DNA of 64,000 nucleotides, taken from the NCBI RefSeq assembly GCF_014202335.1, contig NZ_JACHGP010000002.1, positions 434,001 through 498,000 of the forward strand, given 5' to 3'. This DNA is from Mycobacterium sp. AZCC_0083. GTDB taxonomy: Bacteria; Actinomycetota; Actinomycetes; Mycobacteriales; Mycobacteriaceae. Made by a program: the position numbers and the translations under genes. A model generated the notes under the pieces. It saw only the letters and a list, made by a program, of their open reading frames with translations, did not search any database and was not told where the DNA came from. Shown here piece by piece: positions 1 to 64,000 of the stretch (position 1 is the stretch's first letter; the number at the start of each line of letters is the position of its first letter).

Positions 1-36
1 AAACGGCAGCTGAATTTCATTCGTTAGTGAGTTCAT
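1..36 (-). CDS. N-terminus of an unidentified protein, cut by the window edge
   Basis: Only the first 12 codons are in the window; they read MNSLTNEIQLPF. The ATG at 36 is preceded on the minus strand by a good ribosome binding site (gaggagag, five bases upstream), which is why I accept it as a real start. It is transcribed away from the GntR regulator at 496, a layout typical of a FadR-type regulator and its target. No function can be assigned from 12 residues. Confidence 0.6.
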   Translation of the reverse strand, partial: MNSLTNEIQLPF

Positions 37-495
37 GTGATTCTCTCCTCGTCTGCGCCGATCCAGATGGATCAGCAACCGGGGAGTGTGGGAGGAGTCT
101 TCGACAGAATCGAAGCGATGCTCCCCGCCTCCGAACAAGCCCAAGATAACCGCACGGATGTGCCGAGCAGGTCACCGAATGTTGCGGCCAAGTAAACAAT
201 TCCGCTCGTGCGGTCGGCAGCATCGCCTCAAATTCGTCTGCCAGATCAGACGTCAATGAGTGAAACCTGTTGTTGCAAAGAATACTTCGCAGAGTTCAAT
301 CTCTGATCCGGCCCGAATACCTTGCACATCTCGACCCACTCCTGCTAATTTCTGTTCCGGTCGGACCATTCATCCAAGTGTGATCAACCAACGACGGCGT
401 CTGCGCCCCGCCGCAAGGGCCGGCCTGGAGGGCAGCGGCACGGACCGCGCTCGTGCGCACTCGAGGACCACTGACTGCACAGCTAGGAGCGCTCG
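37..495. other. Divergent intergenic region between partial gene and gntR
   Basis: About 460 bases with no convincing gene. It must hold the promoters of the leftward partial gene and of the rightward gntR. I looked for a clear palindromic GntR operator and did not find one. An AGGAG ribosome binding site lies just before the gntR ATG. Confidence 0.5.
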
Positions 496-1218
496 ATGCC
501 ACCCGTAACGATGTCGGCGAAGTTCACCCGGCCCGTTCTGACCCGTAGCGTGTCGGCCGAGATCGCCGCCCGCATCGAACGCCTAATCGCCACTGGAGAA
601 ATCGAACCCGGAGACCGACTGCCCTCCGAGCGGGATCTGGCCGACAGCATGGGAGTGTCGCGGACCTCCCTGCGCGAGGCGATGCACGAACTAGAGGCCA
701 AACATCTCATCGAGCGCCGCCCGGGTCGGGGAACCATCGTGGCGCCGCGGCCAACCCATGTCACCGCGTTGTATACGGCACTGTCCGATGAACAACATCA
801 GCTACGCGACATCGCCGAGCTGCGTGACACGATCGAGCCGCGGATCGCCGAGTACGCCGCCCAACGAGCGACACGAGCGAATTTGATCGCCCTGACAGAC
901 TCGTTGGATTTCAGCTGTCACGCAATGTCTCCCAAGGATTCCCTAAGTCGCGATGTCGAGTTCCACACCCTGGTGGCTCACACGGCGCAGAACCCGTTGA
1001 TGAGCGCCATCAATACCATGGCCACCTCCTGGACGACGACAACGCGCCTGTTGTCACATGCCACCCAACACGCACGCGAAGTGTCCTACCGTGGCCACCG
1101 GCTGATCCTCGACGCGATCGCGGCGGCCGACGCCGAGGCGGCAGGACACGCCATGCACCAACACCTCAGTGAGGTCAACGACCTCAACCGAGCCAATCTT
1201 CCCAGAGCAGCGCGATGA
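496..1218 (+). CDS. GntR-family transcriptional regulator, FadR subfamily (FCD domain)
   Basis: A 240-residue one-component regulator. Residues about 15-85 form the winged helix: GDRLPSERDLADSMGVSRTS followed by LREAMHELEAKHLIERR and the GRGTIV wing end. Residues about 95-225 are an all-helical FCD ligand-binding domain with spaced acidic and histidine residues (LRDTIEPRIAEYAA, EFHTLVAHTAQNPL, GHRLILDAIAAADAEAA). FCD regulators usually sense small carboxylic acids and repress a neighbouring operon, here probably the leftward gene at the window edge. The start at 496 has AGGAG at a suitable distance; a second ATG at 511 is possible. The ligand cannot be read from the sequence. Confidence 0.9.
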   Translation: MPPVTMSAKFTRPVLTRSVSAEIAARIERLIATGEIEPGDRLPSERDLADSMGVSRTSLREAMHELEAKHLIERRPGRGTIVAPRPTHVTALYTALSDEQHQLRDIAELRDTIEPRIAEYAAQRATRANLIALTDSLDFSCHAMSPKDSLSRDVEFHTLVAHTAQNPLMSAINTMATSWTTTTRLLSHATQHAREVSYRGHRLILDAIAAADAEAAGHAMHQHLSEVNDLNRANLPRAAR

Positions 1219-1518
1219 GCACGGTCACCGTTACCAGCGACCCCGGGCGCGCTGACGTCGCCACACGATTCCATACCGCATCCGGCATTTCAGAACGCCG
1301 CCGTATTCCCGCCCGGGCGTATCGAACGGTCGCCGGCAGGGGAGGGCGACTCTAGCGGCCAGCCCGGTGCCAGCTCAGTCTGCGCCGGGGCAGGAGGATA
1401 TCGCCACGCGAGTGCGTGAACGGTTGCCCTCGGTTTAGTTGTCTCAAAATCTGTTGGATGCGCAGGCGCCAAGTGTCCCGGGGTACCAATCCATTTCGCG
1501 ACCCAACTCGAACCGACT
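1219..1518. other. Non-coding stretch between gntR and vapC
   Basis: About 300 bases between two convergent genes. I see no gene, RNA gene or strong hairpin here. Confidence 0.4.
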
Positions 1519-1920
1519 CTACGGCCGCAGGATGTCTGCGGGGGACACAGTTTCGACGAATGCGCGCGCCGCGGCGGCGAGTTTCCTGTCCGCGGTCGCC
1601 AGCGCGTCCGCCTGCAGCTGGGTCAGTGCGATGTACTCGGCCTGGTACGTGTCCGGCCAGTTCAGCTCGGCGGCTATTCGCCATGCGTGGTCCTGCAGTG
1701 ATCGGTCACCGAGGAGCCGGATCCGCAGTCCACGGATATCGTCGAGAACCTTCCGGCCGGTCCGTTCATCGATCTCGCCGCGGTGCACCGATTCGTACAC
1801 GAGGGCGAGCGCCTGCGAGCGCAGCAGCGTGGGAGCCGCCAGGCTATGCTCCGATGGAATGGTCGCACCGTTAGCGGCGAGGTCGATGGCCACCCGGGCA
1901 TCGATGACGAATGTTGTCAC
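1519..1920 (-). CDS. vapC: PIN-domain protein, VapC-type toxin (orphan)
   Basis: A 133-residue PIN-domain protein of VapC toxin size. VapC toxins are Mg-dependent RNases held inactive by VapB. Visible landmarks are the first acidic strand (TTFVIDARVAIDL), the middle acid in ALALVYESV and the final TADRKLA strand. In the motif usually read as YDAEYxAL, this protein has YQAEYIAL, so one normally conserved acid appears to be Gln. The GTG start at 1920 overlaps the TGA of an upstream reading frame (GTGA), the usual antitoxin-toxin coupling. Only a short antitoxin-like tail (HAKVLV) remains there. Toxicity is therefore doubtful. Confidence 0.8.
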   Translation of the reverse strand: MTTFVIDARVAIDLAANGATIPSEHSLAAPTLLRSQALALVYESVHRGEIDERTGRKVLDDIRGLRIRLLGDRSLQDHAWRIAAELNWPDTYQAEYIALTQLQADALATADRKLAAAARAFVETVSPADILRP

Positions 1921-2049
1921 ACCAGTACCTTGGCATGGACAGTCCGTCGTTGCGTGGTGCTCGTCCGTCCCCCGGTGGGGGAGCGGCGATTACCGGCCCG
2001 CGCCGACGTTCCCCGATGGCACGTTCTGTCGGGATTGATGATCACTTTC
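1917..2049 (-). pseudogene. Remnant of the VapB antitoxin C-terminus
   Basis: The frame that ends with the TGA at 1917-1919 finishes in HAKVLV and overlaps the vapC start by four bases. The same HAKVLV ending occurs before the decayed vapC at 4.8 kb. No start codon with a ribosome binding site and no VapB-like DNA-binding N-terminus lie between here and the stop of the HD-domain gene at 2053. I read it as the tail of a deleted antitoxin gene. Confidence 0.45.
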
Positions 2050-2052
2050 CGG

Positions 2053-2622
2053 TCAGTGCGTGACGGTCCACGGTTCGCGGGCGAAGATCTGCTCGACCAT
2101 GGGGCGGAAGAACTCAAGCGGACGGTGCTCGAATTGCGTATCGAAACAGTTCTGGTCGTACTTCTCGCAGAACTCCACGCAATCGTCGAACCACTGGTGG
2201 CCGCGATACTTTTCACGGGCGTCCCGCACGCCACCCATGTGAGGTGCGTAGTAGTACTGCTGGAATTCGGGGTGAACCTTGACGATCCAGGCCACTCGTT
2301 CCGACACGTAAGGCGCGATGACTGCTGCCGCAAACGCTCCATGCGCATGTGGCGCGTACGTGTCACCGATGTCATGCAGGAGTGCCGCGACGACGTACTC
2401 GACCGATCGTTGGTCGTCGAAGGCCCGAGTTGCCGACTGCAGTGAGTGCTCCAGCCGACTGACCGGATATGCCTGCTGCCCATCAGCGAGAGCTTCCACC
2501 AGTTCGAGGACGCGGGGCACCAGTCCAGCGTTATTTGCCTCCTCAGCGCGAACGATGAGGCCATAGTCTTCCGCGGTGCCCTCCGCCATCGTGCGGTAGG
2601 TGGCACGTAATGGCGTGCTCAT
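2053..2622 (-). CDS. HD-domain metal-dependent protein, PhnZ-like
   Basis: A 189-residue HD-fold protein. The metal-binding signature is visible in order: SRLEHSLQSATRA (first His), AALLHDIGD (the HD pair), then HAHGAFAAAVIAPYV and VKVHPEFQQYYYAPH. The pattern of LEHSLQ followed by AALLHDIG resembles PhnZ/MIOX-like mixed-valent di-iron oxygenases as much as HD phosphohydrolases, so either chemistry is possible. I chose the ATG at 2622 because GAGAGGAG lies upstream of it; a longer frame to 2664 has no such site. It stands alone next to the vapC relic. Confidence 0.8.
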   Translation of the reverse strand: MSTPLRATYRTMAEGTAEDYGLIVRAEEANNAGLVPRVLELVEALADGQQAYPVSRLEHSLQSATRAFDDQRSVEYVVAALLHDIGDTYAPHAHGAFAAAVIAPYVSERVAWIVKVHPEFQQYYYAPHMGGVRDAREKYRGHQWFDDCVEFCEKYDQNCFDTQFEHRPLEFFRPMVEQIFAREPWTVTH

Positions 2623-2848
2623 GACCGGCTCCTCTCGACGCGTTCCTGATTCAAACGTAGCCATGGCTTGTTTCGGCCGCGTGTCGAGGGGGCGGGCTGG
2701 ACCGCTCGAATTCGGTATTGAACAGCCCTACCTCGAGGCACGCTGGCGCGCTATGAACGCGCCGCACCTGGTCGCCCGTCCACAAGGATTTGACAGCATC
2801 TCGTGTGCCGTCGCGATGAGTTTTGCCCTCCGGTGCAGTCTGATCTGC

Positions 2849-3415
2849 ATGGGCAAACTCATCTATGGCTTCAACGTGTCGGTGGACGGGTACATCGCCG
2901 ACGCGCAAGGCAACATCGACTTTTCCGATCCGAGCGAAGAACTGCACCAGTACTGGAACGACTTCGAACGGGAGACCGCCCTATCGTTCTACGGGCGGCG
3001 GCTCTACGAACTGATGTCCGCGTACTGGCCGACCGCCGACAAGACCCCGGACGCCACCCCACTGATCGTCGACTTCGCCCACATCTGGCGCGACATGCCC
3101 AAGGTCGTGTTCTCGCGCACCCTGGAGTCCGTCGACTGGAACTCCCGCCTGGAACGCGGCGACCCAGTCGAGGTGGTAACGAAGCTGAAAGCCGAAACCG
3201 ACGGCAGGCTGGAGGTGGCCGGCGCGACGCTGGCCGCACCGATCGTGCAGGCCGGACTGGTGGATGAGTACCGGATCGTGGTTACGCCCACCGCCGTGGG
3301 CGGCGGCACACCGTTCTTCCCGACACTGCCGTCGTGGATCTCGCTGCGACTGTTGGAGAACCGCACCTTCCCGGGCGGCACGGTCCTGCTGCGCTACGAG
3401 GCCAAACACGACTGA
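2849..3415 (+). CDS. Dihydrofolate reductase/RibD C-terminal-like family protein
   Basis: A 188-residue protein opening with MGKLIYGFNVSVDGYIAD, the hallmark N-terminus of the RibD-C/DHFR-like family (PF01872). SFYGRRLYELMSAYWPTAD and the C-terminal VAGATLAAPIVQAGLVDEYR with VTPTAVGGGTPFF complete the Rossmann-like NADPH fold. Members are presumed NADPH-dependent reductases of unknown substrate. The internal ATG at 2849 is used as start because homologous sequence begins exactly there; upstream codons are not family-like. Confidence 0.88.
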   Translation: MGKLIYGFNVSVDGYIADAQGNIDFSDPSEELHQYWNDFERETALSFYGRRLYELMSAYWPTADKTPDATPLIVDFAHIWRDMPKVVFSRTLESVDWNSRLERGDPVEVVTKLKAETDGRLEVAGATLAAPIVQAGLVDEYRIVVTPTAVGGGTPFFPTLPSWISLRLLENRTFPGGTVLLRYEAKHD

Positions 3416-3416
3416 T

Positions 3417-3582
3417 CGGACATGCACAGCCAGGTGGCGTGTGGACGCACTACGAGGTACACGACTCGAGCGGCACCCCGTTACTGCTGTTGCACGGCGG
3501 CCTGTTCGACATCCGCCAGCAGTTCGGCGAACTGCTACCCGGGAAACTCGACGACCCGCCAACCACCGAGGAGGCCGCCTGA
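3417..3582 (+). pseudogene. Alpha/beta-hydrolase remnant
   Basis: About 55 codons that begin like an alpha/beta hydrolase: VWTHYEVHDSSGTPLLLLHG, with the oxyanion HGG, then DIRQQFGELLPG. Sequence then jumps to KLDDPPTTEEAA and stops. The GxSxG nucleophile elbow and the Asp/His of the triad are missing. This looks like an N-terminus joined to another end by a large internal deletion. It begins just after the stop of the DHFR-like gene. Confidence 0.7.
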
Positions 3583-3919
3583 AACGCTCATCCACAGGTC
3601 TTGACAGTATCTCCAGCATGCTGGGGGGCGGCACTGTTGGCCCCGCTCGGCGATGGACACCACCTAAACGTCACATTCGTTCGGGCACTGATTGATTCAT
3701 CTGATGGAGCAACAGCAACAGACCTGCACTCGCCGACATCAACGCGAAAACCTTTGGGCCAGTGAGCCCGACGCAGCGCCTGAATCTATCGGCAGTTGCC
3801 AAGGCACTGAGTGTCCGGAACAGATGACGAGGGCAGTACTGGCGGATGCGTCGTTTGTGCGGACTTCTGATGGGCAGCGTGAAGTGCTGTTTGTGTTGGT
3901 CGTCATTTTGTGCGACACG
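3583..3919. other. Stretch without a recognisable gene
   Basis: About 340 bases between the hydrolase remnant and the ArsR relic. Open frames are present but none resembles a known protein. It is part of a degraded region. Confidence 0.4.
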
Positions 3920-4154
3920 TCAGGCCCGTGGCTCGGCCAGCACCAGCGCGAGCAGGCCGGGAAAACGCGCGTCGAACTCCTCGCGCCGCAACCTGTTGAA
4001 CCGGCGCGGGGCCCCGGTCGACCTGCTCCAGCAGTCCGGTGGCGCGGAGCACGGCGAAGTGGTGGCTGGCAGTCGCTTTTGACACCGGCAGGTCGAACGA
4101 CCCGCAGGGACGGGTGAAATCCGGTCCGGCCGACAGGTCACCCGAGCTGATGAC
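3920..4154 (-). pseudogene. Frameshifted ArsR-family regulator
   Basis: The recognition helix of an ArsR-type winged helix is clear: FDLPVSKATASHHFAVLRAT, then GLLEQVDRG. Just after this the protein continues in another frame as RRFNRLRREEFDARFPGLLA and LVLAEPRA. The shift lies near 4011. The first helices expected of an ArsR protein are also missing or unrecognisable. Known proteins of this type end in the same RREEFDARFPGLL pattern, so I take it as one broken gene and not two. Confidence 0.75.
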
Positions 4155-4335
4155 GCTTTCCGGGCGCACGCTGATCGGCGCGGAACTGGGCGCACATCTG
4201 GGCGTCACCGATTTGGACGGCAGCGTCCCGGTTTCCTACCGCGATACCTTAGGCGCTCCGCCGGAACCGCACGCCAGCCTGCGGTGACGGTCCATCACCA
4301 GAAGGTGTCACGACCGTCGAGGATCCACCGGCTGC

Positions 4336-4599
4336 CTATCCGTCAATTAGACCTTGACCGCATTCGCATCTATGAGGGTCACTATTTAGAAGGTGATCAG
4401 GGGTCGGTGCTTTGGGGATCAGTGATGTCGTGACTTCGGTGTTGCCGATGCGCACCTGCGCTGGGATGACTCCCCAGCCGTATGTCAACTCGCCGTGGTG
4501 GGCGCGCAAGAAGTCATCAACGTGCGCCGGTGTGGCGACGAAGTAGTACGGTGCGGGGCCCCGCCACTGGAACACCTCGGCGTCAAACTCCCAGTCCAC
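4336..4599 (-). pseudogene. DUF1905-domain protein with decayed C-terminus
   Basis: An 87-codon frame with a GTG start. It contains the core of the DUF1905 family: FDAEVFQWRGPAPYYFVATP, LTYGWGVIPAQVRIGNTEVT and TTSLIPK. After this point the usual C-terminal strand (typically YLVPxKDAVR) is absent and the frame runs on through unrelated residues, so the 3' end is probably shifted. The family is a small beta-barrel of unknown function. It could still be expressed in truncated form. Confidence 0.6.
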
Positions 4600-4682
4600 G
4601 GTTTCACACTAGGACCGCAGGATCTTCAGCGCTTACGGAATCGCGGTCACCGTAACGGGCAATGGACTCGAACCCAGGGCGA

Positions 4683-4840
4683 AGGGGAGTGGGGGCGAGC
4701 GCCTGCGAGTGCAGCAACGTGAGAGTCGGCCGGAATGGTCGCTCCGCCAACGGCAAGGTCAATGGCCACTGTGCATCGATGACGAAGGTTGTCATACCAG
4801 CACTTTCGCATGGGCCGTCAGGAGTTTCCGGTTGTCTCGC
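4683..4840 (-). pseudogene. Second, decayed vapBC relic
   Basis: The frame ending at 4792 finishes with RRDNRKLLTAHAKVLV, an antitoxin-like tail. It is followed by ATG at 4795 reading MTTFVIDA, identical to the start of the vapC at 1920. After eight codons the match breaks and returns only in pieces (LLHSQALAP against LLRSQALAL). The junction uses the same four-base overlap (ATGA here, GTGA at 1920). This is a duplicated toxin-antitoxin copy inactivated by frameshifts and deletion. Confidence 0.7.
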
Positions 4841-4952
4841 CGGCCATACTCGGCCAGCCAGCCGCAGTTGGCAAGGTCGTTTCTTGCTGGATGGTGTCCA
4901 ATGACCGGCGGGTCTGCAAGGCGCCCACCGCACTGCGAGTTATGTTGTCGCG

Positions 4953-6164
4953 GTGTCGGATCGGTGCGCGTGCGGGTCGGCGCTGAACCCATCCCGTCGT
5001 GGCGTCCTTAAGTATCTCGCCGCTGCGTCCCTTGGCGCAGTCCTCAGCAACGTTGCTGCATCGATCGACCCTGCTCCCACAGCGGCCGAACCGTTCACCA
5101 CCTCGGCTAGCGGGCTCGGGCCGGCGCCGAGCATCATCACGCGCGCCCAGTGGGGTGCCGATGAAGCGATGAGACGCGGGACTCCGTTGTTCGACAACGG
5201 CATCCGGGCGGGGATAGTGCACCACACGGCAACCCCCAACGAGTATGCGGCGGGCGACTCGGCGGGCATCGTCCGCGGCATCTACAGCTATCACACGACG
5301 GACCTGGGCTGGGGCGACATCGCCTACAACTCCCTGGTCGACCGGTACGGGCAGGTGTTCGAAGGACGATTCGGCGGCATCACCCGCCCCGTCGAGGGCA
5401 GCCACACCGGCGGGTTCAACGCCAACACCTGGGCGGTGGCCATGATCGGAAACTTCGACGAAGCCCCACCGACAACAGTGCAACTTCAGGCGGTGGGCCA
5501 ACTGCTCGGATGGCGACTTGCAATGGACACCGTCCCACCGCTCGGCACCGTGGCGCTGACATCGGCAGGCGGTCCGTACACACGTTACCCACGCGGCGAT
5601 ACACCCATCCTGGCAACCATTTTCGGCCATCGCGACGTGGGCGACACCGCCTGTCCTGGCTCCTTCGGCTACGCCTCTCTCGACCAGATACGGCACATCG
5701 CCGCTCGGTTCAACAAACCACGCAACGCCCAGGATCTCGCCGACTCACTACGAGGCGGAGCGATCTACGCGCGCTGGCAGGCCATGGGTGGTATGAGCGG
5801 TCCACTCGGCGCGCCGACGTCGCCAGAGGCGTCCGGGTCCGGTGACGCCCGATACGTCACCTTCGACAGGGGGGCGATCTACTGGTCACCCGCGTGCGGT
5901 GCGCAACCGGTAACCGGCGGCATCTACGACGCCTGGGCCACCCTTGGCTACGAGTACGGCGCGCTCGGACTGCCGACCAGCGGGGAAATTCAGGAACCTC
6001 AGTGGATCGTTCAGAACTTTCAGCACGGGACCCTGAACTGGGACAGGGCCAACTCGACGGTGACCAGGGTGATGGACGGCGTGCCAGTCGAACTGCCACC
6101 GCCGTCGCCGGAGGGTCCGCCCGCCGAACTGGAACGATTCTCGCCCGCCCGGAACCGCGTCTGA
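4953..6164 (+). CDS. Secreted N-acetylmuramoyl-L-alanine amidase with LGFP repeats
   Basis: A 403-residue exported peptidoglycan hydrolase. The N-terminus has a Tat-like signal (NPSRRGVLKYLAAASLG, residues about 12-28) ending near the AEP site. Residues about 60-250 are a PGRP/amidase_2 domain: ITRAQWGAD, then the zinc ligands in IVHHTAT and FGHRDVGDTACPG. Residues about 255-380 are LGFP-type repeats (GGMSGPLGAPTSPE, YEYGALGLPTSGE), which in corynebacteria and mycobacteria target the cell wall. It cleaves the bond between muramic acid and L-Ala in the envelope. The GTG start at 4953 was chosen because the signal peptide follows directly. It stands alone among relics. Confidence 0.92.
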   Translation: MSDRCACGSALNPSRRGVLKYLAAASLGAVLSNVAASIDPAPTAAEPFTTSASGLGPAPSIITRAQWGADEAMRRGTPLFDNGIRAGIVHHTATPNEYAAGDSAGIVRGIYSYHTTDLGWGDIAYNSLVDRYGQVFEGRFGGITRPVEGSHTGGFNANTWAVAMIGNFDEAPPTTVQLQAVGQLLGWRLAMDTVPPLGTVALTSAGGPYTRYPRGDTPILATIFGHRDVGDTACPGSFGYASLDQIRHIAARFNKPRNAQDLADSLRGGAIYARWQAMGGMSGPLGAPTSPEASGSGDARYVTFDRGAIYWSPACGAQPVTGGIYDAWATLGYEYGALGLPTSGEIQEPQWIVQNFQHGTLNWDRANSTVTRVMDGVPVELPPPSPEGPPAELERFSPARNRV

Positions 6165-6440
6165 GCAGATCCTTGTTTGATCGGGACGCGGCGCGTGCTA
6201 CTCGGCCATCCTCGGCATCCCGACGGCCTTCTGGTTGCGGGGAGGCATAGGGCCTCGCGTGGAACCGGTGAGTCGGCGGCCCGGGTTGTCAGCCGGGCTG
6301 CCCCGAGCGGCGAGTTCTGGGTGGACGTGAGCAGCTTTGTCAACGAAAGGTCGACGTTCGCGCGGCCTGCAAAACTGTTTGATGCCGACCAAATGCCGTC
6401 GCTAGGCTGATCGCCAAGACTTGAGCAGAGCCGAAAGAAG

Positions 6441-6765
6441 CGATTACTCGGATGAGCCCCGTACTGGCAGTCGTACTGGTACCAGACCATGTGCAACGAA
6501 GACCGGAATCCCGGCTGGAAACCGCTCGGCCCTTACCCGCTCAACAAGGTGCCGAACAAGGCCCTCGTCACCGGCACGCTTGCCGACTGGGTCGTCCCCG
6601 TTCTCGAAGACGCGGCGGACGAAATCGACTGGATCTCCGGCGAGATCCGCATCGACTGCTACAAGGAGGCCGCACCGGCCCTCGGCACCCCCCTACTTCT
6701 CCAGCGAAACCCGCGAAGTGCCGCGCATCAGCTACTACTTTCCACCTTCCGAGGACAACCACTGA
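6441..6765 (+). pseudogene. Frameshifted gene of unknown function
   Basis: A continuous protein-like stretch reads YWYQTMCNEDRNPGW, LVTGTLADWVVPVLEDAADE and IDWISGEIRIDCYKEAAPAL, then continues in another frame as YFSSETREVPRISYYF and ends PPSEDNH. The shift lies near 6690-6700. An in-frame TGA at 6453 also precedes the first ATG (6489), where the protein-like reading seems to begin upstream. I do not recognise the family. It is a broken copy of a soluble acidic protein. Confidence 0.5.
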
Positions 6766-7132
6766 GTGGTCCCGACTCGCTCAGAGGTTTTGAGAGCGGA
6801 AGGCCTGGGAGACAGGCGAAATGATCGTAGGAGCGGTGGCCGGCCCGAGCGCGAGCAGTAATTCATCCGATGCAACATGCAGTGATTTACAGGTCAACCT
6901 CCGTACTCGATTCCGCCGTGGCCCCTGCCGATAGTGACGCGAAGCAGAAGCATGGGAGCTCGGTTGTTGCGCCGGACCGGCTTCCGTCCCGGACGCTAAG
7001 ACGAATCTCGTTATGTGGCAACATGATACGTCCACATCGACCTCCGCTACCAAGCAATACCGGCTATGTGCGCTGACGAATTCCACTGGTACCGCAGTCT
7101 GAGTGGGGCGAAATGCTCACGGCCAGTGAAGG
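6766..7132. other. Intergenic stretch without a gene
   Basis: About 370 bases between the unknown pseudogene and the convergent end of the MarR gene. No gene is supported. Around 6892-6930 lies one weak copy of an intergenic motif seen also near 11141, 15826, 22852 and 23192. Confidence 0.35.
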
Positions 7133-7615
7133 TTATGACGGCTCGCCTTCGGCGGGGGAGTCGTGGTTCGTGGCCAGGCGGTGCAGGACTCGTTCGTTGA
7201 GGGCGGCGAGCATGTCGAGCTCAGCCGGGGTGAACAGGTCAATGAAGTTCCGGCGGACGTCCTCCACGTGCCTGGGCGCCGCCTTCTCGATGGAGGCGCG
7301 GCCAGCCGGCAGCAGACAGACCATGGTGCTGCGGGCGTCGTCGGGGTTGGGCTCGCGGCTGATCAGCCCGTCCTTCTGCATACGCCGCACCTGGTGGGAG
7401 AGACGACTCTTCTCCCAGCCCAGTGCGATGCATAGGGCGTGGGCCGGCATGCGGTCTCCATCGAGAGCCGAGAGCACCGCCAGAACCTCGTAGTCCGCCC
7501 CGGACAGACCCGATTCCTGCAGGCGTCGGTTCAGGCGAGCCTCGACCTGATCATGCGCGTGGATGAAGGCCCGCCAGGCGCGGTCTTCACGAGCGTTCAG
7601 CCAGTTCGGTTCCAT
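7133..7615 (-). CDS. MarR-family transcriptional regulator
   Basis: A 160-residue MarR regulator. The winged helix-turn-helix is at residues about 50-115: GADYEVLAVLSAL, ALCIALGWEKSRLSHQVRRM, QKDGLISREPNPDDARSTM, with the basic wing DDAR. It is divergent from the reductase operon at 7715, with inverted repeats between them, so it most likely represses that operon and itself. Related regulators respond to phenolics or oxidants; the ligand here is unknown. Confidence 0.92.
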   Translation of the reverse strand: MEPNWLNAREDRAWRAFIHAHDQVEARLNRRLQESGLSGADYEVLAVLSALDGDRMPAHALCIALGWEKSRLSHQVRRMQKDGLISREPNPDDARSTMVCLLPAGRASIEKAAPRHVEDVRRNFIDLFTPAELDMLAALNERVLHRLATNHDSPAEGEPS

Positions 7616-7638
7616 CAGCCCCCATGCTAACCCTCATT

Positions 7639-7681
7639 GGTTGACGCGTCACCGAAATTGCGTATGGTTGAGAAGTCAACC
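7639..7681. promoter_or_regulatory. Inverted-repeat operators between marR and the reductase operon
   Basis: Two symmetric sites occupy the 99-base divergent gap. The first, 7639-7653, reads GGTTGACGCGTCACC and is near-perfect. The second, 7666-7681, reads GGTTGAGAAGTCAACC, a perfect 6+6 inverted repeat around a 4-base spacer. A third half site, GTCAACC, is at 7694-7700. Repeats of this size are typical MarR binding sites; assignment to this MarR is inference from position. Confidence 0.65.
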
Positions 7682-7714
7682 TTTTCAGATCGTCAACCAG
7701 GACGGGGATACCTC

Positions 7715-8338
7715 ATGAGCAGCATCAGCATCATCGGCACCGGGAACATGGCCCGCGCCATCGGCACGCTGGCCGTAGCGGGCGGCAACACCGTCGAGGT
7801 CATCGGCCGCGATCAGTCCAAGGCCGCCGACCTTGCCAAAACTCTCGGCGGCAGCGCCACGACAGGAGAGTTCGGCGCCGTCCCTGCCGGGGACATCGTC
7901 ATCGTGGCCCTGCTGTACGCCAATGTCGTTCCGGTCATCGCCCAGTACGGAGATGCCCTGGCGGGCAAGGTCATCGTCGACATCAGCAACCCCTTCAATT
8001 CCGCGGCCGACGGGCTGGCCATCCCCGAGGACACTTCGATCGCGCAGGAAGTCGACAAGGTCGCGCCGGCCAGCGCCAGCGTGGTGAAGGCATCCAACAC
8101 CATCTTCGGTGTCGCCCTGGCCCAGGGCCGGCCGCTCGACGTCTTCATCGGCGGCGACGACGCGCGCGCCAAGGCGGGCGTCGCGGAGTTCGTCGAGAGC
8201 CTCAATCTGCGCCCGCTGGACGTCGGCGGCTTGACCATGGCGCACTGGCTGGAAGGCGCGGGCCTGGTGGTGATGGGCCTCGCTCGCAACGGGGTGGGGA
8301 ACTACGACTTCGCACTCGGCGCCACCGTTTCCGGCTGA
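7715..8338 (+). CDS. NADPH/F420-type dinucleotide-binding oxidoreductase
   Basis: A 207-residue protein of the NADP-oxidoreductase, coenzyme F420-dependent family (F420_oxidored). The Rossmann motif is at the N-terminus: ISIIGTGNMARAIGTLAVAG, then VIGRD for the NADP phosphate. GDIVIVALLYANVVPVI and VDISNPFN follow the family pattern. Such enzymes reduce F420 or use it with NADPH; the exact substrate is not visible. The start at ATG 7715 puts the glycine motif at residue 7-12. It is first in an operon with SDR and NTF2-like genes under the divergent MarR. Its last residues, ARNGVGNYDFALG, recur as a relic at 9782. Confidence 0.85.
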   Translation: MSSISIIGTGNMARAIGTLAVAGGNTVEVIGRDQSKAADLAKTLGGSATTGEFGAVPAGDIVIVALLYANVVPVIAQYGDALAGKVIVDISNPFNSAADGLAIPEDTSIAQEVDKVAPASASVVKASNTIFGVALAQGRPLDVFIGGDDARAKAGVAEFVESLNLRPLDVGGLTMAHWLEGAGLVVMGLARNGVGNYDFALGATVSG

Positions 8339-8371
8339 GCACACCCCCAATTCCCTCATAAGGACAGTCAC

Positions 8372-9307
8372 ATGCACGTTTTCGTCACTGGCGGAACCGG
8401 CCATGCCGGTTCGTACATCATCCCCGAGCTCATCGCCGCCGGGCACCAGGTCACCGGTCTGGCCCGGTCGGACACGGCCGCGGCGACCCTGTCCGCGCTG
8501 GGCGCGACGGTGCGTCGCGGCAGCCTCGAGGATCTCGACGGGCTCAGGGAGGCGGCCGCGGACTCCGACGGCGTCATCCACGTCGCGCACCGGCAAGATC
8601 TGCTTCCGTCCGGCGGGCTGGACGCCGTGGCCGCCGCGGAGCTGCCGATCATGCTTGCCTACGGCGAGGCACTGGAAGGGACCGGAAAGCCGCTGGTCGC
8701 AGCGGGCAGTGTCGGCTCGCCTGGAAACCTGGGCCGGCCGGCCACCGAGGAAGACCCGGCGCTCCCCAGCGGGGAGGAGCACAAGGGCACCCTGCGGGCT
8801 CGCAACGTCGTGGAACGGGCTGTAATTGGCCTCGCCGAGCGGGGAGTGCGGTCTTCGATCGTGCGGCTTCCGCTCGTCGCGCACGGCACGACCGATAACG
8901 CTGGCTTCCTCCCCGGGCTGATCGCGCTCGCGAAGGAGAAGGGCTTCGCCGGCTACCCCGGAGACGGCGAAAACCTATGGGACGCCGTACACATCCGCGA
9001 TGTCGCCACCGTGTTCCGCCTGGCGTTGGAGAAGGGTCCGGCTGGTAGATATTGGCACGCGGTTCAGGATGGGGGCGTCCCGTTCCGCGAGATCGCCGAG
9101 GCCATTGGAAGCCGTCTGGGCCTGCCCGCGGTGAGCGTTCCCGTGGATGCATTGATGCTGCCGGGATATTTCGGCATGTTCACGAATCTGGTCACGATGG
9201 ACCTCCCAGCGTCCAGCCTCATTACCCGCGAGGCCCTGGGCTGGGAACCCGCTGAGCCCGGCCTGTTCGCCGATTTGGACAACGGACACTACTTCTCCGC
9301 CAACTGA
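8372..9307 (+). CDS. NAD(P)-dependent epimerase/dehydratase-like extended SDR
   Basis: A 311-residue atypical/extended short-chain dehydrogenase. The N-terminal glycine motif is TGGTGHAGSYIIPELIAAGH, followed by VTGLARSDTAA. The position of the catalytic YxxxK is occupied by EEHKGTLRARNVVERA, so the usual Tyr is not evident, as in atypical SDRs related to NAD-binding epimerase-like proteins. LWDAVHIRDVATVFRLALEK is a typical family segment. It follows the F420-type reductase after 33 bases, with AAGGA before the ATG, and is followed by an NTF2-like gene, so the three are probably co-transcribed. Confidence 0.87.
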   Translation: MHVFVTGGTGHAGSYIIPELIAAGHQVTGLARSDTAAATLSALGATVRRGSLEDLDGLREAAADSDGVIHVAHRQDLLPSGGLDAVAAAELPIMLAYGEALEGTGKPLVAAGSVGSPGNLGRPATEEDPALPSGEEHKGTLRARNVVERAVIGLAERGVRSSIVRLPLVAHGTTDNAGFLPGLIALAKEKGFAGYPGDGENLWDAVHIRDVATVFRLALEKGPAGRYWHAVQDGGVPFREIAEAIGSRLGLPAVSVPVDALMLPGYFGMFTNLVTMDLPASSLITREALGWEPAEPGLFADLDNGHYFSAN

Positions 9308-9353
9308 CGGCCTAGGCGCACCAACCGAATTCCCCACACTACGAGGAGCAACC

Positions 9354-9779
9354 ATGACCACGTTCGCCCCGCACCGCGACACCTTGGAGTCCTTCGTCGA
9401 CTGCATCCACGGCGGCGTCGACAACGACGTCCTCACCGGTTTGCTCGCCGAGGACGTGCGGCTATACGGCCCGTTCGGCGATGACCCAGTCGTCGGCCGC
9501 GACGCCGCCGTGCAGACCATCAAGAAAGTCAACAAACTGTCCTCCGACGACACCTACATGGAGGTCCTCAGCGGCGAGACCCACCACGCCGCACACTTCC
9601 GGCTGCAAGTCGGAGACGCCGCGGTCAACGGCATCTTCTTCGTCCTGCTCGACGCCGACGGCAAGATCGCCGAAGTGAGCATCTTCTACCGCACGCTGCC
9701 GGCCGGCGTTGCGCTGCAGCGCAACCTCGCGGAGGCAATCGGCATACCGCCCTGGGAATTACGCACGAACGGGGAGTGA
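9354..9779 (+). CDS. SnoaL/NTF2-like protein (first copy)
   Basis: A 141-residue NTF2-fold protein. It begins MTTFAPHRDTLESFVDCIHG and contains LLAEDVRLYGPFGDDPVVGR, then THHAAHFRLQVGDAAVNGIF and ADGKIAEVSIFYRTLPAG, the curved sheet of the SnoaL-like family. Such proteins are small-molecule isomerases, cyclases or binding partners. AGGAG precedes the ATG. It is closely similar to the gene at 10669, with matching start, middle and WELRTN ends, so the two are paralogues from a local duplication. Confidence 0.85.
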   Translation: MTTFAPHRDTLESFVDCIHGGVDNDVLTGLLAEDVRLYGPFGDDPVVGRDAAVQTIKKVNKLSSDDTYMEVLSGETHHAAHFRLQVGDAAVNGIFFVLLDADGKIAEVSIFYRTLPAGVALQRNLAEAIGIPPWELRTNGE

Positions 9780-9781
9780 GG

Positions 9782-9838
9782 CGTGGCCCGCCATGGCGTG
9801 GGGGACTTCAACTTCTCCCTTGGCGTCAACGTCGGCTG
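9782..9838 (+). pseudogene. C-terminal relic of a second F420-type reductase
   Basis: A 19-codon frame reads VARHGVGDFNFSLGVNVG and stops. It matches the end of the reductase at 7715 (LARNGVGNYDFALGATVSG) both in pattern and in position of the stop. It lies between an NTF2-like gene and an SDR gene, where a duplicated reductase would be expected. I read it as the surviving tail of a deleted second reductase copy. Confidence 0.6.
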
Positions 9839-9901
9839 AGTTCGACGCCGGATCCGGCACGCGAATCGGAAACATCAACCATCAATTCAATGGGAGTGAT
9901 C

Positions 9902-10635
9902 GTGGGAAAACTAGATAACAAAGTCGCGGTGATCACCGGCGCGACAAGTGGTATGGCACTGGCCGGTGCCAAGTTGTTCGTTGACGAAGGCGCTCACGTC
10001 TTCATCTCGGGCCGACGGCAGCAAGCCGTGGATGAAGCCGTGAAGCTGATCGGCCGAAATGTGACCGGCGTACAGGGCGATTCGGCCGACCTCGACGATC
10101 TGGACCGTTTGTTCGACACGGTCAAACAGGAAAGGGCTCGATCGACGTGTTGTGGGCAAGCGCCGGGACGGGCGCACAAGGCCGGCTCGGCGAGATCACC
10201 GAGGAGGACTTCGATGCCGCCTTCATGTTGAACGCGCGCGGGACGCTGTTCACGGTCCAGAAGGCGCTGCCGCTGTTCAACGATGGCGGCTCGATCTTCA
10301 TGACCGGGTCAAACGCTTCGCTGCGGGGCTATCCCAATTGGAGTGTGTACGCGGGAAGCAAGGCCGTGCTGCCCGCCTACGCACGGGTGTGGGTGTCGGA
10401 GTTGAGGGACATGAAGATCCGGGTGAACGTGCTGACCCCTGGGCAGGTCGCCACGCCGGCCCTGGAACAGGTGATGACCGAGGAGCAGAAGGCGCAGTTC
10501 GAGTCCGTGATCCCGCGCCGAGAGTCGGGCCGCCCCGAGGAGATCGCCTCGGCCGCCTTGTTCCTCGCCTCGGACGACTCGAGCTATGTCAATGGCATGG
10601 AGTTGGTTGTCGACGGCGGCACCACAGTGATCTGA
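9902..10635 (+). pseudogene. SDR oxidoreductase interrupted by a single frameshift
   Basis: A classical short-chain dehydrogenase split over two frames. The first part (GTG 9902, GGAG upstream) reads NKVAVITGATSGMALAGAKL, then FISGRRQQAVDEAVKLIG and DRLFDTVKQE. The second resumes as GSIDVLWASAGTGAQGRL, then TGSNASLRGYPNWSVYAGSK (Ser, and Tyr-x3-Lys), then RVNVLTPGQVATPALEQ and the VVDGGTTVI end. One base appears to be missing in the run near 10128-10134 (gaaaggg): adding it restores VKQEKGSIDVLW. All catalytic residues are otherwise present, so decay is recent or the shift is a sequencing error. Confidence 0.8.
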
Positions 10636-10668
10636 ATGCCCAAGCAAACAACGATATTAGGAGTAACC

Positions 10669-11094
10669 ATGACCACCTTCGCCCTGCACCGCGACACCGT
10701 GGAATTCTTCGTCGACTGCATGCACGGCGGCGCAGACAAAGACGCTCTTTCCGGAATCCTCGCCGAGGACGTGGTGATGTACGGCCCGCTCAGCGATGAG
10801 CCACTCAGCGGCCGCGAGGCAGTCCTCGAAGCCATACGGACCGTCGGCACGGTGGCGGCCGACCTCACCTACAAGGAAGTCCTCAGCGGCGGGACACACC
10901 ACGCCGCGTACTTCCGGCTGCAGATCGAAGACACCGTTGTCAACGGGATGGACTACATCCTGCTGGACGCTGACGGCAAGATCGCCGAGGTGACCATATG
11001 GTGGCGCCCGCTGCCTGCCGGTGTCGACATGCAGGGGTACCTTGCTGGCCTCCTCGGCATGCAGCCCTGGGAACTGCGCACGAACGTGGAGTGA
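10669..11094 (+). CDS. SnoaL/NTF2-like protein (second copy)
   Basis: A 141-residue NTF2-fold protein with ATG at 10669 preceded by AGGAG. It opens MTTFALHRDTVEFFVDCMHG and ends PWELRTNVE, aligning along its whole length with the 9354 protein. It follows the frameshifted SDR by 33 bases. The position completes a repeated module of reductase, SDR and NTF2-like protein. Function is unknown beyond small-molecule binding or turnover. Confidence 0.85.
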   Translation: MTTFALHRDTVEFFVDCMHGGADKDALSGILAEDVVMYGPLSDEPLSGREAVLEAIRTVGTVAADLTYKEVLSGGTHHAAYFRLQIEDTVVNGMDYILLDADGKIAEVTIWWRPLPAGVDMQGYLAGLLGMQPWELRTNVE

Positions 11095-11320
11095 CGCAGT
11101 CGAAAATCATTGGGCAGCAAGGCATGGCCGATCAAACTTACTGGTGGCACCCCATATTCGATTGCTGCACGTTAGTCAACGAAGCACGTAGGCACGCTGC
11201 CACGGAGCGTTAGCGACGTCTCGTTTGTGGAGAAACGACACGCTTGTACCGCAAGCCCGGGTCGGTGTCGGCGTGCCGATGCCCGACAACTCGGCGACCT
11301 GCCAAATCCGCGTCGAAAGC

Positions 11321-13453
11321 TCATCCACACAGCGGAATTGGACAGTTGGGCGCTCTTGGCGCTGGTGCAGAGTGCTGCGCAGGAGCAGGAGGCGGGGCTG
11401 GCGCGGGTCGCGGGGCAGGAGGCGGTGCCTCGTGTGCTGGCGGTGCCTGTCGGGCTGGCTGCTCCCGCACCACCTCTGGCGCCCGCGGAGCAGGTGCTTG
11501 GTGGACAGGCGCTTGCCGGGCCGCCGCCCCGGGAGCGGGAGCCTGGGGAGCGGGCGGCTCGATCGCGGGGGCGGGAGCCTGGGCTATGGGAGCCGGAGCG
11601 ACTTGCACGGGTGATTTGTCCGCGCTCCGCTGCTGCGGTGGCTCTTGCTGCGCCGGTTTCGGCGTGCGGTCTTGCGGCTCAGGATTCGTCACCTGCGGAA
11701 CTGGATTGTCCTGGCGAGGCGTCGAGTCCTCGGGCGCACGAGGCACCGAAGGGGAGGGTCGAGTCGCTGGTGCCGGTTCGGCTGGCGGCGGCACGGCGGG
11801 ATTCGGCGAATCAGCCTTCGGCGGGATCTCACCGCGTCGCGCCGAAGGATCGGGGCCACTTCCTGGCGCCATGTTGCCCGGTGCGGGCTTAGGCTTTCCC
11901 TGTAGTTGGTCGACTTTCGGCGGTGTGTAGACGGGCACCGGCGAAAGTTTCGGTGCGGTAAATCCGGGTGACACCTTTGACGGCGGCGTTGCGGGCGCGG
12001 GTGCCGTCAAAGCTGGTGGTGTAAAAGGCCTTTGGTGGTCTGTCGTCTGCGTGGCGGGTCGCTGCCCAGGTGCCGACAGTGGCTGCGATCCGGCGGGCAT
12101 GGTGACGCGCGGAGCGAGTTCCCTAGTGAAGTCGCGGGCGGATTTGTCCGCGAGGTCCTTCACCGAGGGCCCCGAGTTTGCCGCATTGTCATTGGAGATG
12201 AACTGTGCCAGTGAAGCGTTCAGGTTTACCACCGGGGCCGAGAGGTGGGTGTTGTCGTGGTTGACTGACTGGGCGGTCGATGCGGTGGACAGCGGCGCCC
12301 AGTCGCGATTGCGCGGATCGTGCCAATCCCGGTTCATGTTCCAGTTTTGGTAGAGGTTCGGGTTGAATCCGTGGGCCTGGTTCCACTGCGTGCGGTGGTA
12401 CACGGGGTCGTCGTTCTGAAACTTCCACCGGTAGTACTGCTCGTACGGGTGGTGGCCGTTGTACCAGTCCTGATCGCGTGGATCACCGGGTTGGTCACGG
12501 CGTTGGCCAAAGTCGTTACGGCCGTCGCGGTCCCAGCCGTTGCGGTCATAGCCGGCCCAGTTATAGCCAGCCCAGTTGTAGCCCCGGTGGTCGTAGCCCC
12601 ACCGGTCGTAGCCCGATCGGTCATACCCCCACCGGTCGAAGCCTAGGAAGTCGTAGCCGTACTGGTTGTAGCCGCTGAGATCGTAGTTGTACCAGTTGGT
12701 TGGGTCATAGCCGTAGAGCTGCCCCCACGTCGGGTCGTAGTAACCCATGTCTTCGAGGTTCGGTGTCAGCGGAGGCGCGTAGGGCTGTGGCCAGTCGTCC
12801 GCGGGGGCATCCGGAACACCGGGCGGCGCCGCGGCGAAGTCGTCGGGCGCCGGGGTCCCTGCCTCATCCGAGGTTGGGTATCCCCAGCTGGGCGCAGTCG
12901 CGCTCGTCAGGGCCACATCCGGCGGCTGCGAGGGGTCGCCCGGGTCGGCGGCTGGCGGTGCGGGAAGTGGCGAGGGCAGCGCGGGCAGTTGTTGCGCCGA
13001 ATCGGGTGTGTACTGCAGAAGTTCTTGTGTCAGTTGCAAATACAGGTTCTGCAGGCTGGTCCGCTGAGGTGATGCCGACAGGTAGTCCAAGTCCTGTTTC
13101 GCCTCATTGAGTGAGGTGCGCGCGTCGGTCAGCTGATCGGGTGTGGGCTGCTGTCCGCTGCCGAGAATGTCCTGGGCCTGCTTCAGATCGTTGACGACGG
13201 CGGCGAGGACGACGTCCTGTGAATGCTCGGGAAAGACTGCCTTCTCGGCACCCCACAGAGCGCCTCCCGGCGAGGCCTCGTACGTTGCGCCCAGCAGACC
13301 CACGACGAGTAACACGACCAATCCGCCAGCGGTGGCCACCTTGCCGCGGCGCGAACGGGGTACGAGCCTGCGCCACCGCGACATCGGTTGCTCGGCCGGC
13401 TCGGCAAACTGCAGAACGTCCTCGGGGACGGGTGGGGGACTGAGAGCCGTCAT
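11321..13453 (-). CDS. Anti-sigma-like single-pass membrane protein with GYDxx and Pro-rich repeats
   Basis: A 710-residue membrane protein with ATG at 13453 after AGGAGGT. Residues about 22-35 are basic (SRWRRLVPRSRRGK), then a single membrane helix (VATAGGLVVLLVVGLLGATY). The next 100 residues (PGGALWGAEKAVFPEHSQDV, then helices with DARTSLNEAKQDLDYL) resemble the extracytoplasmic part of mycobacterial anti-sigma factors of the RsdA kind, but the cytoplasmic sigma-binding part is very short. A Tyr/Asp/Asn-rich segment with ten tandem GYDxx pentapeptides follows. The last 300 residues are Pro/Ala-rich and end CPIPLCG. Probably an envelope-spanning protein. No sigma gene is next to it, so an anti-sigma role is uncertain. 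Confidence 0.75.
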   Translation of the reverse strand: MTALSPPPVPEDVLQFAEPAEQPMSRWRRLVPRSRRGKVATAGGLVVLLVVGLLGATYEASPGGALWGAEKAVFPEHSQDVVLAAVVNDLKQAQDILGSGQQPTPDQLTDARTSLNEAKQDLDYLSASPQRTSLQNLYLQLTQELLQYTPDSAQQLPALPSPLPAPPAADPGDPSQPPDVALTSATAPSWGYPTSDEAGTPAPDDFAAAPPGVPDAPADDWPQPYAPPLTPNLEDMGYYDPTWGQLYGYDPTNWYNYDLSGYNQYGYDFLGFDRWGYDRSGYDRWGYDHRGYNWAGYNWAGYDRNGWDRDGRNDFGQRRDQPGDPRDQDWYNGHHPYEQYYRWKFQNDDPVYHRTQWNQAHGFNPNLYQNWNMNRDWHDPRNRDWAPLSTASTAQSVNHDNTHLSAPVVNLNASLAQFISNDNAANSGPSVKDLADKSARDFTRELAPRVTMPAGSQPLSAPGQRPATQTTDHQRPFTPPALTAPAPATPPSKVSPGFTAPKLSPVPVYTPPKVDQLQGKPKPAPGNMAPGSGPDPSARRGEIPPKADSPNPAVPPPAEPAPATRPSPSVPRAPEDSTPRQDNPVPQVTNPEPQDRTPKPAQQEPPQQRSADKSPVQVAPAPIAQAPAPAIEPPAPQAPAPGAAARQAPVHQAPAPRAPEVVREQPARQAPPAHEAPPPAPRPAPAPPPAPAQHSAPAPRAPNCPIPLCG
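12524..12673 (-). repeat. Ten tandem 15-bp units encoding GYDxx pentapeptides
   Basis: Read on the minus strand, the units are GYNQY, GYDFL, GFDRW, GYDRS, GYDRW, GYDHR, GYNWA, GYNWA, GYDRN and GWDRD. Each is exactly 15 bases. The consensus is Gly-aromatic-Asp/Asn-x-x. The array lies outside the membrane by the predicted topology. Confidence 0.9.
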
Positions 13454-13828
13454 GCCGACCTCCTGACAACGACCGATAGCCGCGCGATTGCGGATGCTTA
13501 GGTGCTTGCTGGCTCCGGCTTTAGACCTAGCGACCAGATTTACTAAGCACAACTAAAATCTACGCGCGCCTGCCGGGCACACCCAGCCTCGCGATGAAAC
13601 TCTTAGCAAGCCACAGCTCTCGCATAGAGACGCACAGGACGCAGTCGGCGGTCCCGCCGCACCATGGCCGAGAGGTGCAGGCTCTCCGTCAAGTGGCTAC
13701 CGGACAAGGGGGACTCTGACAGTACCCGTATTACGGGGGTCTCCTTGGCGTCGGGAATACCGCATAACTTGCTACGAGAGATGCCCGGCTGAACTAACGG
13801 TCTTGTCCGACCAACGAGAAAGGCGACA
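13454..13828. other. Divergent intergenic region
   Basis: About 375 bases between the leftward membrane protein and the rightward SDR. It should hold both promoters. No gene is supported. TTGGCG (13746) and TAACTT (13766) sit at a promoter-like spacing but this is weak. Confidence 0.35.
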
Positions 13829-14623
13829 GTGGTAAACAGCCAATTTACAACGCATGCAGAACTTTTCGATCTGAGTGGTAAGCACGGCCTCGTCACCGGT
13901 GGTACCAGGGGCATCGGGATGATGATCGCGCGCGGGCTTCTCCAGGCGGGCGTCCGCGTAGTCATCAGCTCACGCAGCGCAGAAGCGTGCGCTCAGGCGC
14001 AGGAACAGCTCTCCGAATTCGGCGACGTCTGGGCGGTCCCCGCCGATCTGTCCCGGCACGAGGAGTGTGAGCGCCTCGCTCGCCTCGTCACGGCCGATTC
14101 TGGGAGTCTCGACATCCTCGTCAACAATGCGGGTGCAATGTGGGACGAGCCATTGGCGACGTTCCCGGACGCTGCCTGGGACACGGTCATCGACCTCAAC
14201 CTGAAGGCGCCGTTTTGGCTGGTGCAGTCGCTGCTGCCCGCACTTCGTAACGCTGGGACCGCCGACGATCCCGCGCGGATCATCAACATCGGCAGCATCG
14301 CCGCCATACACATTCCCCAACGGCCCAACTACTCGTACTCCAGCAGCAAGGCTGCGCTGCATCAACTCACCAGAGTGCTCGCCAAGGAGCTGGGCCCACA
14401 GCACATCACGGTGAACGCGGTGGCGCCGGGACCGTTCCCTTCGACGATGATGGCTGCGACCCTCGACGAGTTCGGCGAGGTGATCGCGGCGTCGGCCCCG
14501 CTGCGCCGGATCGGCCGCGACGACGACATGGCGGGTGTCGCCGTGTTCCTCGCCAGCCGCGCAGGGGCTTACCTAACGGGCACCATCGTCCCCGTCGACG
14601 GAGGGATCGCCACGACCGCGTGA
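13829..14623 (+). CDS. Classical SDR oxidoreductase
   Basis: A 264-residue short-chain dehydrogenase/reductase. The cofactor motif is GLVTGGTRGIGMMIARGLL with VVISSRS for NADP preference, then DILVNNAGAMWDE. Catalysis uses the Ser of INIGSIAAIHI and the Tyr/Lys of YSYSSSKAALHQLTRV. It ends with the usual GTIVPVDGGIATTA. The GTG start at 13829 follows gagaaagg. It is upstream of an XRE regulator with a 160-base gap; the two may form a regulator-enzyme pair. Substrate unknown. Confidence 0.92.
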   Translation: MVNSQFTTHAELFDLSGKHGLVTGGTRGIGMMIARGLLQAGVRVVISSRSAEACAQAQEQLSEFGDVWAVPADLSRHEECERLARLVTADSGSLDILVNNAGAMWDEPLATFPDAAWDTVIDLNLKAPFWLVQSLLPALRNAGTADDPARIINIGSIAAIHIPQRPNYSYSSSKAALHQLTRVLAKELGPQHITVNAVAPGPFPSTMMAATLDEFGEVIAASAPLRRIGRDDDMAGVAVFLASRAGAYLTGTIVPVDGGIATTA

Positions 14624-14783
14624 TCCTTTTGGCGGCGACATCGGCGCGATGCCGGGCTCCACAATTTCCCTCACCGTGGCATGCAGTCTCCGGTCATGAC
14701 CGACGTCTGATCTGTCGGACGCTGAGGCTTCAGGGTATTGGCGGTACCTCCCTTCTCTTGCGGCGCGGGCCTACGGTGAGTGG

Positions 14784-15677
14784 ATGGCCGCCACACTTGA
14801 TCTGCGCACCGAGATCCGAGAGTTTCTGAGGTCGCGTCGCGCCCGCATCGCGCCGGAGCTGGCTGGCCTGGCCGCCTACGGTGGCAATCGTCGGGTCAAG
14901 GGTCTACGTCGAGAGGAGGTAGCACTACTCGCTGGGGTTTCGGTCGAGTATTACGTACGCATTGAGCGCGGCAGCCTGGCTGGCACCTCGGAGGGCGTGC
15001 TCGATGCGCTATCCACGGCGTTACAACTCACCGAAGCGGAGCGCGATCACCTGTTGCATCTCGCACGCCAGTCCGCGGCGCCCGTCGGTCGACGGCGCCG
15101 CACACCTCCCGCGACGGTGCGTCCGGCGCTGCAGCAGGTGCTCGACGCCATTACCGGTGCACCGGCGTTGATCCGCAATGGGCGCCACGACGTGCTCGCC
15201 ATCAATCAACTGGGTCGCGCGCTGTATTCGCCGGTGCTGGCCGACCCGCGACGCCCTGCCAACATGGCGCGATTCGTGTACTTGAATCCCACCGATGCCG
15301 AGCCGTTCTTCGTCGACTACGACCAGGTGGCGCGGAACGCGGCCGCGATGTTGCGCATGGAGGTGGGCCGTAATCCCCACGACGAGGAGCTCATCGCCTT
15401 AGTGGGTGAATTATCAACGTGCAGTGAGCTATTCCGGCAGCAGTGGGCATCTCAGGACGTGCGACTAAAGGGATACGGGAGCAAGCGTGTGAACCATCCG
15501 GTGGTGGGGCGGCTCGACTTGAACTTCGAGTCCATGGATCTACCCACCGAATCTGGCCTGCAGTTGAATGTCTACACCGCACCTGCGGGAGGCCCGGCCG
15601 CTGACAATCTGGCCCTGTTGGCGTCGTGGGCGAGCCAGGAGACGTTGGGAAACGCGCTCCATGCTACCGGCGGATAA
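14784..15677 (+). CDS. XRE-family regulator with MmyB-like ligand-binding domain
   Basis: A 297-residue regulator. Residues about 1-95 are a Cro/C1-type helix-turn-helix: EIREFLRSRRARI, VKGLRREEVALLAGVSVEYY, VRIERGSLAGTSEGVLDAL. Residues about 115-290 are the MmyB-like PAS-fold domain (ALIRNGRHDVLAINQLGRAL, RFVYLNPTDAEPFFVDYD, NHPVVGRLDLNFESMDLP). Members bind fatty-acid-like ligands and usually control a neighbouring SDR, here the gene ending at 14623. Confidence 0.92.
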   Translation: MAATLDLRTEIREFLRSRRARIAPELAGLAAYGGNRRVKGLRREEVALLAGVSVEYYVRIERGSLAGTSEGVLDALSTALQLTEAERDHLLHLARQSAAPVGRRRRTPPATVRPALQQVLDAITGAPALIRNGRHDVLAINQLGRALYSPVLADPRRPANMARFVYLNPTDAEPFFVDYDQVARNAAAMLRMEVGRNPHDEELIALVGELSTCSELFRQQWASQDVRLKGYGSKRVNHPVVGRLDLNFESMDLPTESGLQLNVYTAPAGGPAADNLALLASWASQETLGNALHATGG

Positions 15678-16053
15678 CCCGTCCTTCAGTCCGTCTGCGT
15701 CAAGGACCGCATTGCTGGAACCAATCCTTCCTTGATCGGGGGCGACGCCGTCAACCCATGGAGTTGCCACCAGGGCAACGGCGCTATCGAAGCACGAATA
15801 GGGCTTGTTTTCAGTGTAATTCGTTCGTACTGGTAACTCGCCATATTCGATACCGCCGTCTTCCCTGCGCGTGCGGTCGCTGTGGAACCGTCGAGCGGCG
15901 CCGATGGGGGAGGCAGGTGGATCACGTCGCCCGACGCCGAAATGTCGTGGCGGTTTCAATTGAGCAAAGGAACCGCAGCCAACCCGCGATGCGAGGGCCG
16001 ATATCGACTGCGTGGCTTTAGTGTTGGCTGCTGTGGTCGGACTGGACAGTTGT
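15678..16053. other. Intergenic stretch
   Basis: About 375 bases with no supported gene. At 15826-15860 it carries one copy of an imperfect motif (ACTGGTAACTCGCCATATTC and following bases) that has look-alikes in other gaps of this window. Confidence 0.4.
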
Positions 16054-16461
16054 GTGACGCGCTGGAGGGTCGCGCTGCATGTAATTGTTTCGTTGTTGAT
16101 AGTTGTCACCTCCGGACTGGCGATCACCCCGGTGGCTCATGCGGCTGCCGCCGCGGCGAGACTGTCGGTGTCATCGACGTGGCAGACCGGTTTCATCGCC
16201 CACTTCACCATCGTCAACGCGAGCACGGCGCCGATGACGGATTGGCGGCTCGAATTCGACTTGCCGGCTGGTGAATCCGTCTCGCACACGTGGAGTAGCA
16301 CCCTTGGGCAATACGGCACGCACTATGTTCTCACCCCTGCGAATTGGAATCGCATCATTGCGCCGGGCGGTTCGGCGACAGGTGGTCTGAGAGGCGTGCT
16401 GACCGGCTTCTACACACCACCGTCGAATTGTGTGCTCAACGGGCAATACCCCTGCTCCTAG
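16054..16461 (+). CDS. Secreted cellulose-binding-domain (CBM2) protein without catalytic domain
   Basis: About 135 residues. A signal peptide (VTRWRVALHVIVSLLIVVTS, ending PVAHA-AAAA) is followed by one CBM2 module: VSSTWQTGFIAHFTIVN, APMTDWRLEFDLPAGESV, a Trp in SHTWSSTLG, VLTPANWNRIIAPGGS, and a Cys near the end (NCVLNGQYPC). No enzyme domain is present. M. tuberculosis Rv1987 is a protein of the same size and design. I place the start at GTG 16054, which gives a compact signal peptide; GTG 16012 would add 14 residues. Confidence 0.85.
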   Translation: MTRWRVALHVIVSLLIVVTSGLAITPVAHAAAAAARLSVSSTWQTGFIAHFTIVNASTAPMTDWRLEFDLPAGESVSHTWSSTLGQYGTHYVLTPANWNRIIAPGGSATGGLRGVLTGFYTPPSNCVLNGQYPCS

Positions 16462-16601
16462 AGGCTTTTGCGCGCCGAGGTTCGACCACTCCGATGCCCG
16501 CCGACTGCGTGTCGCTTGAGCGATTCGGTCATAGTTCCGGCCGGGCGAGCGGTTCAGCCGAAAATTTGACCCACACCGAAGGAAGACGCAAGAGTGAGCC
16601 C

Positions 16602-17204
16602 ATGAAGACGATCGCATACCGCCACACGGCAGTCGTCGGCCTGGCCGTCGTCGCATTGATCACCGTGGGCTGCAGCAATGGCAAGAGCATCGATGCGTCG
16701 GCGCCGCCGCAGGTCGGGTTGATCGCCACCTCCGAGACTCAAGCCCCGCCCACCGAAGTGAAGCTCACCGGGGAGAGAGACGTCGAGGTGACGCTGACCG
16801 GTCCGATTGCAGCCAAGTACGCGTCGGCAACCGAGAATCAGCGGCAGGCTCTCGGCAAGCCACTGACGGGTGACCGCAATGCGGGGGCACGGGAGAGCGG
16901 TGTGGTGTTCCAGCAGTTCCAGGGCGGCGTGATCACTGCCAAGAACGACGAAGCGGGCACGCCTGGATACATCACGTGGGGCAAGATCCGGGAGGCCTGG
17001 AATGTCCCGCGCGACCCAGAGGGCGTGCCTGCGGTCACCGGCGATAACGGCTCAGTGGGTCCGCTGGGCGCGCCCACCAGCGACGAGAACACCGTCGGCG
17101 ATCTCCTCGTTACGACCTTTGAACACGGCAAGATCGATTACGACGCGAAGACGGGCCAGGTCGAGGTGACGGTCAACGGCAAGGTCGTACCCTCCGGGCT
17201 GTAG
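16602..17204 (+). CDS. LGFP-repeat lipoprotein
   Basis: A 200-residue lipoprotein. The ATG at 16602 starts a lipoprotein signal with lipobox ITVGC (Cys about residue 23). The mature part carries LGFP-type motifs: QRQALGKPLTGD, VVFQQFQGGVITAKND, GTPGYITWGKIREAW and VGPLGAPTSDE, ending with FEHGKIDYDAKTGQVEV. LGFP repeats associate with the mycobacterial cell wall; the same module is fused to the amidase at 4953. It probably acts as an envelope-anchored structural or binding protein. Confidence 0.88.
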   Translation: MKTIAYRHTAVVGLAVVALITVGCSNGKSIDASAPPQVGLIATSETQAPPTEVKLTGERDVEVTLTGPIAAKYASATENQRQALGKPLTGDRNAGARESGVVFQQFQGGVITAKNDEAGTPGYITWGKIREAWNVPRDPEGVPAVTGDNGSVGPLGAPTSDENTVGDLLVTTFEHGKIDYDAKTGQVEVTVNGKVVPSGL

Positions 17205-17246
17205 ATGGCGGGTGGCGACTCGGACCTGCATCGAGCTTGATCGTGG

Positions 17247-18056
17247 TCAGCCGTTATCCCGCCATGTGAGCACCTGCTTGAGTGACGCGAGGTCGTAACC
17301 GTCGTCGGAGGTGAGTTCGGTCTGGAACAAAGTGACTCCTGCCTCGCGGAAGGCATCGGCACTGTCGGCGTTCTCCCAGAGCGTCGAGCGTTCGATGTCG
17401 GCGCCGTTGCGGCCGAACGTCGCTGCCAGCTCATCGACGCGGTCGCTGGACCTGCGGAAGGCGTCGAGGTCCTGGAACGCGTGCCAGATGTCGGCGTGCC
17501 GGGCAACGGCGGGCAGCGAGCGCTTGGGCCCCGTGCCGCCGATCAGGATCGGGAGCTTGCGCACGGGCGGCGGAATCAGTGCTGCGAGTCGGTTCTCGAT
17601 GCGGATCAGGCTCTCGTCGAACAGATCGAAGCGGGACCCGAAGGTGCCGAAGTCGTAACCGTAAGTGGTGTAGTCCTTTTCGTACCACCCCGCGCCGAGG
17701 CCCAGAATGAGCCGGCCACCGCTGATGTGGTCGACGGTGCGCGCCATATCAGCGAGCAGGTCCGCGTTGCGGTAGCCGACGCCGGTGACGAGGAGCCCGA
17801 TCTCGGCGTGAGAAGTGATCTCGCCCCATGACGCGAGCGCGGTCCAGCCCTCGAAGTTGGCGACGTCGGGCTGCTCATCGAACATGACGGGCTTGCCGTC
17901 GACGATTTCCTTCATCGCTGGGCGGTGGAAGTGGTCGTAGCCGAAGATGACGTCGACGCCGAGATCGTCGGAGGCCAGCACGGCGTCGCGCCATGTGGCG
18001 TAGTCGGGCGTGCCGCCGGGCTGGATTTGCACGGCGACGCGGACGGGACGGGTCAT
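17247..18056 (-). CDS. F420-dependent luciferase-like oxidoreductase (LLM class)
   Basis: A 269-residue TIM-barrel enzyme of the luciferase-like F420 family. Motifs include VAVQIQPGGTPDYATWRDAV, FGYDHFHRP, ALASWGEITSHAEIGLLVTG, GGRLILGLGAGWYEKDY and KLPILIGGTGPKRSL. Such enzymes use reduced F420 to reduce or oxidise an unknown small substrate in the cytosol. I use the ATG at 18056 because AGGAG is five bases upstream; a longer frame to 18101 lacks a site. Confidence 0.9.
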   Translation of the reverse strand: MTRPVRVAVQIQPGGTPDYATWRDAVLASDDLGVDVIFGYDHFHRPAMKEIVDGKPVMFDEQPDVANFEGWTALASWGEITSHAEIGLLVTGVGYRNADLLADMARTVDHISGGRLILGLGAGWYEKDYTTYGYDFGTFGSRFDLFDESLIRIENRLAALIPPPVRKLPILIGGTGPKRSLPAVARHADIWHAFQDLDAFRRSSDRVDELAATFGRNGADIERSTLWENADSADAFREAGVTLFQTELTSDDGYDLASLKQVLTWRDNG

Positions 18057-18147
18057 GGATGCTCCTGAGTCGGGGGAGGGCGACTCTTGAGCCAAGTTCA
18101 CCGGGTGCGGGTTTATTCCGGATCGGCACGTTTCGGATTTGACCGAT

Positions 18148-19842
18148 TCATCCCAGGATCGCCCGCGCTGCGCGTTCTGCGATCAGCATGACCGGCGCAT
18201 TGGTGTTCCCGGAAGTGATGGTGGGCATCGCCGAAGCGTCGACCACTCGAAGGCCGGCGACGCGGTACACGCGACAGTCGGTGTCGAGCACCGTGGTGGC
18301 CGACCGCGGAACACCTTGTGTATCAATGGCTCCCATCGCGCAGGTGCCCACGGGGTGAAAGATGGTTGTACCGAGCTCACGGGCCGCCTGCCCGAGGTCT
18401 TCGTCGCTCACCAGTTGCGGGCCGGGAAGCAATTCTTCTGGGTGGTAGCGGGCCAGGGACGGCGCCGCCATGATCTGCCGGGTCATCCTCAAGCCCCGCA
18501 CGGCGGCTTGACGATCGGCGTCAGTGGACAGGTAGTTACAGGAGATCTTCGGGTAGGTCAGCGGATCTGCGCTGGCAATGCGCACGTTGCCCCGCGAGCT
18601 GGGTCGCAGATTGCAGACTGACGGAGTGATCGCTCCGAAAGGATGTAGCGGTTCGCCGAACTTGGCCAAGGACAGCGGCTGTACATGCCATTCCAAATCG
18701 GGACTGGCCAACGCGGGATCGCTCTTGGCGAAAGCGCCCAGCGTGGAGGGCGGCATGGTCATGGGTCCTGAGCGCAGCAGCAGGTACTGAAGTCCCATGC
18801 CTGCACGGGTGATCCAATTGCGGTACAGCGTGTTGACGGTGCGGGCGCCCCGCACCCGGTAGACCGTTCGCAGCTGCAGGTGGTCCTGGAGGTTTTCACC
18901 CACGCCCGGCAGATCGACGGCCAGCGGGACCTGATGCTGGGCAAGGAGCCCGGCCGGGCCCAGACCCGAGGCCTGCATGAGATGCGGCGACCCAATCGCA
19001 CCGGCGCTCAGGATCACTTCCCTGCGCGCCTGGACGTCGATGATCTGGCCGTCTTTGAGTAGCCGCACACCGGTGGCGCGGCGCTGAGCTGTGGTCCAGG
19101 CACCACGACGCTGCTCTTCGTGAACCTGGTCGTCCATCAGCAGCTTCAAGGCCTGGGTGTGGGTGTAGACGGTGAGATTTGGTCGTTGGACGACGGGATG
19201 CAGGAAGGCATCGGCCATCGACCAGCGACGGCCACGCCGTTGGTTGACGTGAAAGTACGCACTGCCGGCGTTGTCGCCTCGGTTGAACTCGTCGATCGGG
19301 ACGATGCCCACCTCGGCAGCGGCGGCCTGCCAGGCGTCCAAGATCTTCCAGCGCACCCGCGGCCGCTCGACCGGGATCTCGCCACCGGCGCCGTGCCACT
19401 CGTCGGCTCCGCCGAAGTAGTCTTCCAACTCCTTGAAGATCGACAGCGTCTCGCCGGCACCGTCCGGGCCACCCCAAAGCCAGCGATCGTCACCGGTGGC
19501 CTGCGCCCATAGGTCGTAATCGCTTGCTTGTCCGCGCATGTGGATCATGGCGTTGATCGACGAGCTGCCGCCGATGACGCGGCCGCGCGCGTAGTGAATG
19601 CTGCGGTCGGCCAGACCTGGATCGGCCTCGGTCGTGAAGCACCAGTCGGTGCGGGGATTGGCAATCGTGTACAGGTAGCCCACCGGCACCTTGATCCAGA
19701 ACCAGTCGTCCTTGCCGCCGGCCTCAACCAAGAGCACACGGTGATCAGGGTTGGCGCTGAGCCGGTTGGCGAGCAGGCAGCCCGCACTGCCTGCTCCCAC
19801 GATGACGAAATCGAACTCGGCGACGGGGCTCATTTCCGGCAT
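18148..19842 (-). CDS. GMC-family FAD oxidoreductase (choline dehydrogenase-like)
   Basis: About 564 residues. The FAD dinucleotide motif is FVIVGAGSAGCLLANRLS with VLLVEAGG, followed by GMC signature 1 (YARGRVIGGSSSINAMIHMR) and signature 2 (VILSAGAIGSPHLMQASGLG). Catalytic residues lie in TIFHPVGTCAMG (His) and in TSGNTNAPVMLIAERAA (Asn). Enzymes of this type oxidise alcohols to aldehydes. GGAGG sits four bases before the ATG at 19842; ATGs at 19845 and 19833 are alternatives. It is divergent from a SnoaL-like gene and a WYL regulator, which may control it. Confidence 0.92.
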   Translation of the reverse strand: MPEMSPVAEFDFVIVGAGSAGCLLANRLSANPDHRVLLVEAGGKDDWFWIKVPVGYLYTIANPRTDWCFTTEADPGLADRSIHYARGRVIGGSSSINAMIHMRGQASDYDLWAQATGDDRWLWGGPDGAGETLSIFKELEDYFGGADEWHGAGGEIPVERPRVRWKILDAWQAAAAEVGIVPIDEFNRGDNAGSAYFHVNQRRGRRWSMADAFLHPVVQRPNLTVYTHTQALKLLMDDQVHEEQRRGAWTTAQRRATGVRLLKDGQIIDVQARREVILSAGAIGSPHLMQASGLGPAGLLAQHQVPLAVDLPGVGENLQDHLQLRTVYRVRGARTVNTLYRNWITRAGMGLQYLLLRSGPMTMPPSTLGAFAKSDPALASPDLEWHVQPLSLAKFGEPLHPFGAITPSVCNLRPSSRGNVRIASADPLTYPKISCNYLSTDADRQAAVRGLRMTRQIMAAPSLARYHPEELLPGPQLVSDEDLGQAARELGTTIFHPVGTCAMGAIDTQGVPRSATTVLDTDCRVYRVAGLRVVDASAMPTITSGNTNAPVMLIAERAARAILG

Positions 19843-19911
19843 CATTCCTCCCTCGACTTGGCACTCAAACACCGACATACCGTTGTCGCTGCACTGTCTG
19901 ATGCTGATGTC

Positions 19912-20316
19912 ATGAACGAGAACACGAAAGTCATGAATACAAGCTGGGCTGTTGCGGATGCCGCACTTGCGCTGTGGTTGGAGATGTGGAACACCGACGG
20001 TGAGATCGCTCGTCGGATCTGCAGTGAGGATTTCCAGATTCACTTCTTGATCTCCGATCCGGACGGGTCGAACCCGGGCGACGACGTGCTGGGCGCGGAG
20101 AGTTTCGCTCGGTTCCTGGATCGGTACCGCGAGCAGCATCCGGAGGTGGTCTTCTCCGAGGCCTCGCGGGCCGTGGACGGCGCGCACGGGCGGATGCTGT
20201 GGAACGTTCAGGTCGGGGACCATGCTGCGGGCGGGATCGACGTCTTCGACTTCACCGACGATGGGCTGATCCGCGAGGTGTGGTCGGTGACCGGGACGCG
20301 CGCGCACCTCACCTGA
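19912..20316 (+). CDS. SnoaL-like polyketide-cyclase-fold protein
   Basis: A 134-residue NTF2-fold protein: WAVADAALALWLEMWNTDGE, CSEDFQIHFLISDPD, SFARFLDRYREQHPEVVFSE, MLWNVQVGDHAAGGIDVFDF and LIREVWSVTG. It likely binds or isomerises a small molecule. It lies 69 bases from the divergent GMC oxidoreductase start and 22 bases before the WYL regulator, so it is probably co-transcribed with the regulator. Confidence 0.82.
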   Translation: MNENTKVMNTSWAVADAALALWLEMWNTDGEIARRICSEDFQIHFLISDPDGSNPGDDVLGAESFARFLDRYREQHPEVVFSEASRAVDGAHGRMLWNVQVGDHAAGGIDVFDFTDDGLIREVWSVTGTRAHLT

Positions 20317-20338
20317 GATCCGGGGGAGACTCGAATCC

Positions 20339-21031
20339 ATGAGGAGAGCCGAGCGGCTGTACGCGCTGGTGGATCTGCTGCGGGGATCACGCCGGCCGGT
20401 GTCAGCCGCTCGGCTCTCGGAGGAGTTCGAGGTGTCGAAGCGCACGATTGAGCGTGACATCCAGTCCCTCCAGCTCGCGGGGGTCCCGATCTATGCCGAC
20501 CACGGGGTGTCGGGCGGGTATTCGATCCTGCGGGAACACTCCCTGCCGCCGCTAAATCTCACGTTGCCGGAGTCGCTGGCGGTGCTCGCGGGGCTTGGTT
20601 TGCTTGAGACCTCGCCGTACGGTGCGGCGGCGCGTCGGGCGCGAGCGAAGGTCCTCGCGATCAGCCGCGAGGATCAGCTCGCACCGGTCGATGAGGCGTT
20701 GGCCTCGATGTTCGTCATCGACTCCCAATCGCCGTCCGAGGCGGCGGTCTCGCTGATTCCCGAGGCGATCGCCGCGCGCCGGGTCGTACGGTTGGACTAC
20801 ATCTCCGAGGACGGCGAGACACTTACCACCCGTGACGTGGAGGCGATGGGTCTGCTGCGCGGAGGTGATGCGTGGCTGTTCGTGGGATGGTGTCGGCTGC
20901 GCGAAGGCATCCGCGGATTTCAGCTGCACCGCATCCGGCACCTGGAGATCATCGGAGAGGTGTTTCCCGAACGCGATCCTGCGGTGCTGGACACGGATCT
21001 GTCGCGGTGGCGCACTCGGCGGCTCGGGTGA
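20339..21031 (+). CDS. YafY-type HTH/WYL-domain transcriptional regulator
   Basis: A 230-residue regulator. Residues 1-60 are a DeoR-like HTH_11 domain (RAERLYALVDLLRGSRRPVS, EFEVSKRTIERDIQSLQLAG, VPIYADHGVSGGYSI). Residues about 135-225 are the WYL domain (VVRLDYISEDGETLTTRDVE, AWLFVGWCRLREGIRGFQLH, RIRHLEIIGE). WYL domains bind nucleic-acid or nucleotide ligands. It follows the SnoaL-like gene closely and probably controls the divergent SnoaL/GMC region. Confidence 0.92.
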   Translation: MRRAERLYALVDLLRGSRRPVSAARLSEEFEVSKRTIERDIQSLQLAGVPIYADHGVSGGYSILREHSLPPLNLTLPESLAVLAGLGLLETSPYGAAARRARAKVLAISREDQLAPVDEALASMFVIDSQSPSEAAVSLIPEAIAARRVVRLDYISEDGETLTTRDVEAMGLLRGGDAWLFVGWCRLREGIRGFQLHRIRHLEIIGEVFPERDPAVLDTDLSRWRTRRLG

Positions 21032-21063
21032 TGCTGCGACCGACACTTCACGAATGCAGCGGT

Positions 21064-21486
21064 TCACGACGCCCATGGCCCCACGCCGCCAACCGTGCCG
21101 ATCGTGATGTGAGTCAGGTACCCGGGCGGTGCATCAGGCGGCGGGAAACCGGTGCCGGGGCCGAATATCGACGTAGCGATCTCGTCGAGCAGCTCGGGGG
21201 CACCGCTCTCCTCGACTCGGGCCGTGCCCTTGATCGACAGATAGGGTGTCTGCGGCCCGCTGCGGTCGGTGGATACGACGGTCACCGCCACGCGGGGATC
21301 GCGCCGAATATTACGAATCTTCTGATGCTCCAACAGATGAGCGCTGACGAGCTCGTCACCGCCGTCGGCCGTGGTCCGCACCCTCACCCATACCACGCTG
21401 ATTTGCGGGCTGCCATCCCGATTGATGGTGACCAGCGTCGCTGGGTCGGAACCGATGAGTTGGCGTGCCATGTCGTTGAGTCTCAT
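21064..21486 (-). CDS. PPOX-class split-barrel protein, F420- or FMN-dependent
   Basis: A 140-residue split beta-barrel protein of the pyridoxamine-phosphate-oxidase-like family. Landmarks are IGSDPATLVTINRDGSPQIS, VWVRVRTTADGGDELVSAHL, KIRNIRRDPRVAVTVVSTDR and YLSIKGTARVEE. Mycobacteria have many such F420-binding reductases. I place the start at ATG 21486, where family similarity begins. It converges on the WYL regulator and precedes a membrane protein on the same strand. Confidence 0.88.
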   Translation of the reverse strand: MRLNDMARQLIGSDPATLVTINRDGSPQISVVWVRVRTTADGGDELVSAHLLEHQKIRNIRRDPRVAVTVVSTDRSGPQTPYLSIKGTARVEESGAPELLDEIATSIFGPGTGFPPPDAPPGYLTHITIGTVGGVGPWAS

Positions 21487-21650
21487 GATGCGACTGTCCG
21501 TCCTTGATGACGAGCGGAACCGAATGCTCCACCCTCTACCAAGTCCGACGAACGGTGCAGTCGCAATCCGACGAGCGGAATCAACGAAGACAGATGGAAT
21601 CACAACACCGCAACACCGCAACACGGCGTAGTCGGCTTCGCGCTGCCTCT

Positions 21651-22265
21651 TCAGCGCGTCGGCCAGTGCGGATACGGAGCACCATTCTCCTTCGCTCGGA
21701 TCCACGCAGCGGTGGACGGGAGCAAGGCCAGCACGATCGTCACGATCGGAAAGACCAGGCCCACGACGTCAGCTCCTGTGCCGCCATACTGGTACTCCGC
21801 GATGGTGGAGGCCAGCGAGAGGCTGATCAGAGTGCTGACGATCGACACGGCGCACCCCGCGACCACGATCCACTGGCTGGTCCTCTTGCGAAGCAACAAC
21901 ATCACCGTTCCGACCGACAACAGCACGCCCGCGACGATGTTCAGCATCGTGATGGCGATCAGCCCTGTCCAAGCGCCGGACCCGGTGTCGTAAGTCGATT
22001 CGCTGATCATCGCGGTAAGTCCGAAGGCCATGAGGAGGCCGCCGACGACATTCGCCAAGCCGCCGAGTCCGGAGAGAACAACCGCGATGATGCCTGTGGC
22101 TGCGCTCGGAGACCTGGATGCGGGCGGCAGTGGGTAAGGCTGCTGTCCGCCCGGGTAGCCGCCTTGCGGTGGGTAGCCGCCTTGCGGCGGGTAGCCAGGC
22201 TGCTGCTGCGGGTAGCCAGGCTGCCCTGGAAACCCCTGACCGTAGGGCCCGTACGGATAGTTCAT
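21651..22265 (-). CDS. Four-helix membrane protein with Gly/Tyr/Pro/Gln-rich N-terminus
   Basis: About 204 residues. The first 50 are low-complexity (YPYGPYGQGFPGQPGYPQQ, repeated PPQGGYPP), encoded by short DNA repeats. Four membrane helices follow: ATGIIAVVLSGLGGLANVVG, WTGLIAITMLNIVAGVLLSV, WIVVAGCAVSIVSTLISLSL and VVGLVFPIVTIVLALLP. This architecture is common in mycobacterial envelope proteins of unknown role. GAGGGGG precedes the ATG at 22265. Confidence 0.8.
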   Translation of the reverse strand: MNYPYGPYGQGFPGQPGYPQQQPGYPPQGGYPPQGGYPGGQQPYPLPPASRSPSAATGIIAVVLSGLGGLANVVGGLLMAFGLTAMISESTYDTGSGAWTGLIAITMLNIVAGVLLSVGTVMLLLRKRTSQWIVVAGCAVSIVSTLISLSLASTIAEYQYGGTGADVVGLVFPIVTIVLALLPSTAAWIRAKENGAPYPHWPTR

Positions 22266-22404
22266 CAATCCCCCTCGACGAAACGACCGGCACTCAGCCT
22301 ATCGGCCGAGATACTTCAGTCTGTGCAGTCCGATGCTGTCCTTGAAGGCCGACCCCGCAACGTCAAGTTCGACTTCAAGGTCGACGACGAAACAAGGCAC
22401 TGAC

Positions 22405-22806
22405 ATGACCCTGTCTCCACCACCTCGCGCCGAGGTTTTCTTGGTAGAGAGCCGCCTCAACCCGATCTCGACGCGAGCCACGCTCGAACTCACCGATGAC
22501 AATTTGCGCTGCACAGTCAAGGAGTACTCGAAGTGGGTCGAGAAGGCCTTGGGGATTTCAGATCTCAGATCTCGGCTTCAAGCTGGCGAGGCGGTTGTGG
22601 CGTTCGATTTCCGGCGTGAGCAGCTGAAGATCAAGTGGCTCAAGCAATTTCTGAACGCGGGATTTTCCGTTAGCGAAGGCGGCTCACGCCGTTGGCTGGT
22701 GTCTCTCGTTTATCCCACTGGAGTCATGGCATTGGTGGAGGTTGTGGACGGCTGGGACGTCCACAACGAATGGCGGTGGGCCCTGCCAGGCCAACGAGCG
22801 ATATGA
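22405..22806 (+). CDS. Conserved hypothetical protein
   Basis: A 133-residue soluble protein that I cannot assign to a family. It starts MTLSPPPRAEVFLVESRLNP and has a mixed alpha/beta look: TRATLELTDDNLRCTVKEYS, FDFRREQLKIKWLKQFLNAG and RRWLVSLVYPTGVMALVEVV. There is no signal peptide or membrane helix. It is divergent from the membrane protein at 22265 with a 139-base gap. Confidence 0.6.
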   Translation: MTLSPPPRAEVFLVESRLNPISTRATLELTDDNLRCTVKEYSKWVEKALGISDLRSRLQAGEAVVAFDFRREQLKIKWLKQFLNAGFSVSEGGSRRWLVSLVYPTGVMALVEVVDGWDVHNEWRWALPGQRAI

Positions 22807-23311
22807 GCGCGACTGGCGGAATTGGCGGAATTGGTCACAAGTTTCTCGGCGACGAGTACTGGTAATCCTTCATATTCGATTCCTGCATATGGTCCCAGGG
22901 GGCCGCACTCCGGACCGAACCAGCGGCGTTGACCGTCGCGCGCTCGACGTCCTGGGCCGGGGAAGCGATGCCACTTCTGCAGGTCGGCGCTTATTGCAGC
23001 GAGTGCAATCGCATACGGCATTCCGCTCTGCACCTGCAATCCAGACGACTCCGCGGGTATCCCGCGATTGGAACTCCGCCCGGTTACCACCCGCGCCATC
23101 GGTCGTGAAGGCGCTGTGCATGCCCGGTAGCGGTGGACGACGATTACCAACAATCAAACCGCTTGGTGCGGTACGCGATTCGATATGTCATACCGGTAAC
23201 TCGCCGTATCCAATCCTGCCGTATTCCTCCGGTCGCGAGGCATCGAGCCAATTGAAATCCGGCAGGGGAGAACCCACGCCCAGCGGGGTGTGCCGATCGT
23301 CAAGGAGGCCG
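22807..23311. other. 500-base gap without a supported gene
   Basis: Open frames here do not look like proteins. Near 22852 and 23192 are two imperfect copies of the motif also found at 15826 (CTGGTAACTCGCC and following). The gap ends at the stop of the lipoprotein gene. Confidence 0.4.
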
Positions 23312-23731
23312 TTACTCGTCCAGCGGTGTGCAGTCCTTCCACTGGCCGTCCTCCTTGACCAGAGTGAACTGGCTGGGATCGGCGGTGTAGGTGAATTGGC
23401 CGCCTAGGTCGATGATGAGAGTTACGTCGGCCGTTGCGGTATCGCCGTTGACCAGGACGTTTTCGATCTTGCCGAGTTTGAACTGCATGGGCGCCGGGAT
23501 CGGCTCACTGGCCTGATCGCGGTACTTCGCGCAGGTCAACGGGGCGATTTTGGCAAAATCCGATGTGCCGTGCGCTTCGGAGACCCGGGCGATCACGTCG
23601 CGGATCTGATCCTCGCCAGAAACCGTCGACGTCGGCGCAGGCGGTGAGGCTGAGGCGGCGTCCGCACCGCAGCCTGAAAGTAGTAGTGCTGCGGTGCCGA
23701 TCAGTGCGGCACTAATGATGCGGATGGCCAT
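23312..23731 (-). CDS. Small lipoprotein with NTF2-like/DUF4878-type domain
   Basis: A 139-residue lipoprotein. The signal peptide (MAIRIISAALIGTAALLL) ends in lipobox LSGC. A Ser/Pro/Thr linker leads to an alpha-beta domain (EDQIRDVIARVSEAHGTSD, IAPLTCAKYRDQ, NVLVNGDTATADVTLIIDLG, FTLVKEDGQWKDCTPLDE) with two Cys that could form a disulfide. The design matches the DUF4878/NTF2-like lipoproteins common in mycobacteria. Function unknown. Confidence 0.82.
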   Translation of the reverse strand: MAIRIISAALIGTAALLLSGCGADAASASPPAPTSTVSGEDQIRDVIARVSEAHGTSDFAKIAPLTCAKYRDQASEPIPAPMQFKLGKIENVLVNGDTATADVTLIIDLGGQFTYTADPSQFTLVKEDGQWKDCTPLDE

Positions 23732-24092
23732 GCGTTTATCTTGACAGCAATTTCACAGGTTTGGCGTCCCAACGCCGTTTTCAAAGTCTCACTCACAACG
23801 TCGCCAGACAGTGGTGCCCGGTTTACCTGACATAATGTGGCTTATCGGCATTTGGCTGACCTGGACGAGAGTCGCCATAGCACCTTCGGCGCGTAGGCAT
23901 CGAAGCCCAATCGTCACCCCTCGTGCTCATGGCGCGGATGTGCGCAAACCCCCGCAAGCGTCGCGGCGCCAGTCGGCCAGCCAAGGATCCCGTCGCCGTG
24001 AGACGCCGCATCGGTTACACCCGTCGCGACGACCGACACAGCGCAGAGCGCCACTGAACCCCCTGCCCGGCCTCTGCGTCGACCCTGGCCAT

Positions 24093-24109
24093 TTCGTCAC
24101 AGTGACGAA
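24093..24109. promoter_or_regulatory. Palindrome, copy 1 (TTCGTCACAGTGACGAA)
   Basis: A perfect 8+1+8 inverted repeat. Its core CGTCACAGTGACG is identical to that of the palindrome centred 256 bases downstream. This is the form of a dimeric regulator binding site, for example of the TetR family. No regulator gene is adjacent. Confidence 0.5.
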
Positions 24110-24348
24110 TTGTCTACGGCGGTCCGATCGACGTCCATCGACGAATCACGTTCTTGCGCACTTTGTTTCCAAGACCTCCCGGCGACTCGCCATCGGACGC
24201 AGCGCCGGGCTCAAGGAGAGTGGCCGCCACATGGTGCGCCTGCGCCTGGCGACTTCTCGCCATGCATGCCACCCACCCCTTTCGAAACCATCGGGTCCAT
24301 CAAACCCATCGTGCCGCTCTCGGACGACCTACACTCCCCCGCCGTCTA

Positions 24349-24365
24349 TACGTCACAGTGACGTA
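24349..24365. promoter_or_regulatory. Palindrome, copy 2 (TACGTCACAGTGACGTA)
   Basis: A perfect 8+1+8 inverted repeat with the same core as the copy at 24093. The nearest downstream gene is the YiaA/B-domain membrane protein at 24672, about 300 bases away. Confidence 0.5.
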
Positions 24366-24671
24366 ATACTGTGGGGCGCAGGGACATTCGGGCGACGCAG
24401 GCTGCGATATTCCCACGATGGCCGCCGCTCATTCCGGATTGCACAACTTCCACGTCATCGACCCCTCAGTTCAGGCGACACGGTGTTCGATTCTAAGTCT
24501 GTGTTTGCGCGCCCGTTGACACGTATCCATGCACCTCAATTCTGGCCACGGCCAACGAGTGCCCCGCCACCGACGTCTCCATGGTCGTGACGCCATCCAC
24601 GAGCCGATCAGCGATAAAATCGAGTAGTCCTACCCATCCGCTGACTGGTGCAGTACGGCAAGGTATTTGGC

Positions 24672-24962
24672 ATGAATGCCCTCAATGCGCTCTCGAAGAG
24701 TAGCCCCGCCTTCTTCGTTCAGGCCGCCATCGCGTTCGGCGTGAGCTCCCTGGCCTTGGTTGCCGGAATCTACTTCCTACCACTGGATCTGTGGCAACGA
24801 TCGTTCCTCGCCATGACTGCGCTCTTTGTCGTCTCCAGCTCTTTCACGCTGGCCAAAGTCATTCGAGACCAACAGGAGGCCGCCACCATCCGCGTCAGAC
24901 TCGATGAAGCACGGCTGGAGAAGCTGATCGCAGAACACGATCCATTCGGCACGACGAGCTGA
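24672..24962 (+). CDS. YiaA/YiaB-type two-helix membrane protein
   Basis: A 96-residue protein with two membrane helices, FFVQAAIAFGVSSLALVAGI and SFLAMTALFVVSSSFTLAKV, followed by a charged helix with RDQQEAATIRVRLDEARLEK. SSPAFFVQAAIAFGVS and the pattern LPLDLWQRSFL fit the YiaA/YiaB two-helix domain. Role unknown. ATG 24672 is preferred over a start eight codons upstream because the family begins near it. Confidence 0.75.
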   Translation: MNALNALSKSSPAFFVQAAIAFGVSSLALVAGIYFLPLDLWQRSFLAMTALFVVSSSFTLAKVIRDQQEAATIRVRLDEARLEKLIAEHDPFGTTS

Positions 24963-24966
24963 ATCA

Positions 24967-25308
24967 CTACCAGCAGAAGTCGCACCTATTGGGCTCGAGA
25001 GCAGGCGGATTATCTCCGTCCCAAACGCCGCTCGGCAGGCTCCCCTGGTACGGAACGTTGCCTTGTTCGTGTGCGACCCAGTACCAGGTGTGGCAGATGT
25101 TCATGTCCCAGTTGTAATAAACTCCTGGCCCCGCTTGGCCGCCGGATCGCGGGGCGGGTTGTGGGTACTGCATGGGATCTCCTGGGCACCAATGGAATGG
25201 CCCGGAGTCGGCTTGGGCAGTACCTGCCATCCCCACTGCAGCGAGCCCGAGGGCGCCCGACAACAGGGCCACGCCAGCCATCTTCGTCATGTTGCGGGTA
25301 GCGATCAT
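24967..25308 (-). CDS. Small secreted Cys/Trp-rich protein
   Basis: A 113-residue exported protein. The signal peptide (MTKMAGVALLSGALGLAAVG) ends at AQA-DSG. The mature 80 residues carry GPFHWCPGDPMQYPQP, VYYNWDMNICHTWYWVAHEQ and NRCDFCW, with four Cys and many aromatic residues. Short secreted proteins with the HWCPGDP and NWDxxxCHTWYWV motifs are widespread in mycobacteria and uncharacterised. ATG 25308 follows aagggga. Confidence 0.85.
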   Translation of the reverse strand: MIATRNMTKMAGVALLSGALGLAAVGMAGTAQADSGPFHWCPGDPMQYPQPAPRSGGQAGPGVYYNWDMNICHTWYWVAHEQGNVPYQGSLPSGVWDGDNPPALEPNRCDFCW

Positions 25309-25421
25309 GGCTTTCCCCTTCATTTGCATGGTCCACATGTGGGCCCTTGGCATAAAGGTTGCGGCCAACGCCTTGGCGGATTCTTGGGGTGCAGATCAAC
25401 TTGGGCAGCACAACCGAAGTA

Positions 25422-26276
25422 CTAGCTGATGAGGCCGAGTTTCTCGGCGAGGTCGAGCACGGCTTCGGCCCGGGCGCGGGTGGGACCAACACTGCCGTCA
25501 TAGGGTCCGGTGGGCGTGTCCAGGCGGGCGAGCGTGCAACGCGCCTCATCGATCTCCAGCGGTGATGGGCTGAGCAGACTGTTGATCGTCTCAGCATGGG
25601 CGAGATCCAGACACAGCCGGCCGGTCATGCCGGCAGCTTTAGCCACCTCGGTCTCACGTGCCAGGTCGGACGCCTGGTCACGCATCGTAGGTCCGTCGAT
25701 GGGTGCTGGGAGTCCTGCAGCTCGACTGGCGATCACTAGCCTCGCGCGCGGATACGCCAACACCATCGGATCGGCGCACATCCCGGTGTCGCGGCGGAAG
25801 TCCCCCACCCCGAATGCAATTCGAGAACAGCCCGTGGCCTTTGCGAGATCAGCAGCCGATTCGATGCCCACCGCTGACTCGACCAGCGCCACCAACGGTG
25901 TGTTGGCAGGCAGCCGGGCGGTGGTTGCGGCGACTTCGTCGGCCGATTCGGTCTTGGCCAGCATCACGCCGGCGAGTCCAGGCGCGCCGGAGAGGGCGTT
26001 CAAATCAGCCGTCCAGGCAGGCGTGCTCGCACTGTTGATCCGCACCCATCCCTGGCCACCGCCGCACAGCCACTCGGCCACCGACTGGCGGCCTGCGGAT
26101 TTCTGAGCATCGGGCAGCCCATCCTCGATGTCGAACACGACCGCATCGGCGCTGCCGGCGACCGCGGCTTCGAACAGGCCGCAGCCATCCGGGACCCCTG
26201 GCTGTAACAGCCACGTCCGGGCCAACGACCAGTGCGGCCTGCGGATCCGCTCCGCGACCTGCGATGAAACTGTCAC
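25422..26276 (-). CDS. HpcH/HpaI aldolase / CitE-like lyase
   Basis: A 284-residue CitE-like TIM-barrel protein. Motifs are SLARTWLLQPGVPDGCGLFE, DAVVFDIEDGLPDAQKSAGR (metal-binding acids), VMLAKTESADEV, PLVALVESAVGIESAADLAK and AFGVGDFRRDTGM. CitE-like enzymes in mycobacteria act on short beta-hydroxyacyl- or malyl-CoA thioesters, often as lone genes without CitD/CitF, as here. The GTG start at 26276 follows gagagaggtg. It is divergent from the P450, which starts 281 bases away. Confidence 0.87.
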   Translation of the reverse strand: MTVSSQVAERIRRPHWSLARTWLLQPGVPDGCGLFEAAVAGSADAVVFDIEDGLPDAQKSAGRQSVAEWLCGGGQGWVRINSASTPAWTADLNALSGAPGLAGVMLAKTESADEVAATTARLPANTPLVALVESAVGIESAADLAKATGCSRIAFGVGDFRRDTGMCADPMVLAYPRARLVIASRAAGLPAPIDGPTMRDQASDLARETEVAKAAGMTGRLCLDLAHAETINSLLSPSPLEIDEARCTLARLDTPTGPYDGSVGPTRARAEAVLDLAEKLGLIS

Positions 26277-26462
26277 GCCGACCACCTCTCTCTCGGGCGA
26301 TGTCGCGTCTATCGTCACCCCCGGCAATGCGGTCCGCCAGATTGCGCACATTATGTTCACGCTCACGTTCAAGGCGCTGATGTGCGACGCGCCACGCCCA
26401 TTTCTGACCGTTTCTTCTCAGTGACTGCCCCTCCCCGACTTCCCACTGCGACCCACGCCTAC

Positions 26463-26533
26463 ACGACCGGTCGTCTCTGCGAACGTCCAGAAGTGGGTGC
26501 AGCGCTGCTCATCCACCACTAGCCTCGTCTAGT
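26463..26533. promoter_or_regulatory. Inverted repeats upstream of the P450 gene
   Basis: ACGACCGGTCGT at 26463-26474 is a perfect 12-base palindrome, and ACTAG-CCTCGT-CTAGT at 26518-26533 is a 5+5 inverted repeat. They lie 25-95 bases before the GTG of the P450 and could be an operator or promoter-proximal site. The evidence is symmetry and position only. Confidence 0.35.
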
Positions 26534-26557
26534 AGTCGATCGGCAGGGGCGAAGAAC

Positions 26558-27862
26558 GTGGCTGCGGACATCAAGACCCGATCGCACTGGCTGATGGGCT
26601 ATGGACTGTCCCGCGCGACGATGAAGCTGCTCGCTCGCCAGGGTGATCCGTTTGCCCAATTGATGATCGACAGCAGCCAGCCCGAGAACGTGTATGACCT
26701 CGTCGAGCAGGTCCGCCAGCGGGGGCGGATGTCCCCGGTCGTCGGCAACGGGTGGGTCACCGCTGACGCGCAGATTGTCCGTGACGTGCTACGCGACGGC
26801 AGGTTCCGGACCCTCAAACCGAAGGACCGGTCACCATTTCACGTCGTACAGCGGATGCTGGCGAAAACCAATCCCGGCGTGCTCAACGCCACCGAACCGC
26901 CGTCCCTGCTCGTCACTGATCCACCCGAGCATGCACGGTTGCGACGCCTGGTTTCGCGGGCATTCACCCCCCGCGCGATCGACGGGCTTCGTCGCCGCAT
27001 CGAGGAGATCTCCAGCACCCTGCTCGACGATCTGAGTGACCGCACCCAGTGTGATTTGGTCGCCACCTACGCTTCGCAAATCCCGATCGAAGTCATCGCC
27101 GAGATGCTGGGCATACCCCGCGACGAGATAACGCACCTCTACGCATTCGCCGACCCCGGCACCAAACTGCTCGCCGACACGGCCGTCTCTTGGCACGACT
27201 TCCGCACCGCCATCGCAGCGTTGCGCGAGTTCGAAGACTACATCGCCGCGCACATCGAGCGGCTCCGACGGCGCGGCGCCGACGACAGCATCTTGTCAGC
27301 CGTCAGCGATCTCACCGACAACGAAGTCCGGATGTTCGCGGGGCTGCTCCTGGGTGCCGGGTTCATCACTACGGCCCATGCATTCGGTAACGCAGTCGTG
27401 GCACTCGTGGGTCACCCCGATCAACTGGCACGGCTCCAGGCATGTCCCGAGGGCTGGCCCAACGCCGTCGAGGAGGTGCTGCGCTACGACTCGGTCATCC
27501 AAATCGCTGCCCGGGTGGCCACCGAGTCAATTCACATCGACGACTACACCGTGCAGAAGGGATCGGCCATCGTCCTGCTCGTCGGCGGCGCCAATCGTGA
27601 TCCCGCCGTCTTCGAACGTCCCGACGAATTCGACACTGCCCGTGCCAACGCCCGCGACCACATCAGCTTCAGCACCGGTATTCACGTCTGCCTCGGTGCC
27701 CCGCTCGCTCGCATGGAACTGCACATCGGCCTGCGAGCACTGTTCGAACGCTTCCCCCAACTAGCCCTCGCCGGCGAACCCACACTGAACGACAGCACCC
27801 TGCTGCACGGAATCAAACACTTGCCCGTCCACCTCGGACCCACGAGGGTCACCGCCGGCTAG
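26558..27862 (+). CDS. Cytochrome P450, CYP140-like
   Basis: A 434-residue soluble P450. The ExxR motif is EEVLRYDSVIQIAAR, and the heme loop is FSTGIHVCLGAPLARME with the Cys ligand. The N-terminus (HWLMGYGLSRATMKLLARQG) and the segments PPSLLVTDPPEHARLRRL and FTPRAIDGLRRRIEE resemble M. tuberculosis CYP140. In the I helix the usual A-G-x-E/D-T reads LGAGFITTAHAF, so the acidic residue of the proton relay is Ile. It is the first gene at the left end of the lipopeptide-type locus and could hydroxylate the acyl chain or a residue, but that link is inference. Confidence 0.92.
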   Translation: MAADIKTRSHWLMGYGLSRATMKLLARQGDPFAQLMIDSSQPENVYDLVEQVRQRGRMSPVVGNGWVTADAQIVRDVLRDGRFRTLKPKDRSPFHVVQRMLAKTNPGVLNATEPPSLLVTDPPEHARLRRLVSRAFTPRAIDGLRRRIEEISSTLLDDLSDRTQCDLVATYASQIPIEVIAEMLGIPRDEITHLYAFADPGTKLLADTAVSWHDFRTAIAALREFEDYIAAHIERLRRRGADDSILSAVSDLTDNEVRMFAGLLLGAGFITTAHAFGNAVVALVGHPDQLARLQACPEGWPNAVEEVLRYDSVIQIAARVATESIHIDDYTVQKGSAIVLLVGGANRDPAVFERPDEFDTARANARDHISFSTGIHVCLGAPLARMELHIGLRALFERFPQLALAGEPTLNDSTLLHGIKHLPVHLGPTRVTAG

Positions 27863-27894
27863 CAGTCCGCAAAGCCGACAACCAGGGAGTAGCC

Positions 27895-28218
27895 GTGCCG
27901 ACGCTGTACGAAGTCGTCAACTACCACTCATACGCCGAGTTCATGAGCGTGTACAACAGCTCCGACGCGTCGTTGATCATCAATGACCTATTGCTCCGGT
28001 CGTTGGGGAACTACGACACGACAACACGTTTCGCGATCGCCAGCCAGCTCCTCGACGACGGCGCTGACCCGGCAGCCCAGTACGAGATAGGGCACCGCTG
28101 GTCGCCCGGATGGACGAGTATCTACGCGATCGATGACGCCCCAGCACACCAGCGCGGACCGATTACAAGATGCCCGTGCCCTGAGCCACGAACGCGAATC
28201 CCACCAGCGTCAGGATAG
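27895..28218 (+). CDS. Hypothetical protein, probably 3'-truncated
   Basis: A 107-codon frame with GTG start after gggagtag, 32 bases behind the P450. The first 65 residues look like a real protein: LYEVVNYHSYAEFMSVYNS, SLIINDLLLRSLGNYDT and RFAIASQLLDDGADP, the last resembling an ankyrin-type helix pair. The tail (APAHQRGPITRCPCPEP) is Pro/Arg-rich and overlaps the 3' end of the convergent Gap-like gene by 56 bases. I suspect a gene cut short by rearrangement. Confidence 0.5.
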   Translation: MPTLYEVVNYHSYAEFMSVYNSSDASLIINDLLLRSLGNYDTTTRFAIASQLLDDGADPAAQYEIGHRWSPGWTSIYAIDDAPAHQRGPITRCPCPEPRTRIPPASG

Positions 28219-28951
28219 CTACCAGGATCGGTGTGCGATAGCCACCTACCCAGTCATGTACCAGCCGCAGTGCCGCTTGGGTTTTGGTCGGTGCGAGCAC
28301 ATTGCTGATCAGCACGATCTCGACGACCGCGAGGCTCACGACGACGAACACGACCGCGGCGCCGATCTGCGCGCCGATCACGGCCCCCGACGCCAGGATC
28401 GTGGCGAGCGAGAACATGACAAGGGAAGGGTTCGGCCCCGCCCAGAAGCCGATCACGAACGCAACCCACAAAGCGCCGCTCTCCCACGCCCTGTGGGCGC
28501 GCCTCAGCAGTCGCTGCGTGGCCGATGCGCCCTTCGCCGGCGCATCCTGGCCCCGCTTCAACAAACGCGAGATGGGCGACGACGCGTCCGAATCCGCAAC
28601 CGCGGTCGTTGTTTTGGCGTCCCGGGCCCGCCGACGTGTCACGAAGCGCACCGCCATCAGGGCCGCGATCGCCAGCACCAGTACACCCAGGAAGATTTCG
28701 ACGCGCCGGACGGTGGAACTCGCAGTGGTGGCGGGATTGGCCAAATCGTGCGCGAAGGACGAGAACAACGGCGTGAAGTGCAGCACCAGAAGCGGGACCA
28801 ACAGCAAGACGAAGCTCGCGCTCACGCAACCGATCCAATACACCAGCAGGTTTTGCGCAGGGCGTGGCCTGGAGATCAGCAGAAGATTGACGCCGAGACG
28901 TACCGGGTCGAGTGCGATCGGAAGTGCCAGCACCGCCACCGAACTCCACAT
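28163..28951 (-). CDS. Gap/Sap-family membrane protein (lipid-addressing)
   Basis: A 262-residue protein with six membrane helices: VAVLALPIALDPVRLGVNLL, VYWIGCVSASFVLLLVPLLV, IFLGVLVLAIAALMAVRFV, ALWVAFVIGFWAGPNPSLVM, IGAAVVFVVVSLAVVEIVLI and TPILVAILTLVGFAFVAQ. A charged cytosolic loop (RRRARDAKTTTAVADSDAS) separates helices 3 and 4. The family includes Gap of glycopeptidolipid export and Sap of sulfolipid export, which work with MmpL transporters. Here it is 75 bases downstream of the FAAL gene on the same strand, probably in one transcript. The ATG at 28951 is used; a TTG three codons upstream is possible. Confidence 0.88.
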   Translation of the reverse strand: MWSSVAVLALPIALDPVRLGVNLLLISRPRPAQNLLVYWIGCVSASFVLLLVPLLVLHFTPLFSSFAHDLANPATTASSTVRRVEIFLGVLVLAIAALMAVRFVTRRRARDAKTTTAVADSDASSPISRLLKRGQDAPAKGASATQRLLRRAHRAWESGALWVAFVIGFWAGPNPSLVMFSLATILASGAVIGAQIGAAVVFVVVSLAVVEIVLISNVLAPTKTQAALRLVHDWVGGYRTPILVAILTLVGFAFVAQGTGIL

Positions 28952-29026
28952 TGCCGACAACCTACCGCGCCCCGTCCGTCGCCGAACAAGCCGCGTCGCG
29001 ATGGCTTCGACTGTGGTGCAACGGGT

Positions 29027-30781
29027 TCACGAATCCAGACGATCGAATTGACCGTGCCGGTACTGCTCGACACACGACGCCCGTCTGACCTTGCCGCTGG
29101 TCGTGATCGGTATCGAACCCGGAGGCACCAGAACCAGATCCGCGATGCTGAGTCCGTGCGTGTTGAACACCGCCGACGCCACTTCGCGCCGAACGGCGAC
29201 CAGGTTCTCCGTCACCTCGTCGTCCGACGCGCCGCGCTTCTTCTGCTCGATGATGGTGACGAGTTTCTCCGTTTGACCGTCCGCGACCGATATCGCCGCG
29301 ACACGGCCTCCGGTGATCTCCTGGATCGTCGCCTCGATGTCGTCGGGGGCGTGATTGCGTCCGTAAACGATCAGAAGGTCCTTGATGCGTCCGACGATGA
29401 ACAGCTCACCGTCGGAGATGAAGCCGAGATCTCCAGTCCGCAGCCAAGGGCCTTCCGGCGTGCCATCCGACGGACCGACCAGCACGCCCCGGAAGGTGTC
29501 GTCAGTCTCTTGCGGTTTGCCCCAATACCCTTCAGCGACGTTGCCGCCGTGCACCCAAATCTCGCCCGTCGTCCCCGCCGGACACTCGGTGCTGGTGTCG
29601 GGATCCACGATCCGCACCACCGGGGCTTCCGGTTCGCCGTAACTGATCAGCGCGGTACCTCGCCCACCCACGAGCGGCTTCGCGTGCCCATCGGATAGTT
29701 TCTCGGCGTCGAAGTGAACGACTTTCGGCGGCTCACCCGGTGCCCGGGTGGATACGTACACCGTCGCCTCCGCAAGTCCGTAGGACGGTCGGACCACCGA
29801 CTCCCGCAGATTGAAACGGGAGAACCGCTGGGTGAAGCGGCGCAGGGTCGCCGGGTGCACGCGCTCACTACCGGTGACGATGATCAACACGTCCGAAAGA
29901 TCGAGGCCTGTCATGTCCTCGTCCGAGGTCTTGCGCGCCGCCAGTTCGAACCCGAAGTTCGGACCCGCCGTGTAGACGTGCCTATTGCTCGCCATCAACT
30001 GCATCCACCGCGCCGGCCGCTGCAGGAAGGCAACCGGGCTGGTGAGAACGGTGCGCAGCCCCAAGATGACCGGTGCACATATGCCAAGCAGCAAGCCCAT
30101 GTCGTGATAGAAGGGCAGCCACGACACGATGGTGGTGTCCGGCGGCGGAACCTTGCCGTAGTCGGCGAAGTAGCCGGCCATCAGTTGGTCGAAGTTGGCC
30201 TGAACGTTGTCGTGCGACATCATGACGCCGGCCGGCTGCCGGGTCGAGCCGGACGTGTATTGCAAGTACGCCGTACTGCCGCCGTCCACCTCGGCGTGAG
30301 GACCGGACCGAGAGTCTCGGCTCAGCAGGTCGACCTCGACCGGGGCCGCGCCCGAGTCCGGCCCGAGGTGTTCGGCGACGATGCCTGCGACCGCGGACGT
30401 CGTCAGCACCGCGGTGGGTGACGCGTCGCGGAAGACCAGACCGACACGCTCATCGATGGCGCCACCGAGCGGTACCGAAAGCGGAATCGCAATGCGACCC
30501 GCCTGCAGCGCGCCGAGAAACGCCACCACGTAATCGAGCCCTTGCGGCGCCAAGATGGCGGCGCGGTCACCCACGGACCCGCGAAGAGCAAGCTCCTTGG
30601 CAACGCTTGACGATCGCTGATACAGCTGCGACCACGTCAGCGACTCGGGGTCGCCTTCCCAGTTCCGGTCGTAATCGATGAAGGTGACCGCTACGTCGTC
30701 CGGCTGCAAACTGGCGCGCTCGCGCAGAACGGCGGGGATGGAAGCCTCAATCACGTCCGTCAGGTTACCGCGAGCAGTCAC
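29027..30781 (-). CDS. Fatty-acyl-AMP ligase (FAAL), FadD23-like
   Basis: A 584-residue ANL-family enzyme that activates a fatty acid as acyl-AMP for transfer to a PKS or NRPS carrier. Motifs: [20 protein letters not shown] (ATP loop), [55 protein letters not shown], and [19 protein letters not shown]. These track M. tuberculosis FadD23 closely, and the sequence has the FAAL-type segment after the ATP loop. C-terminal [17 protein letters not shown] holds the catalytic Lys. It is divergent from the PKS, as fadD23 is from pks2, and followed by the Gap-like gene. GTG 30781 is a likely start; TTG 30787 also fits. Confidence 0.93.
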
Positions 30782-30873
30782 TGCCAAAGCGCTGTGAAAA
30801 ACGGCGTCTCAGAACCCAACGTGCTCAGGGTCTGGACCCAGCCGCCGCGGTCTATCGTTGTCGCCGTGACACG
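30782..30873. promoter_or_regulatory. Short divergent promoter region between FAAL and PKS
   Basis: Only about 90 bases separate the two divergent starts, so both promoters must overlap here and the two genes are likely expressed together. I see no strong palindrome in it. Confidence 0.5.
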
Positions 30874-33800
30874 GTGCCACGCCAGGGAGCGGTCAAGGTT
30901 GTGAGTTGGTCTTCGGCGTCGGCCGATCATTCGTCCGCGACGAGCGTCGCACCAGTTACCCCAGTTGCCGTCATCGGCATGGCGTGTCGACTGCCAGGCG
31001 GCATCGATTCACCAGAGCAACTTTGGGAAGCGTTGCTGCGTGGCGATGACCTGGTCACCGAGATTCCGGCCAACCGCTGGGACGCCGATGACTTCTACGA
31101 TCCCGAGCCCGGCATGCACGGCCGGTCGGTCTCCAAGTGGGGCGCCTTCCTCGACGACGTCAGCGGCTTCGACGCTGAGTTCTTCGGCATCAACGAGCGC
31201 GAGGCGACATCGCTCGATCCGCAGCATCGGCTGCTGCTTGAGACTTCCTGGGAAGCCGTCGAACATGCCGGTCTCACACCGGAATTGGTGACGGGCTCGC
31301 TGACCGGTGTGTTCGTCGGACTGACTCACGTCGACTATCAATTGGTGGCCGCCCAATCCCCCACCATGGAAGGGCCATACGGCTTTCAGGGCAACAGTTT
31401 CAGCATGGCGTCAGGGCGGATTGCCCATGCCCTGCGTGTACACGGTCCCGCCGTCACGGTCGACACCGCCTGTTCGTCGAGTCTGTTCGCCGTGCACATG
31501 GCGTGTCGCAGCCTCAACGATGGCGAAAGCGACCTCGCCCTGGCGGGTGGTGCGTACGTGATGCTGGAACCGCGCAAGTACGCTGCGGCGTCGGCGCAGA
31601 GCATGCTGTCACCAACGGGACGCTGTCGTGCGTTCGACGCGGCGGCGGACGGATTCACCTCCGGCGAGGGTGTCGCCATGGTCCTGCTCAAGCGCTTGCC
31701 CGATGCGTTGCGCGACGGCGATCGGATCCTGGCCGTGGTGCGTGGCACCGCGGCGAATCAGGACGGCCACACCGTGCACATCGGGACGCCATCGCAACGG
31801 GCGCAAAGCGCCGTGTACCGAAAGGCGCTGGCCGCGGCCGGTGTTGACGCCAACACGGTCGGCATGGTGGAGGCTCACGGCCCCGGCACCCCCATCGGTG
31901 ACCCCATCGAGTACGCGAGCCTGGCCGAGGTCTACGGCATCGATGGCCCCTGCGCGCTCGGGTCGTCGAAGACCAACTTCGGCCATACCCAGTCGGCCGC
32001 AGGGGCACTCGGACTCATGAAGGCCGTCCTCGCGCTACAACACGGATTGGTGCCGCAGAACCTACACTTCAACCGGTTGCCTGACGCGCTGGCCCGCATC
32101 GACACCAAACTCTTCGTACCGCAAGAGGTTTCACCGTGGACCAGCAACGGCGGCCAGCCCCGCCGCGCGGCGGTGTCGAACTACGGGCTTTCTGGAACCA
32201 ATGTCCATGCAGTGTTGGAGCAGGCGCCGACATCCACGGCCGAAGACGAGCCGGATGAGGCTGCGCCACTGCTGTTTCCGCTGTCGTCCAGCTCGGCCGA
32301 CGAGCTGCGTCGCACCGCAGGCCGGCTCGCCGAATGGCTCGGCGCACACGACGACGTGGGGCTGCCCGATCTGGCGTACACACTGGCCCGTCGGCGCGCG
32401 CACCGGTCGGTCCGCACCGCCGTCATCGCGCGCGACAAGCCGGAACTCACTGCGGCGCTACGCGAGGTCGCCGAGAACGTCACCCCTTACGGGTCGGCGA
32501 CCGGGTACGACGATCAGGGACCGGTGTGGGTGTTCTCCGGCCAGGGTTCCCAGTGGGCCGGGATGGGAGCTGAGCTTTTGGCGAACGAACCGGTGTTCGC
32601 CGCCACCGTCGCCAAGGCCGAGCGGGTGATCTCATCCGAATGCGGATTCTCGGTGACCGAGGCGATGTCGGCAGGCCAGACTGTGACCGGCCAAGACCGG
32701 ATCCAGCCGACGCTGTTCACCATGCAGGTTGCCTTGGCCGCCATCCTGAAGGCATACGGTGTGCGCCCTGGCGCGGTCATCGGACATTCGGTCGGCGAGG
32801 CCGCGGCGGCCGTCGTCGCGGGCGCGCTCTCGCTGGATGACGGGCTGCGCGTGGTGTGCCGCCGCGCCGGACTGATGTCCCGGGTCGCCGGTGCCGGCGC
32901 CACGGCGTCGGTGCAACTTCCTGCCCAGCAAGTCCTTTCGGAGTTGGCGGTCCGCGGCAAGAACGACGTCGTGGTCGCGGTAGTCGCGTCACCGGAGTCG
33001 ACGGTGATTGCCGGCGCGGCGCCGCTGGTTCGCGAACTGGTCGCGAACTGGGAGCAGCGTGACGTGATGGCCCGCGAGATTCCCACCGACGTCGCATTCC
33101 ATTCGCCTCACGTCGACCCGATCGTCAACGACCTCACCGAGTCACTCGCCGAGCTCAAGCCGATGACGCCGGAGATTCCCTTCTACTCGGCGACGTCGTA
33201 CGACCCACGGGAACAACCGGTATGCGATGCCCGCTACTGGGCGGCCAACATGCGCCGCATGGTGCGGTTCGCCGCGGCGGTGCGCGCCGCTCTGGAGGAT
33301 GGCCACCGAGTCTTCGCCGAGTTGGCGCCCCATCCCCTTCTCACCCACGCGATCGAACAGACCGCCAGAAGCATCGACATGCACCCGGCGATTCTGGCGG
33401 GTATGCGCAGGGATCAAGAACTCCCCCACGGGCTGAAGGAATTCGTCGGCCAACTTCATTGCGCGGGCGCAGCGGTCGACTTTTCGGTGCTCTACCCGAA
33501 TGGGCAGCTGGTGGATGCACCGCTGCCGACCTGGACCCACCAGCGGCTGTGGTTCAGCAACGACGGTGATGAAGGCGCACCGCGCGGCGGTCACACCGTG
33601 TCGGTACATCCCCTGTTGGGTCAACACGTTCGCTTGCAAGAGGAGCCCGAGCGCCACGTCTGGCAGTCCGCCGTCGGGACGGACACCCAACCGTGGCTGG
33701 GCGATCACCAGATCCACGACGTCGCCGTGTTCCCAGGGGCGGCCTATTGTGAGATGGCTCTGGCCGCGGCTGGCACGGTGCTCGGCGAATCCGCCGAAGC

Positions 33801-36800
33801 CCGCGACATCCGCTTCGAGCAGGCATTGCTCCTCGATGCGCAGACCGCGGTCGGTGTCGTCGCATCGATCGAGACGCCGGGCGTCTTCGACTTCGTGGTG
33901 GCGACCAATCAGCAGGGCGAGCAGGTGCGGCATGCCGCAGCCGTTCTGCATGCTGCAGACGACGAACGACCGCCCACGCACGACGTGTCGGGCCTGCTGG
34001 CCGCGCACCCCGACCGCCACGACGGCAGCGTCGTTCGGGATCGGCTTGGCCAGAACGGTATTCACTATGGTCCGGCCTTCACGAGCCTGATTGCCGTGCA
34101 TACGGGTGCGGACGGGTTGGGTACCGTGCTGGCCGAAGTCGCGCCGACCGGGCCGATCCGCGCGGAGCAGGCCGCGTACGGCGTGCACCCCGCGCTCCTG
34201 GACGCCTGTTTCCAGTCGGTCGCCGCTCACCCGGACGTTCAAGCGATCGGCGGGGACGCGCTGGCCGTGCCGACGGGTGCCCGACGCCTGCGCGCCTACG
34301 ACTCGGCGCGCAACGCCCGGTTCTGCTTGACTCGCGTCACCGCCGGTTCCACCGGTATCGAAGCCGACGTCGAGGTGCTCGACCGGCACGGCACGGTGCT
34401 GCTCGTCGTACAGGGGCTGCGATTCTCGACCGGCGCATCCGAGAACGCACGCAAGGACCGGGTGCTGTCCGAACGCTTGTTGACCATCGAATGGCAGCAG
34501 CGCCAGCTGCCCGAGCTGCCCAAGGCCGACGCGGGAACGTGGCTGCTCATCGGCTGTCCCACTGAGGATGTGGTGGTCACCGAGCTGAGCGCGGCACTGG
34601 AGAGCCATGGCGCGCATTGCCTCAGCATGGACTGGCCCCACCACGCCGGTAGTTCGAACGTCGAGACGCTCAGAAACCAATTGCGCAGCGGTGAATTGAC
34701 CGGTGTGGTGGTCGTGACCGGGCCTCGGGACGCCGCAGACGAGCAGAGCGCGCTGCAAGGCCGCGAGTACGTGCAGCATCTGGTGCATGTCGCCAGCGAA
34801 TTGGTGGAGACGTCCGGGGAGCCACCGCGTCTGTACGTGGTGACACGCGGCGCACAGGCGGTGCTCGAAGGCGAGCGGCCCAACTTGGAGCAGGCCGGGC
34901 TGCGTGGCCTGATCAGGGTGATCGGCAATGAGCATCCACCTCTCGGCGCCACCCACGTCGACGTCGACGACGCCGAAGGAGTCGCCGGACTGCTGGCACG
35001 GCAACTTCTCGTCGGGTCGGACGAGGACGAGACCGCGTGGCGAAACGGCCACTGGCACACCGCTCGGCTGTATCCAAGGCCGCTTGGCCCCGAAGAGCGG
35101 CACACCGCCGACGCCGACCCGCAGCGCGACGGAATGCGTCTGCAGATGCGCACACCCGGCGATTTGGAGTCGCTGGAACTCGTTGCCACCGAACGGGTTC
35201 CGCCGGAGCCGGGCCAGATCGAGGTCACGGTTCTGGCGTCGAGCATCAACTTCGCCGACGTGTTGGTGGCGTTCGGCCGTTACCCCTCCTTCGAGGGACG
35301 ACTACCGGAACTGGGCGCCGACTTCGCCGGGGTGGTGACCGCGGTCGGACCCGACGTGACCGACCACGCGGTGGGCGATCACGTGGCAGGTCTCTGCGCC
35401 GACGGCTCTTGGCGCACCTTCCTGACCTGCGACGCGCGCCTGGCCGTCACGCTGCCTGCCGGCCTCTCCGACGCCCACGCGGCCGCGGCGACCACTGCGC
35501 ACGCCACCGCCTACTACGGCCTGCACGACCTGGCCCACCTCACCGACGGCGACAAGGTGTTGATCCACTCCGCGACGGGCGGGGTTGGCCAAGCGGCGAT
35601 CGCCATCGCCCGCGCCGCGGGGGCCGAGATCTACGCCACCGCGGGCAGCGATGCACGTCGAGACCTTTTGCGCAACATGGGCATCGAGCACGTGTACGAC
35701 TCACGAAGCCTGGAGTTCGCCGATCAGGTTCGAGACGACACCCACGGGTACGGCGTGGACGTCGTGCTCAACTCCGTCACCGGCGCGGCTCAGCGCGCCA
35801 GCCTCGAATTACTCGCGTTCGGTGGACGATTCGTCGAGATCGGTAAACGCGACATCTACGGCGACACCCGGATGGGGCTCTTCCCCTTCCGGCGCAACCT
35901 CACGTTCTACGCCGTCGACCTCGGGCTGCTGGCACACAGCCACCCGGACCGGTTTCGGCGACTGTTGACCACGGTGTATCAACTCACCGCCGACGGTTCG
36001 CTGCCGCCGCCCGACTGCACCCACTACCCGCTCTCCGAGGCCATCACGGCCATTCGGGCGATGAGCGGCGCGCAGCACACCGGCAAGCTGGTACTCGACG
36101 TCCCGACCACCGGCCGGGTGCGAGTGGCGGTGCCGCCGGCTCAGGTCGAGGTCTTCCGGCGAGACGGCGCGTACATCGTCACCGGCGGACTTGGGGGCCT
36201 TGGCCTGTTCTTGGCCGATCACATGGCCTCCGCGGGTGCCGGGCGCATTGTGCTGTCCTCGCGGACCCAGCCAACCGCGGAATTGCTCGAGAGGATCGAC
36301 GCCATCCGGGCGAGCGGCACCGACGTCGTCGTCGAGTGCGGCGACATCGCAGAACCCGACACCGCGTCGCGGTTGGTCGCGACGGCGACCGCCACCGGGC
36401 TGCCAGTGCGCGGCGTTCTGCATGCCGCCGGGGTGATCGAGGACGCCATGCTGCCCAACGTCACCGACGATCTGATCGAACGTGACTGGGCACCAAAGGT
36501 TTACGGTGCCTGGAATCTGCATGGCGCTACGGTCGGCGAACCGTTGGATTGGTTCTGCTCCTTCTCTTCGGCGGCCGCGCTGGTCGGCTCGCCGGGGCAG
36601 GGCGCCTACGCTGCGGCCAACAGCTGGCTAGACGCCTTCGCGAGGTGGCGTCGAGATCGTGGCCTACCCGCCAATACCATCGCGTGGGGCGCGTGGGCCG
36701 AGATCGGGCGCGGTACCGCGATGGCGGCGAGCGCCGAGGTTGCCATCGCTCCAGACGAAGGCGCGTACGCATTCGAAGTCCTGTTGCGCCATGACCGCGC

Positions 36801-37185
36801 CTACGGCGGCTACGCCCCGATCGCCGGCACCCCGTGGCTGTCGGCCTTCGCCCAACGCACACCCTTCGCCGAGGCATTCCGCGCCACCAGCAAGAACCCA
36901 GTGGGCGCAAGCAAGTTGCGCGCCGAACTCGACGAACTGCCCCACGACGAATGGCCTTTGCGGTTGCGGCGGATGATCTCCGATCAGGTCAGCGTCATCG
37001 TGCGTCGCAGCATCGATCCGGACCGGCCGCTGCCCGAATGCGGCATCGACTCGTTGGGCGCCCTCGAACTGATCACCCGCATCGAGGCCGAGACCGGAGT
37101 GCGCGTCAGGGCGACGGAGATCACCACCATTCGTGGCCTCGCGGGGCTTCTCTACGAGAAACTCGCACCCGCCGAAACCGCCTGA
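30874..37185 (+). CDS. Iterative type I polyketide synthase, Mas/Pks2-like (KS-AT-DH-ER-KR-ACP)
   Basis: A complete 2103-residue PKS close to Mas (about 2110). KS residues 30-455: [34 protein letters not shown] about 545-860: [34 protein letters not shown] about 910-1200: [22 protein letters not shown] about 1420-1740: NADPH site [21 protein letters not shown] about 1760-1960: [29 protein letters not shown] about 2010-2090: [12 protein letters not shown], phosphopantetheine Ser about 2060. It should extend an acyl primer with full reduction. Mas reads DVASHSPQ where this protein reads DVAFHSPH, and it has GHSVGE; both point to malonyl and not methylmalonyl units. The KS has EAHGPGT instead of EAHGTGT. 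GTG 30874 is assumed; GTG 30901 is an alternative. Confidence 0.95.
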
Positions 37186-37194
37186 CTTGACTTG

Positions 37195-37563
37195 TTATCG
37201 AGACAATTTCGGATTGAGGAAGACGTATAGCGTATCGATCTTGTTCTCACGAACGACGACGACGTCGAGTCCGGTGTACTCGGGCGTCTCGTCCTTCGGA
37301 CCGGAGCCCCACGCAAGGATTCCACCGTCGTGGAGCGCTTGAGGCTCGCCGTAGGGTGTATAGACGAAGTGCGGATGGGTCGCGCGGAGTTCCCCGGCGA
37401 ACTTGTCCACGGCGTCGTGTCCGACAAAGACGCCGTCCTGAACATGGACCACGCAATCGTCGGTATAGAACTCTTCGACGGCAGCGCGGCGACGAGCCGC
37501 ATCACCTTCGCCGAAGACCTCCTGAAGGTTTCGATCAAGAAGTTCTGCAATACGCTCGGTCAC
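37195..37563 (-). CDS. SnoaL/NTF2-like protein
   Basis: A 122-residue NTF2-fold protein: RIAELLDRNLQEVFGEGDAA, FYTDDCVVHVQDGVFVGHDA, KFAGELRATHPHFVYTPYG, GILAWGSGPKDETPEYTGLD and TLYVFLNPKL. GAGGAGGGG lies six bases before the GTG at 37563, which decides the start. Its stop is 9 bases from the PKS stop (convergent). It is the last gene of an operon with WrbA-like and another SnoaL-like protein. Confidence 0.85.
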   Translation of the reverse strand: MTERIAELLDRNLQEVFGEGDAARRRAAVEEFYTDDCVVHVQDGVFVGHDAVDKFAGELRATHPHFVYTPYGEPQALHDGGILAWGSGPKDETPEYTGLDVVVVRENKIDTLYVFLNPKLSR

Positions 37564-37627
37564 TATTACCCCTCCTCGAAGAGACACGCTCTCGCGTTGG
37601 ATGATTCGCCCGGCCAGGCGGGCTCCG

Positions 37628-38227
37628 CTATGTGGCCAGGCGCGCGGCGACGGACACCACCCGGTGAGCCAAGTGTGTCAGTGCTGCGGTGGTGGGTTCG
37701 GCGACCTGAGTGAGGTTGTCGGGTCCGGTGACGTGGCTGACACCGTACGGGTTGCCGTCGGCGAACTTGATCGGGTCGGTGTAGCCAGGCGGGACGATGA
37801 TGCCGCCGAAGTGCATCAGGGAAATGTAGAGACTAAGCAGAGTTGTTTCTTGACCTCCGTGGAGCGTCTGCGAGGAGGTGAAGCCGGCGTAGACCTTGTC
37901 GGCGAGCTTGCCCTGCGCCCAAAGCCCGCCCAGCGAGTCGATGAAACCGCGGAATTGAGCTGCAGGAGAGCCGAATCGGGTCGGAGATCCGAAGATGACG
38001 GCGTCAGCCCAAAGGATGTCGTCTCCACTTGCGGCGGGTAGGTCCTTGGTTGCGTTGTAGTTGCCTGTCCAGGCGGGATTGTGCTCGAAGGAAGTGGGGT
38101 CCTGCGTTTCGGCGACGTGGCGTACGCGGACTTCCGCCCCGGCGCGTTCGCCGGCGTTGGCGATGTGTTGAGCCATGGTCGTGCCATGCCCGGTAGCCGA
38201 GTAGTAGATGACGGCCAGCTTGGTCAT
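37628..38227 (-). CDS. wrbA: WrbA-type NAD(P)H:quinone oxidoreductase
   Basis: A 199-residue flavodoxin-fold protein of the WrbA family, which reduces quinones by two electrons. The FMN phosphate loop is VIYYSATGHGTTMAQHIAN; GSPTRFGSPAAQFRGFIDSL and VYAGFTSSQTLHGGQETTLL are WrbA hallmarks, as is GIIVPPGYTDP. Its ATG overlaps the stop of the upstream SnoaL-like gene (ATGA), so the two are translationally coupled. The operon is divergent from a MarR regulator, a common arrangement for quinone or electrophile detoxification. Confidence 0.93.
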   Translation of the reverse strand: MTKLAVIYYSATGHGTTMAQHIANAGERAGAEVRVRHVAETQDPTSFEHNPAWTGNYNATKDLPAASGDDILWADAVIFGSPTRFGSPAAQFRGFIDSLGGLWAQGKLADKVYAGFTSSQTLHGGQETTLLSLYISLMHFGGIIVPPGYTDPIKFADGNPYGVSHVTGPDNLTQVAEPTTAALTHLAHRVVSVAARLAT

Positions 38228-38667
38228 GCGAGCGCTCCCTCGAGGTTGGTCAGCACGCCGAGTTGGGCGAAGATGATCGATCCTTCCGGGTAGCAGTCAA
38301 ACCTGATGATCTTGCCGTTCTCGTCGAGTTCGAAAACGTCGGCGCATGGGGCGTCCATCTGCTTCCCGGTAGCGGGCAACTCGCCGAAGGGCAGTTGCAA
38401 CGGTCCGTCATGGGTGCCCTGAAGGGCGAGTTGGACGACAACCACATTGCCGTCGGTGTAGATACGGCCAAGTTCGCGATGCATGTTGGAGAACGCGGTT
38501 CCGTAATTGCGGACCGGTTCGGCGAGGTCATGACCACGGTAGGTTGCTCCCACGGAATTGTCCGTGAATTCACCGTCGGGGGCGAACAGCGCGATCCAGC
38601 CTTCGAGGTCTTTGCGTTCGGCAACCTCGTATGCGTTGCGGACAGCTCCGACGTAGTCGATGGTCAT
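38224..38667 (-). CDS. SnoaL-like protein
   Basis: A 147-residue SnoaL-fold protein: VGAVRNAYEVAERKDLEGWI, ALFAPDGEFTDNSVGATYRG, LGRIYTDGNVVVVQLALQGT, DAPCADVFELDENGKIIRFD, ending with EGSIIFAQLGVL. ATG 38667 is chosen because the family begins there and AAGGA lies upstream. First gene of the SnoaL-WrbA-SnoaL operon. Confidence 0.87.
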   Translation of the reverse strand: MTIDYVGAVRNAYEVAERKDLEGWIALFAPDGEFTDNSVGATYRGHDLAEPVRNYGTAFSNMHRELGRIYTDGNVVVVQLALQGTHDGPLQLPFGELPATGKQMDAPCADVFELDENGKIIRFDCYPEGSIIFAQLGVLTNLEGALA

Positions 38668-38994
38668 GGCAAATTTTGTCCTTTCACACATGTTTGCAGT
38701 GCCAGTGACTACGGCGGAAGGTGCCGAGTTCCTGGAGGGGCGCGTCATTTATTCGTGATATGTCACCTATCGTAACGGCAATACGTGATGTGTCAACCGA
38801 GTGCCGCGCCGCGCAGGCCCAGGCCGCCGCCACTGACGTACCGCGCGGTATCGCCGTCCGCGCAGACACGCAGAAAGGCCGCGCGCCAACGACCGAAATC
38901 AGCTGTGATCTGGCATTCTCAGGAGATGCGGTCGGCACCGCGTCACCGACCGCATACTGCCCCTGTGACGCCGCCGCTGCGAGAAGGCCACACC
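38668..38994. promoter_or_regulatory. Divergent promoter region with GTGAT-TCAC sites
   Basis: About 330 bases between the SnoaL-WrbA operon and the MarR gene. GTGATATGTCAC at 38755-38766 is a 4+4 inverted repeat, and GTGATGTGTCAA at 38785-38796 is a near copy 30 bases on. A perfect 18-base version of the same motif lies beyond the MarR gene at 39560. They are likely MarR operators. Confidence 0.6.
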
Positions 38995-39504
38995 ATGTCC
39001 GGTACTCAGCCGTCGAAGCGGCGAGGTCAGCCGCGGTGGCTCACGCCGGAACAGCAGCGTGCCTGGCTTGCCTACATCCGCGTACAGCTTCGGATGAATT
39101 ACGAGATGAATCGCCAATTGCAGCTCGACAGCGGCCTGTCGTTGTCCGACTACGACATCCTTGTCGCGCTGAGCAACGCTCCGCACACCCGGATGCGAGT
39201 CGCCGACCTGGCTGCCCAGATCGGCTGGGAGCGTAGCCGCGTATCGCATCATTTGCGGCGTATGTGCGCGCGGGGTCTAACCGAACGCCAGCCCTCACCC
39301 GACGACGGCCGGGCCACCCAGGCATGGCTGACCGCCACAGGCCGCGAAGCCATCAAGCAAGCGGCGCCAGGGCACGTCGAGCTCGTGCAGCGACTGTTCT
39401 TCGATTCGATTCCCGACGAACTGGTGGCTCCGCTGACCGCAGCGTTGGAACACGTCAACGTCACCCTCAATCTCAACAGCTCGCTGCCACCGATTCCGAA
39501 CTAA
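38995..39504 (+). CDS. MarR-family transcriptional regulator
   Basis: A 169-residue MarR protein: PRWLTPEQQRAWLAYIRVQ, LSLSDYDILVALSNAPHTRM, VADLAAQIGWERSRVSHHLR, RMCARGLTERQPSPDDGRAT. The wing carries the usual DDGR. ATG 38995 follows AGAAGG. It is divergent from the SnoaL-WrbA-SnoaL operon, with candidate operators on both sides of its gene. It belongs to the same MarR subtype as the regulator at 7133 (shared GWE/K-SRxSHxxRRM). Confidence 0.93.
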   Translation: MSGTQPSKRRGQPRWLTPEQQRAWLAYIRVQLRMNYEMNRQLQLDSGLSLSDYDILVALSNAPHTRMRVADLAAQIGWERSRVSHHLRRMCARGLTERQPSPDDGRATQAWLTATGREAIKQAAPGHVELVQRLFFDSIPDELVAPLTAALEHVNVTLNLNSSLPPIPN

Positions 39505-39559
39505 CCGGCCTACCGCGCGGGACGAACCGACAACGCGACCGAAACAGACGGCGTCATTA

Positions 39560-39577
39560 TTAGTGATGCATCACTAA
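39560..39577. promoter_or_regulatory. Perfect 18-base palindrome, candidate MarR operator
   Basis: TTAGTGATGCATCACTAA is a perfect inverted repeat, 55 bases after the marR stop and about 140 bases before the membrane-protein gene at 39720. Its GTGATNNNTCA core matches the two sites upstream of marR. Confidence 0.6.
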
Positions 39578-39719
39578 AGTTTGCGGTAGTCATGCACCAC
39601 AGCTCGCACGGGAGGGAGACGCTCAAACCGCCGACAGCACGAGTTGCGGGTCACCGCCATGCCCGCCTGCACGGAACACCGAGCGTTTATGCGATGCAAG
39701 GTCGGGTAGTGCCGGCAAG

Positions 39720-40757
39720 GTGAGTTCTTCACTTCTGCTGATCGCAGATCCGGGCGCCCCAGCGGCTTTGGCCCAAGACCTCGCCCAGACGCTGCCGGAG
39801 GCGATGGCCGGAAGTTCGTCATCGAGCCGGGAGTGGACGATCTCAGTGCTGGAAGAGGCGTATCACCTCAACGAACAAGCGACGCTGACCGAGGTCATGG
39901 ACGGAGTCGATCCGGCAAGTCAACCTCAGGACGTCGTGGTGTACCTGACCGACCTGCCACGTCGTGACGGCACACTTCCAGTGGTCGCCGATATCAGCAT
40001 CGCTCGCCGCTTCGGCGTTGTCTCCTTGGCGTGCGTCGGCGGACTGTTCATCAGTCGACGAGTGGGCGACATGGTCAAGTCGGTCGTCGCCGAAGTCGAC
40101 GACCAGAGTGATCGGCCGTCAGCTGTCGGCAAGCTGACGAGGACCGAGGACGGGCAGAGTGTGCGGTACACCGCGCCACCCGCGTTCGCACGGCTGCGCC
40201 TACTCATTGGCATGGTCTATGCCAACCGCCCATGGAGACTGGCGGCCGGAATGTCGCGTGTCATGATGGCGACGTTCGCCACTGGCGCGGTCAGTTTGGC
40301 CTACCCCACCATTTGGCAGCTCTCCGCCACGATGGGTCCATGGCGTCTCAGTGTCGTGACGGTTCTAGCGACAGCGGCGATGGTCGGCTGGCTGATCGTC
40401 AACCACAAGTTGTGGGAACGACCGGATTCCTCCGTTGACCGGGAACGTGCCGCGCTCTACAACGCCTCAACTGCCGTCGCCTTGACTATCGGGGTGGTAG
40501 TCCTGCACTTAACGTCGTTCGTGCTGCTCGTGCTGACCGCGTGGTGGACGCTTCCGCCAACGCTGCTCGAACACAATATCGGCCACGGAGTCGGCCCGTC
40601 GGACTATCTGCGGCTGGCCTGGTTGGTGGCTGCGGTCGCAACGTTGGGTGGCGCCTTGGGGTCTGGATTGGAAGACGATCAAGCCGTCAAGCAGGCGGCT
40701 TACGGAGCACGCCAGCAGCAGCGATTCCAGCGTTCAGAACCAGACCTCAACGACTAG
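39720..40757 (+). CDS. Conserved membrane protein of unknown function
   Basis: A 345-residue protein. The first 170 residues are soluble (LLLIADPGAPAALAQDLAQT, DVVVYLTDLPRRDGTLPVVA, LACVGGLFISRRVGDMVKSV). The rest has about four membrane helices (MMATFATGAVSLAYPTIWQL, VVTVLATAAMVGWLIVNH, ALTIGVVVLHLTSFVLLVLT, LAWLVAAVATLGGALG). I recognise it only as the kind of conserved actinobacterial membrane protein without known role. The GTG start has a weak ribosome binding site. It converges on mmpL and may be controlled by the palindrome at 39560. Confidence 0.75.
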   Translation: MSSSLLLIADPGAPAALAQDLAQTLPEAMAGSSSSSREWTISVLEEAYHLNEQATLTEVMDGVDPASQPQDVVVYLTDLPRRDGTLPVVADISIARRFGVVSLACVGGLFISRRVGDMVKSVVAEVDDQSDRPSAVGKLTRTEDGQSVRYTAPPAFARLRLLIGMVYANRPWRLAAGMSRVMMATFATGAVSLAYPTIWQLSATMGPWRLSVVTVLATAAMVGWLIVNHKLWERPDSSVDRERAALYNASTAVALTIGVVVLHLTSFVLLVLTAWWTLPPTLLEHNIGHGVGPSDYLRLAWLVAAVATLGGALGSGLEDDQAVKQAAYGARQQQRFQRSEPDLND

Positions 40758-40778
40758 GTCAGCTCACCGGCTGATTCG

Positions 40779-43700
40779 CTATCCCTGCGGCTCCGGAATC
40801 GGGGCGAGCGAAGCGACGGGATATGCCTGACCCGATCGCCTTGACCACCGTGCGCGGGCGGCGGCCTGAAGCGACGTCAGCCACTTCGACCGGCGCTGCG
40901 ATGAACGGGGCTTGCCGGTCCGGCCCGACGGCCACCAGTTGGCCTTGCCCACCAGCACCGCCAGCGCGGGCACGGTGATGGTGCGCACTATGAACGTGTC
41001 CACCAACAGACCGACGCCGATGATGAAGCCGCCTTGCACCATCGACCCGATGCTGCTGAACAGCATGGCCAACATGGGTGCGGCGAAAATCATCCCCGCA
41101 GTGGTGATTACGCTGCCCGTCGTGCGGACCGTGCGGATGACACCAGATCGGATTCCGTTCGGGGATTCGTCGCGAATCCGCGAGATCAACAACATGTTGT
41201 AGTCGACGCCGACGGCGACCAGCACGATGAACGCCATCCCCGGCGTGCTCGCAGCCATGGGTTGGCCACCGATGAGCTGGAGCACGATCACCCCGATGCC
41301 CAGCGACGCAAGGCACGAAAGGATCACCGTGCCAACGAGATACAGTGGCGCCACCACTGCCCGTAGGAGCAGTACCAGTATCAAGAAGACCACGGCGACG
41401 GTGATCAACACGATGAACCGCAGATCATGGTTGAAGTAGTCGCGCAGTTCGCTGTAGTACGGGGTCATGCCCGACATCGATATCGATGCATCGGCCAGCG
41501 ACGTGTTCGCCTGTGCACCGCGGGCCGTGGCGAGGATCGTCTTGACCTGATCCATGGCCTTGGTGTCGTACGGGTCCAGCGAGGATTGCACCAGATATCG
41601 CGCCGAGTGCCCGTCTCGTGACATGAAGACCTTGGCGACATCCTTGAATTGGTCGTTGCCAAGGATCTCCGGCGAAATGTAGAAGCCCGCCACGCCAGGA
41701 TCCGACGCGTTGAGCTTCATCGACAACAGGAAGGCCGAGGCCCGCGACAGTCCCTCGCCCAGCTGCTTGGTTTGGTCATCGAGGACCCGAAGCCCATCGG
41801 CGATCTTTCGACTGCCGTCCGCAAGGGCATCGGCACCCTGCTGAAGACTTGCCATGCTCGAGCCCAACCCATTGGGGTTGTTGGCGCCAAGCGTGCGAAT
41901 GGCTTTGGCGGCCGCGTCGAGCGAGGGTTGCATCTTGTGCAAGCCATCGACGAGGTTTTGCAGCCGGTCCCGTTGTTCGCCGCAGTTCGGGTCGGTGTCG
42001 CACCCGGGATCGTTCTTCAGCCCTTCGAGTGCGTCGGTGGCCATGCCGACCATGTCCTGGAAATTCTGGCTGCCCGACCGGGGTGGCTGGCTCGGCGTGC
42101 CCGGGTCCCCAGGGTCGCCAGGATCGCCTGCGGCCTGCGCGTCGGCCAACTCCCGCTGCGCATCCTGGAACTCCTGGGAGCTCTGCAGTTGCTCCCGCAC
42201 GCTGGACATCGTCTTGTTCAGGCCGTCGAGAATCCCGGTCATCTTCGTCAATTGGCTGCGCACGGTACTGAGGCTGTCGGCGAGTTTGTCGGCACCCCCC
42301 GTCAGCTCCGCCCGCGCGTCGGTGCTGTCGGTGATCTTCGACGTCGCGTCGGCGAGTTTGTTGCCGATCTCGCCTGCCTGATAGCTGAGCGTGGCCTGCT
42401 CCAGCGGCGCGCCGGTGGGCCGGGTGACGCCCCGCACCGTGTCGATGTCGGGTAACTGACTGACCCGTTGTGCCATCTGCTCGAGATCCGCGAGCGCCTT
42501 GGTCGTCCGCAAGTCGTGCGGGGAGTTGATGAAAACGTACTGCGGAGCGGTGAGACTCGCCGGGAAATGATGCTCGATCACAGCCATTCCGACGTTGCTT
42601 TCGGCCGATGACGGCAACGAGGTCCGCGCGTCGTAGCTGGTGTGCAACAGGGCCACGCAAGCCGCCAGCGGGACCAGGATGACGAGGCTGGCGACGAGGT
42701 GCCTGCCGGGGCGCCGCACGATGTGAATTCCGGACCGCCGCCAGAGCTTGTTGGTGAGCTCCCTTTTCGGCTTCGCCCAGCCACGGCGGCCGCCGAGCAC
42801 CAGCATCGCGGGCAGCAGCGTGATCGAAGCAAGGAAGGCCACCGCAATCGAGACGGCCAGCGCAGGCCCGGTGGTGGAGAACACCTTGAGGGAGGTGAAG
42901 CTCATGCCGAGGAAGGTGATCGCGACGGTCGCCGCGGAGGCAGCGATCACCTTGCCGATCGATGACAGCGCGCGTGCGACGGCAAGATCGGAATCCAGCC
43001 CTTGCCTTAGGTATTCGTGATATCGGCTGATCAAGAAGACGGCGTAGTCGACGCCGGCGCCGATCATCATCGCGCTCATGAACACGATCGTCTGTTGGGA
43101 GATGGCCAGGCCCATCTCCGCGAGTGCGGCCACCACCTGCGTCGCGGCGGCCTGCGAGACGCCGATGGTCGCCAACGGCAGCAGGATGGTGAAGACGTTG
43201 CGGTACACCACGATCAGAATCAGCAGCACCATGACGATGGTCGCGGTCTCGATCACCCGCAGATCGCGCAGCCCGATCTCCTCGCGTTCGGCGACAGTGG
43301 CGGTAAGCCCCGTCATGTGCACCGTCAGCGCCGAGCCCGCGACGGTCTGATTGACGGTTGCCACGACGCGCTGGTAGGCCTCATTCGAGGTCGGTGAACC
43401 CAATTCGCCCGCAATGCCAACCGGGATGAACCACGCCTGGTGGTCCTTGCTTTCCATCACGTCACGCAGCGGCGGCTGGGAGATGAAGTTCTGCACCATC
43501 ACGACATCGCGAAGGTTGCGATCCAACTTGTCCACCAAGGTGCGGTAGACGTCCTCGTCGGCGCTGGTCAGCCCGTGGTCGTTGGTGAGCACCACCAGGG
43601 CGATGTTCTGGATCCCCGGTTCGTGGAAGGCTTCCGTCATTTGGCGGGTCGCCGCCATCACCGCGGAGTTACCCGGCAGCAGCTCCTGATCGCGGTCGCT

Positions 43701-43889
43701 CGCCAGTTGCATCAAGGGCGTGACGGCCACCGACAGCACCGCGACCAGAATCAACCAGGCGCCGATCACCAACCACGGCCATCGCAGCACGACGTGTGCC
43801 AGACGCCCGAACACGGTGTTGACCGGCGACCTCTCGGCGAGGTCGTCGCGTACCACCCCGTTCGGTCTCCGCGGCCAAGTCAAGTTCAC
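40779..43889 (-). CDS. mmpL: MmpL-family RND lipid transporter
   Basis: A 1036-residue MmpL protein. TM1 is [20 protein letters not shown] (about residues 35-55), followed by porter domain D1. TM2-6 end near residue 380 and include [15 protein letters not shown]. The large D2 loop (about 410-780) has a long coiled-coil and a Gly-Asp-Pro repeat ([16 protein letters not shown]). TM7-12 include [14 protein letters not shown]; the two Asp-Tyr pairs are the family proton relay. The GTG start overlaps the NRPS stop (GTGA), so translation is coupled. It should export the NRPS product across the inner membrane. The last residues ([13 protein letters not shown]) are encoded by a short dispersed repeat. 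Confidence 0.95.
40803..40820 (-). repeat. Short dispersed repeat in the mmpL 3' end
   Basis: GGCGAGCGAAGCGACGGG here is identical over 18 bases to part of the 30-base tandem unit at 44041-44100. On the coding strand it gives PVASLAP in the last 13 codons of mmpL. Confidence 0.7.
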
Positions 43890-44650
43890 ATCGTCTCACC
43901 GCTGAGCAACTGGCCGAGCTGCCGGCCGTACGAACTCAGCGCTTCGGTGGTCAACATTGCCTGATGGGTGCTGTCGATCGAGTGCACGACGATGTCGCCG
44001 GCCACGTGCGGTCGCCAGCTTCGGTGCAGGAACGAACTTCGAGGCGAGCGAAGCGACGGGGAATCACTTCGAGGCGAGCGAAGCGACGGGGAATCACTTC
44101 GGTCGCTCTCGTCCCGCTCAGCGGAGAACATGATCACATCACCATTGAAGACACCGGCTTCGTGGTCGCGGTAAAACGCGATGTTGGTGTTGAAATTGTC
44201 CACCATCTGATCCAGCAGCTGACCGTATCCAGCAAATTCAGCGCCGCCTGGCTCGCCAACCAGTTCGTCCAGCTGCTTCCTGTCCACGGCGTGGCTCGCC
44301 ATGCTGCTGAGACTGGGCTCGGCGTCGAGCAGGACGAGCCGTGCGGCGCCACCACGCCGCTCGAGCTCCGAGGCGACTTCATGCGCGACGACGCCGCCAA
44401 ACGACCAGCCAAGCAGGTGGTACGGGCCGTCCGGATGAATAGCTTGAATCCTGTCGGCATAGTTGGCCGCCATGTCGCGGATCGATCGTGGTGCCTCGCC
44501 ATCGTCGCCGTCCGGGGCTTGCTGGATCCCGATGATCGGGCCGTCGAGGTAACCACCAAGAACCTGATAGGGCCAACTGACCCCGCTCACCGCATGCAGA
44601 CAGAACACCGGAACACCGGCGCCGTCCTTCAGAACCTGAACGGGGACTAT
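43886..44650 (-). other. NRPS terminal thioesterase domain
   Basis: An alpha/beta-hydrolase TE of about 245 residues: [40 protein letters not shown] with the nucleophile Ser in [14 protein letters not shown] with the Asp, and STHQAML with the His. It releases the peptide by hydrolysis or cyclisation. Glycopeptidolipid synthetases instead make an alaninol end. A tandem repeat adds about 20 low-complexity residues between the core and the catalytic His. Confidence 0.9.
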
Positions 44651-47600
44651 CTCTCCCGCCGACGCGGTGTTCGTCAGTAACCGCTCGCTCAACGTTCGCA
44701 CGGTGGGCGCCTCGAAGACGGTCGACACCGAGAGGTCGGCGTTCAGGCTGGTGTTGACGGCCGCGATCAGGCGCATCGCCGAGATGCTGTCCCCGCCGAG
44801 GTCGAAGAAGGACTCATCAACGCCGACCCGTTCGACGTCGAGGACCCGGCCGTAGATGCCTGCCAGCACGTCCTCGGTGGGATTGCTCGGAGCGTGGTAC
44901 TCACCGGCCCGGAATTCCGGGGCGGGCAACGCGCGGGTGTCGAGCTTGCCGTTGACCGTCATGGGTAGCGCCGAAAGCACCACCACCGCCGCCGGGACCA
45001 TGTGTGCCGGTAACCGGTCGGCCAGCTGGGCGCGCATCGCCGCGGGGTCGGCCGTACCGGTGACGTACCCGACCAGGCGCTTGCCACCTGCGCCATCCTC
45101 ACGGGCGATCACCACCGCCTGCTCGACGCCGTCGAGGCCGGCCAGCGCGGCCTGGACCTCGCCGGGTTCGACGCGGAACCCGCGGATCTTGACCTGCTCG
45201 TCGGCGCGTCCGACATATTGCAGCTGCCCATCGGCACCCCAACGCACCAGATCCCCGGTGCGATACATGCGTGAGCCTGGCGAGCCGCCGAACGGGCAGG
45301 CGACGTACCGCGACGCGGTCAACGCGGTCCGCCGCACATACCCGACGCTCACGCCTGCCCCTGCGACGTATAGCTCGCCGACCACACCGGGTTGGACGGG
45401 ACGCAACCAGGCATCGAGCACGAACAGTGCCGCTCCTGGCACGGGCGAACCGATCGGCACCGATCTGGATGCCCCGGAGTGCCCAGCCTTTAGGGACGCA
45501 GTCATCGCCGCGTACACCGTGGTCTCGGTCGGGCCGTACGCATTGATCATCACCCGGCGGGGCGGACCTTCCTCCTCGCGTGCGGGGGAAGCCCACCGGT
45601 CGACCAGCTCGGCCGGGCAGGCCTCACCGCCCACCAGCAACGCCACCGACCCCAAGCCCTCGGGCGACAGCATCCCGGCCGCAGACGGCGTCTGGGTGAG
45701 CACGTCGATCCGTTCGCGGACCAGCATGGCGTGGAACTCGTCCGGTGTGGCCGCGACCGACTCCGGCACGACCACCAGGCGCCCGCCGTGCAGCAGTGCA
45801 CCCCAGATCTCCCACACCGAGAAGTCGAAGGCATAGGAGTGGCACTGTGTCCACACCTGCGCCGGCGGTAGGCCGGTGGCCGGCGAACCGAACAGCCGGG
45901 TCACGTTGCCATGCGCGACGGCGACCCCCTTGGGCACGCCGGTGCTGCCCGAGGTGTAGATGACGTAGGCGACGTCATCGGGGGCGGGCACCGGTAGCGA
46001 CGTGCACGGGTTGGAGTCGATCGCAGGGTCCGCAGGGTTGTCTACGGCAATCACCTTTACGCCCAGTCCGTCGAACCGCTCGGCGAGACCACTGGTGGTG
46101 ATTGCGACGACGGGTGAGGCATCGGCCAGCATGAAGGCGAGTCGGTCCGCGGGCACGGCCGGGTCGATCGGCAGGTAGGCCGCCCCGGCCTTCAGCACCG
46201 CCAGAATCGACACGATCGCGTCGGCCGACCGCGAAAATAGCAGTGCGACAGACTCCCCCGCGCTCACGCCGTGAGCGACCAACAGGTGCGCCAGCCGGTT
46301 CGCGGCGTCGTCGAGTTCGCGATAGGTCATCGACAGCTCGCCGAAGGTCACCGCCATCGCGGCAGGCGCGCGCTCGACCTGGGCGGCGAACAATTCTGGA
46401 ATCGACACGGCTGCGGCCGCCGGTTCGGACAGCACCGCGCGATGACCGATCTCGCCGAGCCGGGCGTGCTCGTCGGCATCGAGCAGGTCGACCGACGAGA
46501 GCCGCCGCGTGGGTTCGGCGGTCATCGCCACCAGTACCCGCTCGAACCCGGCGACCAGCGCCTCGATGGCGGCAGCATCGAAGACATCGGTGTCGTACTC
46601 GACGCGAAGGCTCAGTTCCCGGCCCGGCATCGCCTGCACCGTCAACGGATAGTGGTTCTGCTCATGGCTGCTGAAGTCGGTGATGGCCAGCTCTTGACCA
46701 TCGTGGTTGCCGCCCAACGCGGCGGCACCCACGGGGTAGTTCTCGTACGCGAAGAGGGTGTCGAAGAGCTTGTCCTGTCCGGTGATTCGGTGCATCTCAC
46801 CAAGCGCCAGGTGCTGGTGCTCGAGCGTCTCGTTGTGCGCGTCCTGCAGTTGATCGAGCAGTTCGGCGGTGCTGGTCGTCGCGGTGACGTTCGCGCGCAC
46901 CGGCACGGTGTTGATCATCAGGCCCACCATCGAATCCGACCCGGCCACGTCGGTTGGCCGGCCCGAGACCGCGGTGCCGAATGCGACGTCGTGCTGACCG
47001 GTCAGCTGAATCAGCAGTTGCGCGTAGGCAGCCTGCAACACGACGTTCACGGTGGTATGACACGTGCGGGCCAGCTCACCAACGGCTTGCGTGGTTTCGG
47101 CCGACACCGCAAAGGATTTCACCCCTCGGGCGCCCAACTCGAACCGTTGCGCCGGGCCGACCAGCGTGGGGGTGTCGAAGCCGGCCAGCACCGCACCCCA
47201 GGCCGAGCGGGCCGCGTCAAGGTCGCGATCGGCCAGCCAGCTGATGAACTTCCGGTACGGCGCGACGGCGGGCAGTCGCTGTCCGTAGTAGCTGGCGAAT
47301 ATCGCGCGCAACAGGATCGGCAACGACCAGCCGTCCATCACGATGTGGTGGTTGGTCAGCACCAGCCGGTGCCGATTCGCCGCGGTGCGGATCAGCGCGA
47401 CCCGGAACCCGGGCTGATGTGCGAGGTCGCCGACGGCGACGCGCTCGGCGGCGCAGAACCGTTGGATCCCTTCTTCGCTCAGATCGCCGTTCGAGCTGAA
47501 ATCGTGGGAATTCCACGCGATTTCGGGCTCGGCCGGAATGATCTGCACCGGCTCGTCGAACTCGTCGCAGAATCGGGCGGCCAGGTTCGGATGCCGACCC

Positions 47601-50600
47601 GCCACGGTGCGCACCGCGTCGCGCAGGCGGTGGGGGTCGAGCGCACCGGTCACGGTCAGATCCAGCTGTACCGCATACATGTCGGCGCTGGCCCGCGCGG
47701 TGCGGGCGTGGAAGAGCAGCCCCTGTTGCAGCGGGGTTACCGGCAGGATGTCGGCGATCCGGTGTCGCAGCTCCAGCGCGTCGATCTGCTCTTGGCGCAT
47801 GCGCGCAGGCGCCACGTCGGAAGGGGTCAGGCCGCCCCCGCCGCTACGGACGTGCGTGCAGATCCCGGCCAGCGCCTCGAACCACAACTCGCTCAACCGG
47901 CTGACTCGTGCATGGTCGAGTGCCGAGGGCGCCCACGTCCAGTTGGCGTGCAGCTGCGGGCCGGTGTCGGTGTCGACGGTGCCTGCGTTGAGCTCCACGG
48001 TGTGCATCAGTGGCGTCGGCGTCGCGGTACTGATGCCGGTGACCGACATGCCGTCCCGGCTGATCCGCCACAACTCGCCCGATGCCTCGGGTCCCCCACC
48101 GAGCCGGCCCAGATAGTTGAACCCGATCGTCGGGTCCTGGCCTTCGAGGTCCACGTCGCCGTTCAGATAGCGCAGCAGACCGTAGGAGAGGCCGTCGGGC
48201 AAGGCGCGCAGCTGTTCCTTGGCGTCCTTGAGCACCGCGCCCAGCGCCGCGTCTCCGGCCACCACCTGCGCCCAGGACAGCTCACCCAGGTCCAGGGATA
48301 CCGGGTATTTGGTGGTGAACCAGCCAACGGTGCGCGATAGGTCGACCCGTTTGTCTGGGGCGGCTACTTCCTCGTGACGCCCGTGGCCCTCGACGTCGAT
48401 CGCGATCGGTGCGTTGCCAAGGCCGGTGCCCACGAATTCCGCAGCGGCCAAGGCGAACCCGATCAACAGGATGTCCTGCACGCCGGCGTGGAACGCCGCA
48501 GGCGCCTCTCGGAGCAGCGTCCGGACCACGTCGGCGTCGTCAAGCGAAACCGACAGCTGCCCGGCATTGGCAAAGGTGTCGACCTCGGGCCGCACCGCGG
48601 GCAGCGCAGCGGGTGTGGCCGCCACCTGTCGCCAGGCGTCCGCCTGGGCAACGACCCCCGCGGTGCGGGCATGTTCACCGAGGAGTTCCGCCCAGCGCTG
48701 GAAGGAAGTCCCACCCGCCGGCAACGCCACCGGCTGCCCCGCCCGATGCTGGACCCAGGCGATGTTCAAGTCCTCCAGCAGAATTCGCCACGAGACGCCG
48801 TCGACGGCGAGATGGTGGACGATCAGCACCAGCTGGCCCGACGCGGCAGCCCACGACGCGCTGAGCATCACCCCGGCCGCCGGGTTCAACCGCGACCGCG
48901 CCGCTACCACGGCTTCTTCGGACAATTCGTCGACTGAGTCGAGGCACAGGCGTGCATCCACCGCCCCGGCCTCGGGCACGTGAAGGGACCACGTGCCAGC
49001 CAGTCCGATTCGATCTCCTTCTTCGGTGCGTAGGCGCAACATCGCGTGCCGATCCAGCAAGGCCTGCAACACCACTGCCACGTCACCTTCGGTGACGCCC
49101 GCCGGAGCCTGCACCACCACCGTCTGGTTGAACTGGTCGACAGGTCCATTCACCGCAGCCAGCCACTTGATGATCGGCGTGGCCAGTACCGGACCGACGC
49201 CCTCGTCGATCTCATCGGCTTTACCGTCGGTCGCGCCAACCACGAGAGCCAGCCGGGCCACGGTCTGCTCGACGAAGACGTCGCGCGGACGGCACGTCAG
49301 CCCTGCAGCACGCGCCCGGGCCACGACTTGCATCGACATGATGCTGTCGCCGCCCAGTTCGAAGAACGGGTCGTCGACGCCAACGCGGTCGAGCCCGAGC
49401 ACCTCGGCGTAGATGCCGGCGAGCACCTCCTCGATCGCAGTGCCAGGAGCGCGATAGTGGTCGACGTCTCCGTACGTCGGGGCGGGCAGAGCGCGCTTGT
49501 CGAGTTTGCCGTTGGGGGTCAACGGCAGCGCCGCCACCGTCACGACCGCCGCCGGGACCATGTACGCCGGAACGTGCTTGGACAGGGCGGCGCGGGCGTC
49601 GGCCGGGTCGGCGGTGCCGGTGATGTAACCGACCAGACGCTTGTCACCCGGACGGTCCTCGCGGGCGATCACCACCGCCTGCTCGACCCCGTCGAGGCCG
49701 GCCAAAGCCGTTTGGACGTCGCCGAGTTCGATGCGGTAGCCGCGGATCTTGACCTGCTCGTCGGCCCGTCCGAGGTATTGCAGCTGTCCATCGGCGCCCC
49801 AACGCACCAGATCCCCGGTGCGGTACATGCGCGCCCCTGGCGCGCCGAATGGACAGGCCACGAACCGCGATGCCGTCAGCCCACCCCGACGCACGTAACC
49901 CGACGCCACTCCCGCACCGGCCATGTACAACTCACCGACCACGCCGATCGGAACCGGCCGCAACCACTCGTCAAGGACGAACGACGCCGCCCTCGGCACT
50001 GGCATGCCGATCGGCACCGCGCCGGATCCCGCGGTCAACGGTCTGCTGACCGTCGCGTAGATGGTGGCTTCGGTGGGGCCGTACGCGTTGAGCATGACGC
50101 GGGCAGGCTGATCATGCTCCTCGCGTCCGCGGAAGGCCCACCTGTCCACCAGCTCCGTTGGGCAGGCCTCACCGGCCACCACTAGCGCCGTCGACTCCAG
50201 TCCGTGCGGCGACAACATCATTGCCGCGGACGGGGTTTGGGTCAGCACGCTGACATGTTCGGCTACCAGGAGAGCGTGCAGGTCCTCCGGCGAGCGCGCG
50301 ACCGATTCTGGCACGACCACCAGCCGCCCGCCGTGCAGCAGGGCCCCGAAGATCTCCCACACCGAGACGTCGAACGCGAGCGAATGCCACTGGCTCCAAA
50401 CCCCCGCCGGCGGCAACTCGCCGCCAAGGGCTCCCAACAGACTGATGACGTTCCGGTGCGTGATGGCCACGCCCTTGGGCACCCCCGTGGTGCCCGAGGT
50501 GTAGATCAGGTAGGCGAAGTCATCGGGGGCCGGCGGCGAGAGGTCGGTCTCGGCCCGGGTGTCGTCGGCGGGGTCGACGGGATCGTGCACGTCGATGACC

Positions 50601-53600
50601 GTCACGTCGAATCCGTTGAGCCGGTCGGCCAGCTCGGTCGTGGTGATGACCGCGATCGGCGCGGCGTCGGAGAGCATGAACTCGACCCGCGACGACGGCA
50701 ACGCTGGATCGATCGGCAGGTAGGCCGCCCCGGTCTTGAGGACCGCCAGAATCGACGTAATCGCCTCGGCCGACCGTGAGAACAGCAGCGCCACAGTCTG
50801 TCCCGGCCGCGCCCCGCGGCCGGCCAACAGATGTGCCAATCGGTTCGACGCCTCGTCCAATTCCCGGTACGTCAGCGACCGGCCCTCGCAGGTGAGCGCC
50901 AATGCATCCGGGGTGCGGTCGACCTGAGCAGTGAACAACTCCGGAATGGCCGCGTCCGCTAGTGGCCAGCCTGCCGGATCGGTCAACACCTCGCGGTTGG
51001 TCAGTTCGTCGAGCCGGGCCTGTTCGGGTTCGTCGAGCAGACTCACCGACGACAACGACCGCTCGGAGTCGGCAGCCATCGCCGTCAACACCCGCTCCAG
51101 CCGCGCGACAAGCGTTTCGATGGTTTCGGCGTCGAACACGTCGGTGCGGAACTCCACCTCGCCGCCGATACCGGCGGGCGCACCCGCCCCGGTCCAGCGT
51201 TCGGCCAGGGAGAACGTCAGGTCCATGCGGGCGGACTGGGTGTCCAACGGAATGGACGTGACGTCAACGCCCTTCAACCCCGAACCAGTGGCCGCATCAC
51301 GCTGTCCCGCGAAGTTCTGCCAGGAAAGCATCACCTGCACCAGTGGGTGGTGAGTCAGGCTCCGGGTCGGGTTGAGTCGCTCCACGAGCACCTCGAACGG
51401 CACGTCCTGGTACTCGAACGCCTCCAAACTGCGCGCCCGGACCTGCGACAGCAGCTCGGTGAAACTGGGATCGTCGGCCAGGTCGGCGCGCAACACCAAG
51501 GTGTTGACGAAGAAGCCCACCAGATCATCGAGTGCAGGGTCACGCCGCCCTGCGATTGGAAAGCCAACGGCCACATCAGAACTGGCACTGATCTTCGATA
51601 GCAACGCCACCAGCGCGGCCTGAATCACCATGAAGCTGGTCGCGTTGTGCTCACGTGCCATCCGGGCGATCTGCTGCTGCAGCTCGGCCGGCCAATCCAC
51701 GGCCACCGTGGCGCCGGCCATGTCGGGGATCAACGGGTAGGGCCGGTCGGTGGGAAGCTGGACCCGCTCTGGCAGCCCGGCCAGGGCATCGTCCCAGTAG
51801 GCGAGCTGCGCGGCGACACGGCTGCCGCCGTCATCGAGACGGCCGAATTGCGCGCGCTGCCACAGCGTGTAGTCGACGTACTGCACCGGCAGGGGCACCC
51901 AGTCCGGAGCCTGGCCCGCACACCGACTGGCGTACGCCACGCCAAGGTCATCGACCAACGGCCGCAACGACCAACCGTCGGCGGCGATGTGGTGCACCAC
52001 GGCCACCAACACGTGCTCATCGTCTGCAGCGCGGAACAGGTGAGCCCGCACCGGGATGTCGGTGGCCAGATCGAAGGTGCCGCGTGCCGCGATCTCGAGG
52101 GCCTCGCGCAGCCGGCTTGGCGGCCACCGACTCGCATCGATGACGTCCCATCCGAGATCGGCCTGCTCGACGGGGACGACGACCTGCTGTGGCGTTCCGT
52201 CTGGTGCCGTGAACAGCGTGCGCAGGCTCTCGTGTCGGGCCACCACATCGGCGAGTGCCGCTCCCAACGCCGCGACATCCAGCCCGCCACTCAACCGCAA
52301 CGCCGCCGCCATGTTGTAAACCGGTGACGGGCCTTGCAATTGGTCGATGAACCACAACCTGTTCTGGGCAAACGACAACGGAATCACCGCGGGCCGCTCG
52401 ACCGCGACCAGCGGCTGCAGCCGGCCGTCGCTCTGACCGATCCGCGGTGCCAATTGCGCCACCGTTGGCGCCTCGAAGACCGTCCGCACCGGAAGGTCGA
52501 CGCCGAGGGCGGGGTTGATCGCCGCAATCAGGCGCATCGTCGACAGTGAATCCCCGCCCAGGTCGAAGAACGAGTCATCGACCCCGACCCGCTCGACGCC
52601 GAGGACCTGTGCGTAGATGCCTGCCAGGATCTCCTCGGTGAGGCTGCCAGGAGCGCGGTACACACCGGCGGTGTATTCGGGTTCCGGCAGGGCGCGGGTG
52701 TCGAGCTTGCCGTTGATGGTCATCGGCAACGCCGGCAACCCGACCACCGCAGCGGGCACCATGTAGGCAGGCAGCCGATCGGCCAGCAGCGCACGGGTCG
52801 CAGCGGGGTCGGCGGTGCCGGTGATGTAGCCGACCAGGCGCTTGCCGCGGTCGCGGTCCTCGCGGGCGATCACCACCGCCTGCTCCACCCCGTCCAGGGC
52901 GGACAGCGCCGAGCGCACTTCGCCGAGTTCGATGCGGTAGCCGCGGACCTTGACCTGCTCGTCGACGCGGCCGAAGTAGTCCAGCTGCCCATCGGGGCGC
53001 CAGGACACCAGGTCCCCGGTGCGGTACATCCGGCCACCGACGCCGCCGAATGGGCAGGCCACGAATCGGGATCCGGTCAGCGCCCCTCGACGCCAATAGC
53101 CCACTCCGACACCACGACCGGCCAGGTACAGTTCGCCGACCACGCCAGCTCGCACGGGCTGTAGCCATTCGTCGAGCACGAAGAATGCCGCCCCCGCCGT
53201 CGGCGAACCGATCGGGGGCGCCCCGGATCCCGCGCTCAGCGGGGTGCTCTTGCACAGCCACATCGTCGTCTCGGTCGGACCGTAGACGTTGACCATCACC
53301 CGACCGGGCGCCCACCGATCCACCATCTCCGGCGGACACGCCTCCGCGCCGATCACCAACGCGGCCGACTCCAAGCCCTCCGTCGACAACACCGCTGCCG
53401 CAGAGGGCGTTTGGGTCAATACCGTGACGCGCTCGCGAACCAGCAGATCGTGGAAGTCCTCCGCCGAACGGGCCACCGCATCCGGCACCACGACCAGCCG
53501 ACCACCATGCAGCAGCGCACCCCAGATCTCCCACACCGAGAAGTCGAACGCATACGAATGGAACTGCGTCCAGACTTGTTGCGACGCCAGGGCCGGGCTC

Positions 53601-56600
53601 AATTCGATACCGATGTCCAGCGAGTCGAACAGTTGGCAGACATTGCGGTGCGTGACGGCCACGCCCTTGGGCATCCCGGTGGTCCCGGACGTGTAGATGA
53701 TGTGAGCCAAGTCCTCGGGGGCGGGCAAGGGCAGCGCCGTGCTGGGCTGCGTGCCGAGAGCGGGGTCGGCCAAGTCATCGAGGTCGATGAAGTTGACGCC
53801 GTACCCGGCGAACCGGTCCGCCTGATCACTCGTCGTGACCGCGGCGACCGGCGCGGTGTCGGCGAGCATGAATTCGATGCGCGCCGACGGCAGCGCGGGG
53901 TCGACCGGCAGGTAGGCCGCACCCGACTTGAGCACCGCCAGGATCGCCACGACGGCCTCGGCCGACCGCGGAAGCATCAGCGCCACAGCCTGTCCCGGTC
54001 CCGCGCCGCGGCTGACCAAGAGGTGAGCCAACCGGTTCGACACCTCGTCGAGTTCGCGGTACGTCAACGACCGTGCCCCGCACACCAGCGCCACCGCCTC
54101 CGGAGTGCGGGCCACCTGCGCGGCGAACAACTCCGGCACCGTCGTTCCTACAGCCGGCTGGGTCAGAACCGCCCGGCCGCCCCAACGATCCAGCTGGGTG
54201 TGCTCATCGGCATCCAGCGCATCCATCGACGACAGCGGCCGTCCCGGGTCCGTGGTCATGGCCGTCAACACCCGTTCCAACCGCTCGATCAACGTCGAGA
54301 CGTCGGCGGCGTCGAATACATCGGTGTCGTACTCGACGCGAAGACTCAGTTCGTGGCCGGGCTGCGCTTGCACCGCCAACGGGTAGTGGGTGGATTCCCG
54401 CGTGGCGATGTCGGTGATGGTCAAGTCGTGCTCGCCTGACAACGCGTCGGTGTCGACCGGGTAGTTCTCGTAGGCGAAGAGAGCGTCGAACAGTCTGTCC
54501 TGACCGGTGATTCGGTGGATCTCACTGAGCGGCATGTGCTGATGGTCGAGGGTGTCGTTGTACGCACTTTGCAGCTGAGTCAGCAGATCCGCGGTAGTGG
54601 TGGTCGCGGTGATGTTCGCGCGCACCGGCACCGTGTTGATGAACAGCCCGACCATTGATTCCACGCCGGCGACTTCGGCAGGCCTACCCGAGACCGTGGT
54701 GCCGAACGCGACGTCATGCTGGCCGGTGAGCCAGCACAACAGCTGCGCGAACGCTGCCTGTAGCACGGTGTTGACGGTGGTGTGGCACGAGCGCGCCAAT
54801 TCGCCGACGGCCCTGGTGATCTCCTCGGGCAGCCCGAACGTGTCAACGCTTCGCCTGCCGTGCTCCAGCCCATCTTGCGGGCCGACCAACGTGGGTGTGT
54901 CGAAGCCGTCGAACAGCTCGCCCCACGCCGCGCGGGCGGCTGCGCGGTCGCGGCCGGCCAGCCACGTGACGAAGTTGCGATAGGGCGCCGCCGCAGGTAG
55001 CCGATGCCCGTAGTAGCCGGCGAATATCTCCCCCAACAGGATTGGCATCGACCACCCGTCGAGCACGATGTGGTGATTCGTCAGCACGAACCGGTATCGG
55101 TCCGCTGCGACGCGGATCAGGGCCGCCCTGAAGGCCGGCTGGCCGGCGAGGTCGCACACCGCGGCACGCTCAGCGGCGCAGAACCGCTGGATTTCCTCGG
55201 CGCCATCGGCGTCGAGTTCGACGTACTGCCAGCACAGCGCGGGATCGGCGGGAATCACTTGCACCGGTTCGCCGAAGCGTTCGGTGGGCAGGAGCGAAGC
55301 GACCGGGGGGATGGGCTGGTAGAAGCGGGCCGCCAGATTCGGATGCCGGGCGACCACCGCGTGCACGGCGGCGCGTAAGCGGTCCTCGTCGAGCCGGCCG
55401 GTCACGCTGATGTCCAGTTGCCCCGCGTACAGGTCGTCGTCGTCGTTCGAAGGGGAGCCCTTGGCGGTGTTGGCGTGAAAGAGCAGCCCTTGCTGCACCG
55501 GCGTCAGGGGAAGCACGTCGGCGACGCGGTGGTGCCGTTGCAGCTCGTCGATCTGCTGCTGGTCCAGACGGGCGGGTGCGATGTCCGACGGCGTCAGTCC
55601 TCCCCCACCGGCTCGCACATGGGCGCAGATGCCAGCCAGCGCGTCGAACCACATTTGGCTCAGCCGGGCGACCTGCGCGTGGTCGAGCGACGACGGCGCC
55701 CATGTCCAGTTGGCGTGCAGCCGAGGTCCGGTCGCGGTGTCGATGGTGCCGGCGTTGAGCTCGAGGGTGTGCATCAGCGGCATCGGAATCGACATCGGGA
55801 TGGCCGCAGCGGCACCGGTTGTCGACCAGCCCTCCCCGATCCGCCAGAGATCGTCGGAGAGCCCGGCCCCACCGAACTGGCGTCCGAGATAGTTGAATCC
55901 GATCGGCGGGTCGGACGCATCGAGGTCGACGTCGGCGTTCAGGTAGCGCAGCAACCCGTAGGTCAGCGTGTCCGGTAGCGCGCGAAGCTGCTCCTTGGCG
56001 TCCTTGAGCGCGGCGCCCAATGCCGCGTCACCGGCGATCACCTGCTGCCAGGACACCCCACCCAGCGATAGGGACACCGGGTACTTGGTGGTGAACCAGC
56101 CGACGGTGCGGGACAGGTCGACCTGATTGTCTGAGCCGTCCAGCTCCTCGTGACGCCCATGACCCTCGACGTCGATGGCGATCGGTACCCCGCCGATGCC
56201 ACTGCCGTCGCCAAGGAATTCCGCAGCCGCCAAGGCGAACCCGATCAAAAGGATGTCCTGCACCCCGGCATGAAACGCTGAAGGGGCCGCGCCCAACAGC
56301 ATGCTGGTCGTCTCGGCGTCCAGCTGCACGGACAGGTGCCCAGCCGTGGCGAAGGTGTCCACGGCGGGTTGCACGGCGGGCAGCAAGGCGGCGGTCCCGG
56401 AAACCTGAGTCACCCGCTTCCAGGCGTCCGCACTAGCCACGACGTCCAGGTGCCGGGCGTGGTCGTTGAGCAGCGCCGCCCAGCGCTGGAACGACGTGCC
56501 ACCCGTCGGCAACGCCACAGGCTGCCCGGCCCGGTGCTGGGCCCAGGCGATGTTCAAGTCCTCCAACAAGATTCGCCAGGACACCGCGTCGACGGCCAGG

Positions 56601-59600
56601 TGGTGAACGATCACGAACAGCTCGCTGGTGCTGGAAACCCACAGCGCGCTGAGCATCGCACCAGTGGCGGGGTTCAGCCGCGACCGCGCTGCCACCAGCG
56701 CCTCGTCGGTGAACGCGTCGACCGTGTGCAGGCACTGACGAGCGTCCACGGTCCCGGTGTCGGGAACCAGCAATGACCACTCGCCGGAAGCACCATCGCG
56801 GTCGACGCGCAGTCGCAGCGTGGCATGCCGATCGAGCAAGGCCTGCAGCACCACCACGACGTCGACCTGGCTGACCCCTACCGGCGCCTGCACCAGGACC
56901 GTCTGGTTGAACTGGTCCACCGGGCCGCCTGCGCTTTCCAGGCTGGCCAGCCACTTGATGATCGGGGTGGCCAGCACCGGCCCGATGCCTTCGTCGACCA
57001 CGCCTGCGGCACGGTCGGCGACCTCCGCCACCCGGGCCAGCCGCGCGACGGTCTGCTCGACGAAGAGGTCGCGCGTCCTGCATGTCAGGCCGGCGGCGCG
57101 CGCCCGCGTCACCACTTGCATCGACGAAATGCTGTCGCCACCAAGGTCGAAGAAGGAGTCATTAACACCAACAGCCGCCGACTCAAGCCCGAGCACCTCG
57201 GCGTAGATGTCTGCCAGGATTTCCTCAACCGCGTTGTCCGGTGCGCGGTATCCGACCGCGATGTATTCGGGCGCAGGAAGAGCACGGGTGTCGAGTTTGC
57301 CGTTGGGGGTCAGGGGCAGCTCCGCGACTGTCACCACCGCGGCCGGAATCATGTAGGCAGGCAGCCGCTCGGCCAGTGCGGCGCGGATCCCGGCCGCATC
57401 GGCCGACCCGGTGACGTAGCCGACGAGGCGCTTGTCGCCAGGGCGGTCCTCGCGGGCGAAAACCACCGCCTGATCCACGCCGGGCAGCCCGGCCAGCGCC
57501 GCACGCACATCACCGAGCTCGATGCGGTACCCGCGGATCTTGACCTGTTCGTCGGCGCGACCCAGGTAGTCCAGCTGCCCGTCGGCGCGCCACCGCACCA
57601 GATCCCCGGTTCGGTACATGCGCGCGCCGGGTTCACCGAACGGGCAGGCCACGAACCGCGACGCGGTCAGCCCGCCCCGGCGCACGTACCCCGACGCCAC
57701 GCCGGCGCCTGCCACGTACAACTCCCCGACCACACCGACCGGGACGGGCCGCAACCAGCCGTCGAGGACGAACATCGCGGCCTTCGGCACCGGCGACCCG
57801 ATCGGCACCACCCCTGGCTCCGGCGTGAGTGGTGCACTGATCGCGGCATAGACGGTCGCCTCGGTCGGCCCGTAGGCGTTGATCATCGTCCGGCCGGGCA
57901 GTGCCCACCGCTCCACCAGCTCGGCCGGGCACGCCTCCCCGGCCACGACCAATGTGATGCCATCCAAACCGGTGGGCGAGAGTGCTCCCGCCGCAGACGG
58001 GGTCTGGCTCAACACGGTGATCTGTTCGGCGACGATCAAAGCGTGCAGGTCTTCCGGTGAACGCGCTATGGATTCGGGCACGACGACCAGCCGGCCGCCA
58101 TGAAGCAACGCGCCGAAGATCTCCCACACCGACACGTCGAACGACAGTGAATGCCATTGCGACCAGACGCCAGTGCTCGGCAAGCCGCCGCCCTTTGATC
58201 CCACCGGGTGCGGCGAGGCCAGCAGCTGGGTGACGTTGCGGTGAGTAACCGCAACACCCTTCGGCACACCGGTGGTGCCCGAGGTGTAGATCAGGTAGGC
58301 GATGTCGTCCGGGCGAGGCGAGGGCAGCGGCGTGGCAGGCTGCGTGTCGACCTCGAGATCGTTCACGTCCAACACCGGTACCTCGAAGCCGTCGAGTCGT
58401 CCCGCCAGATCCGTGCTGGTGATGACCGCGATCGGGGTGGCGTCGCCGAGCACGAACCCGATCCGTGCCGACGGGAGTGCCGGGTCGATCGGCAGGTAGG
58501 CAGCCCCCGTCTTGAGTACCGCCAGTATCGACATGATCGCCTCGGCGGACCGCGAAAACAGGAGCGCCACAGACTGTCCCGGACCCGCGCCGCGAGCGGC
58601 CAGCAGCTGTGCCATCTGGTTGGCGGCCTCGTCGAGTTCCCGGTAGGTCCATGACCGGCCCTCACAGGTGAGCGCCATCGCATCCGGGGTGCGCTCGACC
58701 GCAGCGGTGAACAGTTCCGGAATCGACGCGTCCATTCCCGGCTGGGTCAATGCCGCTCGGTTGCCGATCTCATCGAGGCGCGCGCGCTCCTGATCGTCAA
58801 GCAGATCCACCGACGAGAGTGCCTGACTGGGGTCGTCGGTCATGGCCGTGAGTAGCCGCTGCAACCGTCCGATGAGCGTGACGATGCTGGCGGCGTCGAA
58901 GACGTCGGTGCGGTATTCGACGGTCCCGCCGATCCCCGCGAGTTCGCCGTCCTCGGTCCAGCGTTCCCCGAGTGAGAGTGTCAGGTCCATCCGGGCGGTC
59001 TTGGTGTCCACCGGCATTGGTGTGACCTGCAGGTCGCCGAGGGTCAGGCCTGCTGCGCCGTTCTTGGGGCCACCCCCGAGTCCGGGAAGGTTTTGCCAGG
59101 CCAGCATCACCTGGACCAGCGGGTGATGGGTCAGGCTGCGGGCGGGGTTGAGCCGCTCCACCAGCACGTCGAAGGAGACGTCCTGGTTCTCGTAGGCAGC
59201 CAGGCTGCGCTGCTGCACCTGGTCCAGCAGGTCGATAAAAGTAGGATCACCGGCTGGATAACTCGAAAGGTCGACCCGCAGCACCAGCGTGTTGACGAAG
59301 AAGCCGACGAGGTCGTCGAGCGCGGGATCACGCCGGCCGGCGATCGGAAAGCCAACGGCCACATCGGAAGTGGCGGCGATCCTAGATAGGAGAGTAAGCA
59401 GCGCAGTTTGGACCACCATGAAACTGGTGGCGTCGTGGGCACGGGCCACCCTGGCGATCTGCTGCTGCAGCTCGGCCGGCCACTCGACCGCCACGGTGGC
59501 GCCGCGCTGGTCGGCGATCTGCGGGTAGGGGCGATCGGTTGGCAGCTGCAGCCGCTCGGGTAGCCCGGCCAGCGCATCCTCCCAGTAGGCGAGTTGCCCG

Positions 59601-62600
59601 GCGATGGGACTGTGACTGTCCTGCAGATCGCCGAATTGCGCGCGCTGCCACAGCGTGTAGTCGACGTACTGCACCGGCAGTTCGGCCCATGCCGGCGTTC
59701 GCCCGGCGCATCGAGCGACGTACGCCACGCTCAGATCGCGCGCCAGCGGCGTGATCGACCAGCCGTCGGCGGCGATGTGGTGCACCGCGGCGACCAGCAC
59801 GTGTTCGTCCTCGGCGACCCGGAAGAGGATTGCCCGAATGGGTATTTCGGTGGATAGATCAAAGGCATAGCGCGTCGCTGCGGCTATGGCTTCATCCAAG
59901 GCGTGAGTTCCCCGCGCCGTCGGCCAGTCGATGGCGTCGGTGACTTGCCAGCCGAATTCTGCTCGGTCGACGGGGATTACGACCTGTTGCGGTATCCCGT
60001 CGGGTGCCACGAACAGAGTCCGCAGGCTCTCGTGCCGGGCGACCACGTCGCCCATCGCGGCGCGCAGCGCGTCGGTGTCGAGGTCTCCGGACAACCGCAA
60101 CGTCGTCGCCAAGTTGTAGACCGCCGAGGGACCCTGCAACTGCTCGAGGAACCACAGTCGGGTTTGGGCGAACGACAGCGGAATCACCGCCGGGCGTTCA
60201 CCCGCCACCAGCGGCTCCAGCCACCCCGCACCCACGCTGATGCGAGGCGCCAGCTCCGCGATCGTGGGTTCTTCGAACAGAGTCCGGACCGCAAGGTTGG
60301 CGTGCAGGCTTGCGTTGATGGCGGCAATGAGCCGCATCGCGGTGATGCTGTCCCCGCCGAGCTCGAAGAAGGAGTCGTCGGCACCGACTTGGTCGACGCC
60401 CAGGATTTGCGCGTAGATCCCGGCCAGGATTTCCTCGACTGGGCTGGCTGGCGCGCGGTAGACACCGACGGCGTATTCGGGCGCGGGCAGTGCGCGCGTG
60501 TCGAGTTTTCCGTTGGGGGTCAGCGGCAGCGCGTCGAGCACCATGATCGCGGCGGGGACCATGTAGGCCGGGAGTCGATCGGAGAGTGCGGCGCGCACGT
60601 CGGCCGGATCGGCGTCACCGGTCACGTACCCGATCAGTCGTTTGTCGCCGGGGCGGTCCTCGCGCGCGATCGCGACGGCCTGCCGGACCCCGTCGAGCGC
60701 GCTCAATGCGGCTTGGACGTCGCCAAGTTCGATGCGGTAACCACGGATCTTGACCTGCCCGTCGGCCCGGCCCAAGTACCGCAGCTGGCCATCGGCGCCC
60801 CAGCACACCAGGTCCCCCGTGCGGTACATGCGCTGCCCGGGCGCCCCGAACGGGCATGCCACGAAGCGGGATCCGGTCAACGGCGGCCGGCGCAGGTAGC
60901 CAACACCCAGCCCGGCGCCCGCCACGTACAACTCGCCGACCACTCCTGGCGGCACCGGCCGCAACAGGCCGTCCAGCACGAACAACGCCGCCCCCGGCAC
61001 CGGCGACCCGATGGGCACCACACCGGTTTCCGGCGCGAGCGGGGCGCTGATCGCCACGCACATCGTGGTCTCGGTCGGCCCGTAGGCATTGACCATGACC
61101 CGCCCGAAGGACCACCGGTCCACCACCTCCGGCGGGCAGGCCTCTCCGACCACCACCAGCGTCACCGACTCCAGCCCCTGCGGCGACAGCGCCGCCACCG
61201 CGGACGGGGTCTCGGTCAACACCGTGACCCCTTCGGCGACCAATATCGCGTGCAAGTCCTTTGCCGAACGCGCGACCGCGTCCGGGATCACCGCCACCCG
61301 GCCGCCCCTCAGCAGCGCCCCGAAGATCTCCCACACCGACGCATCGAACGCCAGCGAGTGGCCGTGGCTCCACACCCCGGCCGCAGGCAGACCGGCGTCC
61401 AGCGACCCGAGCAGCTGAGTCACGTTGGCATGAGTCAATCCCACGCCCTTGGGCACACCCGTGGTGCCGGAGGTGTAGATCACGTACGCGAGGTCGTCGG
61501 GGTCCGCTGCCGTGATGCTCGTATCCGGATCGGTGCCGACGGACGGGTCTGCGGGACCCTCGACGTCCACGACTACCCCGACGAATCCAGCCAGCCGATG
61601 TACGAACTCGCCGGTGGTGAGCGCCGCCACCGGTGCCGCGTCCGACAGCACGAACTCGATCCGCTCCGACGGCAGCCCCGGGTCGATCGGCAGGTACGCC
61701 GCCCCGGTCTTGAGGACCGCCAGAATCGCCGTGATCGCCTCGGCCGACCGAGACAACAGCAGCGCCACACACTGTCCCGGACCGACGCCGTGGCCGGCCA
61801 GCAAGTGCGCCAACCGGTTCGACGCCGCATCCAACTCTGAGTAGGTCATCGACCGGCCACTGCCACTGACCGCCACCGCCCCCGGCGTGCGGGCGACGTG
61901 AGTGGCGAACAGCTCCGGAATCGACGGATGTGCCGCCGGTTGGGTCAGCACCTCGCGATTGCCAATGGCATGAAGACGCACGCGCTCCGGTTCGGCAAGC
62001 AGATCCACCGACGACAACGCCCGCGTGGGGTCGGCGGTCATCGCGATCAACACGCGGCGCAACCGCTCCACCAACGTCTCGACGCTTGCCGCGTCGAACA
62101 CATCGGTGCGGAATTCGACGATGCCACCGATACCGGCGGGCTCGCCTGTCACGTCCCGGCGTTCGGACAGGGAGAACGCCAGATCCATTCTGGCCGCTTG
62201 GGTGTCGACAGGCAGCGGTGTGACCTCTAGTTCGCCCAAGGCCAATCCGGCTGCGGTGTCATCGTTTTGCCATGGCAGGTTCTGCCAACCCAGCATCACC
62301 TGCACCAGCGGGTGGTGGGTGAGACTGCGGGCGGGGTTGAGCCGCTCCACCAGGACCTCGAAGGGCACGTCTTGGTGCTCGTAGGCGGTCAGGCTGCGGG
62401 CCCGCACCTGGGCCAGGAGCTCGGCGGCCGTGGGGTTTCCGGTCAGGTCGACCCGCAGCACGAGGGTATTGACGAAGAAGCCGACGAGGTCGTCGAGCGC
62501 GGGATCGCGGCGACCGGCGATCGGGAAGCCAACGGCCACATCGGAACTGGCGCTCAGGTTGGACAACAGCACCGCTAGGGCGGCCTGTATCACCATGAAG

Positions 62601-64000
62601 CTGGTCGCGTTGTGCTCACGGGCCATCCTGGCGATCTGCTGCTGCACCTCGGCGGGCCAATCCACCTCGACCGTGGCGCCGCGCTGATCGGCCACCCGCG
62701 GGTACGGCCGATCCGTTGGCAGGTCGAGATGTTCCGGTATGCCGGCCAGGGCGTCTTCCCAATAGGCCGCCTGCGCGGCGATCGGGCTGTCGGGAGCATC
62801 GAGTTCGCCAAGTTGCGCGCGCTGCCACAGCGTGTAGTCGACGTACTGCACCGCCAGCGGGGCCCAACCGGGCGCGTGCCCGGCACACCGGCTGGCATAC
62901 GCCATTCCCAGATCGGCAACCAAGGGCCGCAGCGACCATCCATCGGCGGCAATGTGGTGCACCACGGCCACCAGCATGTGTTCGTCGTCGCTCGACCGGA
63001 AGAGGCTGGCCCGCAAGGGGATTTCCGCGGACAAATCGAAGGCGTACTGTGCCGCCGCGCGGACGGCGTCGGCGAGCCGGTCTTCGGGCCATTCACCGGC
63101 ATCGACCGTTTCCCAGCCGACGTCGACCTGTTCGGTGGGAATGATCACCTGCGCAGGAACGCCGTCCGTCGAGGTGAAGACGGTGCGCAGGCTTTCGTGG
63201 CGGGCGACCACATCGGAAAGCGCCGCGTGCAGCGCGTCGGCATCGAGCGGCCCGCGCAGCCGCAGCGCCACCGCCATGTTGTAAACCGGTGACGGGCCTT
63301 GCAATTGGTCGACGAACCACAGTCGGTTCTGGGCGAACGACAACGGAATGGTCGCGGGCCGCTCCCCCGCCAGCAACGGCTCCCGGGGCGACGCGCCCTT
63401 GCCGACCCGCGGCGCCAACCGGGCAACAGTGGGCGCCTCGAACACCGTCCGCACCGGAAGGTCGACGCCGAGGGCGGCGTTGATCGCCGCAATCAGGCGC
63501 ATCGTCGACAGTGAATCCCCACCGAGGTCGAAGAACGAGTCATCGACCCCGACCCGTTCCACTTCGAGCACCTGCGCGTAGATGGCGGTCAGAGTCTCCT
63601 CGATTGCACCGTCCGGGGCACGGTAACGCGCAGCGTCCTGGTAATCCGGCGCAGGCAGCGCACGAGTGTCCAACTTGCCGTTGACCGTGACGGGCAGCAC
63701 CGGCAACCCGACCACCGCAGCGGGCACCATGTACGCAGGGAGATGCTTGGCCACTGCACTGCGCGCCGCGATTGGGTCAGCGGTACCGGTGATGTAGCCA
63801 ACCAGCCGTTTGTCACCGGGGCGGTCCTCGCGGGCGATCACCACCGCCTGCTCCACCCCGGCCACCGCTGCCAAAGCCGAACGCACGTCACCCAATTCGA
63901 TGCGGTAGCCGCGGACCTTGACCTGCTCGTCGGCACGCCCGAAGTAGTCCAGCTGCCCATCGGGGCGCCAGGACACCAGGTCCCCGGTGCGATACATCCG
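43886..64000 (-). CDS. Giant multimodular non-ribosomal peptide synthetase, 5' end outside the window
   Basis: More than 6700 residues are visible. Order: A (C-terminal part)-PCP, C-A-PCP, C-A-PCP-E, C-A-PCP, C-A-PCP-E, C-A-PCP-TE. The frame is open to the window edge and begins inside an adenylation domain (RMYRTGDLV), so at least one more C/A part lies outside. All six PCP serines (GGDS) and the His-His motifs of all five C and both E domains are present. It assembles a peptide of at least six residues with two D-residues, released by the terminal TE. mmpL follows with a four-base overlap. No MbtH-like gene, starter C domain or tailoring methyl- or glycosyltransferase is in the window. Modules are described separately; n is the partial first one. 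Confidence 0.96.
44036..44100 (-). repeat. Tandem 30-base repeat inside the TE domain
   Basis: Two exact copies of a 30-base unit occupy 44041-44070 and 44071-44100, preceded by a partial unit (ACTTC). On the coding strand each unit reads [10 protein letters not shown] in frame. The inner 18 bases recur at 40803-40820. Confidence 0.92.
44680..47770 (-). other. NRPS module n+5: C(DCL-type)-A-PCP
   Basis: The C domain (about 47770-46460) opens [14 protein letters not shown] and has [11 protein letters not shown], the D-donor class, as expected after an E domain. The A domain (about 46410-44920) has FDFSVWEIW; the hand-read code is D-F-W-T-L-G-A-V-Y-K, not assignable with confidence. PCP Ser is near 44787 ([11 protein letters not shown]). 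This loads the C-terminal residue. Confidence 0.85.
47790..52400 (-). other. NRPS module n+4: C-A-PCP-E
   Basis: The C domain (about 52400-51000) is LCL-like ([24 protein letters not shown]). The A domain (about 50945-49480) has FDVSVWEIF; the hand-read code is D-V-W-T-V-A-A-I-Y-K, nearly that of module n+2, so both probably load the same or similar residues. PCP Ser is near 49344 ([11 protein letters not shown]). The E domain (about 49200-47800) has [18 protein letters not shown]. The residue is epimerised to D. Confidence 0.88.
52430..55540 (-). other. NRPS module n+3: C(DCL-type)-A-PCP
   Basis: The C domain (about 55525-54200) opens [14 protein letters not shown] and has [11 protein letters not shown], the class that accepts a D-residue donor, matching the preceding E domain. 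It carries an extra 12 residues after AARFYQ compared with the C domain of module n+5 (see repeat at 55290). The A domain (about 54150-52670) has FDFSVWEIW; the hand-read code is D-F-W-T-V-G-V-M-W-K, distantly like Thr codes (DFWNIGMVHK). PCP Ser is near 52548. Confidence 0.85.
55290..55310 (-). repeat. Repeat-derived insertion in the module n+3 C domain
   Basis: Contains GAGCGAAGCGAC (55292-55303), also at 40806 and twice at 44041-44100. On the coding strand it gives PPVASLLP inside a segment absent from the sister C domain of module n+5. Confidence 0.6.
55580..60230 (-). other. NRPS module n+2: C-A-PCP-E
   Basis: The C domain (about 60200-58800) is LCL-like ([24 protein letters not shown]). 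The A domain (about 58720-57270) has FDVSVWEIF; the hand-read code is D-V-W-S-V-A-A-V-Y-K, which I cannot assign. PCP Ser is near 57132 ([11 protein letters not shown], the form seen before E domains). The E domain (about 56990-55600) has [18 protein letters not shown] and [15 protein letters not shown]. The residue is epimerised to D. Confidence 0.88.
60280..63380 (-). other. NRPS module n+1: C(LCL-type)-A-PCP
   Basis: The C domain (about 63350-62010) opens [14 protein letters not shown] and has [10 protein letters not shown], consistent with an L-L condensation. The A domain (about 61935-60475) has [20 protein letters not shown] and NAYGPTE. By hand alignment to GrsA-Phe the specificity residues read D-A-W-T-V-V-A-M-C-K, close to known Phe codes (DAWTIAAICK, DAWTVAAVCK), so an aromatic residue is likely. 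PCP Ser is near 60348 ([12 protein letters not shown]). Confidence 0.85.
63440..64000 (-). other. NRPS module n (partial): end of A domain and PCP
   Basis: The A-domain tail shows [25 protein letters not shown] and [10 protein letters not shown]. The PCP Ser is near 63513 ([12 protein letters not shown]). Specificity residues are outside the window. No E domain follows, so the residue is passed on as L. Confidence 0.9.

Follow-up and report, generated by a model that had tools for sequence, protein, structure and literature searches.

The locus described here probably makes and exports an unglycosylated N-acyl octapeptide, through the combined action of an NRPS, an MbtH protein, an MmpL, a fatty acyl-AMP ligase (FAAL), a Mas-like PKS and a Gap protein. 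It lies in the window, the whole 64,000-nucleotide stretch analysed, and in the sequence contiguous with it. Gene order, its conservation and the catalytic residues were read directly from the DNA, and the lipopeptide is the product that they predict. An initial annotation had named a P450, Gap, FAAL, PKS, MmpL and NRPS, and family and domain searches found all six.

An eight-module synthetase with a hydrophobic predicted product

The C-terminal part of the NRPS (6,704 aa) is encoded at 43886..64000 on the minus strand, and the gene continues in the contiguous stretch L009 (L009:1-11475). Once the window was joined to the next contiguous 20 kb, the NRPS became a single ORF of 10,529 aa, which bears out the annotated TE-terminated protein of more than 6700 residues. 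A domain search counted eight modules, with a starter C domain, sought by the annotation at the 5' end, opening module 1 and a TE closing module 8, rather than the four-residue core with a reductive end of the GPL type. Epimerase domains follow modules 1, 5 and 7, and module 2 contains an N-methyltransferase.

The modules within the window, all on the minus strand, are module 4 (C-A-T, 60236..63373; pocket DAWTVVAMC, predicted Phe), module 5 (C-A-T-E, 55706..60208; DVWSVAAVY, predicted D-Ala), module 6 (C-A-T with a C domain of the after-E type, 52436..55543; DFWTVGVMW, predicted Ile), module 7 (C-A-T-E, 47906..52408; DVWTVAAIY, predicted D-Ala) and module 8 (C-A-T-TE, 43889..47728; DFWTLGAVY, predicted Leu). 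The TE retains its Ser (GWSFGG), Asp (LDAEP) and His.

Pockets were calibrated on a GL8P-type locus (G220), read against the published octapeptide TAFIYLTT. In G220, the three Thr pockets were DFWSVGMVH or DFWSIGMVH, and the Ala, Phe, Ile and Leu pockets were DVWSVAAVY, DVWTAVAMC, DFWTVGVMW and DFWTLGAVY, respectively. Our modules 3, 5, 6 and 8 have pockets identical to those for Ile, Ala, Ile and Leu. The module 4 pocket is similar but not identical to the Phe pocket, that of module 1 resembles the Leu pocket without matching it fully, and that of module 2 has no counterpart in the calibration. The predicted product is acyl-D-Leu-NMe(aliphatic)-Ile-Phe-D-Ala-Ile-D-Ala-Leu. None of the eight modules has a Thr or Tyr pocket. 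The predicted lack of a hydroxyl side chain agrees with the ORFs scanned in the window and its flanks, none of which encodes a glycosyltransferase, and makes a linear acid or ester likelier than a depsipeptide.

In a domain tree, the starter C domain grouped with that of a GL8P-type NRPS (support 100/100) and the E domains clustered with E domains (100/100). The C-after-E domains joined those of GL8P (100/99), in a group that also takes in the C-like domain ending the second GL8P protein.

Genes around the synthetase

The MbtH gene for which the annotation had recommended a search was found upstream of the NRPS (L009:11507-11743; PF03621). The MmpL-family protein, the likely exporter, is encoded at 40779..43889 (minus strand), its start overlapping the NRPS stop codon, and the Gap/Sap-like membrane protein (SfLAP; PF11139, E 9e-50) at 28163..28960 (minus strand). 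The P450 (26558..27862, plus strand; PF00067) has no match in the corresponding regions of G055, G234 and G261 and was removed from the locus. Five ORFs between the PKS and MmpL genes (a weak SnoaL-like match, WrbA, SnoaL-like, MarR and one without a family) were likewise set aside as parts, having not been found at that place in relatives; their position here between the two genes counts against the favoured pathway. The G234 and G261 regions, extending some 3.5 kb beyond MbtH on its upstream side, contain no match to the MFS gene that precedes MbtH here, and this gene was not retained. As the annotation had stated, no PapA, glycosyltransferase or NRPS reductive end is present among the ORFs scanned in the window and flanks.

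A FAAL and a PKS with a malonyl-type acyltransferase

The FAAL gene (29027..30787, minus strand) is divergent from the PKS gene. Its product scored 960 bits against the NCBIfam fatty-acid--AMP ligase model NF004509 (cut-off 775); of the named FAAL models, FadD28 and FadD21 scored highest among the 25 models listed, which include no FadD23 model, each below its own cut-off. The PKS (30874..37185, plus strand) was, as annotated, a full Mas/Pks2-like enzyme; a domain search gave KS-AT-DH-ER-KR-ACP, and it scored above the cut-off of a curated model, the Pks2 equivalog (3566 bits; cut-off 2400). The Pks2/FadD23 (sulfolipid) and MAS/FadD28 (PDIM) sets comprise a FAAL, a full Mas-like PKS, an MmpL and a Sap/Gap-like protein; the present locus has a like gene set, to which it adds an NRPS and malonyl-type AT residues, with no PapA seen.

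The score above the Pks2 cut-off is also what would be expected if two separate pathways were neighbours here, the FAAL and PKS (with Gap) serving another envelope lipid, e.g. an acyltrehalose completed by a PapA whose gene lies elsewhere, and the NRPS and MmpL making a lipopeptide acylated by an ordinary fatty acid. We regard this as unlikely, and the missing PapA speaks against it. So does the AT domain. At the positions of MAS Met624 and Ser726, which we take to decide methylmalonyl specificity, the PKS has Val640 (32791..32793, plus strand) and the malonyl-type Phe742 (33097..33099, plus strand), the motifs being GHSVGE and DVAFH as against GHSMGE and DVASH in MAS. All 12 other Mas-like ATs of MmpL-linked loci are of the methylmalonyl type, although the malonyl type is frequent elsewhere: of the 30 best AT matches for which a locus was given, 28, ours included, have DVAFH, and 25 of these 28 are from genomes outside the 12 MmpL-family genomes. 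After this wider search we dropped the idea of a rare, locus-specific trait; the malonyl-type AT belongs to a wider group. With these residues, the acyl tail is probably unbranched, contrary to the methyl branching that the Mas-type label would suggest.

The gene row recurs in other species, with or without its PKS and FAAL

We searched a sample of 297 genomes, 12 of which hold this MmpL. The row NRPS-MmpL-PKS-FAAL-Gap recurs with unchanged orientations in three other species (G055, G234 and G261), G261 having about 3.3 kb without identified content between MmpL and PKS. In a fourth (G255), its two halves lie on two contigs. The nearest FAALs in the sample (75-78%) are exactly those of these four genomes, the next being at 72%. 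The possibility, raised with the annotation as a potential refutation, that PKS/FAAL and NRPS are never conserved together is contradicted by these four species, one of them split over contigs. The conserved order and orientation also argue against two separate pathways.

Other observations favour separate pathways. The FAAL orthologue is absent from 7 of the 12 MmpL genomes, relatives that retain NRPS and MmpL without this FAAL/PKS. In relatives with ACS-type genes, Gap adjoins a different AMP-forming ligase. Loci such as L025, L026, L027 and L031 combine a FAAL, a Mas-like PKS and an MmpL, with no NRPS match over the stretch retrieved. The GntR-SDR-APH-permease-ACS genes of the ACS-type relatives are about 85-95% alike and so may be native neighbours rather than an alternative acyl supply. 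In favour of a joint pathway, a related PKS in other mycobacteria directly adjoins an NRPS starter C domain (G278, G238 and G054) or stands after a TE-ended NRPS and before a FAAL (G283).

In the MmpL tree, the PKS/FAAL holders diverge at four places and the ACS-type relatives form one clade (100/100); G388 is marked 'none' on a contig that stops about 200 bases past MmpL. G333 and G148, being partial contigs, were left out of the counts, and the long NRPS of G363 was set aside because its C-terminal part differs. The NRPS spans two frames in G055, G206, G187 and G096. In nine relatives, wherever the pockets could be read, those of modules 1-5 and 7 depart from ours by two of the nine residues at most; modules 6 and 8 are more variable, with as many as four and three changed positions in G187 and G096. 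The predicted peptide is largely constant, while the genes likely to supply the fat are kept, decayed or missing. We also considered using the starter C domain to trace where the acyl chain comes from, but its tree does not bring the PKS holders together, and we therefore make no claim of co-evolution.

Decay of the PKS in two sister species

In the sister species G234 and G255, the PKS has lost its KS, DH and KR residues and has retained the carrier serine, and the FAAL beside it is intact. For this pair, Ka/Ks, estimated by simple counting and with synonymous values from about 0.46 to 1.04, was 0.54-0.67 in DH, ER and KR, 0.26 in ACP and 0.18 in FAAL. A caveat on this contrast is that the ACP value comes from 51 codons and that the linker/psi-KR of the intact PKS, ours against G055, also reached 0.48. 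Open frames in the decayed PKS are by themselves weak evidence, since long opposite-strand frames arise by chance at this G+C. The retention of the serine and FAAL while catalytic residues were lost suggests that the PKS carrier hands acyl chains to the NRPS. It also argues against separate pathways, since such a PKS would be useless for acyltrehalose.

The same two genomes are what one would expect if the FAAL loaded a fatty acid and the PKS mattered for its carrier domain alone, elongation being minor or lost even where residues look intact. As a general account, we find this improbable: the catalytic motifs are intact in our PKS and in those of G055 and G261, and Ka/Ks between ours and that of G261 was 0.10-0.18 in KS, AT, ER, KR and ACP (0.33 in DH).

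We tentatively propose, at somewhat less than an even chance, that an octapeptide synthetase which stays largely constant is served by a lipid cassette detachable from it. In this reading, the FAAL and malonyl-using Mas-like PKS would be ancestral; one clade, and probably another, would have lost them, and the PKS of one sister pair would be a pseudoenzyme kept only as acyl carrier for a FAAL feeding the NRPS directly.

Proposed pathway

In the pathway that we favour, the FAAL would adenylate a long fatty acid and put it on the PKS, which would elongate it with malonyl units and full reduction to an unbranched saturated tail. The carrier-bound chain would then go to the starter C that opens module 1. 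The eight modules are predicted to add their residues, with epimerization at 1, 5 and 7 and N-methylation at 2. The TE would free the chain, more likely as a linear acid or ester, and MmpL and Gap would carry it to the envelope. The annotated lipopeptide locus with an MmpL is supported by the starter C, FAAL, PKS, MmpL, Gap, TE and conservation; P450 membership is not, and the AT residues speak against the methyl branching that a Mas-type label would suggest.

Comparison with known lipopeptides

GPL loci carry Gap and MmpL, and share NRPS and MbtH with ours. The GPL core is a tripeptide-amino alcohol with sugars; our locus has eight modules and a TE, and none of its scanned ORFs encodes a glycosyltransferase. 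The GPL acyl chain is attributed to a PKS in the accessible portion of PMC3537567.

Lipo-octapeptides are already known as a kind. GL8P, a glycosylated lipo-octapeptide of Mycobacterium abscessus (MAB_4690c/4691c), is described in the accessible text of PMC11978893 with the peptide TAFIYLTT and D residues, by its authors' prediction, at 1, 3, 6 and 8. That account shares with our locus eight modules, a starter C, an N-acyl chain and MbtH and MmpL genes. It differs in two NRPS proteins instead of one ORF, epimerases at 1, 3, 6 and 8 (as in G220) instead of 1, 5 and 7, three Thr in the peptide, rhamnosylation, and a fatty-acid CoA ligase named where we find a FAAL and PKS, no PKS being named in that text. 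N-methylation differs as well. L5P, the lipopentapeptide of M. avium subsp. paratuberculosis (MAP), has a C18-C20 acyl chain and D-Phe first (PMC8103206). We compared its published peptide, rather than the mps1 sequence, with our domains and pockets. Both have a D residue 1, an N-methyl residue 2, then Ile-Phe-Ala, and no sugar, so that residues 2-5 match; L5P has five residues, D-Phe first and L-Ala at 5, whereas ours has eight modules, a Leu-like first pocket and an epimerase after module 5. Despite these likenesses, it is very improbable that the locus is the GL8P or L5P cluster already described, given GL8P's epimerase positions, peptide, protein split, N-methylation and sugar genes and L5P's length and residue 1. 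The annotation's word 'undescribed' holds for the cluster itself, on which a literature search with poor reach into subscription journals found no paper, and less so for its kind, to which GL8P and L5P come close.

Significance

The product is likely a surface lipopeptide of eight residues, very greasy and free of sugars. An automatic sulfolipid-synthase label for the PKS would probably mislead. The prediction is exact and testable, and concerns mycobacteria, whose colony form, surface properties and recognition by the immune system are shaped by lipids of the envelope. The sister clusters suggest that PKS-fed NRPS lipopeptides may outnumber the few described in mycobacteria. The intact, decayed and absent PKS genes provide a natural series on how lipid tails get to an NRPS. 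If the detachable-cassette reading is true, this family would vary the tail of its surface lipopeptide more than the peptide in the course of evolution.

Architecture of the NRPS and a GL8P-type reference

All the ORFs claimed by the initial annotation were present in the window sequence, which spans positions 434001-498000 of contig C2 in a 40-contig genome of 8.6 Mb (G000). With the window joined to the next contiguous stretch (L009), the NRPS (43886..64000 in the window, minus strand) proved to be a single ORF of 10,529 aa with no internal stop. Pfam matches and motif positions delimited eight modules: C-A-T-E (modules 1, 5 and 7), C-A-MT-T (module 2), C-A-T (modules 3, 4 and 6) and C-A-T-TE (module 8). 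TIGR01720, the post-epimerase region, was among the best 25 families listed for the pieces covering modules 1 and 7; the module 5 piece stops early. The start of the MmpL gene (40779..43889, minus strand) overlaps the stop of the NRPS. A dispersed repeat with the core CCCGTCGCTTCGCTCGCC, often in head-to-tail pairs of 30 bases, occurs 142 times in exact form across this genome, against 0 for the reversed control; among seven other genomes tested, four had 13-50 copies and three had none. It lies in the window at ~40800-40823 (MmpL 3' end) and at ~44038-44099 within the TE, where an in-frame pair adds 20 residues, an insertion seen in 0 of 17 relatives' TEs.

For comparison we used G220, a locus of the type making GL8P, the glycosylated lipo-octapeptide of Mycobacterium abscessus. 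A primer given in PMC11978893 supplied an 18-mer for the beginning of MAB_4690c, which matched 3 of 396 genomes; of these, G220 was chosen for its fitting size and starter-C matches. Its NRPS is split into two frames, which measure 8,114 and 2,763 aa between stops, with epimerases at modules 1, 3, 6 and 8; frame sizes and epimerase positions agree with the gene lengths (24,327 and 8,151 bp) and the prediction published in that paper (PMC11978893). Although the paper annotates a TE, the second G220 frame (L241) showed no TE motif at its end, where the last elements are a C-like domain plus a carrier motif.

The starter C domain and the MbtH gene that the initial annotation proposed to look for were both found. 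A PF03621 match lies directly upstream of the NRPS, and in a tree of its C and E domains together with those of one GL8P-type NRPS, the C domain of module 1 fell beside the starter C of GL8P (100/100). The E domains, seven in total, formed one group (100/100), and the C domains of modules 2, 6 and 8 clustered with the after-E C domains of GL8P (100/99), a group also joined by the C-like domain ending the second GL8P protein. In the structure published in PMC11978893, the acyl chain of GL8P sits on residue 1.

Predicted peptide

Adenylation pockets were read at nine positions (GrsA numbering), with the G220 pockets as a local key: Thr (DFWSVGMVH, DFWSIGMVH, DFWSVGMVH), Ala (DVWSVAAVY), Phe (DVWTAVAMC), Ile (DFWTVGVMW), Tyr (DAESLAAIC) and Leu (DFWTLGAVY). 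In the window's NRPS, the pockets of modules 3 and 6 are identical to the Ile pocket, that of module 5 to Ala and that of module 8 to Leu; modules 1 (DFWTVGAIY), 4 (DAWTVVAMC) and 7 (DVWTVAAIY) are Leu-, Phe- and Ala-like. The module 2 pocket (DAFLIGAIW), whose residue would be N-methylated, falls outside the key and is uncalibrated. In nine relatives, the readable pockets of modules 1-5 and 7 differed from these by two residues out of nine at most; frame ends cut module 3 in G055 and module 4 in G096. The module 6 pocket had one or two changes in G234, G157, G206, G223 and G149 and four in G187 and G096. In module 8, G261 and G234 showed one or two changes, G187 and G096 three.

The peptide predicted from these pockets would contain no hydroxyl-bearing residue, which fits the absence of a glycosyltransferase among the ORFs scanned. 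The same reason is given in PMC8103206 for the unsugared state of L5P, the lipopentapeptide of M. avium subsp. paratuberculosis (D-Phe-NMeVal-Ile-Phe-Ala).

The PKS and its acyltransferase

The PKS (30874..37185, plus strand) aligns to MAS across almost its full length, and its KS, DH, ER, KR and ACP motifs are intact, as in G055 and G261. Its AT has Val and Phe at the positions of MAS Met624 and Ser726, which presumably decide between methylmalonyl and malonyl. Among MAS AT structures in the PDB, 7agp has Met/Ser (like full-length 9d2y), 7agq Met/Phe and 7agr Val/Phe, the letters of the window's AT; a literature search found no paper with this MAS AT mutant. Of 17 Mas-like ATs with at least 60% identity (two partial), DVAFH was present in those of the window, G055 and G261, DVASH in 12, all from other loci, and other letters in G234 and G255. 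In a wider search, 28 of the 30 best matches having a locus, the window's included, carried DVAFH, which is therefore not peculiar to this locus.

Conservation of the PKS/FAAL part and decay of the PKS

The grouping of FAAL, PKS, Gap, MmpL and NRPS into one putative lipopeptide locus, as initially annotated, has counterparts in relatives. In a genus sample of 297 genomes, 12 (own counted) have an MmpL of at least 72% identity. Five of these (own, G055, G234, G255 and G261) hold an orthologue (75-78%) of the FAAL (29027..30787, minus strand); the four besides own are also the best FAAL matches in the whole sample. The order NRPS-MmpL-PKS-FAAL-Gap (Gap at 28163..28960, minus strand) recurs with the same orientations in G055, G234 and G261, with ~3.3 kb separating MmpL from PKS in G261; in G255, NRPS-MmpL and PKS-FAAL-Gap lie on separate contigs. 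A single frame encodes the NRPS in own, G234, G261, G157, G223 and G149, two frames in G055, G206, G187 and G096. Between PKS and MmpL (37195-40757), the window encodes a weak SnoaL-like protein, WrbA, a SnoaL-like protein, MarR and a family-less protein. For these five ORFs, the regions of G055, G234 and G261 gave no match.

GntR, SDR, APH, permease and ACS genes take the place of PKS and FAAL in the MmpL-Gap interval in G157, G206, G149 and G223, and likewise in G380, G332, M. llatzerense (L014), CBMA 234 (L016) and a MAG (L012); G204 carries the set without a detectable Gap. Neither the FAAL orthologue nor Gap was found in G187 and G096. On the MmpL tree the ACS type forms one clade (100/100), and the PKS/FAAL holders are G261 (basal), G055, G234+G255 and own, the forks own + ACS clade (94/94) and G055 + others (92/90) being slightly under the tool's mark. 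One gain and two losses explain the PKS/FAAL distribution on this tree, the state of G388 aside.

The PKS of G234 and of its sister genome G255 has lost the ketosynthase cysteine and the dehydratase and ketoreductase residues but retains the carrier serine in both. Of the two, only G234 has also lost the ER cofactor motif. The G255 PKS is cut by a contig end. Ka/Ks between the two was 0.54 for DH, 0.67 for ER, 0.56 for KR, 0.34 for KS, 0.30 for AT and 0.26 for ACP (51 codons), and 0.18, 0.17 and 0.08 for FAAL, Gap and MmpL. Between own and G261 the PKS values were 0.33 (DH), 0.18 (ER), 0.17 (KR), 0.12 (KS), 0.15 (AT) and 0.10 (ACP); between own and G055, the psi-KR/linker part reached 0.48. 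From the residue losses and Ka/Ks we infer that the G234/G255 PKS may have lost elongation and that its carrier would still be loaded by the FAAL.

Described products and other PKS-NRPS arrangements

The closest described products are GL8P and L5P, and GPL is the best known; the module pattern of the window's NRPS is matched by none of the three, and searches of an open-licence library listed no paper on this cluster. Elsewhere in the genus, in G278 (L230-L231), G238 (L232) and G054 (L234-L235), a Mas-like PKS (67-71%) immediately precedes an NRPS whose starter C is similar, apparently a PKS-to-NRPS hand-over unit. A sister cluster in G283 (L228-L229) holds, in one row, MbtH, a six-module TE-ended NRPS with a methyltransferase, PKS, P450 and FAAL. 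In view of these arrangements, NRPSs fed by a PKS seem to occur repeatedly within the genus.
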